A stretch of 43,951 bases of DNA from NCBI GenBank assembly GCA_947462765.1, contig CANHQK010000014.1, forward strand, positions 1 through 43,951, read 5' to 3'. The position numbers were made by a program, and so were the translations under genes. Source of the stretch: Bdellovibrionales bacterium. Its GTDB lineage: Bacteria > Bdellovibrionota > UBA1018 > CAIMNF01. This document shows, one piece after another, positions 1 to 43,951 of this stretch. The notes under the pieces were generated by a model that searched no databases, was not told where the DNA came from, and worked only from the letters and a program-made list of their open reading frames with translations. How positions within the stretch are numbered: the first letter of the stretch is position 1; every line of letters starts with the position of its first letter.

Positions 1-133
1 CCGGGAAAAGCCTCATGGTGAGATTCAGGGTGGAATTCAGCCACAACGCTTCCATCGGGCTGTGCGAAGCTCCGGATGCGGAGCCCCTTGGAATTGGCCG
101 GGCCGCATCCAAAACAGATACTGTTCGGAGCAT
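1..133 (-). CDS. possible 5' part of a divergent gene, product unknown
   Basis: On the minus strand an ATG at 133 opens a frame of 44 codons that reaches the window edge without a stop. The peptide (starting MLRTVSVLDAARP) matches no family I recognise. It would be divergent from nagB. There is no clear Shine-Dalgarno before the ATG, and the opposite strand is also open here, so this may be chance. The rest of the gene, if real, lies outside the window. Confidence 0.25.
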   Translation of the reverse strand, partial: MLRTVSVLDAARPIPRGSASGASHSPMEALWLNSTLNLTMRLFP

Positions 134-197
134 GGGTTTCTTGAAGACTCTTCATGTCTGGACAGGGTTAACACGTGTGCTAGGCTCTAGCCAACCC

Positions 198-926
198 ATG
201 AAGCCCCGGATCTGGCGCTTTGATAACGCGAATTCCCTCTATTACGCTCTCATCGACGAGATCGCTTCCGCGGTGCGTCCGGTTTTGGATGCATCCCAGT
301 CTCCGATGATGGCCTTGCCGACCGGGAATACCATGATTCCATTCTACCGGCTCGCTGTGGAGTCGGAGGAACGCCTGGGAATCCGGAGTTGGACTTGCTT
401 CAATCTCGATGAATACCACCCGCTCCCATCCGGGGATGCTTCCTATTCCTTCAGGAACTATCTGGAACAGCACTTTTATTCCCGATTGATGCATCCGCCA
501 CGACACCGGATGGAACTGGATGGAACGGCACCCGACCCCACAAAAGAATGCGCCCGTTACGAACAAGAAATTAGAACCCGCGGAGGAATCGACCTCGCCC
601 TGCTCGGTATCGGAACCAACGGCCATATCGCCTTCAACGAGCCAGGGTCCGACTTCGACTCCAAGACCCGCCTGGTCCACCTCCACCCGGACACTCTTTT
701 AGCGAATTTCAAGGGCATACCACCCGTGCACTCCGCTTTGACCCTCGGGGTCGGAACCCTTCTGCAAGCCAGAAAGATTGTGATCGTAGCCATGGGCAAG
801 TCTAAAGCCCAGGCGGTTCGTTCCGCGATTGTTGACCCGATCACCACCTCTGTACCGGCCAGTGCACTCCAGAATCACCCTGATGTGACGTGGATGTTGG
901 ATCAAGAGTCTTCTTCTCTGCTTTGA
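198..926 (+). CDS. nagB: glucosamine-6-phosphate deaminase
   Basis: Cytoplasmic enzyme that converts glucosamine-6-phosphate to fructose-6-phosphate and ammonia, the step that feeds amino sugars into glycolysis. Seen: a 242-residue protein with the NagB/6-phosphogluconolactonase fold signatures: PTGNT near 41-45, LDEYHPL at 70-76 and GIGTNGHIAFNEP at 137-149. The last holds the Asp/His/Glu catalytic group of NagB and separates it from 6-phosphogluconolactonases. E. coli NagB has 266 residues. The frame is open further upstream (ATG at 132), but family similarity begins at the ATG at 198. That ATG has no Shine-Dalgarno but has a TGC-TAGGCT extended -10-like box at 178-186. It converges on the Crp/Fnr gene with only 14 nt between them. 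It could use amino sugars released by the glycan enzymes at 23.9-27.4 kb (inference). Confidence 0.88.
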   Translation: MKPRIWRFDNANSLYYALIDEIASAVRPVLDASQSPMMALPTGNTMIPFYRLAVESEERLGIRSWTCFNLDEYHPLPSGDASYSFRNYLEQHFYSRLMHPPRHRMELDGTAPDPTKECARYEQEIRTRGGIDLALLGIGTNGHIAFNEPGSDFDSKTRLVHLHPDTLLANFKGIPPVHSALTLGVGTLLQARKIVIVAMGKSKAQAVRSAIVDPITTSVPASALQNHPDVTWMLDQESSSLL

Positions 927-940
927 TTCATCCTCTATTT

Positions 941-1561
941 TCAGTGACGCTGATTCGAACTCAGGAACTTCCTGGTCAGCAGAATCGACCTTCCTCGCAA
1001 GACCAATAGGCCTTCCTTCTCCATCTCCTGGATGGTACGGGTGACGGTTTCAGGAGTCGTTCCAGCCCATTCGGCGATGTCTCTTCGTGTCCAGATTCTC
1101 TCGGGATCGATTTCCCTGAGCTTCAGGATCGCATCTGAAATGCGCTCTTGAGCCGAAGAGCCGAATGCGAGACCGAGGCGGATTTGAAGTTCTTCGTGCT
1201 CAAATGCCATCTGCCGGAGCAGGCCACGCATGAGTTCCGGACTCTTTGTCAGGCAGTCCGGAACGTTGCCGGCCTGGACATGAACCAGCCCCACCTCGGT
1301 CAATGCCAGGGCCAGGTGATGATGGGGGCGCCTGGTAAAAACTGCGTCAAATCCGATACAATTTCCCGGACCGACAATTCCGAGGATCTGACTTCGCCCC
1401 CACTCGTCACCCCGCTCGAGCTTCACCTTACCTTCATGCACCAAGTACAATCCGGTGGCCGCGTTGCCGGGATAATAGATCACCTGATCGGGACGGAAAC
1501 GGAGCGTGCTCAACCCGGCACCCGTTGTCCTCAAAGTCTCGATGATTCGTGACAGTTCCAT
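941..1561 (-). CDS. Crp/Fnr-family transcription regulator
   Basis: A 206-residue regulator with an N-terminal cNMP-binding-type beta-roll (about 15-110), a dimer helix (110-145) and a C-terminal helix-turn-helix (155-185). The recognition helix reads PETVTR (170-175). This keeps the Glu and Arg of the E-xx-[ST]-R pattern that FNR uses to read TTGAT half-sites. The N-terminus lacks the Fe-S cysteine cluster of FNR; only two scattered Cys are present (68 and 103). It is therefore unlikely to be a direct O2 sensor of the FNR type and looks closer to DNR/FixK-like members. The start at 1561 is chosen because GGAGG lies 7 nt upstream; a longer frame to 1606 would begin inside the FNR box. The gene is divergent from the CBS-domain gene, with a perfect TTGAT-N4-ATCAA site between them, so autoregulation plus control of the CBS gene is likely. 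Confidence 0.85.
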   Translation of the reverse strand: MELSRIIETLRTTGAGLSTLRFRPDQVIYYPGNAATGLYLVHEGKVKLERGDEWGRSQILGIVGPGNCIGFDAVFTRRPHHHLALALTEVGLVHVQAGNVPDCLTKSPELMRGLLRQMAFEHEELQIRLGLAFGSSAQERISDAILKLREIDPERIWTRRDIAEWAGTTPETVTRTIQEMEKEGLLVLRGRSILLTRKFLSSNQRH

Positions 1562-1592
1562 GGAACACCTCCGCTCCCGGATCAATGCAATA

Positions 1593-1606
1593 TTGATGCA
1601 AATCAA
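1593..1606. promoter_or_regulatory. FNR/ANR-type operator, perfect TTGAT-N4-ATCAA
   Basis: The sequence TTGAT-GCAA-ATCAA is a perfect dyad with the FNR consensus. It lies in the divergent region between the Crp/Fnr gene (start 1561) and the CBS gene (start 1679). A second, wider pair of half-sites, TTGAT (1608-1612) and ATCAA (1624-1628), follows. An ATCAAT/ATTGAT pair also flanks the main box on its left (1581-1597). The neighbouring regulator has an FNR-like recognition helix, so it is the obvious candidate to bind here. Confidence 0.75.
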
Positions 1607-1678
1607 GTTGATTCTTCGCGCAGATCAATGCCGGATATGAACCGGGGAAGTAGGATCCGTGTCCAGGAGGAAGATGAA

Positions 1679-2086
1679 ATGAAACCGATTCCGCAAATCA
1701 CTCGATACATGACCGAGGTCCCCCACACAATCGGAGCCGAACAATCACTCGCGACGGCCCGGGACTTCATGGAGAAACACCGGATCCGTCACTTGCCCGT
1801 CCTGTCCGGGGGAGAACTGAGGGGAATCCTTTCGGACCGGGACATCAAGATGGCTCTTGGCTTCGAAGGCGTGAACCCGATCACCACGAGGGTCGAAGAT
1901 ATCGCTCTCGAAGACCCGTATGTGGTCAGCCCGACAGCAAAGCTCGATGAGGTAGCGGCGACCATGGCAGAACGGAAGATCGGTAGCGCGCTGATTCTCG
2001 ACCGGAAAAACCTGGTTGGAATCTTCACTGCGACTGATGCCATGATGGCCCTGGCAGAGTTACTCAGGACGCGGCTCAGCTCTTAA
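1679..2086 (+). CDS. tandem CBS-domain protein
   Basis: A 135-residue protein made almost wholly of two CBS motifs (about 8-60 and 75-130). They contain HRIRHLPVL...GILSDRDI and ERKIGSALIL...GIFTATDAM, the usual CBS beta-alpha-beta pattern that binds adenosyl nucleotides. The start at 1679 follows AGGAGG (1665-1670) with 8 nt spacing; the frame extends to 1628 but that part is not CBS-like. Stand-alone CBS pairs under FNR/FixK-type control are common in anaerobic or stress regulons of Proteobacteria, which fits the FNR box upstream. Its ligand and partner cannot be told from sequence. Its 3' end overlaps the convergent PIG-L gene by 11 nt. Confidence 0.88.
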   Translation: MKPIPQITRYMTEVPHTIGAEQSLATARDFMEKHRIRHLPVLSGGELRGILSDRDIKMALGFEGVNPITTRVEDIALEDPYVVSPTAKLDEVAATMAERKIGSALILDRKNLVGIFTATDAMMALAELLRTRLSS

Positions 2087-2822
2087 CGGAATGACGGAGT
2101 AATTGGGCAAACAGTCCCGAACCCGCGTCCCGTGATCCCATTCCCGAAATGCGCTCCACGCCTTTTCTCCTGGAGTCGATCAGATGGGCCGGCAGACTGA
2201 GGTGGTAGGGATTACGCTCGATCTCACCCCGGTGTTCCAGAAGTGCAGACCCCATCCGGATGACGTGATCCGGAGTGAGGTCAACCATGAGGTTGGGTTC
2301 GGGGAGATCCTGCCAGTAGGAGGTCTCGAACAGATGAAGCCTCTTGCGGGCAGTGTTGGCCCACAAGGTGACCACTTCGGAAACCTGGCGAGAGCAGCGG
2401 ATATGGGTGGGATGCCCGTCACCTGAGTGAGGGAATAGCACTGCATCGGGAGCGAGGGCAGCGAGGGATCGGACCAACTCAGCCGGAGAAAGCTCGTCTA
2501 GCAGGGAACTCTCGCGCGGATCGAGCAACTCGAAGCCCAGCGCAGTGACGGCTCGCCTCAGTTCTTCCTGACGCCCCGTTCTTCTCTCGACCTTACTCCC
2601 GTAGCTGAAAGGCAGAACGATCACCCGGGTGCCCCACTCCTCCATCGCCCGGAGAGCGAACCCGGCCATCAGACACTCGTCGTCCGGATGAGGGGCCACG
2701 AGCAACAGGGTGGTGAGCGGTTCTAGCCCGACGGCACTGAGCGGAGCGGGAGCTCCAGCGTCCTGCCCGTGAGCGGCGCGCCACAATGCACTCTGTTGGC
2801 TGACATAGGCGGCAAAGTCCAT
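2076..2822 (-). CDS. PIG-L/LmbE-family N-acetyl-sugar deacetylase
   Basis: Zinc-dependent deacetylase of 248 residues. The family motif is PHPDDE (about 44-49), and the distal zinc-ligand region reads PHSGDGHPTHI (about 131-141). Family members remove acetyl groups from GlcNAc-linked substrates such as GlcNAc-PI, mycothiol or bacillithiol precursors and antibiotic sugars; the substrate here cannot be assigned. There is no signal peptide, so it is predicted cytoplasmic. It is divergent from the HAD gene with 79 nt between the starts and overlaps the CBS gene tail. With nagB 1.2 kb away it could belong to amino-sugar use, but this is only inference. Confidence 0.85.
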   Translation of the reverse strand: MDFAAYVSQQSALWRAAHGQDAGAPAPLSAVGLEPLTTLLLVAPHPDDECLMAGFALRAMEEWGTRVIVLPFSYGSKVERRTGRQEELRRAVTALGFELLDPRESSLLDELSPAELVRSLAALAPDAVLFPHSGDGHPTHIRCSRQVSEVVTLWANTARKRLHLFETSYWQDLPEPNLMVDLTPDHVIRMGSALLEHRGEIERNPYHLSLPAHLIDSRRKGVERISGMGSRDAGSGLFAQLLRHSVKS

Positions 2823-2901
2823 GTTTGAATTAGATCAGAGCTTCGAACATGACGACAAGCGGATTTTCCTCTAGAATCAGGGACGAGGATGGGAAACGAG
2901 C

Positions 2902-3666
2902 ATGAGCCCCATGAGTCTTCCAAGAAACCGGTTCCAGAATCTCCTGTGTGATCTCGACGGCACCTTGATCGACTCGGGGGGAATCGGAGTCCACTTCGAG
3001 TTCATCACCCGTACGCTACCGATCATGAAGCGCCACCAGGGTTGGATGGCGGCCTACAAGGCCCTGAGCCAAGGAGCCGAAGAACTCAAGAAACCCTCCC
3101 GCACCAAGACCAATCGGGAACGATTGATCGAGACTTTTGCCAAACACCTGAAACTTCCCAAAGAAGAAGCAGCGAAGGAACTGGAACAGAGCCTGGGCGA
3201 GGTGTTTCCAAAGTTGAAATCGCACTTCGGAAAGATCAATGGAGCTGCCAAGTTCCTGGACTGGGCCAAGGATCATTATCCCCTGGTGCTCGCGACCAAT
3301 CCGGTCTGGCCGGTCGAGCTCGTGCACCTGAGAATGGGTTGGGGAGGAATCGATCCCGGGCTGTTCAAAAGCATCACCACAGCTGATCGGATGCACGCCT
3401 GCAAACCAAGCCGCGAATACTACCTCGAGATCTTGAAGCAAGAGTCCTTTGATGCGTCCCAGTGCCTCATGATCGGAAACGAGCGCAAAATGGACTTGCC
3501 GGCCACCGCAGTCGGAATGGCTGTATTTTTGATCCGGCCGGAGGCTTCGGCTCTGACCTGCCTCGAAGCCCCGACTGAGACTCATCCGGGAGCCTGGAGA
3601 GGAAACTACCAGCACCTCCGTAGCCTGTTGATCACCAATCAGGCCAGCCACTCGAAAAGTTCGTAG
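2902..3666 (+). CDS. HAD-superfamily hydrolase (phosphatase-like)
   Basis: A 254-residue Rossmannoid hydrolase. HAD motif I is DLDGT (about 17-21), motif II lies near LATNP (about 132), and the C-terminal motif III/IV region is K-PSREYYLEIL...MIGNERKMDLPAT, where the usual second Asp of motif IV is represented by the N-E-x-x-M-D pattern. A helical cap lies between motifs I and II (about 35-110). Substrate unknown. The start at 2902 has a weak GAGGATGGG upstream; a second ATG follows at 2911. A TAGAAT -10-like box at 2872-2877 would give a normal leader. It overlaps the convergent GNAT gene by 28 nt. Confidence 0.8.
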   Translation: MSPMSLPRNRFQNLLCDLDGTLIDSGGIGVHFEFITRTLPIMKRHQGWMAAYKALSQGAEELKKPSRTKTNRERLIETFAKHLKLPKEEAAKELEQSLGEVFPKLKSHFGKINGAAKFLDWAKDHYPLVLATNPVWPVELVHLRMGWGGIDPGLFKSITTADRMHACKPSREYYLEILKQESFDASQCLMIGNERKMDLPATAVGMAVFLIRPEASALTCLEAPTETHPGAWRGNYQHLRSLLITNQASHSKSS

Positions 3667-4097
3667 TGCTCCGAACTCATGCCGAGTTTACGGTAAACCT
3701 CCGCGGCCTTCGTGTTCCGCTTGTCGACGTAAAGCCGGAGTCCCGCATAGGCGGAGTCTTTCCGGACCATGTCCTTCAAAAACAAATAGAGTTTCTTGTA
3801 AATCCCCTGACCCCGGTGTGCCGGAAGCACGTAGAGCGAATGAATCCAGAGAACCGTCCGATTCCGCCAATCGCTCCACTCGGGAATGGTCAGCAAGCAA
3901 GCCAGCGGATTCCCATCCGCATCTTCGGCCACAAAGTACTTGCCCTTGTTCTCGTCGAGCAACACGGCACCCACTCCGAGCCTGACCGTTTCCGGATCGA
4001 GAGCCAGGTCCTCGGTCTCGAGGGCCATGCGGATCTGACAGGAGGAGATGAATTCGTGATGTTTGGCCGTAGCGGCTAAAATTTTTATCGATTCCAT
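3639..4097 (-). CDS. GNAT-family N-acetyltransferase
   Basis: A 152-residue acetyl-CoA-dependent acetyltransferase. The acetyl-CoA binding motif A reads LYVLPAHRGQGIYKKLY (about 89-105), and the C-terminal motif B reads LRLYVDKRNTKAAEVYRKLGM. Substrate unknown; the architecture is that of small-molecule or protein N-acetyltransferases. I take the start at ATG 4097, because the frame further upstream (GTG 4121) falls inside the rpmB terminator hairpin. The chosen ATG sits only 11 nt after that hairpin and has no Shine-Dalgarno. Expression may depend on read-through from rpmB or on an internal promoter that I cannot see. Confidence 0.82.
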   Translation of the reverse strand: MESIKILAATAKHHEFISSCQIRMALETEDLALDPETVRLGVGAVLLDENKGKYFVAEDADGNPLACLLTIPEWSDWRNRTVLWIHSLYVLPAHRGQGIYKKLYLFLKDMVRKDSAYAGLRLYVDKRNTKAAEVYRKLGMSSEHYELFEWLA

Positions 4098-4101
4098 CAA
4101 T

Positions 4102-4134
4102 AGAAAACGGGCGTCCGGCACATGGCCGTCGCCC
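4102..4134 (-). terminator. intrinsic terminator of rpmB, abutting the GNAT start
   Basis: Read on the minus strand: GGGCG-A-CGGC, loop CATGT, GCCG-GA-CGCCC, then GTTTTCT. The outer arms lie at 4130-4134 and 4109-4113, the inner arms at 4125-4128 and 4116-4119. It is 26 nt past the rpmB stop and ends 5 nt before the GNAT ATG. Confidence 0.75.
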
Positions 4135-4159
4135 GCTCCTGTTCAATATTCAGGTCGAA

Positions 4160-4474
4160 TCAGAGAACGACTTTCTTTTTGCCTGCGGAGATCAGAGTGC
4201 GCGCCTTCTTGATCTCGTTGCGAAGCTTGATCGTCTTGTCGCTCATCTTCTCGGTCTTGGCCTTCATGATGGCCTGGGAGATTCCGCCGAGCTTGTCGAT
4301 GGTACGGATCGCACGGGTCGAAAGCTTCAGGGTCACTGTCTTCGAGAGTTCGGGAATGGTGTAACGCTTGTCCTTCAGGTTCGGCATCCACTTCGTACGA
4401 GTCTTGATGTTCGAGTGGCTGACTTTGTTTCCGCTGAACGGCTTGGTTCCAGTTAAATCACATACGCGTGCCAT
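4160..4474 (-). CDS. rpmB: 50S ribosomal protein L28
   Basis: Structural protein of the large ribosomal subunit. The start MARVCDLTGTKPFSGN, followed by VSHSN-KT-T-W-PNL and a basic middle, is diagnostic of L28. At 104 residues it is longer than E. coli L28 (78); the extra C-terminal part is Lys/Arg-rich (EIKKARTLISAGKKK). The start is preceded by GAAGGAA at suitable spacing. The gene is monocistronic by position: divergent from typA and followed by its own terminator (4102-4134). No rpmG is next to it, unlike in many bacteria. Confidence 0.95.
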   Translation of the reverse strand: MARVCDLTGTKPFSGNKVSHSNIKTRTKWMPNLKDKRYTIPELSKTVTLKLSTRAIRTIDKLGGISQAIMKAKTEKMSDKTIKLRNEIKKARTLISAGKKKVVL

Positions 4475-4509
4475 GGTCTTGGTTCCTTCAAACTAAACAA
4501 AAATTTTAC

Positions 4510-4538
4510 TTACGAGAATCAGGGTTTACCTGTATTGT
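4510..4538 (+). promoter_or_regulatory. candidate sigma70 promoter of typA
   Basis: TTACGA (4510-4515), 17-nt spacer, TATTGT (4533-4538). It would start transcription near 4545 and give a leader of about 47 nt. The match is moderate. The divergent rpmB promoter must lie in the same 117-nt gap; a TAAAAT-like box is visible on the minus strand there. Confidence 0.4.
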
Positions 4539-4591
4539 CCCCGAAAAGCAACCCAAAAAATCAAGAAATCCCGCCCCAGAAAGACCTCCCC

Positions 4592-6475
4592 ATGAGCCTA
4601 AACCTACGTAATGTCTGCATCATCGCCCACGTCGACCATGGGAAAACCACCCTCGTGGACCATCTGCTCAAGCAGTCCGGGACCTTCCAGCAACACCAGT
4701 CGGTAGCGGAGCGAGTCATGGACTCGGGTGATCTCGAGCGCGAACGCGGCATCACGATTTTGGCCAAGAACACCAGCGTTATGGTGGGCAATACCAAAGT
4801 GAACATCGTCGACACCCCGGGCCACGCGGACTTCGGCGGAGAAGTCGAGCGAATCATGGGCATGGTCGATGGAGCCTTGCTTCTGGTGGATGCGGCCGAA
4901 GGTCCTCTTCCCCAAACCCGTTTCGTTCTCCAGAAGGCCCTCTCGAAAGGCCACAAGATCATTCTCGTCATCAACAAGGTGGACCGTCCCGAATGTTCGG
5001 ACGGCCGGCGCATCCAGGAAGTGGTGAACGCGACCTTCGACTTGTTTCTCGAACTCGGAGCAAACGAAGAACAAGCTGATTTCCCGATTGTGTACGCAGC
5101 CGCCCGTCAGGGCTGGTGTACGACGAACTTCGACGACATCCCGGCTTACCTCAAAAAAGAAAAAACCGGATCGCTTGAGCCACTCTTTCAACTCATCCTC
5201 GATTGCGTTCCTCCACCGCGGATTCAAGAGAATGAAGCCTTCCAGATGCTGGTCTCGAACCTGTCGCACTCCGAATACGTGGGTCGTTTGGCCATCGGTC
5301 GTGTGACTTCCGGCTCAGTGAAAAAAGGACTGAAATTCTTCAGGCAGGGAATCCAGGCGGATGGATCCCCCCTCACCCAGGCCTTCACCACCACCCAGGT
5401 CTTCACCTACGTGGGTCTCAAGCAACAAGAAGTGCCCGAAGTCACCGCAGGTGACATCGTGGTGCTTTCGGGCAACGAAGGCGTCGAGATCGGCGACACC
5501 ATCAGCTCGAATCCTGATATCGCGCCACTCCCGCGGATCATCGTCGAAAAACCGACCTTGGCGATGCTCTTCTCGGTGAACACCTCTCCGCTCTCGGGCC
5601 AGGAAGGCGAAGCCATCCAATCCCGCAAGCTCCGTGAACGGCTTTTGAAAGAAGTCCGCCATAACGTGGCCCTCCGTTTCGAAGAATCAGAAACCTCCGA
5701 CCAATTCCGGGTTCTCGGGCGGGGCGAGCTCCAGTTCGCCATTTTGATCGAACAGATGCGCCGCGAAGGTTACGAGTTCATGGTCGGGAAGCCCCTCGTT
5801 CTTTACCGTGAAGAAAACGGCAACCGTTTTGAGCCGAATGAACGTGCCGTACTCGACCTTCCGGAAGAGTATGCCTCGGATGTCACTCGGATTTTCCAGG
5901 AGCGGAAAGGCACTCTCACCAAGTACGAAACCCTTCCTCACCTCGAGGGAATCGGTAAACAACGGGTGCGCCTCGAGTTTGACATTCCCTCCAGGGGTCT
6001 CCTCGGAATCCGTTCCCGTTACCTGACCGCAACCCGGGGCGACGGTCTCTTCAGCTCCTATCTCACCGAATACACCCCTCACCGTGGAGAGATCCCTCAC
6101 CGTGCCAACGGAGCCATGATCGCCGACCGAAGCGGTGATACGGTCGAATACGCGCTTCTTTCTTTGGAAGAACGGGGCATGCTCTTTGTGAAGCCTGGCG
6201 TGAAGGTCTACGAAGGCATGATCATCGGGGAATACAGCAAGGACAACGACCTGAACGTGAACCCTTGCAAAGAAAAGAAGCTCACCAACATCCGTTCGGC
6301 TCACGCCGAGGTCCTCGTGACCCTCTCGGGGATCCGCGAGATGTCACTCGAACGCTGCCTCGAATGGATCGACGAGGACGAGTGGATCGAAGTGACTCCG
6401 AAAAACATCCGGATGCGCAAGAAAGTACTCGCCCAGAACCTCCGTTCTGTGAAGCGAAGCGAGCGGATTCAATAA
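4592..6475 (+). CDS. typA: ribosome-associated GTPase TypA/BipA
   Basis: Translational GTPase that binds the 70S ribosome and helps assembly and translation under stress or at low temperature. The 627-residue protein shows G1 AHVDHGKT (about 12-19), G2 RGITI, G3 DTPGHADF, G4 NKVDRP, EF-G-like domains II, III and V, and the C-terminal BipA domain. E. coli BipA has 607 residues. The start at ATG 4592 begins the conserved NLRNVCIIAHVDHGKT stretch; an upstream TTG at 4535 is in frame but adds a non-conserved tail. No strong Shine-Dalgarno is seen. It converges on the nitroreductase gene with a gap of 7 nt. Confidence 0.95.
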   Translation: MSLNLRNVCIIAHVDHGKTTLVDHLLKQSGTFQQHQSVAERVMDSGDLERERGITILAKNTSVMVGNTKVNIVDTPGHADFGGEVERIMGMVDGALLLVDAAEGPLPQTRFVLQKALSKGHKIILVINKVDRPECSDGRRIQEVVNATFDLFLELGANEEQADFPIVYAAARQGWCTTNFDDIPAYLKKEKTGSLEPLFQLILDCVPPPRIQENEAFQMLVSNLSHSEYVGRLAIGRVTSGSVKKGLKFFRQGIQADGSPLTQAFTTTQVFTYVGLKQQEVPEVTAGDIVVLSGNEGVEIGDTISSNPDIAPLPRIIVEKPTLAMLFSVNTSPLSGQEGEAIQSRKLRERLLKEVRHNVALRFEESETSDQFRVLGRGELQFAILIEQMRREGYEFMVGKPLVLYREENGNRFEPNERAVLDLPEEYASDVTRIFQERKGTLTKYETLPHLEGIGKQRVRLEFDIPSRGLLGIRSRYLTATRGDGLFSSYLTEYTPHRGEIPHRANGAMIADRSGDTVEYALLSLEERGMLFVKPGVKVYEGMIIGEYSKDNDLNVNPCKEKKLTNIRSAHAEVLVTLSGIREMSLERCLEWIDEDEWIEVTPKNIRMRKKVLAQNLRSVKRSERIQ

Positions 6476-6482
6476 TAAGGCG

Positions 6483-7121
6483 TCAGCGAGTTTCCATGAT
6501 CCGTTCGATCGGGTAGCGGACCTTCTTCTGGTCCGCGTAGCGATCCTCTGCGTGCCGGTAGCCCAGCGCCACTGCAGCCACTGTCCGGTAACCGGTTGAC
6601 TCGAGACCGAGGATCCGGTCATAGGCCTTCGGATCGAGTCCTTCCATCGGGCAAGTGTCCACACCGATCAATGCGGCGGTTTCCATGAGAAAGCCCATGG
6701 CAATGTAGGACTGCCGTTGTGCCCAGGTCCCGGCTTGAGTCGCTCGGGGTCCCTGGACGATGTCACTCATGATCACATCCCGGTATCCCTGGAGCTTTTC
6801 CAACGGAGTTCCGCGGATCCCGCTCTGGAGTTTCAAGAACTCGTCCACATCCGTATCGAGCATCTCGGTGCGAGTCGTGAAGACGACGTAGTCCGAACAA
6901 TCGGTGACTTGACTCTGATTCCAGGACTCGGCCCGGAGTTGCTGAAGGAGCTCCGGGGTTTTCACCCGGATGAACTTCCAGGGCTGGAGCCCGTAAGAGG
7001 ATGGACTCAAGCGGAGGGACTCTTCAAGAAGAGTCCATTCCTTTGCCGGAATCGTCCGGGAAGAATCGAATTTTTTCACCGCGTAACGCCAATTCAGCGC
7101 CTCAAGAATCGAATGTTGTTC
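6483..7121 (-). CDS. nitroreductase-family NAD(P)H oxidoreductase
   Basis: FMN-dependent oxidoreductase of 212 residues, similar in plan to NfsB-type enzymes. The N-terminal RYAVKKFD stretch contacts FMN, SPSSYGLQPWKFI (about 46-58) is the classic nitroreductase signature, and the C-terminal half has GVDTCPMEGLDP...ALGY. It would reduce nitro or quinone compounds with NAD(P)H; the physiological substrate is unknown. I chose the start at 7121 (MEQHSI); a frame extension to 7154 exists. It is divergent from the metallophosphoesterase gene, 57 nt apart. Confidence 0.88.
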   Translation of the reverse strand, partial: EQHSILEALNWRYAVKKFDSSRTIPAKEWTLLEESLRLSPSSYGLQPWKFIRVKTPELLQQLRAESWNQSQVTDCSDYVVFTTRTEMLDTDVDEFLKLQSGIRGTPLEKLQGYRDVIMSDIVQGPRATQAGTWAQRQSYIAMGFLMETAALIGVDTCPMEGLDPKAYDRILGLESTGYRTVAAVALGYRHAEDRYADQKKVRYPIERIMETR

Positions 7122-7163
7122 CATGCCAGGTAAGATACCCCTTTTCCAACCCATCCGCCATGA

Positions 7164-7169
7164 TAAGGT
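7164..7169 (+). promoter_or_regulatory. -10-like box 9 nt before the phosphoesterase start (leaderless candidate)
   Basis: TG-A-TAAGGT (extended -10 form) with only 9 nt between the box and ATG 7179, and no Shine-Dalgarno in that gap. Transcription would begin at or next to the ATG. Confidence 0.4.
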
Positions 7170-7178
7170 GATTTCACC

Positions 7179-8294
7179 ATGCGTCGTCTGATCCCACTGT
7201 TATTCATGGGGCTCCTGGCCACCTATCTGGTGCGATCGTTACTGGCTCCCTTCCAAGAGGTTTCCAGAGCCGGGTACCTCTTCATGCTGACCCTGGTTCT
7301 GGTATTTTTCGCGGCACAACTCTGGTTGTTCCTGGTGTTTTTCAGGGCCGAGGCTGATGAACCGCTTTTTGCCGAAACCACACTGAAGTCCCTCGCATTC
7401 CACGGAATGGGACTCACGAGCTTTTTGCTCACGTTCACAGCGATCCGGGACTTGGTCCGGTTACCGGCAGCCTTGGCCGGCGAGGGATACGAGCTGAGTG
7501 GATGGGGCTCATCAGGAGCCGTAGTCCTGGCTACCGCCGGTTGCTATGTCTATGGCCTCTGGAATGCGCGCTTCCGCGTGGTGACCCGCACCCTTCCGTT
7601 TTCTTCTCAAGTGAGGGCTCGGATGGTCCAATTGAGTGACATGCACCTCGGGACCGGGCCCGGACTCGAGCAGATCCGTGCCCAAGTGGACCGGGTGATG
7701 GAATTGAAGCCCGATTTGATCGTGCTCACCGGTGACATCATCGATGGGGATGTCAAATTTCTCGAGGCCGAACTCAGAGAACTTTCACGTCTGCGCGCCC
7801 CCTATGGGACCTACTTTGTTCTCGGGAACCACGAGTGCTATTGGGGCCACGGGAAATCAATCGAAGCCATGCTCCGAATCGGCATACGCCCTTTGGTGAA
7901 TGAGGGAACTGAAATCAAGATCGGGGACCGAACGCTCTTTCTGGCCGGAACAGGTGATCCCGCAATGGAGTGGTTCGGAGGGCCGGCGCCGGAAGTGCCC
8001 ACCCCTTCCCCTCACGCTGACTACAAGGTCCTTCTTGCCCATCAGCCGGGAATCGCCGCCCGTGCGGAGGCACTCGGATACAACCTTCAATTGTCGGGAC
8101 ACACCCATGGAGGACAGTTCTTCCCTTGGAACCTCATGGTTCGTTGGGTTCACCGGCACCATGGTGGACTCTCGCGCCAAGGTCCGCTCGAGGTCTATGT
8201 TAATCAGGGAACAGGATACTGGGGCCCTCCGATCCGTCTCGGTACATCGAGTGAAGTGAGTGAGATCCTGCTCGGGGGAGAAGCTTCGTCATGA
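7179..8294 (+). CDS. membrane-anchored calcineurin-like metallophosphoesterase
   Basis: A 371-residue protein with three to four N-terminal membrane segments (about 4-22, 32-52, 70-88, 108-125), then a YkuE-type phosphoesterase domain. Metal-site motifs are LSDMHLG, TGDIID, GNHECYWG, LLAHQPG and GHTHGGQ, a complete set for a dinuclear metal centre. YkuE-like enzymes act on phospho- or lipid-linked substrates at the membrane; the substrate here is not known. The last 4 nt overlap the start of the ABC-F gene (ATGA), so the two are translationally coupled. The start has no Shine-Dalgarno but a near -10-like box. Confidence 0.88.
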   Translation: MRRLIPLLFMGLLATYLVRSLLAPFQEVSRAGYLFMLTLVLVFFAAQLWLFLVFFRAEADEPLFAETTLKSLAFHGMGLTSFLLTFTAIRDLVRLPAALAGEGYELSGWGSSGAVVLATAGCYVYGLWNARFRVVTRTLPFSSQVRARMVQLSDMHLGTGPGLEQIRAQVDRVMELKPDLIVLTGDIIDGDVKFLEAELRELSRLRAPYGTYFVLGNHECYWGHGKSIEAMLRIGIRPLVNEGTEIKIGDRTLFLAGTGDPAMEWFGGPAPEVPTPSPHADYKVLLAHQPGIAARAEALGYNLQLSGHTHGGQFFPWNLMVRWVHRHHGGLSRQGPLEVYVNQGTGYWGPPIRLGTSSEVSEILLGGEASS

Positions 8295-10198
8295 GCATGC
8301 TCGAGATCCGTCGCCTCGGAAAACACTACGGCCCTAAAACCCTGTTTGAAAACGTTGACCTGAATCTGAACGACCGTCAGCGGGTTGCCCTGCTCGGTTC
8401 GAACGGGGCAGGCAAGAGCACGCTGATCCGGATGATACTCGGGCAAGAGCAACCGGACCATGGAGAAATCCGCCTCCGGAAACACCTGCGAATCGGTCAT
8501 CTGGCCCAGGAGCTTCACCCGTCGAGCAGTCGATCGCTCCGGGACGAAGTGATGCGACTCGACGGACGGCGGGATGAGATTCTTCTGGCTAAGAAGGATT
8601 GTGAAGAACAGATGACTCTCCGGCAGGACGAGTCACTCTTGAGGGAGTACGCCCGAATCCTCGAAGAATACGACCGCCTGGATGAATACCGTCTGCCTGC
8701 CCGGGCTGAACGCATTCTCGAGGGGATGGGGTTCAAAAATACGGACTTCGACCGTCCACTCTCGGAGTTCAGCGGAGGTTGGCTCATGCGAGCCGCCCTC
8801 GCCCGGATCCTGTTGCTCGGGCCCGACCTTCTGATTCTCGACGAACCCACTAACCACCTGGATTTGGAGTCACTCCTCTGGCTTGAGGAGTTTCTGCAAG
8901 AATATCCCGGATGCGTCTTGCTCGTGAGCCACGATCGGGCGTTCTTGAACCGTTTGGTCGAATCGGTCTGGGAAATCGACCACCAGGAGATCCGGGTCTA
9001 CGCCGGGAACCTCGACGATTTCGTAGTCCAAAAAGAAGAGCGCCTGAGAATGCTCGAGGCGCAAAGAGCAGGACAGGATGCGAGGATCGCCGAGCTTCGC
9101 TCATTTGTCGAACGTTTCGGGGCCAAGGCCACCAAGGCTCGCCAGGCCCAGAGCCGGATGAAGCAGATCGAAAAACTTGAGGCCAATCGAATCGAGATCG
9201 CCGGCCCCGAGCGAGAAGTGGGATTCGGCTTTCCCCCCTGCTCCCAAAGTGGACGTGAGGTGCTTTTTTTGAAAGATGCCGGAATGGAGTTCCCAGGACG
9301 GAAGCTGTTCTCGGGCCTCGACTGGATCATTCAAAGGGGATCGAGAACAGCCATTGTCGGCGCTAATGGCGCCGGAAAGACCACGCTACTCCGGGCACTG
9401 GCTGGTAAACTCCCGATCACCTCGGGGGGGCTCCGCCTCGGACATGGGGTTCAGATCGGCTTTTATTCGCAGCTCCAGGCTGAAACCCTCGACTTCAGGA
9501 AGACGATTCTCGAGGAGCTTGAAGACGCAGCTCCTCAATTGGAGCTATCTCGAATCCGCGGAATTGCGGGAGCATTTCTCTTCACCGGAGAAGACATCCA
9601 CAAGCCCATCCGTGTCCTTTCGGGAGGCGAAAAAGCCCGGGTCGCCCTGGCCCGCCTGCTGTTGACGCCGCACAACTTTTTGATCCTGGACGAGCCGACC
9701 AACCACCTCGATGCCACCAGCCGCGCGGTCTTGCTCGAGGCCTTGATGGAATACGAGGGAACGCTCTGCGTGGTGTCGCACGATCGCGAATTCGTGGGCC
9801 CTTTGGCAGATCGCCTGCTCGAGATGACCGGTTCGGAAGCGGTCCCTCTGGTGATGAATTACGAGGAGTACGTCAAAAAGAAGACCGGAGAAGCTCGGGA
9901 ACGGGTCAGACCTCCCTCGACCGCACCCAAGACGGAGCCGAAGAAAGAGTCCAAATCAACACGGCCATCCAACAATCAGATCATCGCATGGAGAAAAGAA
10001 ATCGAGGAACGTGAGCGTCGCATCGAGGCTCTCGAGGCACGCTTGAATGAAATCAACGACCTTTTGGCCAATGGGGAACTCCATTCGGACCCCTCGGGGT
10101 TAAGAGGCCTGATCGAGGAACAGACCCGGGCTCAAACAGAACTGGATGAGTGCATGCTCCGTTGGGAAGAGCTCGGAACTTTCCTTTCCGGACTGTGA
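8291..10198 (+). CDS. ABC-F family ATPase (Uup/YheS-like)
   Basis: Soluble ABC protein of 635 residues with two nucleotide-binding domains and no membrane domain. NBD1: Walker A GSNGAGKST (about 36-44), signature LSEFSGGW, Walker B LLILDEPTNHLD. The ABC-F linker follows, then NBD2: GANGAGKTT, VLSGGEKAR, FLILDEPTNHLD. A C-terminal charged coiled-coil (about 565-630) resembles the tail of Uup and YheS, which have almost the same length. ABC-F proteins bind ribosomes and rescue or tune translation; some protect against antibiotics. The linker and tail favour a housekeeping translation factor over a resistance protein, but this is not certain. It is coupled to the upstream phosphoesterase by a 4-nt overlap. 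Confidence 0.9.
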   Translation: MSMLEIRRLGKHYGPKTLFENVDLNLNDRQRVALLGSNGAGKSTLIRMILGQEQPDHGEIRLRKHLRIGHLAQELHPSSSRSLRDEVMRLDGRRDEILLAKKDCEEQMTLRQDESLLREYARILEEYDRLDEYRLPARAERILEGMGFKNTDFDRPLSEFSGGWLMRAALARILLLGPDLLILDEPTNHLDLESLLWLEEFLQEYPGCVLLVSHDRAFLNRLVESVWEIDHQEIRVYAGNLDDFVVQKEERLRMLEAQRAGQDARIAELRSFVERFGAKATKARQAQSRMKQIEKLEANRIEIAGPEREVGFGFPPCSQSGREVLFLKDAGMEFPGRKLFSGLDWIIQRGSRTAIVGANGAGKTTLLRALAGKLPITSGGLRLGHGVQIGFYSQLQAETLDFRKTILEELEDAAPQLELSRIRGIAGAFLFTGEDIHKPIRVLSGGEKARVALARLLLTPHNFLILDEPTNHLDATSRAVLLEALMEYEGTLCVVSHDREFVGPLADRLLEMTGSEAVPLVMNYEEYVKKKTGEARERVRPPSTAPKTEPKKESKSTRPSNNQIIAWRKEIEERERRIEALEARLNEINDLLANGELHSDPSGLRGLIEEQTRAQTELDECMLRWEELGTFLSGL

Positions 10199-10216
10199 TC
10201 GGGACTTTGATCCGGA

Positions 10217-10945
10217 TCAATTCCGCGCAAGTTTTCGGGTCAGATTGAGCGTATTCTTCCAGGCAATGGCGCTCTGAAGCTTGGAATCACCCTTCATCTT
10301 GAATCCTGAATAAAGAGCGATGTAGCGCTTCATCACCGCTTGCACGTATTCCTTCGGCTTCTTGTTTTCTTTCAGCATTTGACGGAGCTTCTTCGGACCC
10401 AAGTTGTAAGCCGAGAGGTACAGACGGCTCGAGGAGTCGAACTGGTTGCGAAGCTTATCCAAAAGAGCGGCACCAATCCAGATATTGGTTTCGGGGTCAT
10501 AGAGAGACGCTTCACCCTCATAGTCAATTCCATAAAGTCCGGCAATCCAAGCAGCGGTACTGGGACGGATCTGCATCAGACCGATCTCTCCCACTCCACC
10601 CTTCCGACGAGGATTGAAACTGCTCTCGTTCTGGATCACCGCCATCAAAAAGACCGGGTCGAGCTCGAACTCACCGGAAGCCTCTAGAATCGCGGATGCA
10701 ATCACCTGGGCATCCTTCTGATGGGCCTTCGGAAGGAACTTGCGGGTGGTGGCGGTCACAAACCCGGAGAGCTCGGAAGCGCTCTCGTTCGCCTTCAGCA
10801 CTCTCTTTTTATAGGCGCCGCCGAGGAGCTCTTTGGCATGATTCAGCCGAATGGCTACCGAAGCTGGCACCCTCGGTGCAGCCTCAGCCATTAAACTGAA
10901 ACCAGTCATCAATACCACCAGTTGTACGAGCATCATGTTCCGCAT
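10217..10945 (-). CDS. exported lytic transglycosylase (SLT family)
   Basis: A 242-residue periplasmic enzyme that cleaves the MurNAc-GlcNAc bond of peptidoglycan to give 1,6-anhydro products. Signal peptide about 1-22 (MRNMMLVQLVVLMTGFSLMA, cleaved after AEA). The SLT domain shows MAVIQNESSFNP with catalytic Glu107, GEIGLMQIRPSTA, the conserved AAYNLG-type stretch (SAYNLGP) and a C-terminal YV-x-x-VMKRY. The start at 10945 gives a normal signal peptide; the frame runs to 11056 but adds a non-signal leader. It has no strong Shine-Dalgarno. It converges on the ABC-F gene. Confidence 0.88.
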   Translation of the reverse strand: MRNMMLVQLVVLMTGFSLMAEAAPRVPASVAIRLNHAKELLGGAYKKRVLKANESASELSGFVTATTRKFLPKAHQKDAQVIASAILEASGEFELDPVFLMAVIQNESSFNPRRKGGVGEIGLMQIRPSTAAWIAGLYGIDYEGEASLYDPETNIWIGAALLDKLRNQFDSSSRLYLSAYNLGPKKLRQMLKENKKPKEYVQAVMKRYIALYSGFKMKGDSKLQSAIAWKNTLNLTRKLARN

Positions 10946-11118
10946 GACTGGATGTATTTCAAGGTTCGGGCCAATTCCGCCCCCTGGAAAATCGCCAACT
11001 TGGAGGACTGCCACTCGGAGTGGACGACCACCCCCTCGACACTGACCATCCGCCATACAGCCTCCACCACCCCCCTTGACCCGCCCGAGCCCCGACTCAA
11101 TCCGAATGATTGACTCCC

Positions 11119-11514
11119 TCAGGCCCGACGTTGGATTTCAATCCGGCTTTTCCTACGGGGTTCGACCACCTCACTGCGTTTCAAGGCCAGCAACAGCGCT
11201 GCCAACAATCCGATCACCAATGCGGGGATCCCGTTTCCTCCAATGATAAAGAGATGGGTCAGGATGGCTCCGGCCATAGTCATCAGAATGAGTGCTGCCC
11301 CCATTGCGCTGTAAACATTCGAGAACATGAGGACCCCGGCCAATACCTCAATCGCTCCTACCACTACTCTGAGCCACTGACCGATTCCGATCTCCTGGAA
11401 CATCCTCACCATGGAGTCCACCGAGGTGAGCTTGGCCAAACCCACCGAAATCATCACCACAGCCAATAGAACCTGCACAATCCACTGCGTCCCGACTTTT
11501 AACTTACTTTTCAT
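11119..11514 (-). CDS. DoxX-family membrane protein
   Basis: A 131-residue protein with four hydrophobic segments (about 10-28, 44-64, 67-87, 90-110), the size and pattern of DoxX/DoxD-like inner membrane proteins. The motif VGLAKLTS...F-EIGIGQWLRVVVGAIEVLAG is typical. DoxX proteins are linked to thiol or sulfur redox reactions, but no catalytic role can be given here. The start at 11514 follows GGAGGG with 7 nt spacing; the longer frame to 11634 would run into the divergent selD start region. The C-terminal tail is basic and cytoplasmic. Confidence 0.82.
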   Translation of the reverse strand: MKSKLKVGTQWIVQVLLAVVMISVGLAKLTSVDSMVRMFQEIGIGQWLRVVVGAIEVLAGVLMFSNVYSAMGAALILMTMAGAILTHLFIIGGNGIPALVIGLLAALLLALKRSEVVEPRRKSRIEIQRRA

Positions 11515-11589
11515 ACACGACCCTCCATTCCGGAAGTGAGCAATCCACGTGCCTGATTCTCCTTGCACCCTGTAAATCTCAAATGGAAA

Positions 11590-11598
11590 TGCTATACT
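11590..11598 (+). promoter_or_regulatory. extended -10 box 6 nt before selD (leaderless candidate)
   Basis: TGC-TATACT (11590-11598), an extended -10 match with TATACT. The ATG at 11605 follows after 6 nt, so +1 would fall on or beside the A of the ATG. No Shine-Dalgarno is present. Confidence 0.5.
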
Positions 11599-11604
11599 GC
11601 ATTC

Positions 11605-12660
11605 ATGAAGATCCGACTCACGCAAACAGTACAAAAGGGCGGATGTGCCGCGAAAATCTCGGCGGAAGTGCTCCGTGAGACTTTGGGAAGTCTTGATTTC
11701 TCCTCAGCCGACCCGGCGGTGATGATCGATGGACGTGATTTCGACGATGCTGGAATCTATCGCGTCTCCGAACATTTGGCTCTCGTGCAGACTTTGGATT
11801 TTTTTACCCCGATTGTCGACACTCCGGAACTCTTCGGGGCCATTGCCTCCGCCAACGCTCTCTCCGATGTTTACGCCATGGGAGGTATCCCCAAAACCTG
11901 CATGGCGATCCTGGCATTCCCGCTCGCGACTCTCGATCCGGCCCTGATGAGAGAAGTCCTCGAGGGGGCACGCAAAAAAATCGCCGAGTCGGGTTCGACT
12001 CTGATTGGAGGACATTCCATCGATGATGACACGCTCAAATTCGGTCTTTCTGTAACAGGCTTCGTGCATCCGGGACGCATCTGGAGCAATTCCGGTTCAC
12101 GGCCGGGGGATCGACTCATACTGACCAAACCCCTTGGCACAGGAACCCTGACAGCAGGGCTCAAAAACCAGGATTATGATGAAGAGGGAATCAGGGAAGC
12201 CCTGGATTCGATGAGCCAACTCAACTCTGTTCCTACCCTGCTGACCGACGAGGAACTTTGCTTAATTCATTCGGCCACCGACATCACGGGGTTCGGACTT
12301 GCCGGGCACCTTCAGCAGATGAGCCGTGCCTCCGGGGTCGGGTTTCACCTTCGATTCCGTGAGATCCCGGTATTCAACAAAGCCTTTGCCTCCCTTCAAG
12401 CTGAAAACCTCACCAAAGCTCACCGATCGAACGAGAGCTACACACAAGGCTCCATCCACTACGAGAGCGGGCTCGATCCGATCGAGAAGAAAATCCTGTT
12501 CGATCCGCAGACCAGTGGTGGCCTCCTGCTTTCCGTTCCGGGCGCAAAAGCGGTCGACCTCCTCCATAAAATCCAAGCACGTTTTCCTAGGGCCTCGATC
12601 GTCGGAGAAGTGCATGAAGCATCCGCTCCGGGAACCCCTGAGATCCGCCTCCATGATTGA
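11605..12660 (+). CDS. selD: selenide, water dikinase (selenophosphate synthase)
   Basis: Makes selenophosphate from selenide and ATP, the selenium donor for selenocysteine and for 2-selenouridine in tRNA. The 351-residue protein starts IRLTQ-x-x-x-GGCAAKIS. The essential Cys (Cys17 in E. coli) is present as Cys14 and the essential Lys as Lys17; the second, non-essential Cys of E. coli is Ala here. There is no in-frame TGA, so SelD itself is not a selenoprotein. LIGGHSIDD, DITGFGLAGHL and FDPQTSGGLLLS are family signatures. It overlaps mnmH by 8 nt, so its product most likely serves tRNA selenation. No selA, selB or selC is visible in the window. Confidence 0.95.
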   Translation: MKIRLTQTVQKGGCAAKISAEVLRETLGSLDFSSADPAVMIDGRDFDDAGIYRVSEHLALVQTLDFFTPIVDTPELFGAIASANALSDVYAMGGIPKTCMAILAFPLATLDPALMREVLEGARKKIAESGSTLIGGHSIDDDTLKFGLSVTGFVHPGRIWSNSGSRPGDRLILTKPLGTGTLTAGLKNQDYDEEGIREALDSMSQLNSVPTLLTDEELCLIHSATDITGFGLAGHLQQMSRASGVGFHLRFREIPVFNKAFASLQAENLTKAHRSNESYTQGSIHYESGLDPIEKKILFDPQTSGGLLLSVPGAKAVDLLHKIQARFPRASIVGEVHEASAPGTPEIRLHD

Positions 12661-13705
12661 TTTTCGCGAACTCTTCCGTAGGGATACTCCGCTGATCGAT
12701 GTCCGGGCTCCAATCGAATTTCACGAGGGGCACTTCCCCTCATCGGTGAACCTCCCGCTCATGAACGATGAAGAACGGGCGGCAGTCGGAACCCGCTACA
12801 AAGAGGCGGGACAAGCCGAAGCCTTGAAGCTCGGGCATGATCTGGTTTCGGGTGACCGCCGTGAATCCCGAATCGATGCCTGGGTAGGCTTTCTGAAACA
12901 GCATTCTGATGCTTGGCTGTATTGCTTCCGTGGAGGACTCCGCTCCCAGATCAGTGTTTCCTGGATCGAAGAGCGTGGCCTGAGGGTGCCCTTCGTCCCC
13001 GGAGGCTATAAAGCCCTGAGGCGCTTTTTATTGGAAACACTGGAAAAGGAGAGCATTAGACGGAAGTTGCTCGTAGTCGGGGGCAGAACCGGGTCGGGAA
13101 AAACACTGATCCTGAATGCGACCACGCTTCCCTCCATCGACCTCGAGGGCGCAGCAAACCACAAGGGCTCGAGCTTTGGCAAGATGGGGCCCCAACCGGC
13201 CCAAATCACCTTCGAGAATCGGGTGGCCATTCAGCTTCTGAAGCACGATCCGGCACCGGTCACCCTGGTCGAAGACGAATCCGTCATGATCGGATCCTGT
13301 GTCGTACCCAGAGCCCTGAAGGATTCGATGAATCAGGCTGCCATACTGCTTCTGGAGATTCCCATGGAAGAGCGCATCCGGAATATCTTCGAGGGTTATG
13401 TCCTTGAGCGATTTCATTCCCATGCGGGAGATCACCACGCCGTAGCTAAATTCATGCAAGACTCGCTCGATCGTATCTCAAAAAAACTGGGCGGACTCGA
13501 AACCGCGCGGATCCGTGGACTGATCGATGCTGCATTTCAGATCGATGGTGAGCCGGTACTGGACCTGCATCGCCCTTGGATCGAGGCTCTCCTGCTCCGC
13601 TACTACGACCCGGTATACGACAGATCGATCGCAAAAAATCTTGATCGGATCGCCTTCCGTGGCGACGCCCGTTCCTGCATCAATTACCTGAAAGGACTGA
13701 AATGA
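12653..13705 (+). CDS. mnmH: tRNA 2-selenouridine synthase
   Basis: Converts 2-thiouridine at the wobble position of tRNA-Lys/Glu/Gln to 2-selenouridine, via a geranylated intermediate, using selenophosphate. The 350-residue protein (E. coli 364) has an N-terminal rhodanese domain (about 1-125) with the catalytic Cys91 in YCFRGGLRSQ, then a P-loop domain with GGRTGSGKT (143-151) that binds the geranyl donor/nucleotide. The start at ATG 12653 overlaps the selD stop region by 8 nt; an earlier in-frame ATG at 12614 would extend it inside selD. It overlaps the next gene by 4 nt (ATGA). Confidence 0.94.
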   Translation: MIDFRELFRRDTPLIDVRAPIEFHEGHFPSSVNLPLMNDEERAAVGTRYKEAGQAEALKLGHDLVSGDRRESRIDAWVGFLKQHSDAWLYCFRGGLRSQISVSWIEERGLRVPFVPGGYKALRRFLLETLEKESIRRKLLVVGGRTGSGKTLILNATTLPSIDLEGAANHKGSSFGKMGPQPAQITFENRVAIQLLKHDPAPVTLVEDESVMIGSCVVPRALKDSMNQAAILLLEIPMEERIRNIFEGYVLERFHSHAGDHHAVAKFMQDSLDRISKKLGGLETARIRGLIDAAFQIDGEPVLDLHRPWIEALLLRYYDPVYDRSIAKNLDRIAFRGDARSCINYLKGLK

Positions 13706-14199
13706 AATTCTGGAAATACATTCTCCCGATCCTATCTCTCAACGCTTGCACGACCCCCCCGTATGCGGATGACCCGGCCGTTCCTTCACGGGTTCGGGCT
13801 CACACTCTCCGCCTGAAACCGGGCCAGGAACTTACAGAAGAACTCGAGGCTTGGGCAAAAAGCCACCGGATCCGGGCTGCAACGATTGTGAGTGCTGTCG
13901 GGAGCCTGACCCGGGTAAGCCTGAGATATGCCAACCAGAAGAACGCAACATCGGGGGTAGGTCACTTTGAGATGGTCTCACTCGTGGGTACTTTGAATGA
14001 AGAATCGATGCACCTCCACCTGAGTGTTTCAGACGGAAGAGGAAACACCCTGGGTGGACATCTGATGCCGGGTAGCGTGGTGTACACGACGGCAGAGGTG
14101 GTGATCGCCGAGCTCGAGGATGCGGACTACCTGAGGGAACAAGACCTACAAAGCGGATACCGTGAATTAAAGGTTAAGCCACGATCCCTACACCGTTGA
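13702..14199 (+). CDS. PPC/DUF296-domain predicted lipoprotein
   Basis: A 165-residue protein. Residues 31-160 form a PPC (DUF296) domain with the conserved RLKPGQEL, GSLTRVSLRYA, FEMVSLVGTL and HLHLSVSDGRGNTLGGHLMPG stretches. His104, His106 and His120 match the metal-binding His of the bacterial PPC family. Seen and unusual: the N-terminus MKFWKYILPILSLNAC is a lipoprotein signal with lipobox LNAC (Cys16), so the protein is predicted to be exported and lipidated, whereas PPC domains are usually cytoplasmic. It starts inside the mnmH stop (4-nt overlap) and is therefore the third gene of the selD operon. Function unknown; a link with selenium is suggested only by position. Confidence 0.8.
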   Translation: MKFWKYILPILSLNACTTPPYADDPAVPSRVRAHTLRLKPGQELTEELEAWAKSHRIRAATIVSAVGSLTRVSLRYANQKNATSGVGHFEMVSLVGTLNEESMHLHLSVSDGRGNTLGGHLMPGSVVYTTAEVVIAELEDADYLREQDLQSGYRELKVKPRSLHR

Positions 14200-14206
14200 T
14201 CATTCC

Positions 14207-16099
14207 CTACTTCCCGAATACCACTGTCTCAAGAATGATCAGCAAAATTCCGATGATCGAGCCTCCGGCAATCACACCGGCGCACAAGGTCTCGGAGTTC
14301 TCGACGAAAACCTTGTGACCGGTGCTTTCCGGATTCTTGAACCGCTTCGAACAATACCAGAAGAAAAATGCCCCGAGCGCCATCGCCAGTGAGTCCGTGA
14401 AGCGGAGGACAAACGCCAGCCCGAGCCCGATCGCAGAAACCGGGAACTTCCCCTTGGTTCTTTGATTCAAAAACTCGAGAACAATCCCGAGAACAGCTCC
14501 GACCAAGGCTGCGATCTGAGCGGTCGGATGAAGGGCCGACAACCCTTGGGTCAGTGCTTCAGCCACCGCTTTCCAAATCGTGGCCCCCGGCATCGGAAGC
14601 TGGTCGCTGGTCAGCAAGGAGATGTCACCCTTGAAGATGAGATAATAAACCGGTACCGAAACCGCCGCTCCCGCAAAAATCCCGAGCACATGTCCCACCG
14701 CTTGCTGACGGGGCTTGGCCCCGAGCATGTAGCCCGGCTTGATGTCCATGAGCAGGTTCGAAGCGTTCAATGCCACTTCGGAATTGATTCCTGCCGCCAT
14801 GATGTTTGTCGGCACATTTCCTGGCGAGATTTGCGAATAAGTCAGCTGGGTCAGCTTACCGAGAGCCCCACCCGGAGTGATTGAAGTGAGCCCGGTCGAA
14901 GTCACCGCAATCAGCGTGAATACGAACACAAGCGGAATGGCTATGATGCCTTCCAGAATCCCGAACTCGAACCACGCGTGCCCGAGCCAGACCATCACAG
15001 CGCCCACTAAGGGAATCCCGATCAGGGAAACCTTGCCCGGAAGCTCAATGGCCTCGAGGGGGTCGGTGGTTTTAGGACCTTTGCGTACCATCTTTTTGAA
15101 GGCCGCCACAAAAACCTGGGGCTTCGAGAAAAAAGAATAGAGCGAGGACGTGGTCATGAGCGCAGCCCCGAACCAGAGTGACCACATGGTGATCGCCTTG
15201 AAGGTGGCGGAGGGAATCACCCCTTCACGGATCAGAAACGGCGCTAAAATCCCGTAATTCACAATCGCACCGATGATGAGCGAGGCCCCGGTCTTGGTGC
15301 CCATGAGACCCCCGGTTCCGAGCATCACGATCGAGGTGTCGATCCGGATGGTCAGATCCTTCAGAGGGGTTCCCAACAAGGTAGGAGTGAAGAACCTGTA
15401 CACGAGGTCATCGAGATGCTCGGGGATGGCCAAAAATCCAACCTTGAGCGACTGCATGACTTTCTCGTTCCGAAGGGTTTCGAGCAGGGCTGAAACCCCA
15501 GCTCCGTAGCCGAGGATCTTGGCCTTGAAGAGCCCGTCACTCTTACCGTTGGGATTCCCCTCGTCCGCATGGAGGTTCTGCAGGACCACTCCGGCCGCAT
15601 AGCCTTCAGGAAAAGGCAACTGTTCGTCGTTGATGAAACGCTTTTTCAGTGGGAACGCGTACAGCACACCCAGAATTGACAGCAGGATGATCCACACCAT
15701 CGTGTGCTCCATCGGGACTACCTTGCCGGTCACGAGCATGTATGCGGGAATGGCACTGATGAGCGGGGCCGTCATGTAGCCCGCACTGGTCGCTACCGAC
15801 TGCATGGCATTGTTCTCGAGAATGGTCATCTCTCGTCCGAGCTTCAGCTTTGAGATGAGCTTGAACATCGCAAACGAAAGAATCACGGAAGAGATTCCCA
15901 CCCCGAGTGTCCAGCCGGTCTTGATCCCGACATACAGATTGGTGAGAGAGAGCACTCCGCCGAGCAGCATCCCGGTCAGGGCTGAACGGAGATTCAACTG
16001 GGGCATGTCGCCTCGATAAACCTCATTCAACCACCAACGGTCTTTCTGCTCGAGGGTCCAATCACGCACCTGTTCGGGAGACAGTTCCTTAAGTTCCAT
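14207..16099 (-). CDS. OPT-family oligopeptide transporter (first copy)
   Basis: A polytopic inner membrane protein of 630 residues with about 14-16 hydrophobic segments. N-terminal LTGMLLGGVLSLTNLYVGIKTGWTLG, LPFPEGYAAGVV and MAAGINSEVALNASNLLMDIKPGYMLG are typical of the prokaryotic branch of the OPT superfamily, which moves peptides or metal chelates by proton coupling. The soluble N-terminus ELKELSPEQVRDWTLEQKDRWW precedes the first membrane segment. Substrate not assignable. It converges with the PPC lipoprotein gene (7-nt gap) and is divergent from the TauE-like gene. A second OPT gene lies at 33.5 kb. Confidence 0.85.
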   Translation of the reverse strand: MELKELSPEQVRDWTLEQKDRWWLNEVYRGDMPQLNLRSALTGMLLGGVLSLTNLYVGIKTGWTLGVGISSVILSFAMFKLISKLKLGREMTILENNAMQSVATSAGYMTAPLISAIPAYMLVTGKVVPMEHTMVWIILLSILGVLYAFPLKKRFINDEQLPFPEGYAAGVVLQNLHADEGNPNGKSDGLFKAKILGYGAGVSALLETLRNEKVMQSLKVGFLAIPEHLDDLVYRFFTPTLLGTPLKDLTIRIDTSIVMLGTGGLMGTKTGASLIIGAIVNYGILAPFLIREGVIPSATFKAITMWSLWFGAALMTTSSLYSFFSKPQVFVAAFKKMVRKGPKTTDPLEAIELPGKVSLIGIPLVGAVMVWLGHAWFEFGILEGIIAIPLVFVFTLIAVTSTGLTSITPGGALGKLTQLTYSQISPGNVPTNIMAAGINSEVALNASNLLMDIKPGYMLGAKPRQQAVGHVLGIFAGAAVSVPVYYLIFKGDISLLTSDQLPMPGATIWKAVAEALTQGLSALHPTAQIAALVGAVLGIVLEFLNQRTKGKFPVSAIGLGLAFVLRFTDSLAMALGAFFFWYCSKRFKNPESTGHKVFVENSETLCAGVIAGGSIIGILLIILETVVFGK

Positions 16100-16149
16100 A
16101 TTCGAATCAGTGTAACGAGTGCCCGAGGGGGTGACAAGTCCTCAAACCC

Positions 16150-16178
16150 TTGACTGAAACTCCCGGGAGAGAGATACC
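16150..16178 (+). promoter_or_regulatory. sigma70-like promoter ending 6 nt before the TauE-like start
   Basis: TTGACT (16150-16155), 17-nt spacer, GATACC (16173-16178), then 6 nt to ATG 16185. An overlapping TACCTT lies at 16175-16180. Transcription would start at or near the ATG (leaderless candidate). Confidence 0.5.
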
Positions 16179-16184
16179 TTTCAC

Positions 16185-16556
16185 ATGACCATATTACTGT
16201 TACTCATGGGCGTTGCCGCCGGAGTTCTTGCCGGTCTCTTCGGGATCGGGGGGGGAGTCGTGCTGGTTCCGGCCATGGTGTATGGACTCAAGTTCAGCCA
16301 GAAGACCGCCAGTGGAGTCTCACTCGCGGCCATGCTCCTGCCCGTCGGCGCCCTGGGTGTGTATCACTATTTCAAATCAGGGCTCATCACAACCGAACAC
16401 CTGAAATTCAGTCTTTGGATCGCTCTCGGAATGTTTCTCGGTGCTTTTTTCGGAGCGAAACTCGCCGTACATCTGCCTGTGAAAACTCTCCAGAAAGGGT
16501 TTTCATTGCTCCTGGTATTCGCCGCAGTCCGCCTGTGGTTACAGTCGTCTGAATAA
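16185..16556 (+). CDS. half-size TauE/SafE (DUF81) membrane protein
   Basis: A 123-residue protein with three to four membrane segments. The GLFGIGGGVVLVPAMV motif near the N-terminus (about 17-32) is the hallmark of the TauE/SafE anion-exporter family; residues 40-120 hold the rest of one repeat. Full-length members are about 250 residues with two such repeats, so this is a single-repeat form that would need to dimerise. There is no sign that a second half was lost: the next gene starts on the other strand 12 nt away. Substrate (sulfite, sulfonate or other organic anion) unknown. Confidence 0.85.
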   Translation: MTILLLLMGVAAGVLAGLFGIGGGVVLVPAMVYGLKFSQKTASGVSLAAMLLPVGALGVYHYFKSGLITTEHLKFSLWIALGMFLGAFFGAKLAVHLPVKTLQKGFSLLLVFAAVRLWLQSSE

Positions 16557-16568
16557 GCCCTATCCGTA

Positions 16569-17969
16569 TCAACTCGAACAGGAAATCTCGAAGTCCTTGA
16601 GGGAGTCCGGAGTGGGGCCGGCATAGCGCTCGAATCCGGGGTGCTCGTCATGAGGCCTTTCGAGGACTCTGATCCAGTCCAGAAGCTCACGCTCAGATCC
16701 CCGAGAGACCGCCTCGATGACTTCCTGCGCGATATAATTACGCAAGATATATTTGGGATTGTTCTGAATCATCGCCCGACTCCGGTCAGCATCATTCCGC
16801 CCCTCCAACACGAGTCGCTCTTGATACCGTTTGAGCCAGGCCTGAAGAGCCTCTCCCCTGACTGATGGATTGATGATCCAGTCGGTGCGAGCCAGATTCC
16901 TGAAAAACCAAGTGTAGTCGATTCTTTGGTCATGAAGGATCCGGAGCAAATCGAGAAACAAGCCCGAATCAGTATCTCGAGCCGTCTCGAATCCGAGCTT
17001 GAGCCGGATCCGACGCTCGGTTTCGGCCTTGAAGTCAAAAAAGTAAGCGTCCAGAATGCTTGTCAATTGCTCAACCGGAACCAGGTCACGGAAACACGCT
17101 AAAAACCTTTCAAGATTCCAGACCCCTACATCAGGCTGCCGGTGGAATGCGTAACGTCCTTCATGGTCTGAATGATTGCATACATGATCGAGACGGGTGT
17201 CTTCTAAAAACCCGAAAGGTCCGTAATCCAGAGTGAAACCCAAGATGGAGAAATTGTCGGTATTCATCACCCCGTGGCAGAAGCCGACATCCTGCCAGGC
17301 GGCCATCAAGTGCGCTGTCCGACGGGTGATCTCGCGAAGCATTTCTTCAATCGTACACTCCGGGAAAAACAGCTCGCGGGTGTATTGGGTCAAGGCATCG
17401 AACTCACCGGGTCGATTGAAGTGCCGGCAGAGTTCAAAATGACCGAAACGGATATTGGTCGGGAACACCCGGGCTACTAGAGCCGCAGTCTCGGTGGTTT
17501 CACGCTCTACAGGCTCGGTTCCGGCAACCAAGGCCAACACCTCTGAGGTAGGAATACCAAGCCCCTTCATGGCGATCGAACACAGGTATTCCCGGACCGA
17601 AGACCGGAGCACTGCCCGTCCGTCTCCCCTCCGCGAGAACGGAGTCGGCCCAGCGCCCTTGACTTGCACCTCGAGCCGGCCTCGAGTGGGGGTTAAAAAC
17701 TCACCCAGGGAAATCGCCCGTCCATCGCCAAGCTGCCCGGCCCAGACCCCGAACTGATGTCCGGCATAGCGCGTGGCGATCCGCTGATCACCGGGAATCC
17801 GTTTCTCACCGTTCAACCAGGCTAAAAGTTCTGCATCAGGAATCATGCCGAGCCCGATCTCCTGCCGCATTCCCGACTGAACATGAATCAACCTGGCACC
17901 TGCTACGGGAGTCGGATCGACTTCAGCATGGAGCCATTCCGGTAGAGTCTGAAAGCTGTTCTCAAGCAT
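16569..17969 (-). CDS. selO: SelO-family protein adenylyltransferase (YdiU-like)
   Basis: A pseudokinase-fold enzyme that transfers AMP from ATP to Ser/Thr/Tyr of target proteins, linked to redox stress. The 466-residue protein (E. coli 478) shows ATRYAGHQFGVWAGQLGDGRA, VKGAGPTPFSRRGDGRAVLRSS, CHGVMNTDNFSILG and DYGPFGFLE, the family's nucleotide and Mg sites. It ends ISCSS: the position of Sec in animal SelO is Cys here, as in other bacteria, so selenium is not needed. The ATG at 17969 lies inside the end of fbaA (8-nt overlap), so the two are co-expressed. The name shares only history with selD; no functional link is implied. Confidence 0.92.
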   Translation of the reverse strand: MLENSFQTLPEWLHAEVDPTPVAGARLIHVQSGMRQEIGLGMIPDAELLAWLNGEKRIPGDQRIATRYAGHQFGVWAGQLGDGRAISLGEFLTPTRGRLEVQVKGAGPTPFSRRGDGRAVLRSSVREYLCSIAMKGLGIPTSEVLALVAGTEPVERETTETAALVARVFPTNIRFGHFELCRHFNRPGEFDALTQYTRELFFPECTIEEMLREITRRTAHLMAAWQDVGFCHGVMNTDNFSILGFTLDYGPFGFLEDTRLDHVCNHSDHEGRYAFHRQPDVGVWNLERFLACFRDLVPVEQLTSILDAYFFDFKAETERRIRLKLGFETARDTDSGLFLDLLRILHDQRIDYTWFFRNLARTDWIINPSVRGEALQAWLKRYQERLVLEGRNDADRSRAMIQNNPKYILRNYIAQEVIEAVSRGSERELLDWIRVLERPHDEHPGFERYAGPTPDSLKDFEISCSS

Positions 17970-19026
17970 TCCGGTTCAAATTGTTCAGATCCTCGAACGC
18001 ACCCTTCAGGCGCTTCACGAAATTCTCTTCACCCTTGCGAAGCCAAACACGAGGATCATAAAATTTCTTATTGGGCGAATCGGCTCCTTCAGGGTTGCCG
18101 AGCTGACCTTGGAGATAAGCGCTCTTTTCGAGGTAGTAATCCTTGACCCCTTCCCAAAAAGCCCACTGCATATCGGTGTCGATATTCATCTTGATGACGC
18201 CGTAACCGATGGTCTCGCGGATCTCTTCGCGGGTCGATCCGGAGCCGCCGTGGAATACAAAGTTCACGGGCTTCTTGGACGTACCGAATTTCTTCTCGAT
18301 GTGGTCTTGCGAATTCTTGAGGATCACCGGAGTGAGCTTCACATTTCCGGGCTTGTACACTCCGTGCACATTACCGAATGAGGCCGCCACAGTGAACCCG
18401 CCGCCAATCTCTTTCAGGTGCTGGTAAGCATAGGCAACGTCTTCGGGCTGGGTGTAGAGCTTGGCGTTGTCGACATGCGTATTGTCCACTCCGTCCTCCT
18501 CCCCTCCGGTCACGCCGAGTTCGATCTCGATGCCGGTTTCGATCGCACGCATGCGCTTGAAGTAGCTTGCGGAGATTTCAATGTTCTCCTGGAGCGACTC
18601 CTCCGAAAGATCGAGCATGTGGGACGAGAACAAGGGCTTCTTCGTAGCCTGATAATGCTCCTCGCTCAGCTTCAGCATGCCATCGATCCAAGGAAGCAAC
18701 TTCTTTGCGGCGTGATCGGTGTGGATCACGACCGGAACTCCATAATGCTCGGCCATGAGGGCGATGTGACGCGCTCCGCTCACCGATCCGAGTACGGCTC
18801 CGCCCTCATTGGGCAGTTTGAGCGCCTTACCGGCATAGAACTGCCCCCCACCGTTCGAAAATTGAATGATGACTGGAGAATTTACGGCCTTCGCTGTCTC
18901 GAGTACGGCATTCACCGAATCCGTACCGATCACGTTCACCGCAGGGAGGGCAAAGCCGGTCTCCTTGGCATATTGATAAAGATCTTGAAGGGCTGTTCCG
19001 AACACGATACCGGGCTTGAATTTCAT
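17962..19026 (-). CDS. fbaA: class II fructose-bisphosphate aldolase
   Basis: Zinc enzyme of glycolysis/gluconeogenesis that splits fructose-1,6-bisphosphate into DHAP and glyceraldehyde-3-phosphate. The 354-residue protein is of class IIA (E. coli FbaA type, 359 residues): ALPAVNVIG, VIHTDHAAKKLLPWID with the zinc His, SSHMLDLSEE, IEIELGVTGGEEDGVDN, FHGGSGS and KMNIDTDMQWA. The start at 19026 follows GAGGGG. It begins 13 nt after the papain-like exported protein gene and overlaps selO at its 3' end, giving a three-gene minus-strand unit. Confidence 0.95.
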   Translation of the reverse strand: MKFKPGIVFGTALQDLYQYAKETGFALPAVNVIGTDSVNAVLETAKAVNSPVIIQFSNGGGQFYAGKALKLPNEGGAVLGSVSGARHIALMAEHYGVPVVIHTDHAAKKLLPWIDGMLKLSEEHYQATKKPLFSSHMLDLSEESLQENIEISASYFKRMRAIETGIEIELGVTGGEEDGVDNTHVDNAKLYTQPEDVAYAYQHLKEIGGGFTVAASFGNVHGVYKPGNVKLTPVILKNSQDHIEKKFGTSKKPVNFVFHGGSGSTREEIRETIGYGVIKMNIDTDMQWAFWEGVKDYYLEKSAYLQGQLGNPEGADSPNKKFYDPRVWLRKGEENFVKRLKGAFEDLNNLNRNA

Positions 19027-19039
19027 GCCCCTCGTCGTA

Positions 19040-19852
19040 TCAAAAAATCAGGTCGTCGGAAATCTCAAACGGATCAGAACCGGCTTCTCGGCCGCAATGC
19101 GCGTCAAGCGCTGCTGCAATGCGCCGAAAATCATTCCGAAATCCCGCATACGGAATGAATTCAGCATACCCGAGATCCAATGCTCGATCTCCCCGACGGT
19201 ACTCCAACTCACGAGTCTCATCAGGAAAATTCGAATCGATGAAGCGCAGGCGATACCCCTGCACAGTCGGCTCCATGCCGAGCAACAGTAGCGCGTGGGA
19301 GGTGATTCCCTTCATCTGTGCCATGATCCAGAGTCCGGGCTTTGAGCCCTGAAAAACCCGATGAATCCTTTCCATCCGTTTTTCGAGCCTCCGTGACGGG
19401 AGCTTGGAACGACCCGAAAGCCCACGGATCCATTGCTGATTCACAAAACCATCACGGATCTGCCACAAATCGAGTTCCCGCTGCACTTGGGCCTGATGAT
19501 CCCGAGTGAACTCAAAAAAACTGGAATACCCGGGAATCTCCACCACCTGACGCTGATGAACGAGGTCCTTCAGAATACGTTCAACCCCCTCGCGGTCCGG
19601 GCGTGGGAGTTCCGGACGAAACCGGGTCAGGTAGATCGCGGAACGCTGCAGGCGGCTGTGCCACCAGCAAGTCCCGCCATTCACGAGGCCACCCTGATTT
19701 TGAAACCCCATCCTGAAAGAAGGCTCAGCGAAAGCCGCGAGAATGTCCTCTTCGGTACGGGTGCAGAAGTTACCCGTCTCGCTGGCTGATGCCCATAAAG
19801 GAATGAACCCCAAAACCAAACCCCAGGATAACCGTTTCGAATTTCCCCTCAT
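19040..19852 (-). CDS. exported protein, candidate papain-fold cysteine hydrolase
   Basis: A 270-residue protein with signal peptide 1-24 (hydrophobic core LSWGLVLGFIPLW, cleaved after ASA). I do not recognise a named family. Visible pattern: GGTCWWHS with Cys62 at the start of a helix, SHALLLLG with His186, and RFIDSNFP with Asp206/Asn208, in the Cys-His-Asn/Asp order and spacing of papain-like folds (compare GSCWAFS, NHAV and NSWG of papain). This suggests a secreted cysteine peptidase or transferase; activity is unproven. It lies 13 nt upstream of fbaA on the same strand, an odd partner for a glycolytic enzyme. It may share a transcript with it. Confidence 0.7.
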   Translation of the reverse strand: MRGNSKRLSWGLVLGFIPLWASASETGNFCTRTEEDILAAFAEPSFRMGFQNQGGLVNGGTCWWHSRLQRSAIYLTRFRPELPRPDREGVERILKDLVHQRQVVEIPGYSSFFEFTRDHQAQVQRELDLWQIRDGFVNQQWIRGLSGRSKLPSRRLEKRMERIHRVFQGSKPGLWIMAQMKGITSHALLLLGMEPTVQGYRLRFIDSNFPDETRELEYRRGDRALDLGYAEFIPYAGFRNDFRRIAAALDAHCGREAGSDPFEISDDLIF

Positions 19853-19892
19853 CCGCCTATCAAACCTGTTTTCAGATCCGAGGTCAATACTC

Positions 19893-21224
19893 TTACAGAA
19901 GCAAACCCTTCAGGAGAAAACTCGCAAGGGTGAAATAAATCATGATCCCGGTGACATCCACGAGCGTCGCCACAAAGGGCGCCGATGCACTGGCCGGGTC
20001 GAGCCCGAAACGTTTCAACACAAAAGGCAGCATGGACCCGGTCAAGGTTCCCCACAAAACAATACCGAGAAGGCTCAATGAAACCGTGAGGCCGATCCAA
20101 AAGTAATGGGGTCCGTAAATGGCCTCGGTCCCTGGCCAAAAGAGAATCCGCAAAAGGCCGATCGCACCCAGGATCCCCCCGAGCATGAGGCCGGCCCGAA
20201 GCTCCCTGAAAAAGACCCGCCCGTAGTCTTTCAGTTTCACCTCACCGAGCGCCATAGCGCGGATGATGAGGGTCGAAGCCTGGGAGCCTGAATTCCCTCC
20301 GCTCGAAATAATCAGCGGGATGAAGAGAGCCAACACCACTGCTCGCTCGATTTGTTTTTCGTAAAAGCCCATGACCGTGGCGGTGAACATCTCGCTGACA
20401 AACAGGAGCACGAGCCACCCGGCCCGCTTCTTCACCAGGTCGAACAGAGACACCTGTAAGTACGGATCCTCGAGCGCCGCCGTTCCCCCGAGCTTGTGCA
20501 TGTCCTCGGTCGCTTCTTCCTGGACCACATCCACCACGTCATCGACCGAGACGATCCCCTTCATGAGGCCTTGCCCATCGACCACCGGAATGGCTGTGAG
20601 TCCATGGTGAGAGAACTTCCGACTCACCTCTTCCTGATCCATGTGTTCGGGCACGGTGATCAAATCGGTCTCCATGATTTCAGACACCAATTTCTCAGGA
20701 GACGCCAAGAGCAGATCCCGGAACGAGACGGTGCCCATGAGCTTTGCATCGGGCCCGATTACGTAGGCATAATGAATGGTCTCGACCTGTTTGCGCGCCT
20801 GGGTTCGGAGGTACCGAACCGCCACATCGACCGTCACATCAGGGCGGAGCCGGACAAAACGGGGATTCATGAGACCACCGGCGGCATCCTCAGCGTACGC
20901 CAGCAAGGCGGTCACGTCAGCTGCAGTATCCCGGTCAAGAAGCCCGATCAAGCGTTCGCGCTCCTCCAGAGGAAACTCCTGGATCAAATCGGCCGAATCA
21001 TCGGGGGGTAGCATGCGAAGCCAGGAGCGCCGCTCGCTCCAATCCAGCACGGAAAACCACTCGGCCTGATCCGACGGACTCAGATTCAAAAACAATTCCT
21101 CGGCATCACTCCGGGAAAGACGCCGGAACCACTCGAGTCTCTCCTCGGGCGCAAACTGGGACCAACTCTCTTTCAAGAGGTCGACATCGGGAGAATGCGT
21201 GTGGAGGCTCTCAAAGTTGCTCAT
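19893..21224 (-). CDS. mgtE: magnesium transporter MgtE
   Basis: Mg2+ channel of the inner membrane, gated by cytosolic Mg2+. The 443-residue protein has the acidic superhelical N domain (about 20-125), two CBS domains (about 130-250, AGGLMNPRFVRLRPD and VSEIMETDLITV) and five membrane segments (about 275-443) with IPLIISSGGNSGSQASTL, the selectivity region of MgtE. Gating by N and CBS domains is known for the family. It overlaps the methyltransferase gene upstream by 4 nt and ends a four-gene minus-strand run (22866 to 19893). Confidence 0.95.
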   Translation of the reverse strand: MSNFESLHTHSPDVDLLKESWSQFAPEERLEWFRRLSRSDAEELFLNLSPSDQAEWFSVLDWSERRSWLRMLPPDDSADLIQEFPLEERERLIGLLDRDTAADVTALLAYAEDAAGGLMNPRFVRLRPDVTVDVAVRYLRTQARKQVETIHYAYVIGPDAKLMGTVSFRDLLLASPEKLVSEIMETDLITVPEHMDQEEVSRKFSHHGLTAIPVVDGQGLMKGIVSVDDVVDVVQEEATEDMHKLGGTAALEDPYLQVSLFDLVKKRAGWLVLLFVSEMFTATVMGFYEKQIERAVVLALFIPLIISSGGNSGSQASTLIIRAMALGEVKLKDYGRVFFRELRAGLMLGGILGAIGLLRILFWPGTEAIYGPHYFWIGLTVSLSLLGIVLWGTLTGSMLPFVLKRFGLDPASASAPFVATLVDVTGIMIYFTLASFLLKGLLL

Positions 21225-21832
21225 GTCTGCTTCACCCCGACAAACTGAACCACGGCACTGAGCCCCTCGTGCCCCCGGCCCTCATGGATCATCCGATCCT
21301 TCTCCTCCAGCACCAGAGGTGCGAGTGCTGTAAAATCCTGGGCCAGAATCTCACGCGTCATCATTAACTCAGGAACCGGTGGCCCACCGGTTTTGTATTC
21401 GAGCTGTTTGGGGCGATAGGCCTCGAGAATGAGGACTCCCCCGGTCTTCAATGCTTCGATCGATCGGGCATGGATGGTCGTTCTCAACGCCGGTGGCAAG
21501 TGACACCAAATCGAAACCACCGCATCATATGCCTCACGTTCAAAATCAAATTCGGATAAATCGGCAAGAACGGTCTCGATTTCAACGCCCCGATCCGAAG
21601 CCAGTTTTTTGGCCTTTGCAAGGCCCACTTTCGATCCGTCCACAGCCAGAACGCGGAACCCTTGCCCTGCCAGATAAACGGCATTTCGCCCTTCTCCCTC
21701 GGCAAGACACAACACGCGCCCCCCGGCTGGAATCCGTCGCGACTGCTCGACTAAAAAATCATTCGGCTCGGTTCCGTAGTAGAATCCGTCCTGACCGTAA
21801 CGGGAATCCCAAGGGTTGAGAAGGGCCGCCAT
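21221..21832 (-). CDS. class I SAM-dependent methyltransferase
   Basis: A 203-residue cytoplasmic protein related to TehB/thiopurine-type methyltransferases. The N-terminal WDSRYGQDGFYYGTEPNDFL is typical of this small-molecule group. SAM motif I is VLCLAEGEGRNAVYLA (about 40-55), the acidic strand-2 end is VLAVDGS, and motif II is YDAVVSIWCHLP. Likely substrates are halide, thiol or metalloid compounds, not assignable here. It starts directly after the DUF302 stop (TGAATG) and overlaps mgtE by 4 nt, so it is translationally coupled on both sides. Confidence 0.85.
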   Translation of the reverse strand: MAALLNPWDSRYGQDGFYYGTEPNDFLVEQSRRIPAGGRVLCLAEGEGRNAVYLAGQGFRVLAVDGSKVGLAKAKKLASDRGVEIETVLADLSEFDFEREAYDAVVSIWCHLPPALRTTIHARSIEALKTGGVLILEAYRPKQLEYKTGGPPVPELMMTREILAQDFTALAPLVLEEKDRMIHEGRGHEGLSAVVQFVGVKQT

Positions 21833-22222
21833 TCACAGCGCCTCTAAAGCCTTCTCGAGACGGGCATCCGCTTCGCAGGCCATTCCGGTCAAATCCATAT
21901 CCCCGAGAATTTCCATCATCGAAGAGGGCTTGGCCAACTCCACGGAGTACTGCCCGGCTCCGACCTCTCTCACTACCGCATTGCAAGGCAGAAGCGAAGT
22001 CACATCGGGAGTCCTCGAGTAAGCTTCGTAGGCCAAGGCCGGATTGCAGGCTCCGAGGATAACCACAGGAGGCATATCCTTACCGAGCTTCTCCTTCATC
22101 TTGGCATGGAAATCGATCCGGGTCAGGATCCCGAAACCCTGAACCTTCAAGGCTTCGGTCAGACGGGTGATGACACCTTCGAGATCTCCGGCGACAGTTT
22201 TTTTCAAATTGATGGGATTCAT
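21833..22222 (-). CDS. DUF302-domain protein
   Basis: A 129-residue protein that is one DUF302 domain: GVITRLTEALKVQGFGILTRIDFHAKMKEKLG, then VILGACNPALAYEAYSRTPDVTSLLPCNAVVRE, both typical. Two Cys (in GACNP and LPCNA) are the usual conserved ones of the family, for which metal or sulfur binding is suspected. No signal peptide. Function unknown. It is the second gene of the minus-strand run that ends in mgtE. Confidence 0.88.
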   Translation of the reverse strand: MNPINLKKTVAGDLEGVITRLTEALKVQGFGILTRIDFHAKMKEKLGKDMPPVVILGACNPALAYEAYSRTPDVTSLLPCNAVVREVGAGQYSVELAKPSSMMEILGDMDLTGMACEADARLEKALEAL

Positions 22223-22257
22223 TGCAAGGCCCCCTTCCCCCGCATCCTACTCTCCCC

Positions 22258-22866
22258 TCAGGTCTGGAACAAGCCCTTCCGGTTGGCGCCCAAAAAACAT
22301 GCATCTGTCAGAAGGCGCGGAGCGGGAGGAAGACGCTCGATCTGCCTGGGACTGTAAATCTCCCACGCCGTTTCGTCGTAAAACTCTAGACTCAAGTCTC
22401 CGACATCGCCCGTCCCGTTTTTCCAATCCCAGCGCTTCAAGTACTTGTTGAGTCGAATCGGACCGGCCCAGGCCACCAGACTCATTTGGCCCTTGGTGTT
22501 GAAATAAAACGGAAAATAACTCAAGGCCAATGCCTCAACCGACCGGTAAACGGGAGATCTCCAGCCGAGCAAAGTGGTATTGCTCTTCCCGACCGCTCCC
22601 CAGAGTCCCTTTTCCTTGAACAGTGCCACCACATGATCATCATCCCGATGCGAACGCAGGTGGAGCATCTTGGGTTCATGCCCGATTCCCTCCAACAGAT
22701 GTGCGGCCAACAGGCCGCCCTCCATGCAATGAGCTGCGCCCTGCTTGAGCACCCCGGAGGCCGATGCGCAATTCGAACCCGGATTGTAGGGAATCTCATG
22801 CACAAACTCTTGAATCATCCAGGGGGTCTTCAACTGCCGGAGCCTCGTTTGCTGTTTTCTCTTCAT
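22258..22866 (-). CDS. transglutaminase-like protein, function unknown
   Basis: A 202-residue cytoplasmic protein. Residues 43-95 show the transglutaminase-like pattern: GAAHCMEGGLLAAHLL (Cys47 at the start of a helix), then LHLRSHRDDDHVVALF (His78) and GLWGAVGKSN. Cys and His are in the order of the papain/transglutaminase fold; a third residue is not clear. It is probably a hydrolase or an inactive binding relative. It is the first gene of the run TG-like, DUF302, methyltransferase, mgtE. It lacks a Shine-Dalgarno but has TATACT on the minus strand at 22874-22879, 7 nt before its ATG. Confidence 0.75.
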   Translation of the reverse strand: MKRKQQTRLRQLKTPWMIQEFVHEIPYNPGSNCASASGVLKQGAAHCMEGGLLAAHLLEGIGHEPKMLHLRSHRDDDHVVALFKEKGLWGAVGKSNTTLLGWRSPVYRSVEALALSYFPFYFNTKGQMSLVAWAGPIRLNKYLKRWDWKNGTGDVGDLSLEFYDETAWEIYSPRQIERLPPAPRLLTDACFLGANRKGLFQT

Positions 22867-22873
22867 GATAATG

Positions 22874-22879
22874 AGTATA
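22874..22879 (-). promoter_or_regulatory. -10-like TATACT 7 nt before the transglutaminase-like start
   Basis: TATACT on the minus strand, then CATTATC and the ATG at 22866. No Shine-Dalgarno is present. It is another candidate leaderless start and drives the four-gene run towards mgtE. Confidence 0.5.
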
Positions 22880-22948
22880 AATCAATCAAACCGATTTAAA
22901 ACCTGAGTTTTTTCTACAACTTTTCGCTTCAAGGGCTGAACCTTCTTT

Positions 22949-22956
22949 GGTAGAAT
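22949..22956 (+). promoter_or_regulatory. extended -10 box 8 nt before the alpha/beta hydrolase start
   Basis: GG-TAGAAT preceded by T (TGG-TAGAAT form) with TAGAAT at 22951-22956, then 8 nt to ATG 22965. No Shine-Dalgarno is visible in the gap. Confidence 0.45.
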
Positions 22957-22964
22957 CCGCCACG

Positions 22965-23912
22965 ATGCTCACCTTCCTTACCTGGATTGTATTTCTTCTC
23001 CCTGCTTCACATGCTGAAATCCCCGATCGGGTCGAGGTGAAAGAGCGGTTGGATGTCCACTACGGAAAACATGCCCGCCAGATCTTCGACCTTTGGACTC
23101 CGGCGCAGAAGAAAAGCGCCCCCCTCGTGGTGTACATTCATGGTGGCGGTTGGCAGGCAGGAAGCAAGGACGAAATGAGAAAAGCCCCGGCGACCCGGGC
23201 CCGTTACCTCAATTCCGGCTTCGCTTTTGCAGCCATCAACTACCGGTTCTTGAAGCATGCGCCCCTGCAAACCATCATGCAGGAGGATATCGCCGGATTC
23301 ATCCAATACATCCGTCTCCATGCCCGCCAATATGGAATTGATAAATCCCGCATCTATGCTTATGGCTACAGTGCGGGGGGAAGCGCGAGCCTCTGGCTCG
23401 CGAGTCACGACGACCTGGGCTCTCCCGATTCGAAAAAGCGCAGTAAAAGGGAATCAACGCGGGTCCAAGGAGCGGGGCACATGAATGCCCAGGTGTCTTA
23501 CGATTACTATGTCTGGTACAGAATCTTCGGCAAAGAAATGACCGATCGGTTCATGAAGGACCAGGTTTATTCAAGGTATCATTTCGATTCAGCGGCCGAT
23601 CTCGACACCCCACAGGGCATCGAGGTCAGGAAATACCTCGATATGTACGGCAATCTTTCATCAGATGACGCCCCCATGCTGTTCTGGAATAACCTCGATG
23701 ACGCCCCGGACAGGGATCACAATCACTTTGTACACTCGCCACGTCACACCCGTGAGCTCTCAATTCGTGCAACCGAACTTGGCATTCCCCATCGGACTGA
23801 GATCCGCGTGGCCGGCCAACCCACACCGAACGGTCACGAGAGCGCATTCTTGTTTTTCAAGGAACTCTCAGTACAGCAAAAACGGAACGCGCCGAAGCCT
23901 GAACTCCGTTAG
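22965..23912 (+). CDS. exported alpha/beta hydrolase (esterase/lipase-like)
   Basis: A 315-residue protein with signal peptide 1-17 (LTFLTWIVFLLPASHA). Oxyanion motif HGGGW (59-63), nucleophile GYSAGG with Ser136, a late Asp in the DDAPDRDH region and a late His in NGHESAFLF: a complete hydrolase triad. This is the HGGG carboxylesterase (BD-FAE-like) group. It may remove ester groups from sugars; this is suggested by its neighbours, not shown. The start is ATG 22965; a TTG 18 nt upstream is in frame but inside the promoter box. Its 3' end overlaps the convergent namZ-like gene by 45 nt, both ends coding. Confidence 0.82.
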   Translation: MLTFLTWIVFLLPASHAEIPDRVEVKERLDVHYGKHARQIFDLWTPAQKKSAPLVVYIHGGGWQAGSKDEMRKAPATRARYLNSGFAFAAINYRFLKHAPLQTIMQEDIAGFIQYIRLHARQYGIDKSRIYAYGYSAGGSASLWLASHDDLGSPDSKKRSKRESTRVQGAGHMNAQVSYDYYVWYRIFGKEMTDRFMKDQVYSRYHFDSAADLDTPQGIEVRKYLDMYGNLSSDDAPMLFWNNLDDAPDRDHNHFVHSPRHTRELSIRATELGIPHRTEIRVAGQPTPNGHESAFLFFKELSVQQKRNAPKPELR

Positions 23913-25070
23913 GCCAGGCTCCAGGGTTGCAGAAAACTGATCCCACTCCAGACCCTTCGACCAGGCGCTTTTCCAAGAGGAACTTCCAAAATAAAGATCG
24001 GCGAACTTCCCGAAAGTGATCCGTCCGGAAAATCGACTGAGAAGAATCGAACTGATCCGGTACAATGCTTCGTCCGAGCGCACCCGTTCTTCAGGCGGTC
24101 CGACCAATTCAATCCGAATCCCCCGAATGTCCTGCCCTTCATAGATGGCTCGCGTGACCCGTTGCCGATGTGGAAGAAAAACCAGACCCCGAAGCCCGAG
24201 GTCATTCAGCTCCCGAGCCAACAAAGCCGACTCCTCTTCTGTGATCCAGGGCGCACCGAACACACGGAAAGCCGACTCATTGGTAACTCCCCGGCCTACC
24301 GCAAGATTGAATTGTTCAAGCGCCCCGACCAATGCATACAGTTCGACCTGCTCGATATCAGGTAAAGCAGGAGAAGAAGCCCTCCACACCCGACCGAAGT
24401 CCGGATTGAAAAACTGTCGGTTCCATCCAGTCACACCCACCACATGGATCGGCAAAGTGATCCGGGACTCGGTGAGAAACAGCAAAGAAAGCTCTCCAAG
24501 GGTCATTCCGTGCCGGGTTGGGACACGATGATAGGCGATAAAATTGCCCGTAAGCGAGGCGTCCAAAACCGTCCCCTCGATCCGTTCGCCGCCAATCGGA
24601 TTCGGACGATCGAGCAAGACGACCCTCTTACCCAGGGTTGCGGCCACCTTCATGAATCCGGCAAGCGTCGAAAAGTAGGTGTAGTACCTCACTCCGACAT
24701 CCTGTAGATCCATCACGATCACATCTACGTCAAAAAGGTCTTCCGGGCGGGGTGTGCGGCCGTTTTTCTTATACAGCGAGATCACGGGAAGGCCACTCTC
24801 AGGGTCCACCCCGTCATCAATGAATCCGTCATCCATCGAACGGAGTCCATGCTCGGGGGTGAAGATCTTGACCAGGCGGTGTTTCGATCTCAACAAATCA
24901 ATCAGGTGACGACCCTCACGATCGACCGATGCGGCATGGGCAAGAACAGCCAGGCTCTTTCCCTCCAGCTCGGACCGGACACTCGGTTCGTCAATTCGAT
25001 CGATCCCGTAGTCGAGAGCAAACACAGCTGGCGTCTGGAGTAGAAAATGGAAAATCAGGCCCAGAATCAT
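23868..25070 (-). CDS. namZ: exported exo-beta-N-acetylmuramidase (NamZ/DUF1343 family)
   Basis: A 400-residue periplasmic or secreted protein of the DUF1343 family (GH171). Characterised members release MurNAc from the non-reducing end of peptidoglycan fragments. Signal peptide 1-18 (MILGLIFHFLLQTPAVFA). Family motifs: IFTPEHGLRS (Glu73), VDPESGLPVISLY, MDLQDVGVRYYTY (120-132), LLDRPNPIGG (152-161), TRHGMTLGEL and a variant of GRGT-x-x-x-PF as GRGVTNESAFRVFGAPWI. The start at 25070 overlaps the NAGPA-like gene by 4 nt (third gene of the operon); a longer in-frame extension to 25217 lacks a signal peptide. The name is given on family membership. Confidence 0.82.
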   Translation of the reverse strand: MILGLIFHFLLQTPAVFALDYGIDRIDEPSVRSELEGKSLAVLAHAASVDREGRHLIDLLRSKHRLVKIFTPEHGLRSMDDGFIDDGVDPESGLPVISLYKKNGRTPRPEDLFDVDVIVMDLQDVGVRYYTYFSTLAGFMKVAATLGKRVVLLDRPNPIGGERIEGTVLDASLTGNFIAYHRVPTRHGMTLGELSLLFLTESRITLPIHVVGVTGWNRQFFNPDFGRVWRASSPALPDIEQVELYALVGALEQFNLAVGRGVTNESAFRVFGAPWITEEESALLARELNDLGLRGLVFLPHRQRVTRAIYEGQDIRGIRIELVGPPEERVRSDEALYRISSILLSRFSGRITFGKFADLYFGSSSWKSAWSKGLEWDQFSATLEPGLTEFRLRRVPFLLY

Positions 25071-25996
25071 TTTTTCTTGGCCCTCGATTGAATCATCAAG
25101 ATGTTTCCGAGATGCCTGCAGCGGTCTGCCTGATGATAAATCCCTTTTGATGGAATCGCGAAGGCTGTGGAGCCGCCACCATCCAGATTGAGAACCGTCT
25201 TTTGCGCCAAACCGCAATCCCGCGAACCCAGGAGCTGCGCGAATTCAAACAAACTCATGCCGGTGGTCGGATTTTCTCCCCCCGCATCCAGTGTGACCAA
25301 CAAAACCTGGCTGGAAGAAGCGCTCAATCCGATCGAAGTCCGGGGACGCTTGTCTTCTTTGACCCGGTCCGAAACCACCACCTGACTGTCCGACAACAAT
25401 CGGGGATAAGCCTGTACGGCGAACTGGTATTCGCGCGCCTCTTCGGAGCTGACTACCGCTCCGTGACGATCGATGAACTGGTCACGGGACTCGAGCTTCC
25501 ACTCCCCTTTCTGGAGACTGAGAACCCCGGAAGAGGAAATCGCCTGTTCGCTCGCGTTTCTTCCCCACACCTTCCGCTCATCAACCGTGACACCCAATGT
25601 CTTGCCGTTCGGCATGATGAAAAAACTGGCATTGATCGCCCCGAGTGCTTTCACGCGGGAGTCCCCGATCAGTTTTCGGATATACCTGTCCCGGGAGGGG
25701 TCACAATCGAGATCATTTGAAGCACGGTGAAACCGCATCTCGATTTTTTCAGGATCGATTCTGAAAGCCCGTACCGTCACAGACCGCGTGGGTTCAGCCT
25801 CCCAAGTCTGGCTCTCACGATGATAAGGGGTGAAGCGGACATCGAACTTCGCCCACTCGGCTCCCTCCGCCAATGCTTGCCACTCCGGTGTAGCCACTGG
25901 CTCACATCTGAATCCCTGGGCTTTTGCCGGAACAGATGCGGCACTGGCCATCCAACCGTAAAACAGCCCGATCATCACCTTCAGTGCCACATTCAT
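25067..25996 (-). CDS. exported phosphodiester glycosidase (NAGPA domain)
   Basis: A 309-residue protein with a signal peptide at about 1-26 (ALKVMIGLFYGWMASAASV). Residues 85-305 form the domain named after N-acetylglucosamine-1-phosphodiester alpha-N-acetylglucosaminidase: ALGAINASFFIMPNGKTLGVTV, SSSQVLLVTLDAGGENPTTGMSLFEFAQLL and VLNLDGGGSTAFAI are its core motifs. Characterised relatives cleave sugar-phosphodiester bonds, for example GlcNAc-P in lysosomal tags and wall polymers. The start at 25996 has GGAGG 9 nt upstream. It overlaps the GH1 gene by 4 nt before it and the namZ-like gene by 4 nt after it. Confidence 0.85.
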   Translation of the reverse strand: MNVALKVMIGLFYGWMASAASVPAKAQGFRCEPVATPEWQALAEGAEWAKFDVRFTPYHRESQTWEAEPTRSVTVRAFRIDPEKIEMRFHRASNDLDCDPSRDRYIRKLIGDSRVKALGAINASFFIMPNGKTLGVTVDERKVWGRNASEQAISSSGVLSLQKGEWKLESRDQFIDRHGAVVSSEEAREYQFAVQAYPRLLSDSQVVVSDRVKEDKRPRTSIGLSASSSQVLLVTLDAGGENPTTGMSLFEFAQLLGSRDCGLAQKTVLNLDGGGSTAFAIPSKGIYHQADRCRHLGNILMIQSRAKKK

Positions 25997-27354
25997 TCTG
26001 GAATCCTCCCGGTTTGTTTCACCGAACGGGTCATCTTGCCAAACCAAATTGCACTTGCTCGCGGGGTCCTTTTCAAGGTTACTGGCTCAAGGGAGTAAAG
26101 CCCGAAGTTTGCGGTATACCCTTCCGCCCACTCGAAATTGTCATTCAATGTCCAGTGACAGTAACTTCGAATCGGAGCACCGTCGCGGATGTGCCGTTCC
26201 AGGACAGCTAGATGATCCCGAATGAAGGGGATTCTCTGGTTATCATCGCGATCGGCTAACCCGTTTTCAGTCAGGTGGATCTCCATTCCTGGAAACAAGG
26301 TACGGATTTCAATCAACAAGCGATCGAGCCCGACCGGGTAAACCTCCCACCCGAGCTCGGTCGTATCGGCCCCTCTCGATGTTTCCCGGCGAATGAAGGG
26401 CGCCTTGAAGAGACTGAAACGGAGTCGATCCCTCGAGTAGTAATTCAAACCGAAGAAATCCTGGGTGCCGATCGCCTCTGGAATGAACACGTTTGAGCGA
26501 GTCAGGAAGGGAACCTTCCAACGCAACTTGCCGTCGAGTGTAGCCAAGGGAATGGACCAGTTGAAGACTTCATCGAACTTCCGGGCAAGATAACGATCGA
26601 GAGGGTTCGCTCTCCTGGCCGGGTCGAAATTCCTCAAATGATGAGCGAATCCAACTTTCGGACGAAAGCCCTTCGAATCGAGGATGCGGTGAATGGTGTG
26701 GTAGGCTCTCGCATGGGCCCGAACCATATTCTGCATGGGGCGAGCAATCGATCCGAGGCTGTTTTTCCCTGGAGGGAATACATCGCTCACATAGCCACCG
26801 GCGATCACCGTCATGGGCTCATTGATGGTGACCCAGAACGGAACATCAGGGCCGAGTGTTTCAGCCACATGCGCGACATAGCCATCAAAGGCGCCGGTGA
26901 TGCCATCCCAGTCCCATCCGCCACGGTCTGCCACCCACTTTGGAAGAGTGAAGTGGTGGAGCGTCACCATCGATTCGATCCCTTCGGTGCGAAGGCGCCG
27001 GACCAGATCCCGGTAACGGATGACTTCATCCATACGGTAGTGTCCGGGAGCAGGCTCAATCTTGGCCCACTCGACCGAGAACCGGTAGAGGTCGATGCCG
27101 AGATCCTTCATGTGGGAGACATCCTCGTCCACATGGTTCCAGGAGTCGGTGGCAACCCTCGCATCGTGTCCGCTTTTGATCTTACCCGGAGTCTGTTCCC
27201 AACGATCCCAATCCGAATCGAAATTGCCGCCCTCGATCTGATGGGCGGCTGTGGCGACACAAAATCTGAAGTCAGGAGTGAATCCGAGAGCCGGAACCGG
27301 CAGAGCCCATCCCAGGGCTGCCAGGAGAATCGCAGAGATCCTGAAGTGCATCAT
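25993..27354 (-). CDS. exported glycoside hydrolase family 1 (beta-glucosidase-like)
   Basis: A retaining beta-glycosidase of 453 residues. It has the acid/base Glu179 in VTINEP, the nucleophile Glu363 in LTENG, the substrate-binding QIEGG near 39-43 and HHF at 133-135, and the TIM-barrel signature FCVATAAHQIEGG. Seen and unusual: a clear signal peptide (about 1-24, ISAILLAALGWALPVPALG), whereas most bacterial GH1 enzymes are cytoplasmic. It is the first gene of a three-gene operon with NAGPA-like and namZ-like genes. Its sugar could be glucose, galactose or a modified amino sugar; sequence alone does not decide. The start at 27354 has no Shine-Dalgarno but a promoter that ends 7 nt upstream. 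Confidence 0.88.
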   Translation of the reverse strand: MMHFRISAILLAALGWALPVPALGFTPDFRFCVATAAHQIEGGNFDSDWDRWEQTPGKIKSGHDARVATDSWNHVDEDVSHMKDLGIDLYRFSVEWAKIEPAPGHYRMDEVIRYRDLVRRLRTEGIESMVTLHHFTLPKWVADRGGWDWDGITGAFDGYVAHVAETLGPDVPFWVTINEPMTVIAGGYVSDVFPPGKNSLGSIARPMQNMVRAHARAYHTIHRILDSKGFRPKVGFAHHLRNFDPARRANPLDRYLARKFDEVFNWSIPLATLDGKLRWKVPFLTRSNVFIPEAIGTQDFFGLNYYSRDRLRFSLFKAPFIRRETSRGADTTELGWEVYPVGLDRLLIEIRTLFPGMEIHLTENGLADRDDNQRIPFIRDHLAVLERHIRDGAPIRSYCHWTLNDNFEWAEGYTANFGLYSLEPVTLKRTPRASAIWFGKMTRSVKQTGRIPE

Positions 27355-27361
27355 GGGGCGA

Positions 27362-27390
27362 ACCCTAGCAGAGCCCGCCCCTTGACGCAA
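27362..27390 (-). promoter_or_regulatory. sigma70-like promoter 7 nt before the GH1 start
   Basis: On the minus strand: TTGCGT (27390-27385), 17-nt spacer ending in TGC, TAGGGT (27367-27362), then 7 nt to the ATG. Both hexamers and the spacer length fit; a leaderless mRNA is predicted. It makes the glycan operon independent of the outer-membrane protein gene upstream. Confidence 0.55.
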
Positions 27391-27395
27391 GCCAC

Positions 27396-28049
27396 CTAGA
27401 ACCCGACGTAAGTGGCGCCAATCGTGGCCACATAGAGGTCATTTCCCGGGGTCAGGGTGATATCGGGACGGACCGTCAGACAGAAGTTCTCAGAGAGCTG
27501 AATGTCCGCATCGAGACCGATGTTCGGGTACAGTTTCCAGAGACCCCCCGCATCCCCGGTCCCGGCACCGATATCCGTTACCGACGGATTACTCCGGTAA
27601 ATGAGATTCCCCCCTCCCCGTACGGCCAAACGGAACGAATCCGTGAGGTCGTAGCCGATTTTTGCGTCGAGTGGGATGAAGAGAAAATCCGAGTTGCTCC
27701 CGCCAGAGCCACTACCCCCCAAAAAGTTGGCATCACTGGCTCCAGGATGCGAATACAGGAACCCGGTTGCGAACCCGACGTACTGATTGGTCGGGGCATC
27801 CTCCCGGATGAGAGGGTTCAAATTCCAATCGAATGCCGCCCCGAAAGCGATCCGGCTGGTGGCATCTCCCTGGTTGTCCGTGAAGGCCACAGCACCCAGT
27901 TGGGCAGAAAGTCCCCAGGATTGTTCCCTGAGTGTTTTTTCAGACCCACCTCCCTTCACCTCCATGGTGGTTTTGCCTCGACCCTGGGCCAGGGCCTCTC
28001 CAAAGCTCAAGCTCGCTAAGATCATTAAAATCATAGAACTTTTATTCAT
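27396..28049 (-). CDS. small outer-membrane beta-barrel protein
   Basis: A 217-residue protein with signal peptide 1-22 (SSMILMILASLSFGEALA). The mature part alternates polar and hydrophobic residues in beta-strand pattern and ends in an aromatic residue (GATYVGF), as outer membrane barrels do. Stretches such as LFIPLDAKIGYDLTDSFRLAVRGGGN and VRPDITLTPGNDLYVATIGATY resemble OmpW/OmpA-like barrels. Function unknown. The start at 28049 follows a Shine-Dalgarno-like AAAGGAA. It lies 41 nt upstream of the GH1 gene on the same strand, so it may be the outer-membrane partner of the glycan operon (inference). Confidence 0.65.
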   Translation of the reverse strand: MNKSSMILMILASLSFGEALAQGRGKTTMEVKGGGSEKTLREQSWGLSAQLGAVAFTDNQGDATSRIAFGAAFDWNLNPLIREDAPTNQYVGFATGFLYSHPGASDANFLGGSGSGGSNSDFLFIPLDAKIGYDLTDSFRLAVRGGGNLIYRSNPSVTDIGAGTGDAGGLWKLYPNIGLDADIQLSENFCLTVRPDITLTPGNDLYVATIGATYVGF

Positions 28050-28179
28050 GGTTCCTTTTCCTTCCTCTGAACTTGAACGAATCAAATTCAAGGGAGGGCG
28101 GAGCAATTGGGGTGCCACTCGTTTTTTCACTCAGGTTTTTCCTGACTATTCCGATCAGCTATCAGCAGACGGAGGCCCT

Positions 28180-28434
28180 ATGAATCGCGAAGACCATATC
28201 GACAACTTGAAAAAACAATACGCGGACGGAATCTTTGAAGCCTATCTAGAATGCGAACATGAGAGCGGCACCGTAGACACCCCTGAGCTCAAGGCCAGGC
28301 TCGAACGCTTGAGCAAGGCGGCAGCTGTAGAAGGAGTCCACCCGGCCGAGTTCCATGAACTGGTGTTCGGAGTCCTGCCACACGATATCGTAGTTTCTCT
28401 TTATCCCGAGGAATTCGGGAAACCCGCCGCCTGA
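28180..28434 (+). CDS. small cytoplasmic protein, unknown
   Basis: An 84-residue acidic, mostly helical protein with no signal peptide and no membrane segment. The start at 28180 follows GGAGG (28171-28175) at 4 nt, a strong ribosome binding site; the frame extends further upstream but not convincingly. I do not recognise a family. The VHPAEFHELVFGVLPHDIVVSLYPEEFG stretch at the C-terminus is compact and may be a small folded unit. It faces the cNMP-binding gene, 9 nt away. Confidence 0.6.
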   Translation: MNREDHIDNLKKQYADGIFEAYLECEHESGTVDTPELKARLERLSKAAAVEGVHPAEFHELVFGVLPHDIVVSLYPEEFGKPAA

Positions 28435-28443
28435 AGGGGCGAA

Positions 28444-29178
28444 TCACTTCCCTTTCAAACGTTTGGCCAATGTTGAGAAAAGGGTCTTGGCCCATGACGG
28501 TCTTTGGTAGATGACCTTCTCAAACACAGCAGGCTGGATCTCGACCAATTCCGAATCCACAACCGCCGATACGGTGGCCATTCGTGCTTCTTCATTGAAA
28601 TAAGCCATCTCGCCGACAAACTCCCCTTCACCGATCTCCCCCAGCAGCCGGGGAGCACCGGTTCCGTCCCGACGGGTCGCACGGAGCAAGCCCTTTTTGA
28701 CAATGTAAATCTGTTTGGAGGTGTCCCCCTCCTGAATCAGAATATCCCCGGCCTTCAGGTTTCGAACTGCGTACTGCTGGGCCTCGGACTTGAATGCATG
28801 CTCGACCTTGCCCAAAACCTGTGTCCATTCCTCAAGGGTGGAAAGTTGATCCACAAACAACAATCGTCCGAGTGTGACTCCGTCCCGCTCCCGATCGGTA
28901 CGGGCCTGACCGCCCATTGCAATCACCACCATTTTCGACGCCTCATCGGAGAAAATGGTGTCGAGAATCTGCCCTACGCGCCCTTTTCCCAACTCATAAT
29001 CCGTGACCAGGAGCTGAGGCGGAGCATTCTTGATTTTGATCAGAGCTTCCATGTAATCAGAGGCCGTGTAAATGACCGCCTCCGGCATCCTTTCCTGGAT
29101 CCAACCTCTCAGACGCTTCTTCTTGGACTCGTCCGCGCTGGCAAGCAGGAAAAACTTTTTTCCCTCAGTTTTGACCAT
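28444..29178 (-). CDS. receiver-like plus cyclic-nucleotide-binding protein
   Basis: A 244-residue cytoplasmic protein in two parts. Residues 8-125 look like a response-regulator receiver: an acidic pair in SADESKK, LLVTDYEL with the phospho-acceptor-like Asp near 60, and a final helix. Residues 135-240 are a cNMP-binding beta-roll (NLKAGDILIQEGDTSKQIYIVKKG, GEFVGEMAYFNEEARMATVSA). There is no DNA-binding domain, so it is not a classic Crp regulator; it may sense a nucleotide and control a partner. The GEMAYFNEEARMATV stretch lacks the canonical Arg of the cAMP phosphate loop in the usual register, so the ligand is uncertain. Confidence 0.75.
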   Translation of the reverse strand: MVKTEGKKFFLLASADESKKKRLRGWIQERMPEAVIYTASDYMEALIKIKNAPPQLLVTDYELGKGRVGQILDTIFSDEASKMVVIAMGGQARTDRERDGVTLGRLLFVDQLSTLEEWTQVLGKVEHAFKSEAQQYAVRNLKAGDILIQEGDTSKQIYIVKKGLLRATRRDGTGAPRLLGEIGEGEFVGEMAYFNEEARMATVSAVVDSELVEIQPAVFEKVIYQRPSWAKTLFSTLAKRLKGK

Positions 29179-29188
29179 AGACGAAATC

Positions 29189-29194
29189 AGTTTA
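29189..29194 (-). promoter_or_regulatory. -10-like TAAACT 10 nt before the cNMP gene
   Basis: On the minus strand, GTGACA and an 18-nt spacer precede TAAACT, then 10 nt to ATG 29178. No Shine-Dalgarno. Weaker than the other candidates because the distance is longer. Confidence 0.4.
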
Positions 29195-29250
29195 GCCGAG
29201 AGTCCGACCGAATGTCACAACTTTTCCTCCATTTTTTACACAAACCGTGA

Positions 29251-29256
29251 TAAAGT
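29251..29256 (+). promoter_or_regulatory. extended -10 box 8 nt before a secreted protein gene
   Basis: TG-A-TAAAGT with TAAAGT at 29251-29256, 8 nt before ATG 29265. The gap (TCGCCCCC) has no Shine-Dalgarno. Leaderless candidate. Confidence 0.45.
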
Positions 29257-29264
29257 TCGCCCCC

Positions 29265-29654
29265 ATGAAGTCACTCTTATCGACCCTTCCACTACTGGCT
29301 CTTTGCCTGACTTTTTCTGCATCCGTGCAAGCCCATGACAACGCCCGAACCGGGATCGAGTGCAAATATCGGGACGGTTGGTACATTCAACACCTGATCG
29401 AGATCAATTGTTTGGAGACGGGGTGCGCCTACCGGATCGGGACCCGACAGGCCACAGTCGAGAGCGGTCAAGTGAGCCGCGTGAACCGCTCCGATTCTCA
29501 AGACAGTCTGAACGAGTTTGAGATCCAATTTGAAACCGGGACCGCCATTCGGGTGAAACATACCGTTGGAAAGCGCTACGAAGGGATCCTCGACTTCGGC
29601 TCCGGTAACTCCGGTTACCATGAGCAGATCCGCTGCAAAGTCGAATCACGCTGA
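29265..29654 (+). CDS. small secreted protein, unknown
   Basis: A 129-residue protein with signal peptide about 1-23 (LLSTLPLLALCLTFSASVQA). The mature part is about 106 residues with four Cys, likely two disulfides, and beta-rich character (EFEIQFETGTAIRVKHTV). I do not recognise a family. Start at ATG 29265. No terminator is seen after its stop. Confidence 0.62.
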   Translation: MKSLLSTLPLLALCLTFSASVQAHDNARTGIECKYRDGWYIQHLIEINCLETGCAYRIGTRQATVESGQVSRVNRSDSQDSLNEFEIQFETGTAIRVKHTVGKRYEGILDFGSGNSGYHEQIRCKVESR

Positions 29655-29740
29655 ACGCCCTGACACACCGCCGATGTAAATTCTCCAGCGGCATTCCGAC
29701 ACCGTTCCCTCTATACCGCTACTTAAGTCCACGCGGGCCC

Positions 29741-29754
29741 GGCATGATTCTGGC
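29741..29754 (+). promoter_or_regulatory. candidate sigma54-type promoter (GG-N10-GC)
   Basis: CGGCATG-N4-TGGCAT keeps the invariant GG at 29741-29742 and GC at 29753-29754 with exactly 10 nt between. It matches 5 of 7 at the -24 element and 4 of 5 at the -12 element of the known consensus. +1 would fall near 29766, before the hairpin at 29771. The element is short and could be chance. Confidence 0.3.
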
Positions 29755-29770
29755 ATTTCTTCCGATCAGT

Positions 29771-29789
29771 GGCGCGAAGGATTCGCGCC
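29771..29789 (+). promoter_or_regulatory. perfect 8-bp hairpin in the leader of the small QLSLF gene
   Basis: GGCGCGAA-GGA-TTCGCGCC, perfectly paired arms with a 3-nt loop, 12 nt before the AGGAGGT ribosome binding site. There is no T-tract after it, so it is not a terminator. It may be an mRNA structure or a dyad operator. Confidence 0.6.
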
Positions 29790-29812
29790 GGATTCCAACA
29801 CAGGAGGTGTAC

Positions 29813-30022
29813 ATGCGCTCGAAGAAACACAATGAGGCCCGTCAGCTCTCTCTTTTCGAACCCGAACAGGAAAGCTTCCAGGAGCCGGAGTTTCATCCGG
29901 AAAAGCCCACTGTTCTTGAGTTCGTCCGTGCACGCTTCGAGAACGGCCCGGAAATGAAACCGGAGGAATACCGCCGCTGGATCCGGATCCTCATCCAGCA
30001 CTCACTCAAACGCATGGACTGA
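29813..30022 (+). CDS. small protein with a sliding-clamp binding motif (QLSLF)
   Basis: A 69-residue, highly charged protein with no signal peptide and no membrane segment. Residues 11-15 are QLSLF, which is the consensus beta-clamp binding pentapeptide (QL[SD]LF) used by polymerases, MutS and other DnaN partners. The motif lies in a basic, probably disordered N-terminus (MRSKKHNEAR). The rest (about 30-69) is helical with a WIRILIQHSL end. The start is certain: AGGAGGT (29802-29808) at ideal distance. Its upstream leader holds a perfect hairpin. No family is recognised; a DNA-replication or repair regulator is a reasonable guess, but unproven. Confidence 0.75.
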   Translation: MRSKKHNEARQLSLFEPEQESFQEPEFHPEKPTVLEFVRARFENGPEMKPEEYRRWIRILIQHSLKRMD

Positions 30023-30032
30023 GTGTTGCCAC

Positions 30033-31334
30033 TCAAGCCTGGTACCGGACCCGGCTCAACAGGAACCTTTTGGTCTGGAGCACGAAGTCGAGCTTCACAG
30101 AAAGCGATTTCAGCTCACCATCCGAGCTGATCACCTGATTTCCCTGACTGATCACGCGCTGAGCATGCAATTGCACCTCCGCCGTATACCCGCTCCCTCC
30201 AGGATCGACCTGAGAGATCGAAACATCCCGGCATCCGAGATTGCGGAAATGCAGAGTTCCATCCTGACCGCCGAATAGACGGTGATCGGAGCGGATCTGT
30301 GCGAGAAGTTCGGCTGTCGAGTCAGACTCCATCCATTCACCTGATCCCTTTTCAACCGAGGAAAAATAAGCCAGTGCGATGTGGCGGGCGAAGTGGAGCA
30401 TCTTTTTTTCCTGCCAAAGAGGATTTCCCGCCCCGAGACGGGTAATCGAATCGCTCACTTGATTGGACCGGATCCGGTGGAGCACTCCGACCCATCCCTC
30501 CTCCAAACCATCATCCCACGAATCCTGGCAAAGCTTGCTCGAGTCGCGGGCAGCCTCGATCTCACGGAGAACCCACCTCCCCTCCATCCACTGGAAGGTC
30601 CAGCATTCATCGATCGGACGCCGGACCACATCTCCGTCAATGAATCGGCCCGTCTGCTCACGCAAAAACTGGGTCATGGCCGACCCCCGAATGAGTGCGG
30701 TGAATTCGATGTGAGACTCGGACGGCGAATGGATGAAATGCACAATACTCACCCCTTCCAGAACCAAGTCGAACCGCTTCTGAATCTCACCCGAACGTTT
30801 GAGGCTCTCCCAACGAAAAATGAGATCCCGGGCAAGGTATGAGATCACCCGTTCCCGAATCGGCGAGAGATCTCTCGAAGTCCGGCACTGCTCCATCTTC
30901 AGGAAGAGATCACGGGCGAATTCCTTGAGCAACTGGACCCGCATTTTGGAATCCCGGAGTCCGATCTCACCCAGTCGGGCCTCGACCTGAACTCCCATCT
31001 CGATGTCCTTACGGGTCGGGAGTCGCTCCATCTTCATGCCGAGCTGAACCCCCCGAAGCATCAAAAAAGTCATGGCAAACAACACACCCACGATGAGCAA
31101 ATCACGGTTCCGGCGCTCATTGCATTCCAATGATTCATTTGAATACCTCGGGAACTTACCGCATCCATAACGTGCCGAGAACTGTGCCTTGAAACTCTTC
31201 GGATCCGGGGTGGGCCATTCCTCCTGCGCATGGACCTCAATCAGAGAAAAGGATGAAAGCAATAAACAAAAAAACACCGGCCCCCAGAAAGGTCTGGAGG
31301 CCGGTGCTCTTTCCTGTTCGGAAAAACAGATCAT
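30033..31334 (-). CDS. exported Tim44-like domain protein
   Basis: A 433-residue protein with an N-terminal signal or membrane region (FFCLLLSSFSLIEVHA, about 21-36), a second hydrophobic segment (LLIVGVLFAMTFLMLRG, about 77-93), then Tim44-like domains at about 150-265 and more loosely 285-425. The stretch ECWTFQWMEGRWVLREIE is the typical end of a Tim44-like domain. Such bacterial proteins are membrane-bound with unknown role. The annotated ATG at 31334 follows the YceI stop as TGAGCATG. The first 20 codons are also the DNA of the YceI terminator hairpin, and an in-frame GTG at 31277 sits at the 3' arm of that hairpin. The true start is therefore open (433 or 414 residues). Confidence 0.72.
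   Translation of the reverse strand: MICFSEQERAPASRPFWGPVFFCLLLSSFSLIEVHAQEEWPTPDPKSFKAQFSARYGCGKFPRYSNESLECNERRNRDLLIVGVLFAMTFLMLRGVQLGMKMERLPTRKDIEMGVQVEARLGEIGLRDSKMRVQLLKEFARDLFLKMEQCRTSRDLSPIRERVISYLARDLIFRWESLKRSGEIQKRFDLVLEGVSIVHFIHSPSESHIEFTALIRGSAMTQFLREQTGRFIDGDVVRRPIDECWTFQWMEGRWVLREIEAARDSSKLCQDSWDDGLEEGWVGVLHRIRSNQVSDSITRLGAGNPLWQEKKMLHFARHIALAYFSSVEKGSGEWMESDSTAELLAQIRSDHRLFGGQDGTLHFRNLGCRDVSISQVDPGGSGYTAEVQLHAQRVISQGNQVISSDGELKSLSVKLDFVLQTKRFLLSRVRYQA
31268..31306 (-). terminator. very strong intrinsic terminator of yceI inside the Tim44-like gene
   Basis: On the minus strand the arms CACCGGCC (31306-31299) and GGCCGGTG (31282-31275) pair. Inside them a U-G wobble joins to a 5-bp stem CCAGA/TCTGG with tetraloop CCTT: in all about 14 pairs. 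A T7 tract follows at 31274-31268. The hairpin falls in the first codons of the next gene. Confidence 0.85.
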
Positions 31335-31336
31335 GC

Positions 31337-31963
31337 TCAGCGCTTGGCGACGAGATTCAGATCGACTTCGAACTGATCATCGATCAGTTTGTCGCCGAGC
31401 TCTTTGACATCAAAAAACTTCTTCGAGTTGTACTTGAGACCGTACTGGGTGCGCTCGATCACGATCTTACCCTTGATTTCAAATCCTCCCTCGACTGGGT
31501 TCATCATTACAGTGGTCGAAAAAGGCTTCTCCACTCCGCGGATGGCCAGGGTCCCTTTGACTTCGACATTGGGCTGGCCTGCCACAATGTTATGAAGCTC
31601 CTTGGCGGATTTGATCGTAAACCTCGCCTCAGGGTGCTTCGACACATCGAAGAAATCCTCGCCCTTCAGGTGACCAACCAACTTTTGATTGTAGCCGGGG
31701 TCTGTCACGTCATCGTTGGTGATCGTGTTCAGGTCGGCAATGATCACTCCACCGCTCAGAGTGTTCTTTTTGAACTCAAACTTGCCGGATTTGAATTGGA
31801 TCTTCCCGGTATGGGAGCCCGCAAGTTTTTTACCCGTCCAAGTTGCATAGCTGGCAGCGGTATCAAGATTGGCCACCGGCTTTACGGGATCGATTTTTTT
31901 GGGACCCGCCACAGCGAAGGAGGAGACGAACAGACCCGACAAGACAAGAATTTTAAGATTCAT
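31337..31963 (-). CDS. YceI-family periplasmic protein
   Basis: A 208-residue protein with signal peptide 1-19 (LKILVLSGLFVSSFAVA). The lipocalin-like YceI barrel binds polyisoprenoid or similar lipids: LDTAASYATWTGKKLAGSHTGKIQFKSGKF, FFDVSKHPEARFTIKSA and VKGTLAIRGVEKP are its conserved elements. The start at 31963 has AAAGGAT at good spacing. A sigma70 promoter lies at 31996-32024 (minus strand). It is followed by the strong terminator in the start of the Tim44-like gene. Confidence 0.93.
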   Translation of the reverse strand: MNLKILVLSGLFVSSFAVAGPKKIDPVKPVANLDTAASYATWTGKKLAGSHTGKIQFKSGKFEFKKNTLSGGVIIADLNTITNDDVTDPGYNQKLVGHLKGEDFFDVSKHPEARFTIKSAKELHNIVAGQPNVEVKGTLAIRGVEKPFSTTVMMNPVEGGFEIKGKIVIERTQYGLKYNSKKFFDVKELGDKLIDDQFEVDLNLVAKR

Positions 31964-31995
31964 TCCAACATCCTTTCTCTATTTGATGTGTGCTG

Positions 31996-32024
31996 AGTGT
32001 AACGTCTGTGCTCGAGGCCTTCAA
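31996..32024 (-). promoter_or_regulatory. sigma70-like promoter of the yceI gene
   Basis: Minus strand: TTGAAG (32024-32019), 17-nt spacer, TACACT (32001-31996). It gives a leader of about 26 nt with a Shine-Dalgarno, the ordinary layout. Confidence 0.5.
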
Positions 32025-32060
32025 TCACAAATGAGCTGGCTCCGGACCCCAACCGCAGGT

Positions 32061-32066
32061 TAAACT
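32061..32066 (+). promoter_or_regulatory. -10-like TAAACT 7 nt before the pirin gene
   Basis: TAAACT (32061-32066), then ACACGTC and the ATG at 32074. No Shine-Dalgarno. Leaderless candidate. Confidence 0.4.
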
Positions 32067-32073
32067 ACACGTC

Positions 32074-32940
32074 ATGAAACAGGTCAGATTCAAGAGACAC
32101 AATCCGAGGACGCACTGGGTCGGAGACGGTTTCCCCGTGAGATCCGTTTTCTCCTACTCCGATATCGCCAGCGAGATCTCTCCCTTCCTGCTCATGGATT
32201 ATGCCAGTCCTACACGATTCCCGCCCACTGACCAGAGAAGAGGCGTTGGGGAACATCCGCACCGTGGATTCGAAACGGTCACGATCGTCTATGAAGGCGA
32301 GGTCGAACACCGGGATTCCGCCGGGGGTGGCGGCACCATCGGTCCGGACGAAGTTCAATGGATGACAGCCGCATCCGGATTGGTTCATGAGGAATTCCAC
32401 GGGCGAGACTATGCACGCAAAGGGGGCCCCTTCGAGATGATCCAACTGTGGGTCAATCTTCCGGCTCGACTGAAAATGAGCTCCCCCTCCTACCAGGGCA
32501 TCACACGGGATCGAATTCCCTCGGTTCAGTTGGGCCAGGAGGGAGGACAGGTCCGTGTGATTGCCGGAGAGTACGAGGGGAATCGTGGACCGGCGCTCAC
32601 GCGTTCTCCGATCAATCTTTGGGATATCCGGATGACTGGACCGACCCGATTCACTTGCCGGGTTCCCGAAGGGCATACTGCGGCTCTTTTTGTATTGAAC
32701 GGCTCGATCCGATTTCCCGATGGAAATCGGGCGAGCGAGGCCGAGCTCGCTGTTCTGGACTCCTCGGGGAATACCATGAGCTTCGAATCCGACGGGCCGG
32801 CCAAACTCCTGTTCCTTGGCGGAGAACCGCTCAACGAGCCCATTATTGGCTACGGCCCTTTTGTCATGAATTCACCAGAGGAAATCCAACAGGCCTTCAT
32901 CGATTACCGGAGCGGTAAAATGGGGAGATTCACCAGTTGA
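32074..32940 (+). CDS. pirin-family bicupin protein
   Basis: A 288-residue cytoplasmic double-cupin protein. The N-terminal cupin carries the metal ligands: EHPHRGFETVTIVYEGEVEHRDS (His pair as in human pirin His56/58) and the later His/Glu of VHEEFHG. Some bacterial pirins have quercetinase activity; others regulate pyruvate metabolism. The role here is not assignable. The last bases overlap the next gene (stop TGA shares bases with a TTG start). Start at ATG 32074 has no Shine-Dalgarno. Confidence 0.88.
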   Translation: MKQVRFKRHNPRTHWVGDGFPVRSVFSYSDIASEISPFLLMDYASPTRFPPTDQRRGVGEHPHRGFETVTIVYEGEVEHRDSAGGGGTIGPDEVQWMTAASGLVHEEFHGRDYARKGGPFEMIQLWVNLPARLKMSSPSYQGITRDRIPSVQLGQEGGQVRVIAGEYEGNRGPALTRSPINLWDIRMTGPTRFTCRVPEGHTAALFVLNGSIRFPDGNRASEAELAVLDSSGNTMSFESDGPAKLLFLGGEPLNEPIIGYGPFVMNSPEEIQQAFIDYRSGKMGRFTS

Positions 32941-33464
32941 ATCTGAACGGCTCATTCCGCCGATGGTGGTGTGCACTTCTGTGGGTGGTGGGAACGGCAT
33001 CGCCCTTTGTTTCGATGGCCGATAGCCCCCGTGTAAAAGAGAAGAACCTGATTGCCGTAGAAGTGCTCGGACGTGGCGGTTACGGTTCAATCCAATACGA
33101 CCGGGTTCTGCATCGACGTTTCTCGATCGGCGCCGGAGTGGGAGCTGTTACGGCCACCACCTATGCTGTCGCGAGGAGCCTCACCTCCGTCACTTCGACT
33201 CGAGTCGAGCCCTGGTACTTTCTCTATGCCAATTATTACCTGGCCGGGGAATACCTCTCCCCATTTCTGACAGCTGGAGGCACTTACCTTTCGGGAAACT
33301 CACGCCTGGACTTCACGTTCTGGCCGGGCGCCGGAATCGAATTCAGGACTCATGTCGGCCCGACCCTCCGGCTGACCTTCTATTTACCCAAAGTCTCACC
33401 GATCGGAATCGTTCCGGGGTACCCGGCGATCTGGTCGGGCCTTTCGCTCGGATACTGTTTTTAA
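32937..33464 (+). CDS. small outer-membrane barrel-like protein
   Basis: A 175-residue protein that starts with TTG at 32937, overlapping the pirin stop by 4 nt; GGGGAG lies 9-10 nt upstream. Signal peptide about 1-28 (RRWWCALLWVVGTASPFVSMA). Mature part is beta-rich with aromatic-ended strands (VEPWYFLYANYYLAGEYLSPFLTAGGTY) and ends SLGYCF, an outer-membrane-like C-terminus. I do not recognise a family. It probably shares a transcript with pirin. An ATG start is not available in frame near this position. Confidence 0.55.
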   Translation: MNLNGSFRRWWCALLWVVGTASPFVSMADSPRVKEKNLIAVEVLGRGGYGSIQYDRVLHRRFSIGAGVGAVTATTYAVARSLTSVTSTRVEPWYFLYANYYLAGEYLSPFLTAGGTYLSGNSRLDFTFWPGAGIEFRTHVGPTLRLTFYLPKVSPIGIVPGYPAIWSGLSLGYCF

Positions 33465-33470
33465 ATCAGG

Positions 33471-35342
33471 CTACTTCAGCCATTCAAGTAGCATGGCCAA
33501 AGCAGGCATGAGGATGGACCCCACCATGGCTTCGCCAGCGATCAACCCTGAAGCGACCGGTGCCGCATAGAGATCGAATGCGCCCCCGGCCCGTACGGAA
33601 AACTTTCTCCAAACCGCAGCGACCACGCACCCGAGACTCGTTGCAATAGTCAGAGAAGGCGGAAGAATGAGAGCGAACCCGAGAGCCGCCGGAATCGGAA
33701 CCCAAGGAAACACCGCTTTTTCCTCGCCGGAGTCGCTCCTGCGACGGATCGAAAGCAACAACTCAAATACGACACCGATGAGGATCGCATAGATCGAAGC
33801 CTTTAGCGCGCCGTAGGGCAAGTAACCCAAACCTTTTTCCATCACAATCGCAAGCGTGGCGATCTTGAGCCCGGTGGGTGCCGAAAGCTGTCCCGGGTTC
33901 AAACCGATCCCGTAGGTCCTTTGAAGGATATCGAATACAAATGGGGTCAGGAAAGCCCCGACCGGGATCACGATCAGCTGGGCCAGAATCAAGGTCTTGA
34001 ACTTTCCACCCAGGCGTTGGGCAACCCAAAACGCCGGCACTACGTTTTCCGACGAGGCCTGTGGGCTGGCGCTGATGTAGGCCGCACTCAGGTTGGACCG
34101 GATAGAAGCCGGCCACAGCAAACCGAAGAGAAACTGGGTCGCATTGGCCATGAGTGAAACAGGACCCGAGCCTGTGATCCCGAGAACACGGAGTCCCGCG
34201 ACAATCAGCAAGGGCTGGATGCCGACCGCCAACAACACTTGCGTCCAGGGCATCTCGAACCAGGTGGTGGTCAACCAGACCAACAACACCAAACTGAACA
34301 AAAGCCCACTAAGGGTCCACCAAATCGGGATCTCCTCATCAGCCTGGGACTCGAACACCGTCTCGGTTGCCTGGCCCTTCCGTTCCAACAGATTGCGGAT
34401 CACCGGAATCACCACGCTCGTGACAGCAGCCGCAACCATCATTGCAGTCGCCGGCCACATCATCCACTGCACCACATACTTGAAGTGGCTCCCAGCCGAG
34501 ACAAATTCAGCACCTTTACCGCAATAGTCGCTCAAAAATGAGAGTACCTGTTCCTTTTCTGTACCGGAAAGCGTTGAATAATTCGCGAGGTGGTTCGCGC
34601 ATGTGGCAAAATGCTCGGAAGCGACTCCCGATAACGCTGCGAAACCCGCCACCTTTTCGCCGAAAGCGTTCAGAATCCACGTCCCGAGCAATCCGGACAA
34701 CCCGACCGACAAGGGCACGAGCATCCCGAGGCCGATCGCGGCAAACTCGAGTCCAAGACTCATGTTCAAAGCCGCATTGCCCACAATCGGAGTGATCACG
34801 CCCAACCCGTCCCGGAGAAAAGTCAGGAATCCGGAAACACCGGTCATGGAAATCAGAACGTCACGCCGCTTTTTGGTGGTTTCTCCCGAATCCGGATCGG
34901 ACAGAGTCTGGGCGATGCTCAACGTGGCACGACTCCCCGGCCAAGGAATAAAGCGATCCCGAAGAACGGTCTGTCTTGGCAGGATGCCCATGAATACTCC
35001 GAGATTGGCGGACACGAGCAACCAGACGAACATCTGGAGGTGAGTGGGATTGAACCCGATCTCCCTCCCGAACACGGATTTCACGTAAAAAAACGCCGCG
35101 AGGATCACCACCATGAACGCGATGCCCGAAACCATCCCGATCATGGTCTGGATGATATTCAACTGAATGGCGAGCTCCTTACCGCGATACCGGCCACCGA
35201 GAGCGAATGCTGCCAGGAACATGCCACCCATGGTCAGATCCACGCTCTGCCCGAGCTTCAAAGTGACATAAGGGGTAGCGGCCGCAGCCAACGCACAAAG
35301 CAGGATACCGAGCAGGATCGATCGCCAATTCAATTCATTCAT
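33471..35342 (-). CDS. OPT-family oligopeptide transporter (second copy)
   Basis: A 623-residue polytopic membrane protein. The N-terminal SILLGILLCALAAAATPYVTLKLGQSVDL is the OPT opening motif, and LAAFALGGRYRGKELAIQLNIIQTM follows. Many hydrophobic segments continue to the C-terminus (LIAGEAMVGSILMPALAMLLEWLK). It is clearly divergent from the OPT protein at 14.2 kb, so this is an old paralogue or a separate acquisition. Substrate unknown. The start at 35342 is preceded by a weak AGGAT. It converges with the barrel protein gene, 6 nt away. Confidence 0.78.
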   Translation of the reverse strand: MNELNWRSILLGILLCALAAAATPYVTLKLGQSVDLTMGGMFLAAFALGGRYRGKELAIQLNIIQTMIGMVSGIAFMVVILAAFFYVKSVFGREIGFNPTHLQMFVWLLVSANLGVFMGILPRQTVLRDRFIPWPGSRATLSIAQTLSDPDSGETTKKRRDVLISMTGVSGFLTFLRDGLGVITPIVGNAALNMSLGLEFAAIGLGMLVPLSVGLSGLLGTWILNAFGEKVAGFAALSGVASEHFATCANHLANYSTLSGTEKEQVLSFLSDYCGKGAEFVSAGSHFKYVVQWMMWPATAMMVAAAVTSVVIPVIRNLLERKGQATETVFESQADEEIPIWWTLSGLLFSLVLLVWLTTTWFEMPWTQVLLAVGIQPLLIVAGLRVLGITGSGPVSLMANATQFLFGLLWPASIRSNLSAAYISASPQASSENVVPAFWVAQRLGGKFKTLILAQLIVIPVGAFLTPFVFDILQRTYGIGLNPGQLSAPTGLKIATLAIVMEKGLGYLPYGALKASIYAILIGVVFELLLSIRRRSDSGEEKAVFPWVPIPAALGFALILPPSLTIATSLGCVVAAVWRKFSVRAGGAFDLYAAPVASGLIAGEAMVGSILMPALAMLLEWLK

Positions 35343-35384
35343 GGGGGGGATCCTATCCGACCCCCCAACTGAAAACAATCGGGA

Positions 35385-35858
35385 TTAACGCTTCGAGCCG
35401 GAATCCGAAGACTCAAGATAGCTGAGATTTCCACACACCGATTCTTCCGCCAATTCGGCAGAATCGCGGTGATTCAAGAGTTCGATCCGTACAGTGAGGG
35501 CTGTACGGTACCGGTTGATCTCAACCCGTTTTGCAATATAAGGGAAATACGACCCGAAACCGTTCTGCTTCACAATGTACACTCCGGTTTTGATCTCACC
35601 GGAATAAGCATCAGCACCATCAGTGGTGAGGGTGCTCTTGGAGCCCTCGATTTTCTCGACCGACATCCTGCGCTCTAGAATCTGTGAGATGATCTCCGAC
35701 TCCGCCGAGCGGCTGTCTTTGACTTTGAGCTCCGTCACACAGGTCGCCTCCACCATCTCGCGGTCTTCCGCCGCCACTTTGCCCGTATCGAGACGGTAAA
35801 CCGCTGCTTGAGCCGAACACATCGAAAACATCAAAAAACAAAACAACGCTGGTTTCAT
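35385..35858 (-). CDS. secreted protein, unknown
   Basis: A 157-residue protein with signal peptide 1-18 (ALFCFLMFSMCSAQA). The mature domain is mixed alpha/beta with two Cys (ATCVTEL and ESVCGNL). No family recognised. It has a good promoter (35877-35904, minus) and GGAG 5 nt before the ATG. Next to it on the 3' side lies the OPT gene, 42 nt away on the same strand; a link is possible but weak. Confidence 0.6.
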   Translation of the reverse strand: MKPALFCFLMFSMCSAQAAVYRLDTGKVAAEDREMVEATCVTELKVKDSRSAESEIISQILERRMSVEKIEGSKSTLTTDGADAYSGEIKTGVYIVKQNGFGSYFPYIAKRVEINRYRTALTVRIELLNHRDSAELAEESVCGNLSYLESSDSGSKR

Positions 35859-35876
35859 AAGTACTCCGAGGGGCGC

Positions 35877-35904
35877 ATCTTATCAAAAAACGCAGGTAGG
35901 TCAA
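35877..35904 (-). promoter_or_regulatory. sigma70-like promoter next to an AT-rich tract
   Basis: Minus strand: TTGACC (35904-35899), 16-nt spacer ending TGA, TAAGAT (35882-35877). Upstream of it (35905-35940 in plus coordinates) is an AT-rich tract that could act as an UP element. It would give a leader of about 11 nt before a GGAG ribosome binding site at 35863-35866, a short leader. It lies in the 144-nt gap between two divergent genes. Confidence 0.55.
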
Positions 35905-36002
35905 TGTTTATTTACATAAAATTTATTCAATAAAATTAACCCTCGGACTGTGTCGGCATTTACACACTTCACGCCTCGACCTCTACGAGAGACATTTATA
36001 AG

Positions 36003-37268
36003 ATGCGTGTCTTTTGGGTCAGGACCAGTCTGCTTTGCTCGGCCTTTGTCCTGGCTTTTTCAAGTGCTTTCGCCTCAGTGCCCCTACCGGCCACTCCTCC
36101 TGTGGCTTGCGAATGCACCTCCCCGGACGGATTGAGGCCCTGCGGAGTCCTGCCAGCCTTCATGAACCAGACCCCGGAGGTGATCGCCCGGAAGCTGGGT
36201 TTCGACGTACCCAAAGATCACAAACGCCTGAAAACGCTCACTGATCCATCTGCACTCCTCAAGGCTTTTGTGGGGTTCCTCGAGAAAAGCGACCGGTCCA
36301 GGCTTTTCTATCCGGAATATTACACCCGAGCCACCCAAGATGCCTCGGTCCTGACTCTTCAGAGCAAATTCATCCCCAAGAGCCCCACAGAAATGGATGA
36401 GTACTTCCGATGTTCCATACCGGAAAACAAGTACTGTCTCTATCGAAAGAAACTCAGGCCCTACCTGGGACTGGCGGCGAAGGTCTCAGGCTTCGATTAC
36501 TCCTTCCTGGCCTGTCAATCTTATGTGGAAAGCCGCTTCCAGCACGATGCTCGCTCATCCGTCGGAGCGATCGGATTCTCGCAAATCAGGCCGATGAACA
36601 TCGACCACATGAATAGGATTCTGAAGCAAGCCCAGAAAGTCGCCGTCAAGCGACGCCCGGCCAGTTCGATGCATCCCAAGGAAGCTCGAATCCAGACGGT
36701 ACAAAACGAAATTGCGGGGCTTTGGGAAGAGTTCTGGAAAGATACCCGGAACGTCCCTGCCAAACTCTGCAAAAATGATCTGACCTGCTACCGACAGGCC
36801 TTTTTGGCCCAAGCCATGGCGCTCAAGACCGACATGCTGATCATGGCAACCACCTCCACCGGTCTCCGCGTCGGCTTCGATGAAGACGGGGACTTCCGCG
36901 TCGAGGACATGGACAAGGGTGATTCCCTGCTCATCCTGGCAGGAAGCTACAACCTAGGAGTCACTCGTACCATCCGGTTGTTGTCGACCTTCTGCAGTGG
37001 AACCCAGAAACTCAAAGAATGTCTGGACCGGATGACCGAGGGACGATTCGAAGATCCGAAACTGGAGAATGAAAGAAAAAGGGATGTGAGGGCTATCGTC
37101 AATTACGTGATGCGGATCCGGGACTGCTCCCAACAACATTCAGCCGAGCAACTCGATTTCGATGACGATGTCAGGTGGACTCCGAAGACCAGGACGGTCC
37201 GGCAGAATGAGCAGCGTGACCGGGTTTCAAAATGCCTGCTCAATCCCTGCCCGTACCGTAACCTTTAA
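36003..37268 (+). CDS. exported lytic transglycosylase-like protein
   Basis: A 421-residue protein with signal peptide about 1-24 (LLCSAFVLAFSSAFA). A catalytic-type SLT stretch sits at about 165-200: GFDYSFLACQSYVESRFQHDARSSVGAIGFSQIRP with Glu176 as the expected acid. After it come 100 residues that do not look like the usual SLT core, then ILAGSYNLGVTRT, which resembles the AYN-LG element of SLT enzymes. So the domain is present but carries a long insertion. There is a pre-domain of about 130 residues of unknown role with paired Cys. It acts on peptidoglycan if active. The start at 36003 has no strong ribosome binding site. A terminator follows. Confidence 0.8.
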   Translation: MRVFWVRTSLLCSAFVLAFSSAFASVPLPATPPVACECTSPDGLRPCGVLPAFMNQTPEVIARKLGFDVPKDHKRLKTLTDPSALLKAFVGFLEKSDRSRLFYPEYYTRATQDASVLTLQSKFIPKSPTEMDEYFRCSIPENKYCLYRKKLRPYLGLAAKVSGFDYSFLACQSYVESRFQHDARSSVGAIGFSQIRPMNIDHMNRILKQAQKVAVKRRPASSMHPKEARIQTVQNEIAGLWEEFWKDTRNVPAKLCKNDLTCYRQAFLAQAMALKTDMLIMATTSTGLRVGFDEDGDFRVEDMDKGDSLLILAGSYNLGVTRTIRLLSTFCSGTQKLKECLDRMTEGRFEDPKLENERKRDVRAIVNYVMRIRDCSQQHSAEQLDFDDDVRWTPKTRTVRQNEQRDRVSKCLLNPCPYRNL

Positions 37269-37273
37269 AGCAA

Positions 37274-37306
37274 AACCGGCGCCCCCAGTTGAAGGGAGCG
37301 CCGGTT
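37274..37306. terminator. terminator between convergent genes
   Basis: Arms AACCGGCGC (37274-37282) and GCGCCGGTT (37298-37306), 9 bp plus partly paired C/G inside. On the minus strand the second arm is followed by TTGCTTT-like sequence, so it best serves the minus-strand gene at 37327-37848. On the plus strand the tail (CAGTT) is poor. Confidence 0.7.
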
Positions 37307-37326
37307 CAGTTACAGATCAGTCCGAT

Positions 37327-37848
37327 TCACTCAGCCGAGAAAAACGGAAAACCGTTATCCATGATGTAGCGGATGGTGTAATACGTGACCGCGCCCACAA
37401 TCACCACACCGGCAACGATCAGAATCGGATTCTGACCGCCCTTGCCACCGAGGAAGTTGGCTCCAGTGGACTTCGAGTTTTCGAGGAACTTCATCGCCAA
37501 CTGGCTGGCAGCATCAGGAGAGATCGCTCCCTCTTTCATGGCAAGCAGCAGACGATCGAAGTCGATCCGGGTTTCCCGATCGAGGATGTGATTCCTGACG
37601 TAATCCATCATCTCGATGGGGGTGACTCCATTGGCTTCCAAAACAGAAAGCTGGTCCTTCAGACGAACCAGGGCGATCTCCTTGGAAGCTGGATCGTTGG
37701 CATCGAGGTTCACGCTGGCAGAATAGCGGAATTGCTCGAAGGCTTTTGCGATCATGTCATGATGATCCGCTTGGGTGGCAACAGGGGCTGCAAAAGCCGA
37801 ATTACACACGAGAGCCGCAACCATCAATGCACTGAATACTTTCAACAT
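37327..37848 (-). CDS. exported protein with C-terminal membrane segment, unknown
   Basis: A 173-residue protein with signal peptide 1-20 (LKVFSALMVAALVCNSAFA) and a C-terminal hydrophobic segment (ILIVAGVVIVGAVTYYTIRYIM, about 142-163) preceded by a Gly-rich linker (NFLGGKGGQ). The middle is helical and charged. It looks like a periplasmic helical domain held to the inner membrane. No family recognised. AAGGAG lies 7 nt before the ATG. A perfect 7-bp inverted repeat lies just upstream (37865-37880). Confidence 0.65.
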   Translation of the reverse strand: MLKVFSALMVAALVCNSAFAAPVATQADHHDMIAKAFEQFRYSASVNLDANDPASKEIALVRLKDQLSVLEANGVTPIEMMDYVRNHILDRETRIDFDRLLLAMKEGAISPDAASQLAMKFLENSKSTGANFLGGKGGQNPILIVAGVVIVGAVTYYTIRYIMDNGFPFFSAE

Positions 37849-37864
37849 ACGATCTCCTTTTTCT

Positions 37865-37880
37865 CTCAGATCAATCTGAG
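37865..37880. promoter_or_regulatory. 7-bp inverted repeat in the leader of the 37848 gene
   Basis: CTCAGAT-CA-ATCTGAG, a perfect dyad with a 2-nt spacer, 9 nt from the Shine-Dalgarno. The rest of the 259-nt gap from 37849 to 38107 holds no gene that I can support; it has poly-A/T runs near 38050-38080. The dyad may be an operator or a small hairpin. Confidence 0.4.
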
Positions 37881-38107
37881 GAGACCGTTTTTAGACAGAG
37901 TCGGCACGAAGTTCCAGATGCGGTGCTTTTCCCGCAAGGGGGACGAAAAAACTCTCGGGAGCTTGCCCCGGGGCCCGGATACGCCTGAATCCATTCCCGA
38001 ACCCCGACCTTCCTGTAAACAGGGTGGCAATGCGTCCCACCCGAGATCAAAAAAAAATCACCGGGACCGAAAAAACCGATGGCTGGTCGGGTCATCCGGC
38101 AAAGAAT

Positions 38108-38183
38108 TGGAGCGGCGGACGGGGTTCGAACCCGCGACCTCGAGCTTGGGAAGCTCGCACTCTACCAACTGAGCTACCGCCGC
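38108..38183 (-). tRNA. tRNA-Gly(CCC)
   Basis: 76 nt on the minus strand. The acceptor stem GCGGCGG (38183-38177) pairs with CCGCCGC (38118-38112), then T and an encoded CCA end (38110-38108). D arm GCTC-AGTTGGTA-GAGT, anticodon stem CGAGC/GCTCG with loop TTCCCAA (anticodon CCC), variable loop AGGTC, T arm GCGGG-TTCGAAC-CCCGT with one G-T pair. All conserved positions are present. Confidence 0.95.
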
Positions 38184-38234
38184 ATTCTCCTACGGAACAC
38201 AACCGAGGGTAGTCAAACCCTCTCAGATTTGCAA

Positions 38235-39209
38235 TCAGTCCAGAACCGAGACCTGCTTGGAGTTGAAATCGACCAATAGGAGTTTGAATGCTGACCAGCG
38301 GACCACCGGGATGGCTTCGATCATGCGGTGACACCCCTGCTCTCCCGGACCCCAACTGGAGTCGCGGTAGCAAACCGGCTCCACGCGGGATTGACTTTCC
38401 AACCCCTCCAATGCCGAGGCAAACCGAGAATCGATCTCCATCAAAAACCCGCGGAGCGCTCCGGGTATCAAGAGATCATTCATCACCACGACCTTGCCGG
38501 ACCCATCGCTGAAAACCAGATCTTTCGGTCCCCTGACAACCGAAGAACGGACATTTCTTTCGCGCGCATCGAGAAACCCTAGCTTACCCACCTTTACCCG
38601 CAACTCTTGGGCGATTTTGAGACCGTTTTTCGAGTCGAGGCTCACCGCTCCGCGAGACACGGCATCCACCGAAAAAGACTGCCTCGGAAATGAACTCCGA
38701 TCCGGAAGACCGAGCACTGCCTGATCCATGCGAACCGTTTCCTGATCGTGAACGAAGCCGCTCAGGACAAAAGACCGCTGGTGATCAAAAAAAGAAAAAC
38801 CATTCATCGGTGCCGGACTGAGTTCTGAAACCTTCAAGGGTTTGAAACCCGGAAGCCCCGGCAACCTCAAGTCAGCCATGGGGTCCCCGCATGGGATCCG
38901 TTTCACCTGGTTCAGTCCGGAAAGGAAGGAAACTTCCAAACAACGCTTCTCAGCCCTGTATCGCCGCTTGGACACCCGGCACTCCGCATCGAAAAAATAG
39001 GGGGTGACAGGGACGCCCAGCTCATAGGACATCAACTCCCGGGACAGAATGCCGCCTTTCGTGCGGTAGGGCTGATTCCGGGCCTTTTCAGACAGGACTT
39101 TCAGTTGCTCGGCCTGGAGGATCAACTCCCCGCTCCAAGCGCTTTGAGCCCCAATAAACATACAGAAAACAGCCATGAACATTAGTTGATGTGTCATCAT
39201 GCGGGCCAT
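38235..39209 (-). CDS. exported protein, unknown (324 residues)
   Basis: A 324-residue protein with signal peptide about 1-26 (LMFMAVFCMFIGAQSAWS). The mature part is mixed with several Cys pairs (AECRVSKRRYRAEKRC, RIPCGDP, VCYRDSSWGPGEQGCH), so disulfides are likely. I do not recognise a family. Three ATG codons lie close together (39209, 39200, 39197). The minus-strand sequence TTGCGC and a GATACAT-like box just upstream of 39209 would favour one of the inner ATGs as a leaderless start. It is divergent from the PepSY gene (81 nt). The tRNA gene lies downstream, 51 nt away. Confidence 0.6.
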   Translation of the reverse strand: MARMMTHQLMFMAVFCMFIGAQSAWSGELILQAEQLKVLSEKARNQPYRTKGGILSRELMSYELGVPVTPYFFDAECRVSKRRYRAEKRCLEVSFLSGLNQVKRIPCGDPMADLRLPGLPGFKPLKVSELSPAPMNGFSFFDHQRSFVLSGFVHDQETVRMDQAVLGLPDRSSFPRQSFSVDAVSRGAVSLDSKNGLKIAQELRVKVGKLGFLDARERNVRSSVVRGPKDLVFSDGSGKVVVMNDLLIPGALRGFLMEIDSRFASALEGLESQSRVEPVCYRDSSWGPGEQGCHRMIEAIPVVRWSAFKLLLVDFNSKQVSVLD

Positions 39210-39289
39210 GTATCACAAAATGACGCTTAGCGCAAGTTTTTTCGGCGCAAGATATGCTACGACTAAAGTCCCAATACAAGGAGCTCCTC

Positions 39290-39547
39290 ATGAATCTGCT
39301 TTTTTTGACTGTCACTCTTGGCCTGATGACCTACCCCGCCCACGCAAAAAAGAATTGCACCACTGAGCCCAAAGAAAAGTGGATGAGTGTCGAGGATTTC
39401 AAGAAACAGAAAGAGGCGGAAGGATTCCAGATCCGGAAATTCAAGCAGCCGGGAACTTGCTACGAAATCTACGGGAAAGACAAAACCGGGAAAAAAGTAG
39501 AAGTGTATTTCAATCCGGTTGACGGGAGCGTAGTCAAATCCAAGTGA
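39290..39547 (+). CDS. small secreted PepSY-type protein
   Basis: An 85-residue protein with signal peptide 1-19 (LLFLTVTLGLMTYPAHA). The mature part is a single PepSY-like domain: W-x-SVEDFKKQKEAEGFQIRKFK...CYEIYGKDKTGKKVEVYFNPVDGSVV, with the ending pattern D-P-x-x-G-x-V of PepSY_2. Such proteins can bind or inhibit peptidases, or act in metal and membrane systems. AAGGAG precedes the ATG at a good distance; TATGCT (39253-39258) is a possible -10. The stop overlaps the GTG start of the porin gene by 4 nt. Confidence 0.75.
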   Translation: MNLLFLTVTLGLMTYPAHAKKNCTTEPKEKWMSVEDFKKQKEAEGFQIRKFKQPGTCYEIYGKDKTGKKVEVYFNPVDGSVVKSK

Positions 39548-40752
39548 AGCATCGTTCACTCTGGTTCAAAATCACACTTTCGTTACTGGCAGCCCTGGCT
39601 CCAACGTCAGGGTTCGCGGACGGAACGGGTCCGTTTGATCCGGTTTCTTTTGAAGAAGGGATCGTATTCTCCCATCCTGAGGGCCGCTACAAAACGGCGC
39701 TACGATTCCGCATTCAGAACCTGCTTGAGTTGAGATCGTTCTCCGGGAGCGACTTGGGAATCGAAGAGATTCGGGGCCGGGTCCGCCGGGCCCGAATCCG
39801 GATGTCGGGCCATGTGGTGAACCCGAGACTCACCTACCAGCTTCAACTCTCCCTCAGCAGGGAGGACCAGGACTGGAACGAATCCCAGTTTCCGAACGTA
39901 CTCAGGGATGCAAACTTCACTTATGCCCTCATCCAGGACCCGGATCAGACTCTTTCGATCTCATTCGGCCAGGGAAAGCTCCCCGGAAATCGCCAAAGGG
40001 TGATCTCCTCCGGGGATCTGCAATTCGCCGATCGTTCTCTGGTGAACCGGACCTTCAATATCGATCGGGACTTCGGAATCCAAGGGCATTACAAGAGAGA
40101 ACAATGGAATCTCAAGGGCTCTCTTTCGAGTGGTGAAGGGCGAAATCTTTCCTTCCCCTCCGACTCGGGGCTGGCTTGGGTCATCCGCGCAGAGGTCCTT
40201 CCTTTCGGATCCTTCATCGGTAAAGAGGATTATGTCGAGGGGGATCTCAAACATCATGAGCAGCTCCGTCTGAGCCTCGGAATGACCCGGGCGGTTTTCA
40301 AAAACTCGAACCGGGCCGGGGGTACGATCGGGACCTTCTTCACCACGACCGGTGACCCGAACACGGGTACCCCCATCCGGAGCGATCAGACCGTTCACCT
40401 ATTCGATCTGATCGCCAAATACCGAGGCTGGTCCCTCTTGGCTGAACTTGCCGACCGGAGCTCACCCAACGGTGTGTTGAGTCCGACCCAGGCTCTATTC
40501 GAGGGAATGGGCTGGATGGTCCAATCCGGCTACCTCTTCGCCGACCGATGGGAGGTTGTGGGCCGATTTGCTCGGATCAGTCCTGAGTCAAAATCCAAAG
40601 TGGACTCCCGAAACACACTGCTTGCCCAGTCGACCGCGGGGCTCAACTATTATCTGGACGGACACCGGGTCAAGGCGCAGATGGACCTGACCCGCCAGTC
40701 CCTGACCGATCCGGCATGGGTGACCCGATTCAACCTCGAAATCGGTATTTGA
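39544..40752 (+). CDS. OprO/OprP-type porin
   Basis: A 402-residue outer membrane protein of the phosphate-selective porin group. It starts at GTG 39544, which overlaps the PepSY stop (GTGA). Signal peptide about 1-25 (KITLSLLAALAPTSGFA). The early RGRVRRARIRMSGHVVNPRLTYQLQLSL is the classic OprP motif. Sixteen or so short strands follow, and it ends in NLEIGI, not Phe. The family forms trimeric anion channels; the ion here is not known. Translation is coupled to the small PepSY protein, a pairing that may be functional. Confidence 0.83.
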   Translation: MKHRSLWFKITLSLLAALAPTSGFADGTGPFDPVSFEEGIVFSHPEGRYKTALRFRIQNLLELRSFSGSDLGIEEIRGRVRRARIRMSGHVVNPRLTYQLQLSLSREDQDWNESQFPNVLRDANFTYALIQDPDQTLSISFGQGKLPGNRQRVISSGDLQFADRSLVNRTFNIDRDFGIQGHYKREQWNLKGSLSSGEGRNLSFPSDSGLAWVIRAEVLPFGSFIGKEDYVEGDLKHHEQLRLSLGMTRAVFKNSNRAGGTIGTFFTTTGDPNTGTPIRSDQTVHLFDLIAKYRGWSLLAELADRSSPNGVLSPTQALFEGMGWMVQSGYLFADRWEVVGRFARISPESKSKVDSRNTLLAQSTAGLNYYLDGHRVKAQMDLTRQSLTDPAWVTRFNLEIGI

Positions 40753-40802
40753 ATTGACCGGACCCTTGCGGATTTGCTACTCCCTCCCGCATCGGAGTCC
40801 AC

Positions 40803-41444
40803 ATGAAATCCAATCTTTTTAGGTGTTTTTTTGCCGTCGTAACCCTGCTCTTTTCCCTTCCCGCATTTAGCCAGACTCCGATCCGGGATGGCTTTACCCG
40901 CGACGACCTGAGCTTTCCGTTTCAGTGGAAAGCTAATCCTCTGAAGCCAGGAGTGGTGTTGGATCAGATCATTGATCTCGATCCTTTCGATGCTCCCGGA
41001 AAAACCCAAGCGGACTTCACTGAATTCCGGATCATTTTCGGATACGGCAGCTTGTCGATTTTTGATGCACTCGGAGTGAACGAAGTAGCGGGTCTCAAGC
41101 GGAGTGATGCCGAAGCCAAAATCCGCGCTCTCGAGGCCGAGGGCAAAAGCGAGAAGGACGGAGCTTTCATCGCTGGTCTCACCAACATCCATGGCCGACA
41201 GATCTTCATGTTCTTCAATCTGAACCGTTTGGCTTCAAGCACTGAATACGCGATCCGCGTTTTAAGTCATGAACCCGTCCACCTGGCCAGATTCCTGATC
41301 ACCACCGAAGCCAAACCGGACGTGGATTATTACAACGATCCCTACGTCACCCTGAATGATGACAACGAGGAATATTTTGCCGAGTCCATCGAGCGTCTGA
41401 CCACTGTCGCACTCGATCGTTATTTCAAAGCAACCCTCCCTTAA
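40803..41444 (+). CDS. secreted protein with HExxH motif, candidate metallopeptidase
   Basis: A 213-residue protein with signal peptide 1-23 (LFRCFFAVVTLLFSLPAFS). Residues 156-160 are HEPVH, a perfect HExxH zinc motif, and a conserved-looking NEEYFAESIERL (188-199) follows 30 residues later, where zincins keep a third ligand Glu. No family is recognised by name. A peptidase is the simplest reading, but an inactive binding role cannot be excluded. GGAG lies 5 nt before the ATG. A TTGACC box (40754-40759) with 17-18 nt spacing to a poor -10 lies upstream. Confidence 0.68.
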   Translation: MKSNLFRCFFAVVTLLFSLPAFSQTPIRDGFTRDDLSFPFQWKANPLKPGVVLDQIIDLDPFDAPGKTQADFTEFRIIFGYGSLSIFDALGVNEVAGLKRSDAEAKIRALEAEGKSEKDGAFIAGLTNIHGRQIFMFFNLNRLASSTEYAIRVLSHEPVHLARFLITTEAKPDVDYYNDPYVTLNDDNEEYFAESIERLTTVALDRYFKATLP

Positions 41445-41473
41445 ACCTGCTTCAGTTTCCCGGTTTTGAAAGA

Positions 41474-41479
41474 TAAACT
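41474..41479 (+). promoter_or_regulatory. -10-like TAAACT 6 nt before the FAD oxidoreductase start
   Basis: GA-TAAACT with TAAACT at 41474-41479 and ATG 41486 after 6 nt. No Shine-Dalgarno. Leaderless candidate. Confidence 0.45.
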
Positions 41480-41485
41480 CGAATC

Positions 41486-42925
41486 ATGGGCTGGCTGATC
41501 CTGGCGTTCGTTCTTCCGGTTTTGAATTCACAGGCGACAGAAATCGTCAATGACGTCACACGCCTCAATCCGATTCGGGTCGAAGCCGTAGTCCGCCCGG
41601 ACTCGTTGGACCAAGTCAGGAAGATCGTAGCCGAGGCACAGGGCCCGATCTCCATCGGGGGTGGTCGCTACAGCATGGGTGGCCAGACTGCGACCGAACG
41701 CGCGGTACAAATCGACATGCGCAGTCTGAACCGGGTTCTTGAGCTGGATGTCCAAAATCGCAGAATCCGGGTCCAGGCCGGAATCACCTGGCGGGATATT
41801 CAGGAAGCCATCGACCCGCATGACCTTTCTCTCCGGATCATGCAAACCTACTCAAACTTTACCGTAGGGGGGTCGTTGAGCGTCAATGTCCATGGCCGAT
41901 ATATCGGGGAAGGCCCACTCGTTCGATCGGTTGAATCCATCCGAGTGGTCCTGGCAGACGGATCTCTAGTCGAGGCTAGCCCGACCAAAAACAGCGAGAT
42001 CTTCTACGGAGCGATTGGCGGATACGGAGGAATCGGGGTCATTGTAGAAGCCACCCTCTCTCTCACGAACAATCACAAAGTCGAGCGGATCCATCACCGC
42101 ATGGAGGCTGAAGAATACCTGAATTTTTTCCAGACAAAAGTTCGGGACGACAAGTCCGTTGTCTTCCAGAATGCGGACTTGTATCCACCGTTCTACAAAA
42201 CCGTCAACTCCGTGGAATGGCGGAGGACCGAGAAACCCCTGACCCAATCTGAACGACTGATTCCTCGGAACCAGAAATACTCACTCCAACCACGGGTCAT
42301 CCGGACATTGAACCACTTGCCGGGAGGAAAACTGCTTCGGAGCGGAGTGATCGATCCGATCCTGAACTCGACCGATGCGGTGGTGTGGAGAAACCACGAA
42401 GCCAGTTACGACGTGGCTGAACTCGAGCCTCCGAGCAGAGATCGGTCCACTTTTGTGCTGCAAGAGTATTTTGTGCCGGTGAAGGCACTGAATGACTTCA
42501 TCCCGAAAATGCGCAGGGTCCTCAGGAAGCATAAAGTGAAGGTGTTCAATGTCTCAATCCGTCATGCACTTCCGGATCCCGGAACACTTCTGGCATGGGC
42601 TCCCGAGGAGGTCTTTGCATTGGTCATCTACTATGAGCAAGGCACCAGCGAAGAGGCTCAGGTAAGGGTCGCTGAATGGACCCGTGAGCTGATTACGGCT
42701 GTCCTTTCCGTAAAAGGGAGACATTACCTTCCCTACCAGATCCACGCCACACCCGAGCAATTCCTCTCCGCCTATCCGCGTGCGCCGGAGTTCTTCTTAC
42801 TGAAGAAAAAACTCGATCCCACGAACAAATTCCGGAACAAACTCTGGGATCGCTATTACCTTCCCGCCCTCTCAAAAACGGCTCCGGTAAAAAAAGAAAA
42901 GCGGTACCCGGCTTCACAGCCGTGA
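41486..42925 (+). CDS. FAD-linked oxidoreductase (PCMH-type FAD-binding domain)
   Basis: A 479-residue flavoprotein. Residues 15-190 form a PCMH-type FAD-binding domain: VVRPDSLDQVRKIV, ISIGGGRYSMGGQTA (FAD loop), QIDMRSLNRVLELD, IRVQAGITWRDIQEAI, GGSLSVNVHGR. The C-terminal half ends with DPTNKFRNKLWDRYY, as in sugar-lactone and alditol oxidases. The N-terminus (GWLILAFVLPVLNSQA) is a signal peptide, so it is exported; the substrate may be a sugar or lignin-derived alcohol, not assignable. No Cys/His covalent-FAD motif is clear, apart from the VHGR His. The 160-nt gap after it holds the promoter of the next gene. Confidence 0.85.
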   Translation: MGWLILAFVLPVLNSQATEIVNDVTRLNPIRVEAVVRPDSLDQVRKIVAEAQGPISIGGGRYSMGGQTATERAVQIDMRSLNRVLELDVQNRRIRVQAGITWRDIQEAIDPHDLSLRIMQTYSNFTVGGSLSVNVHGRYIGEGPLVRSVESIRVVLADGSLVEASPTKNSEIFYGAIGGYGGIGVIVEATLSLTNNHKVERIHHRMEAEEYLNFFQTKVRDDKSVVFQNADLYPPFYKTVNSVEWRRTEKPLTQSERLIPRNQKYSLQPRVIRTLNHLPGGKLLRSGVIDPILNSTDAVVWRNHEASYDVAELEPPSRDRSTFVLQEYFVPVKALNDFIPKMRRVLRKHKVKVFNVSIRHALPDPGTLLAWAPEEVFALVIYYEQGTSEEAQVRVAEWTRELITAVLSVKGRHYLPYQIHATPEQFLSAYPRAPEFFLLKKKLDPTNKFRNKLWDRYYLPALSKTAPVKKEKRYPASQP

Positions 42926-43022
42926 TCACTCGGGTGGCGGATACCCAAGAAGAGCGTCAGAAATCAATCTGTGGTTCATTCGTTCATGATCGTTACCCAC
43001 ACAACAGCCAAAGTCATGGCTC

Positions 43023-43051
43023 TTGTAGACCACCGGGCAACCCCATAGAAT
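43023..43051 (+). promoter_or_regulatory. sigma70-like promoter of the DUF3015 gene
   Basis: TTGTAG (43023-43028), 17-nt spacer, TAGAAT (43046-43051). It gives a leader of about 28 nt with an AAGGAGA ribosome binding site, the ordinary layout and a contrast to the leaderless group. Confidence 0.6.
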
Positions 43052-43085
43052 TGAGTCTCAAACAATCATTCTCAAGGAGAGACAC

Positions 43086-43571
43086 ATGAAAGCGACTCAC
43101 ATCCTGGCATTGAGCCTGGCCCTGATTACCACCACTCTAACCGCATCATCCGCTAGCGCCAAAGGGATCGCCGGCCGCGCCAACACCGGCGGATACGGAA
43201 TGGCTGGTTGCGGTCTCGGCTCAATTGTATTCCCCGAAAACAACAAGATGCAAATCCTCGCTGCCACCACCAACGGCACTTTCGGCAGCCAGACTCTCGG
43301 GATCACCTTCGGCACCTCGAACTGTGATGGCGGATCGTTACTGGCGTCCAAAGAAAAGGTCGAGCAGTATGTCGCTGCCAACCAAGAGATGCTGAAAAAC
43401 GAAATCTCACGCGGAAACGGCGAGACCCTGAACGGTCTTGCTGATCTGGTCGGAGCGAACAATCGCGAACAGTTCGGCAACTACCTGAAGTCGAACTATT
43501 CCAAGATTTTCGCCAAGTCGAAGCAAACCTCGACTGAGACCACCGACAACCTGTACAGCGTCATGTACTGA
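43086..43571 (+). CDS. DUF3015-family exported protein
   Basis: A 161-residue protein with signal peptide 1-25 (ILALSLALITTTLTASSASA). MAGCGLGSIVFPENNKMQILAATTNGTFGSQTLGITFGTSNC is the DUF3015 core, with the two conserved Cys that probably form a disulfide. The C-terminal half is helical and polar (VAANQEMLKNEISRGNGE). Function unknown. DUF3015 proteins are frequent in Bdellovibrionota and Leptospira-like genomes. It has a strong promoter, a strong Shine-Dalgarno and a strong terminator, which suggests high expression. Confidence 0.88.
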   Translation: MKATHILALSLALITTTLTASSASAKGIAGRANTGGYGMAGCGLGSIVFPENNKMQILAATTNGTFGSQTLGITFGTSNCDGGSLLASKEKVEQYVAANQEMLKNEISRGNGETLNGLADLVGANNREQFGNYLKSNYSKIFAKSKQTSTETTDNLYSVMY

Positions 43572-43588
43572 TCCATTCTCAACTCGAC

Positions 43589-43638
43589 GGCCCACAGTTC
43601 TCCTGATATTCAGGAAAGCTGTGGGCCTTTTCTTTTTC
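43589..43638 (+). terminator. strong intrinsic terminator of the DUF3015 gene, overlapping the next start
   Basis: Outer arms GGCCCACAG (43589-43597) and CTGTGGGCC (43619-43627) pair over 9 bp. Inner arms TCCTGA/TCAGGA (43601-43606, 43610-43615) form a second stem. The tail TTTTCTTTTT follows at 43628-43637. The GTG at 43621 in the 3' arm is the start of the next gene. Confidence 0.85.
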
Positions 43639-43951
43639 CAACTTCTGCTCCATTTATGGGTGACAACACCGGCTTCTGCCGAGCCGGAGGACACACTCAT
43701 CCGGACCCTAGCAAAATCTCCCGGATGGAAGGGCCTGCTTCAGTACCAGGTCGACTGGATGGGCAAGGAAAAAAGCGAAGTCGATGGAAAAGGATTTTTT
43801 CTTTCAGACAACGGAAACAAAAATCCGGAGGACGAACTCCGGCAGACACTGCAGGAATTCTTCAAGCCGGTGGAGGCAGATCAGAACCAGCACGCACTCT
43901 GCAGATTTCCGGCCCGTTTCAGATTCCTGAAAGAGTCAATCGAGCAGGAAG
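43621..43951 (+). CDS. 5' part of a DUF4105-type exported protein (runs off the window)
   Basis: The frame runs from GTG 43621 to the window edge (110 codons) without a stop. Signal peptide MGLFFFQLLLHLWVTTPASA, then a domain with WKGLLQY, GKGFFLSDNG, NPEDELRQTLQ and CRFPARFRFL. This is the pattern of the N-terminal domain of DUF4105 (Lnb-like periplasmic) proteins. AGGA sits 5 nt before the GTG inside the terminator hairpin; a CTG at 43603 would give a basic n-region (IFRKA) and is a possible alternative. The T-tract of the upstream terminator encodes the first Phe codons. Confidence 0.72.
   Translation, partial: MGLFFFQLLLHLWVTTPASAEPEDTLIRTLAKSPGWKGLLQYQVDWMGKEKSEVDGKGFFLSDNGNKNPEDELRQTLQEFFKPVEADQNQHALCRFPARFRFLKESIEQE

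Follow-up and report, generated by a model that had tools for sequence, protein, structure and literature searches.

Start-adjacent -10-like boxes and predicted leaderless genes in a Bdellovibrionota genome

Leaderless genes in described bacteria

Leaderless genes are a kind already known and well documented in other bacteria, and are little noticed in Bdellovibrionota. Bdellovibrio belonged to the delta-Proteobacteria in the 2011-era classification. The closest described systems are the TA-led genes of Actinobacteria and Deinococcus-Thermus, in which, as the survey of Zheng et al. (2011; PMC3160421) describes them, TANNNT stands about 10-12 bp before the start, the Shine-Dalgarno (SD) sequence is missing, and operon-distal genes are fewer. 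The genome studied here shares these traits, and differs in belonging to Bdellovibrionota and in showing an excess at a gap of 6 nt (counted between box and start codon) for ATG only. The initial annotation of this DNA knew of no report of leaderless genes as a common class in the lineage; our searches of open-access literature likewise showed none by title, but the same survey does give counts for delta-Proteobacteria, with leaderless genes in 8 of 33 genomes. According to the StartLink paper (PMC9581028), which cites GeneMarkS-2, leaderless transcription is predicted in 21.6% of bacterial species and for up to 40% of transcripts, and the species so classified have mixed genomes with start-adjacent promoters beside SD genes, as here. 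Within the phylum, Karunker et al. (2013; PMC3627812) mapped 140 attack-phase promoters in Bdellovibrio bacteriovorus, in a paper whose main text does not contain the word "leaderless".

Boxes and promoter architecture

The window is a stretch of 43,951 nt from an uncultured Bdellovibrionales bacterium (contig CANHQK010000014.1), a relative of the predator Bdellovibrio. We found all ten boxes of the initial annotation at exactly the gaps it gave, together with two fitting starts that it had overlooked (Table 1), and TG precedes the box at 7179, 11605, 22965, 27354 and 29265. The two -35 elements that it placed 17 nt from the box are also present, and its five contrasting starts (43086, 31963, 29813, 25996, 11514) score as SD starts and have no TANNNT within 20 nt. 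Its description of ten SD-less starts with one layout holds for eight. The other two are best read as ambiguous: the ATG at 7179 has an SD score of 6, is not SD-less and may use its SD, and the box at 16185 does not match TANNNT, an assignment made ambiguous by a GGAG at about -19.

Table 1. Boxes and the start codons that follow them in the window
Box	Position	Strand	Gap (nt)	ATG	Gene	Remark
TAAGGT	7164..7169	+	9	7179	metallophosphoesterase	ambiguous; SD-like AGGTGA overlapping
TATACT, extended	11593..11598	+	6	11605	selD-like, AIRS domains	
TACACT	16109..16114	-	9	16099	OPT transporter	not in initial annotation
GATACC, TTGACT -35 at 17 nt	16173..16178	+	6	16185	TauE-like	ambiguous
TATACT	22874..22879	-	7	22866		
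TAGAAT, extended	22951..22956	+	8	22965	BD-FAE esterase-like	
TAGGGT, extended, TTGCGT -35 at 17 nt	27362..27367	-	7	27354	GH1	
TAAACT	29189..29194	-	10	29178	cyclic-nucleotide-binding domain	
TAAAGT, extended	29251..29256	+	8	29265		
TAAACT	32061..32066	+	7	32074	pirin	
TAGGAT	35350..35355	-	7	35342	OPT transporter	not in initial annotation
TAAACT	41474..41479	+	6	41486	FAD-binding oxidase	

The comparison with shuffled upstream sequence that the annotation had proposed was run on 444 kb, or 19% of the 2.33-Mb genome. Starts were called with a coding model and an ATG-only rule, both of our own making. The 432 called genes yielded 415 usable starts after removal of those for which the rule gave no ATG, whose upstream sequence was shorter than 100 nt, or whose upstream sequence contained N. 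TANNNT stands at gap 6-10 before 60 of the 293 SD-less starts, where dinucleotide shuffling gives a mean of 11.3 and a maximum of 24 in 500 rounds, and its distribution peaks sharply 6 nt before the ATG. Among the 64 patterns of the form XY...Z, TA...T is the most enriched at that gap (27 seen, 1.7 expected). The preference is for ATG, which totals 80 at gap 6, 63 at gap 5 and 42-45 at gaps 12-20, while the gap-6 totals for GTG, TTG and CTG (53, 57 and 54) are unremarkable. The assembly holds 43 copies of the full pattern TTG-N19..21-TANNNT-N5-CATG, 3 when the pattern is read backwards, and 41 in all over ten control gaps.

Thirty starts chosen solely by TANNNT at gap 6 have T in 80%, T in 47% and G in 67% at -35, -34 and -33, G in 70% at -14 (extended -10), and C in 83% at -1, a combination that would place +1 on the A of the ATG; in relatives, where the sets are small, the fraction with C at -1 falls to 0.40-0.67. 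In unsupervised EM the motif of first-like (operon-head-like) starts lacking an SD is TAgAcT at gap 6 and that of inner starts is GGAG; the motif of all 238 first-like starts taken together, tAGGAT, mixes box and SD.

The class is concentrated at the heads of operons. A box at gap 5-10 is found in 61 of the 238 operon-head-like starts (14.6 expected) and in 10 of the 177 inner ones, and many distal operon genes carry an SD. The SD score is below 5 in 52 of the 61 box starts and higher in the other nine, which include 7179; SD-bearing first-like starts also show a small excess (9/54; shuffle mean 2.3, maximum 8). After subtraction of the expected numbers, the leaderless share would be about 19% at operon-head-like starts, (61-14.6)/238, and about 26% at divergent heads, (44-8.3)/137, which bears out the annotation's "common class". 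Divergent leaderless pairs were considered as a special architecture and rejected: both genes have boxes in 9 of 56 pairs within 200 bp, with no clear excess over the 6.1 expected if independent.

Weighing the explanations

We consider it very probable that the boxes are sigma70-type -10 elements giving leaderless mRNAs. Ordinary sigma70-type promoters would then start transcription at the A of the start codon when the gap is 6 and 1-4 nt before it when the gap is 7-10. The annotation placed +1 on the start codon itself, which fits the C-1/A+1 of the gap-6 genes; gaps of 8-10 would put it up to 4 nt upstream of the ATG. With +1 at the start codon the mRNAs would be leaderless, and the ribosome would presumably take the 5'-terminal AUG without an SD. 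SD sequences in inner genes imply that a working anti-SD is probably present; a 16S gene was found neither in the genome's own assembly nor, except as partial copies in 2, in 12 genomes of the genus.

That ten examples of a short motif were picked by eye, or arose by chance, deserves thought since TANNNT fixes just three bases and 2.3% of the remaining ATGs sampled (286 of 12,669) have one at gap 5-10; the roughly fivefold enrichment across the sample, which none of the 500 shuffles reached, and the conservation of the box in relatives leave this a negligible probability. Slightly less remote, and still very improbable, is a translation signal, in which the AT-rich box would act through S1 binding or low structure and transcription would come from further upstream. 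AT-rich upstream signals that lack a strong consensus are described in Bacteroidetes and other groups (PMC3160421), but AT-richness fails to explain a TANNNT at a single spacing that is tied to a C at -1 and to a -35 TTG as far off as a promoter requires, or why the box is so much commoner at operon-head-like than at inner starts.

Alternatively, the box could be a promoter separated by a short leader from the real start codon further downstream, with the ATG next to it untranslated or mis-called. The start calls are computational, and in some orthologues of the 7179 gene the nearest ATG lies 3-6 codons further in; yet three of four such orthologues (G002, G011 and G005, with G003 the exception) have TANNNT 6-7 nt before that very ATG. 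The next in-frame start carries an SD in just 2 of 47 box genes, versus 15 of 117 SD genes, and the coding score right after the ATG is 1.46 for box starts and 1.41 for SD starts, being negative upstream of both. Changes in codons 2-20 of box genes fall mostly at the third position (51/19/112 over positions 1 to 3, 14 comparisons), which shows, as far as a substitution pattern can, that the region from codon 2 on is translated, and does not speak to initiation itself. We judge a downstream start improbable, and hold to leaderless transcription from the box.

Conservation, relatives and the phylum

In comparisons with two close relatives the box class was retained in all 19 cases and newly acquired in none of 55, and identity is higher in the box hexamer (94/108) than between box and ATG (79/132) or upstream (293/480); in a larger ortholog set, two of the ten box-gene orthologues from G001 have no box. 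Of 79 named loci, four were used beyond the hit table: L008 and L015 in the ortholog comparison, and L013 and L045 in a search that returned no row for them. The boxes at 7179 and 11605 are kept in G001 and G009, that at 16099 in both near relatives, and that at 35342 in G009, with no orthologue in the G001 stretches. The -35 and GATACC of 16185 are likewise kept in G001 and G009, where the SD scores are 7 and 5. The 29265 start falls outside the cut-offs of the ortholog comparison; G009 has TAACCT at gap 8 there, and the orthologous start was not found in G001. The selD-like gene takes another form in G002, G008 and G011, with the promoter 21-24 nt upstream and an SD leader, and in some distant relatives the box moves together with the ATG. 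This conservation against a diverging background and this joint movement, along with the gap-6 peak, the -35, the extended -10, C-1/A+1 and the likeness to Deinococcus deserti, uphold the annotation's proposal of leaderless transcription from sigma70-type promoters.

Homologues of the 22965 gene in G011, G002 and G008 show "one TGA" beside the selD-like gene. Selenocysteine is unlikely there: the TGA of G002, at the C-terminus, resembles a normal stop, and the alignment of the G011 homologue ended before the TGA. The four best tRNA-Sec-like hits (G004, G003, G010 and G009) are tRNA-Ser.

At annotated starts of D. deserti the box lies at gap 5-10 in 16 of 66 (2.8 expected) with a peak at 6, a profile that the studied genome resembles, unlike E. 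coli, in which 5 of 65 annotated starts have it (9.6 expected). Our own start pipeline on 50 kb of D. deserti gave 2 of 23 (1.3 expected), the positive control having worked solely with annotated starts. Relatives were sampled at gene level in 70-100 kb each (44-103 starts), and their single-genome numbers are weak because the sets are small. No box excess was seen in the small samples of G012, from another genus of the same family (4/34, 3.0 expected), G046 (7/45, 9.1 expected) or G075, which was resampled at 500 kb. B. bacteriovorus (probably strain Tiberius) has a weak signal (34/290, 24.8 expected), in contrast to the studied genome, and one distant family, f14, represented by G045, has an equally strong one. 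Family ratios in the phylum-wide pattern scan are rough, since its per-gap control (gaps 14-23) depends on AT content and may include genuine promoters with leaders. We suggest, tentatively and at somewhat less than even chances, that Bdellovibrionota have an ancient and evolutionarily labile mode of leaderless initiation, strong in uncultured lineages of two or more distant branches (the window's order and f14), largely lost in the cultivated predator B. bacteriovorus, and exchanged for SD-led initiation or back in single genes such as selD by small shifts between a promoter that is kept and the start.

Gene finders led by SD sequences could misplace starts at about a fifth of operon heads in this lineage, and the mixed leaderless and SD genome plan would extend to a phylum that is known chiefly through its predators. 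Within one genus, the selD series, with the promoter at the ATG or 21-24 nt off with an SD, may offer a natural test of how a gene switches between the two modes.

Box enrichment ahead of operon-head starts

The assembly that holds the window (contig C14, 1-43951) comprises 2.33 Mb in 97 contigs and is 91% complete. Its BipA protein most resembles those of metagenome-assembled genomes labelled Bdellovibrio sp., Proteobacteria, Bdellovibrionales, and Oligoflexia, and we assign the genome to the Bdellovibrionota. Genes were called with a three-periodic Markov model in the window and in twenty further 20-kb segments of its genome, a sample of 444 kb (19% of the genome) that yielded 432 genes and 415 usable ATG starts. 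We call a start first-like when it lies at least 30 nt from the upstream gene or has no visible upstream gene, and inner when it follows closely behind one. The ten starts to which the initial annotation had given a -10-like box shortly before the start codon all carry it where it was placed, and its five control starts with a Shine-Dalgarno (SD) sequence are likewise borne out. Across the sample, TANNNT occurs 5-10 nt before 61/238 first-like starts (14.6 expected from windows farther upstream), before 10/177 inner starts, and before 286/12,669 other ATGs. Among the 123 first-like starts with an SD score below 4, the box is found 0 times at gap 5, 20 times at gap 6, and 6, 5, 4, and 4 times at gaps 7-10, with 0-4 occurrences at each remaining gap up to 60.

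We further compared gaps 6-10 with 500 dinucleotide shuffles. The excess over shuffled sequence on which the initial annotation's proposal of a common leaderless class depended is present in SD-less starts at any position of the 444-kb sample (60/293; shuffle mean 11.3, maximum 24). First-like starts gave 52/184 when SD-less (mean 8.3, maximum 18) and 9/54 when SD-bearing (mean 2.3, maximum 8), and inner starts gave 9/177 (mean 4.0, maximum 12).

Calibration used annotated starts in 100 kb each of Deinococcus deserti plasmid 2, a species in which leaderless mRNAs were reportedly mapped by de Groot in 2014, and of Escherichia coli K-12. The box at gap 5-10 precedes 16/66 first-like starts in D. 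deserti (2.8 expected; gap 6 accounts for 7) and 5/65 in E. coli (9.6 expected). On 50 kb of each, the ab initio caller gave only 2/23 in D. deserti and 0/16 in E. coli, and the low D. deserti count means that the method can under-call.

Promoter layout and the start codon

Thirty gap-6 starts, selected solely by the T, A, and T of the box and the ATG, have T, T, and G at -35 to -33 in 80%, 47%, and 67% of cases, G at -14 in 70%, and C at -1 in 83%. These bases argue that the gap-6 pattern is a sigma70-type promoter in which the -10 hexamer would span -12 to -7 and transcription would begin at the A of the ATG (+1). Unsupervised EM recovered TAgAcT, mostly at gap 6, from SD-less first-like starts, GGAG from inner starts, a blend (tAGGAT) from all first-like starts, and no such motif from shuffled sequence. 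A strict pattern (TTG, 19-21 nt, TANNNT, 5 nt, CATG) has 43 matches in the whole assembly against 3 when read backwards, and 41 in total at ten control gaps, or 4.1 per gap.

Behind TANNNT, ATG occurs 80 times at gap 6; 63, 61, 54, 45, and 57 times at gaps 5, 7, 8, 9, and 10; and 45, 43, and 42 times at gaps 12, 15, and 20. GTG (53), TTG (57), and CTG (54) at gap 6 all fall inside the ranges of their other gaps, so leaderless starts in this genome appear to need AUG. Translation from the box-adjacent ATG is addressed by codons 2-20 of box genes, where codon positions 1, 2, and 3 carry 51, 19, and 112 substitutions, respectively, over 14 comparisons with >60% identity. The mean coding score after these ATGs is 1.46, against 1.41 for SD genes, and is negative ahead of both. 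An SD precedes the next in-frame start in 2/47 box genes versus 15/117 SD genes.

Several divergent pairs and one homologue were recorded alongside. GAAAAGTTGT is common to two of the intergenic regions and could be a shared operator. The L116 pair is so closely spaced that each gene's -35 region lies near the other gene's box.

Divergent start pairs and a split homologue
Location	Feature	Separation	Observation
Window 7154-7179	divergent called starts	24 bp	7154 start not found in G001 or G009 (nearest relatives); may be mis-called
Window 22866-22965	divergent, putatively leaderless		GAAAAGTTGT present; kept in G001
Window 29178-29265	divergent, putatively leaderless		GAAAAGTTGT present; kept in G001 and, only here, in G009
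L116:4544-4585	divergent gene pair	40 bp	box at both ends
L126:12147-12202	similar divergent pair	54 bp	
G001:C15:4133-5469	homologue of 41486		two matching segments, residues 69-478 and 1-40, overlap in position; possible frameshift or assembly error

Distribution across the phylum

Bacterial genes that combine leaderless transcription with a TANNNT box form an established class (PMC3160421, PMC9581028), and the former paper gives 8/33 delta-Proteobacteria genomes as having leaderless genes. A title search of the open-access literature returned nothing on leaderless genes in Bdellovibrio or Bdellovibrionota, or on leaderless mRNA in Deltaproteobacteria. Of 191 genomes in the phylum, 172 have more matches to the strict pattern than its per-gap control gives, with an at least twofold ratio in 67, and the rest fall below the control. 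Ratios to control are highest in family f4 (10.5, one genome) and the window's genus (4.0, 12 genomes), intermediate in f2 (2.8, 28 genomes) and f13 (2.0, 31 genomes), and lowest in f15 (1.4, 55 genomes), f11 (1.2, 4 genomes), and f12 (1.1, one genome).

Gene-level counts at gap 5-10 are 33/151 for the genus (10.9 expected), 24/123 for the order (6.9 expected), 8/54 in G115 (3.6 expected), 4/34 in G012, from another genus of the family (3.0 expected), and 7/45 in G046 (9.1 expected). Larger samples gave 45/160 in G045, from a distant family (10.2 expected), 29/153 in the relative G002 (8.6 expected), and 34/290 in G075, a genome taken as B. bacteriovorus Tiberius (24.8 expected; gap 6 alone, 12 versus 4.2).

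Conservation and turnover in relatives

In G001 and G009, the nearest genus members examined (selD identity 88% and 87%), the box class was retained in 19/19 comparisons with a start found, and a TANNNT box was gained in 0/55 comparisons of box-less genes. The retention count excludes 7154, a probably mis-called start that was found in neither relative, and 29265, outside the cut-offs; for the latter, TAACCT stands at gap 8 in G009, and no G001 start was identified. Ungapped alignment of 18 gene pairs from the ten box-bearing starts with these relatives gave identities of 94/108 in the hexamer, 79/132 between box and ATG, and 293/480 in the rest to -40. In a larger, overlapping ortholog set, box-only starts were retained in 8/10 (G001), 9/9 (G009), 3/8 (G002), and 0/3 (G011, a further relative), with a single box gain, in G002; box state thus turns over with distance.

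Homologues of 22965 (L236, L237, and L240) with one TGA suggested selenocysteine. We judge this unlikely. In the G002 homologue the TGA resembles a normal stop, and the four best tRNA-Sec-like matches, in G003, G004, G009, and G010, proved to be tRNA-Ser.

In the 7179 orthologues of G002, G011, G005, and G003, the closest ATG lies 3-6 codons farther in, and TANNNT stands 6-7 nt ahead of it in 3/4, the exception being G003. For selD (11605), TANNNT lies 6-7 nt ahead of the ATG in the window's own genome, G001, G009, G003, and G004, and G005 has TTTAAT. In G011, G002, and G008 the boxes (TAGAAT, TAGGAT, and TACAAT) lie 21, 21, and 24 nt before the ATG with AGGAG in between, and SD leaders of 15-18 nt are predicted. 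Both layouts are what one would predict were leader length set by the spacing between promoter and start codon.
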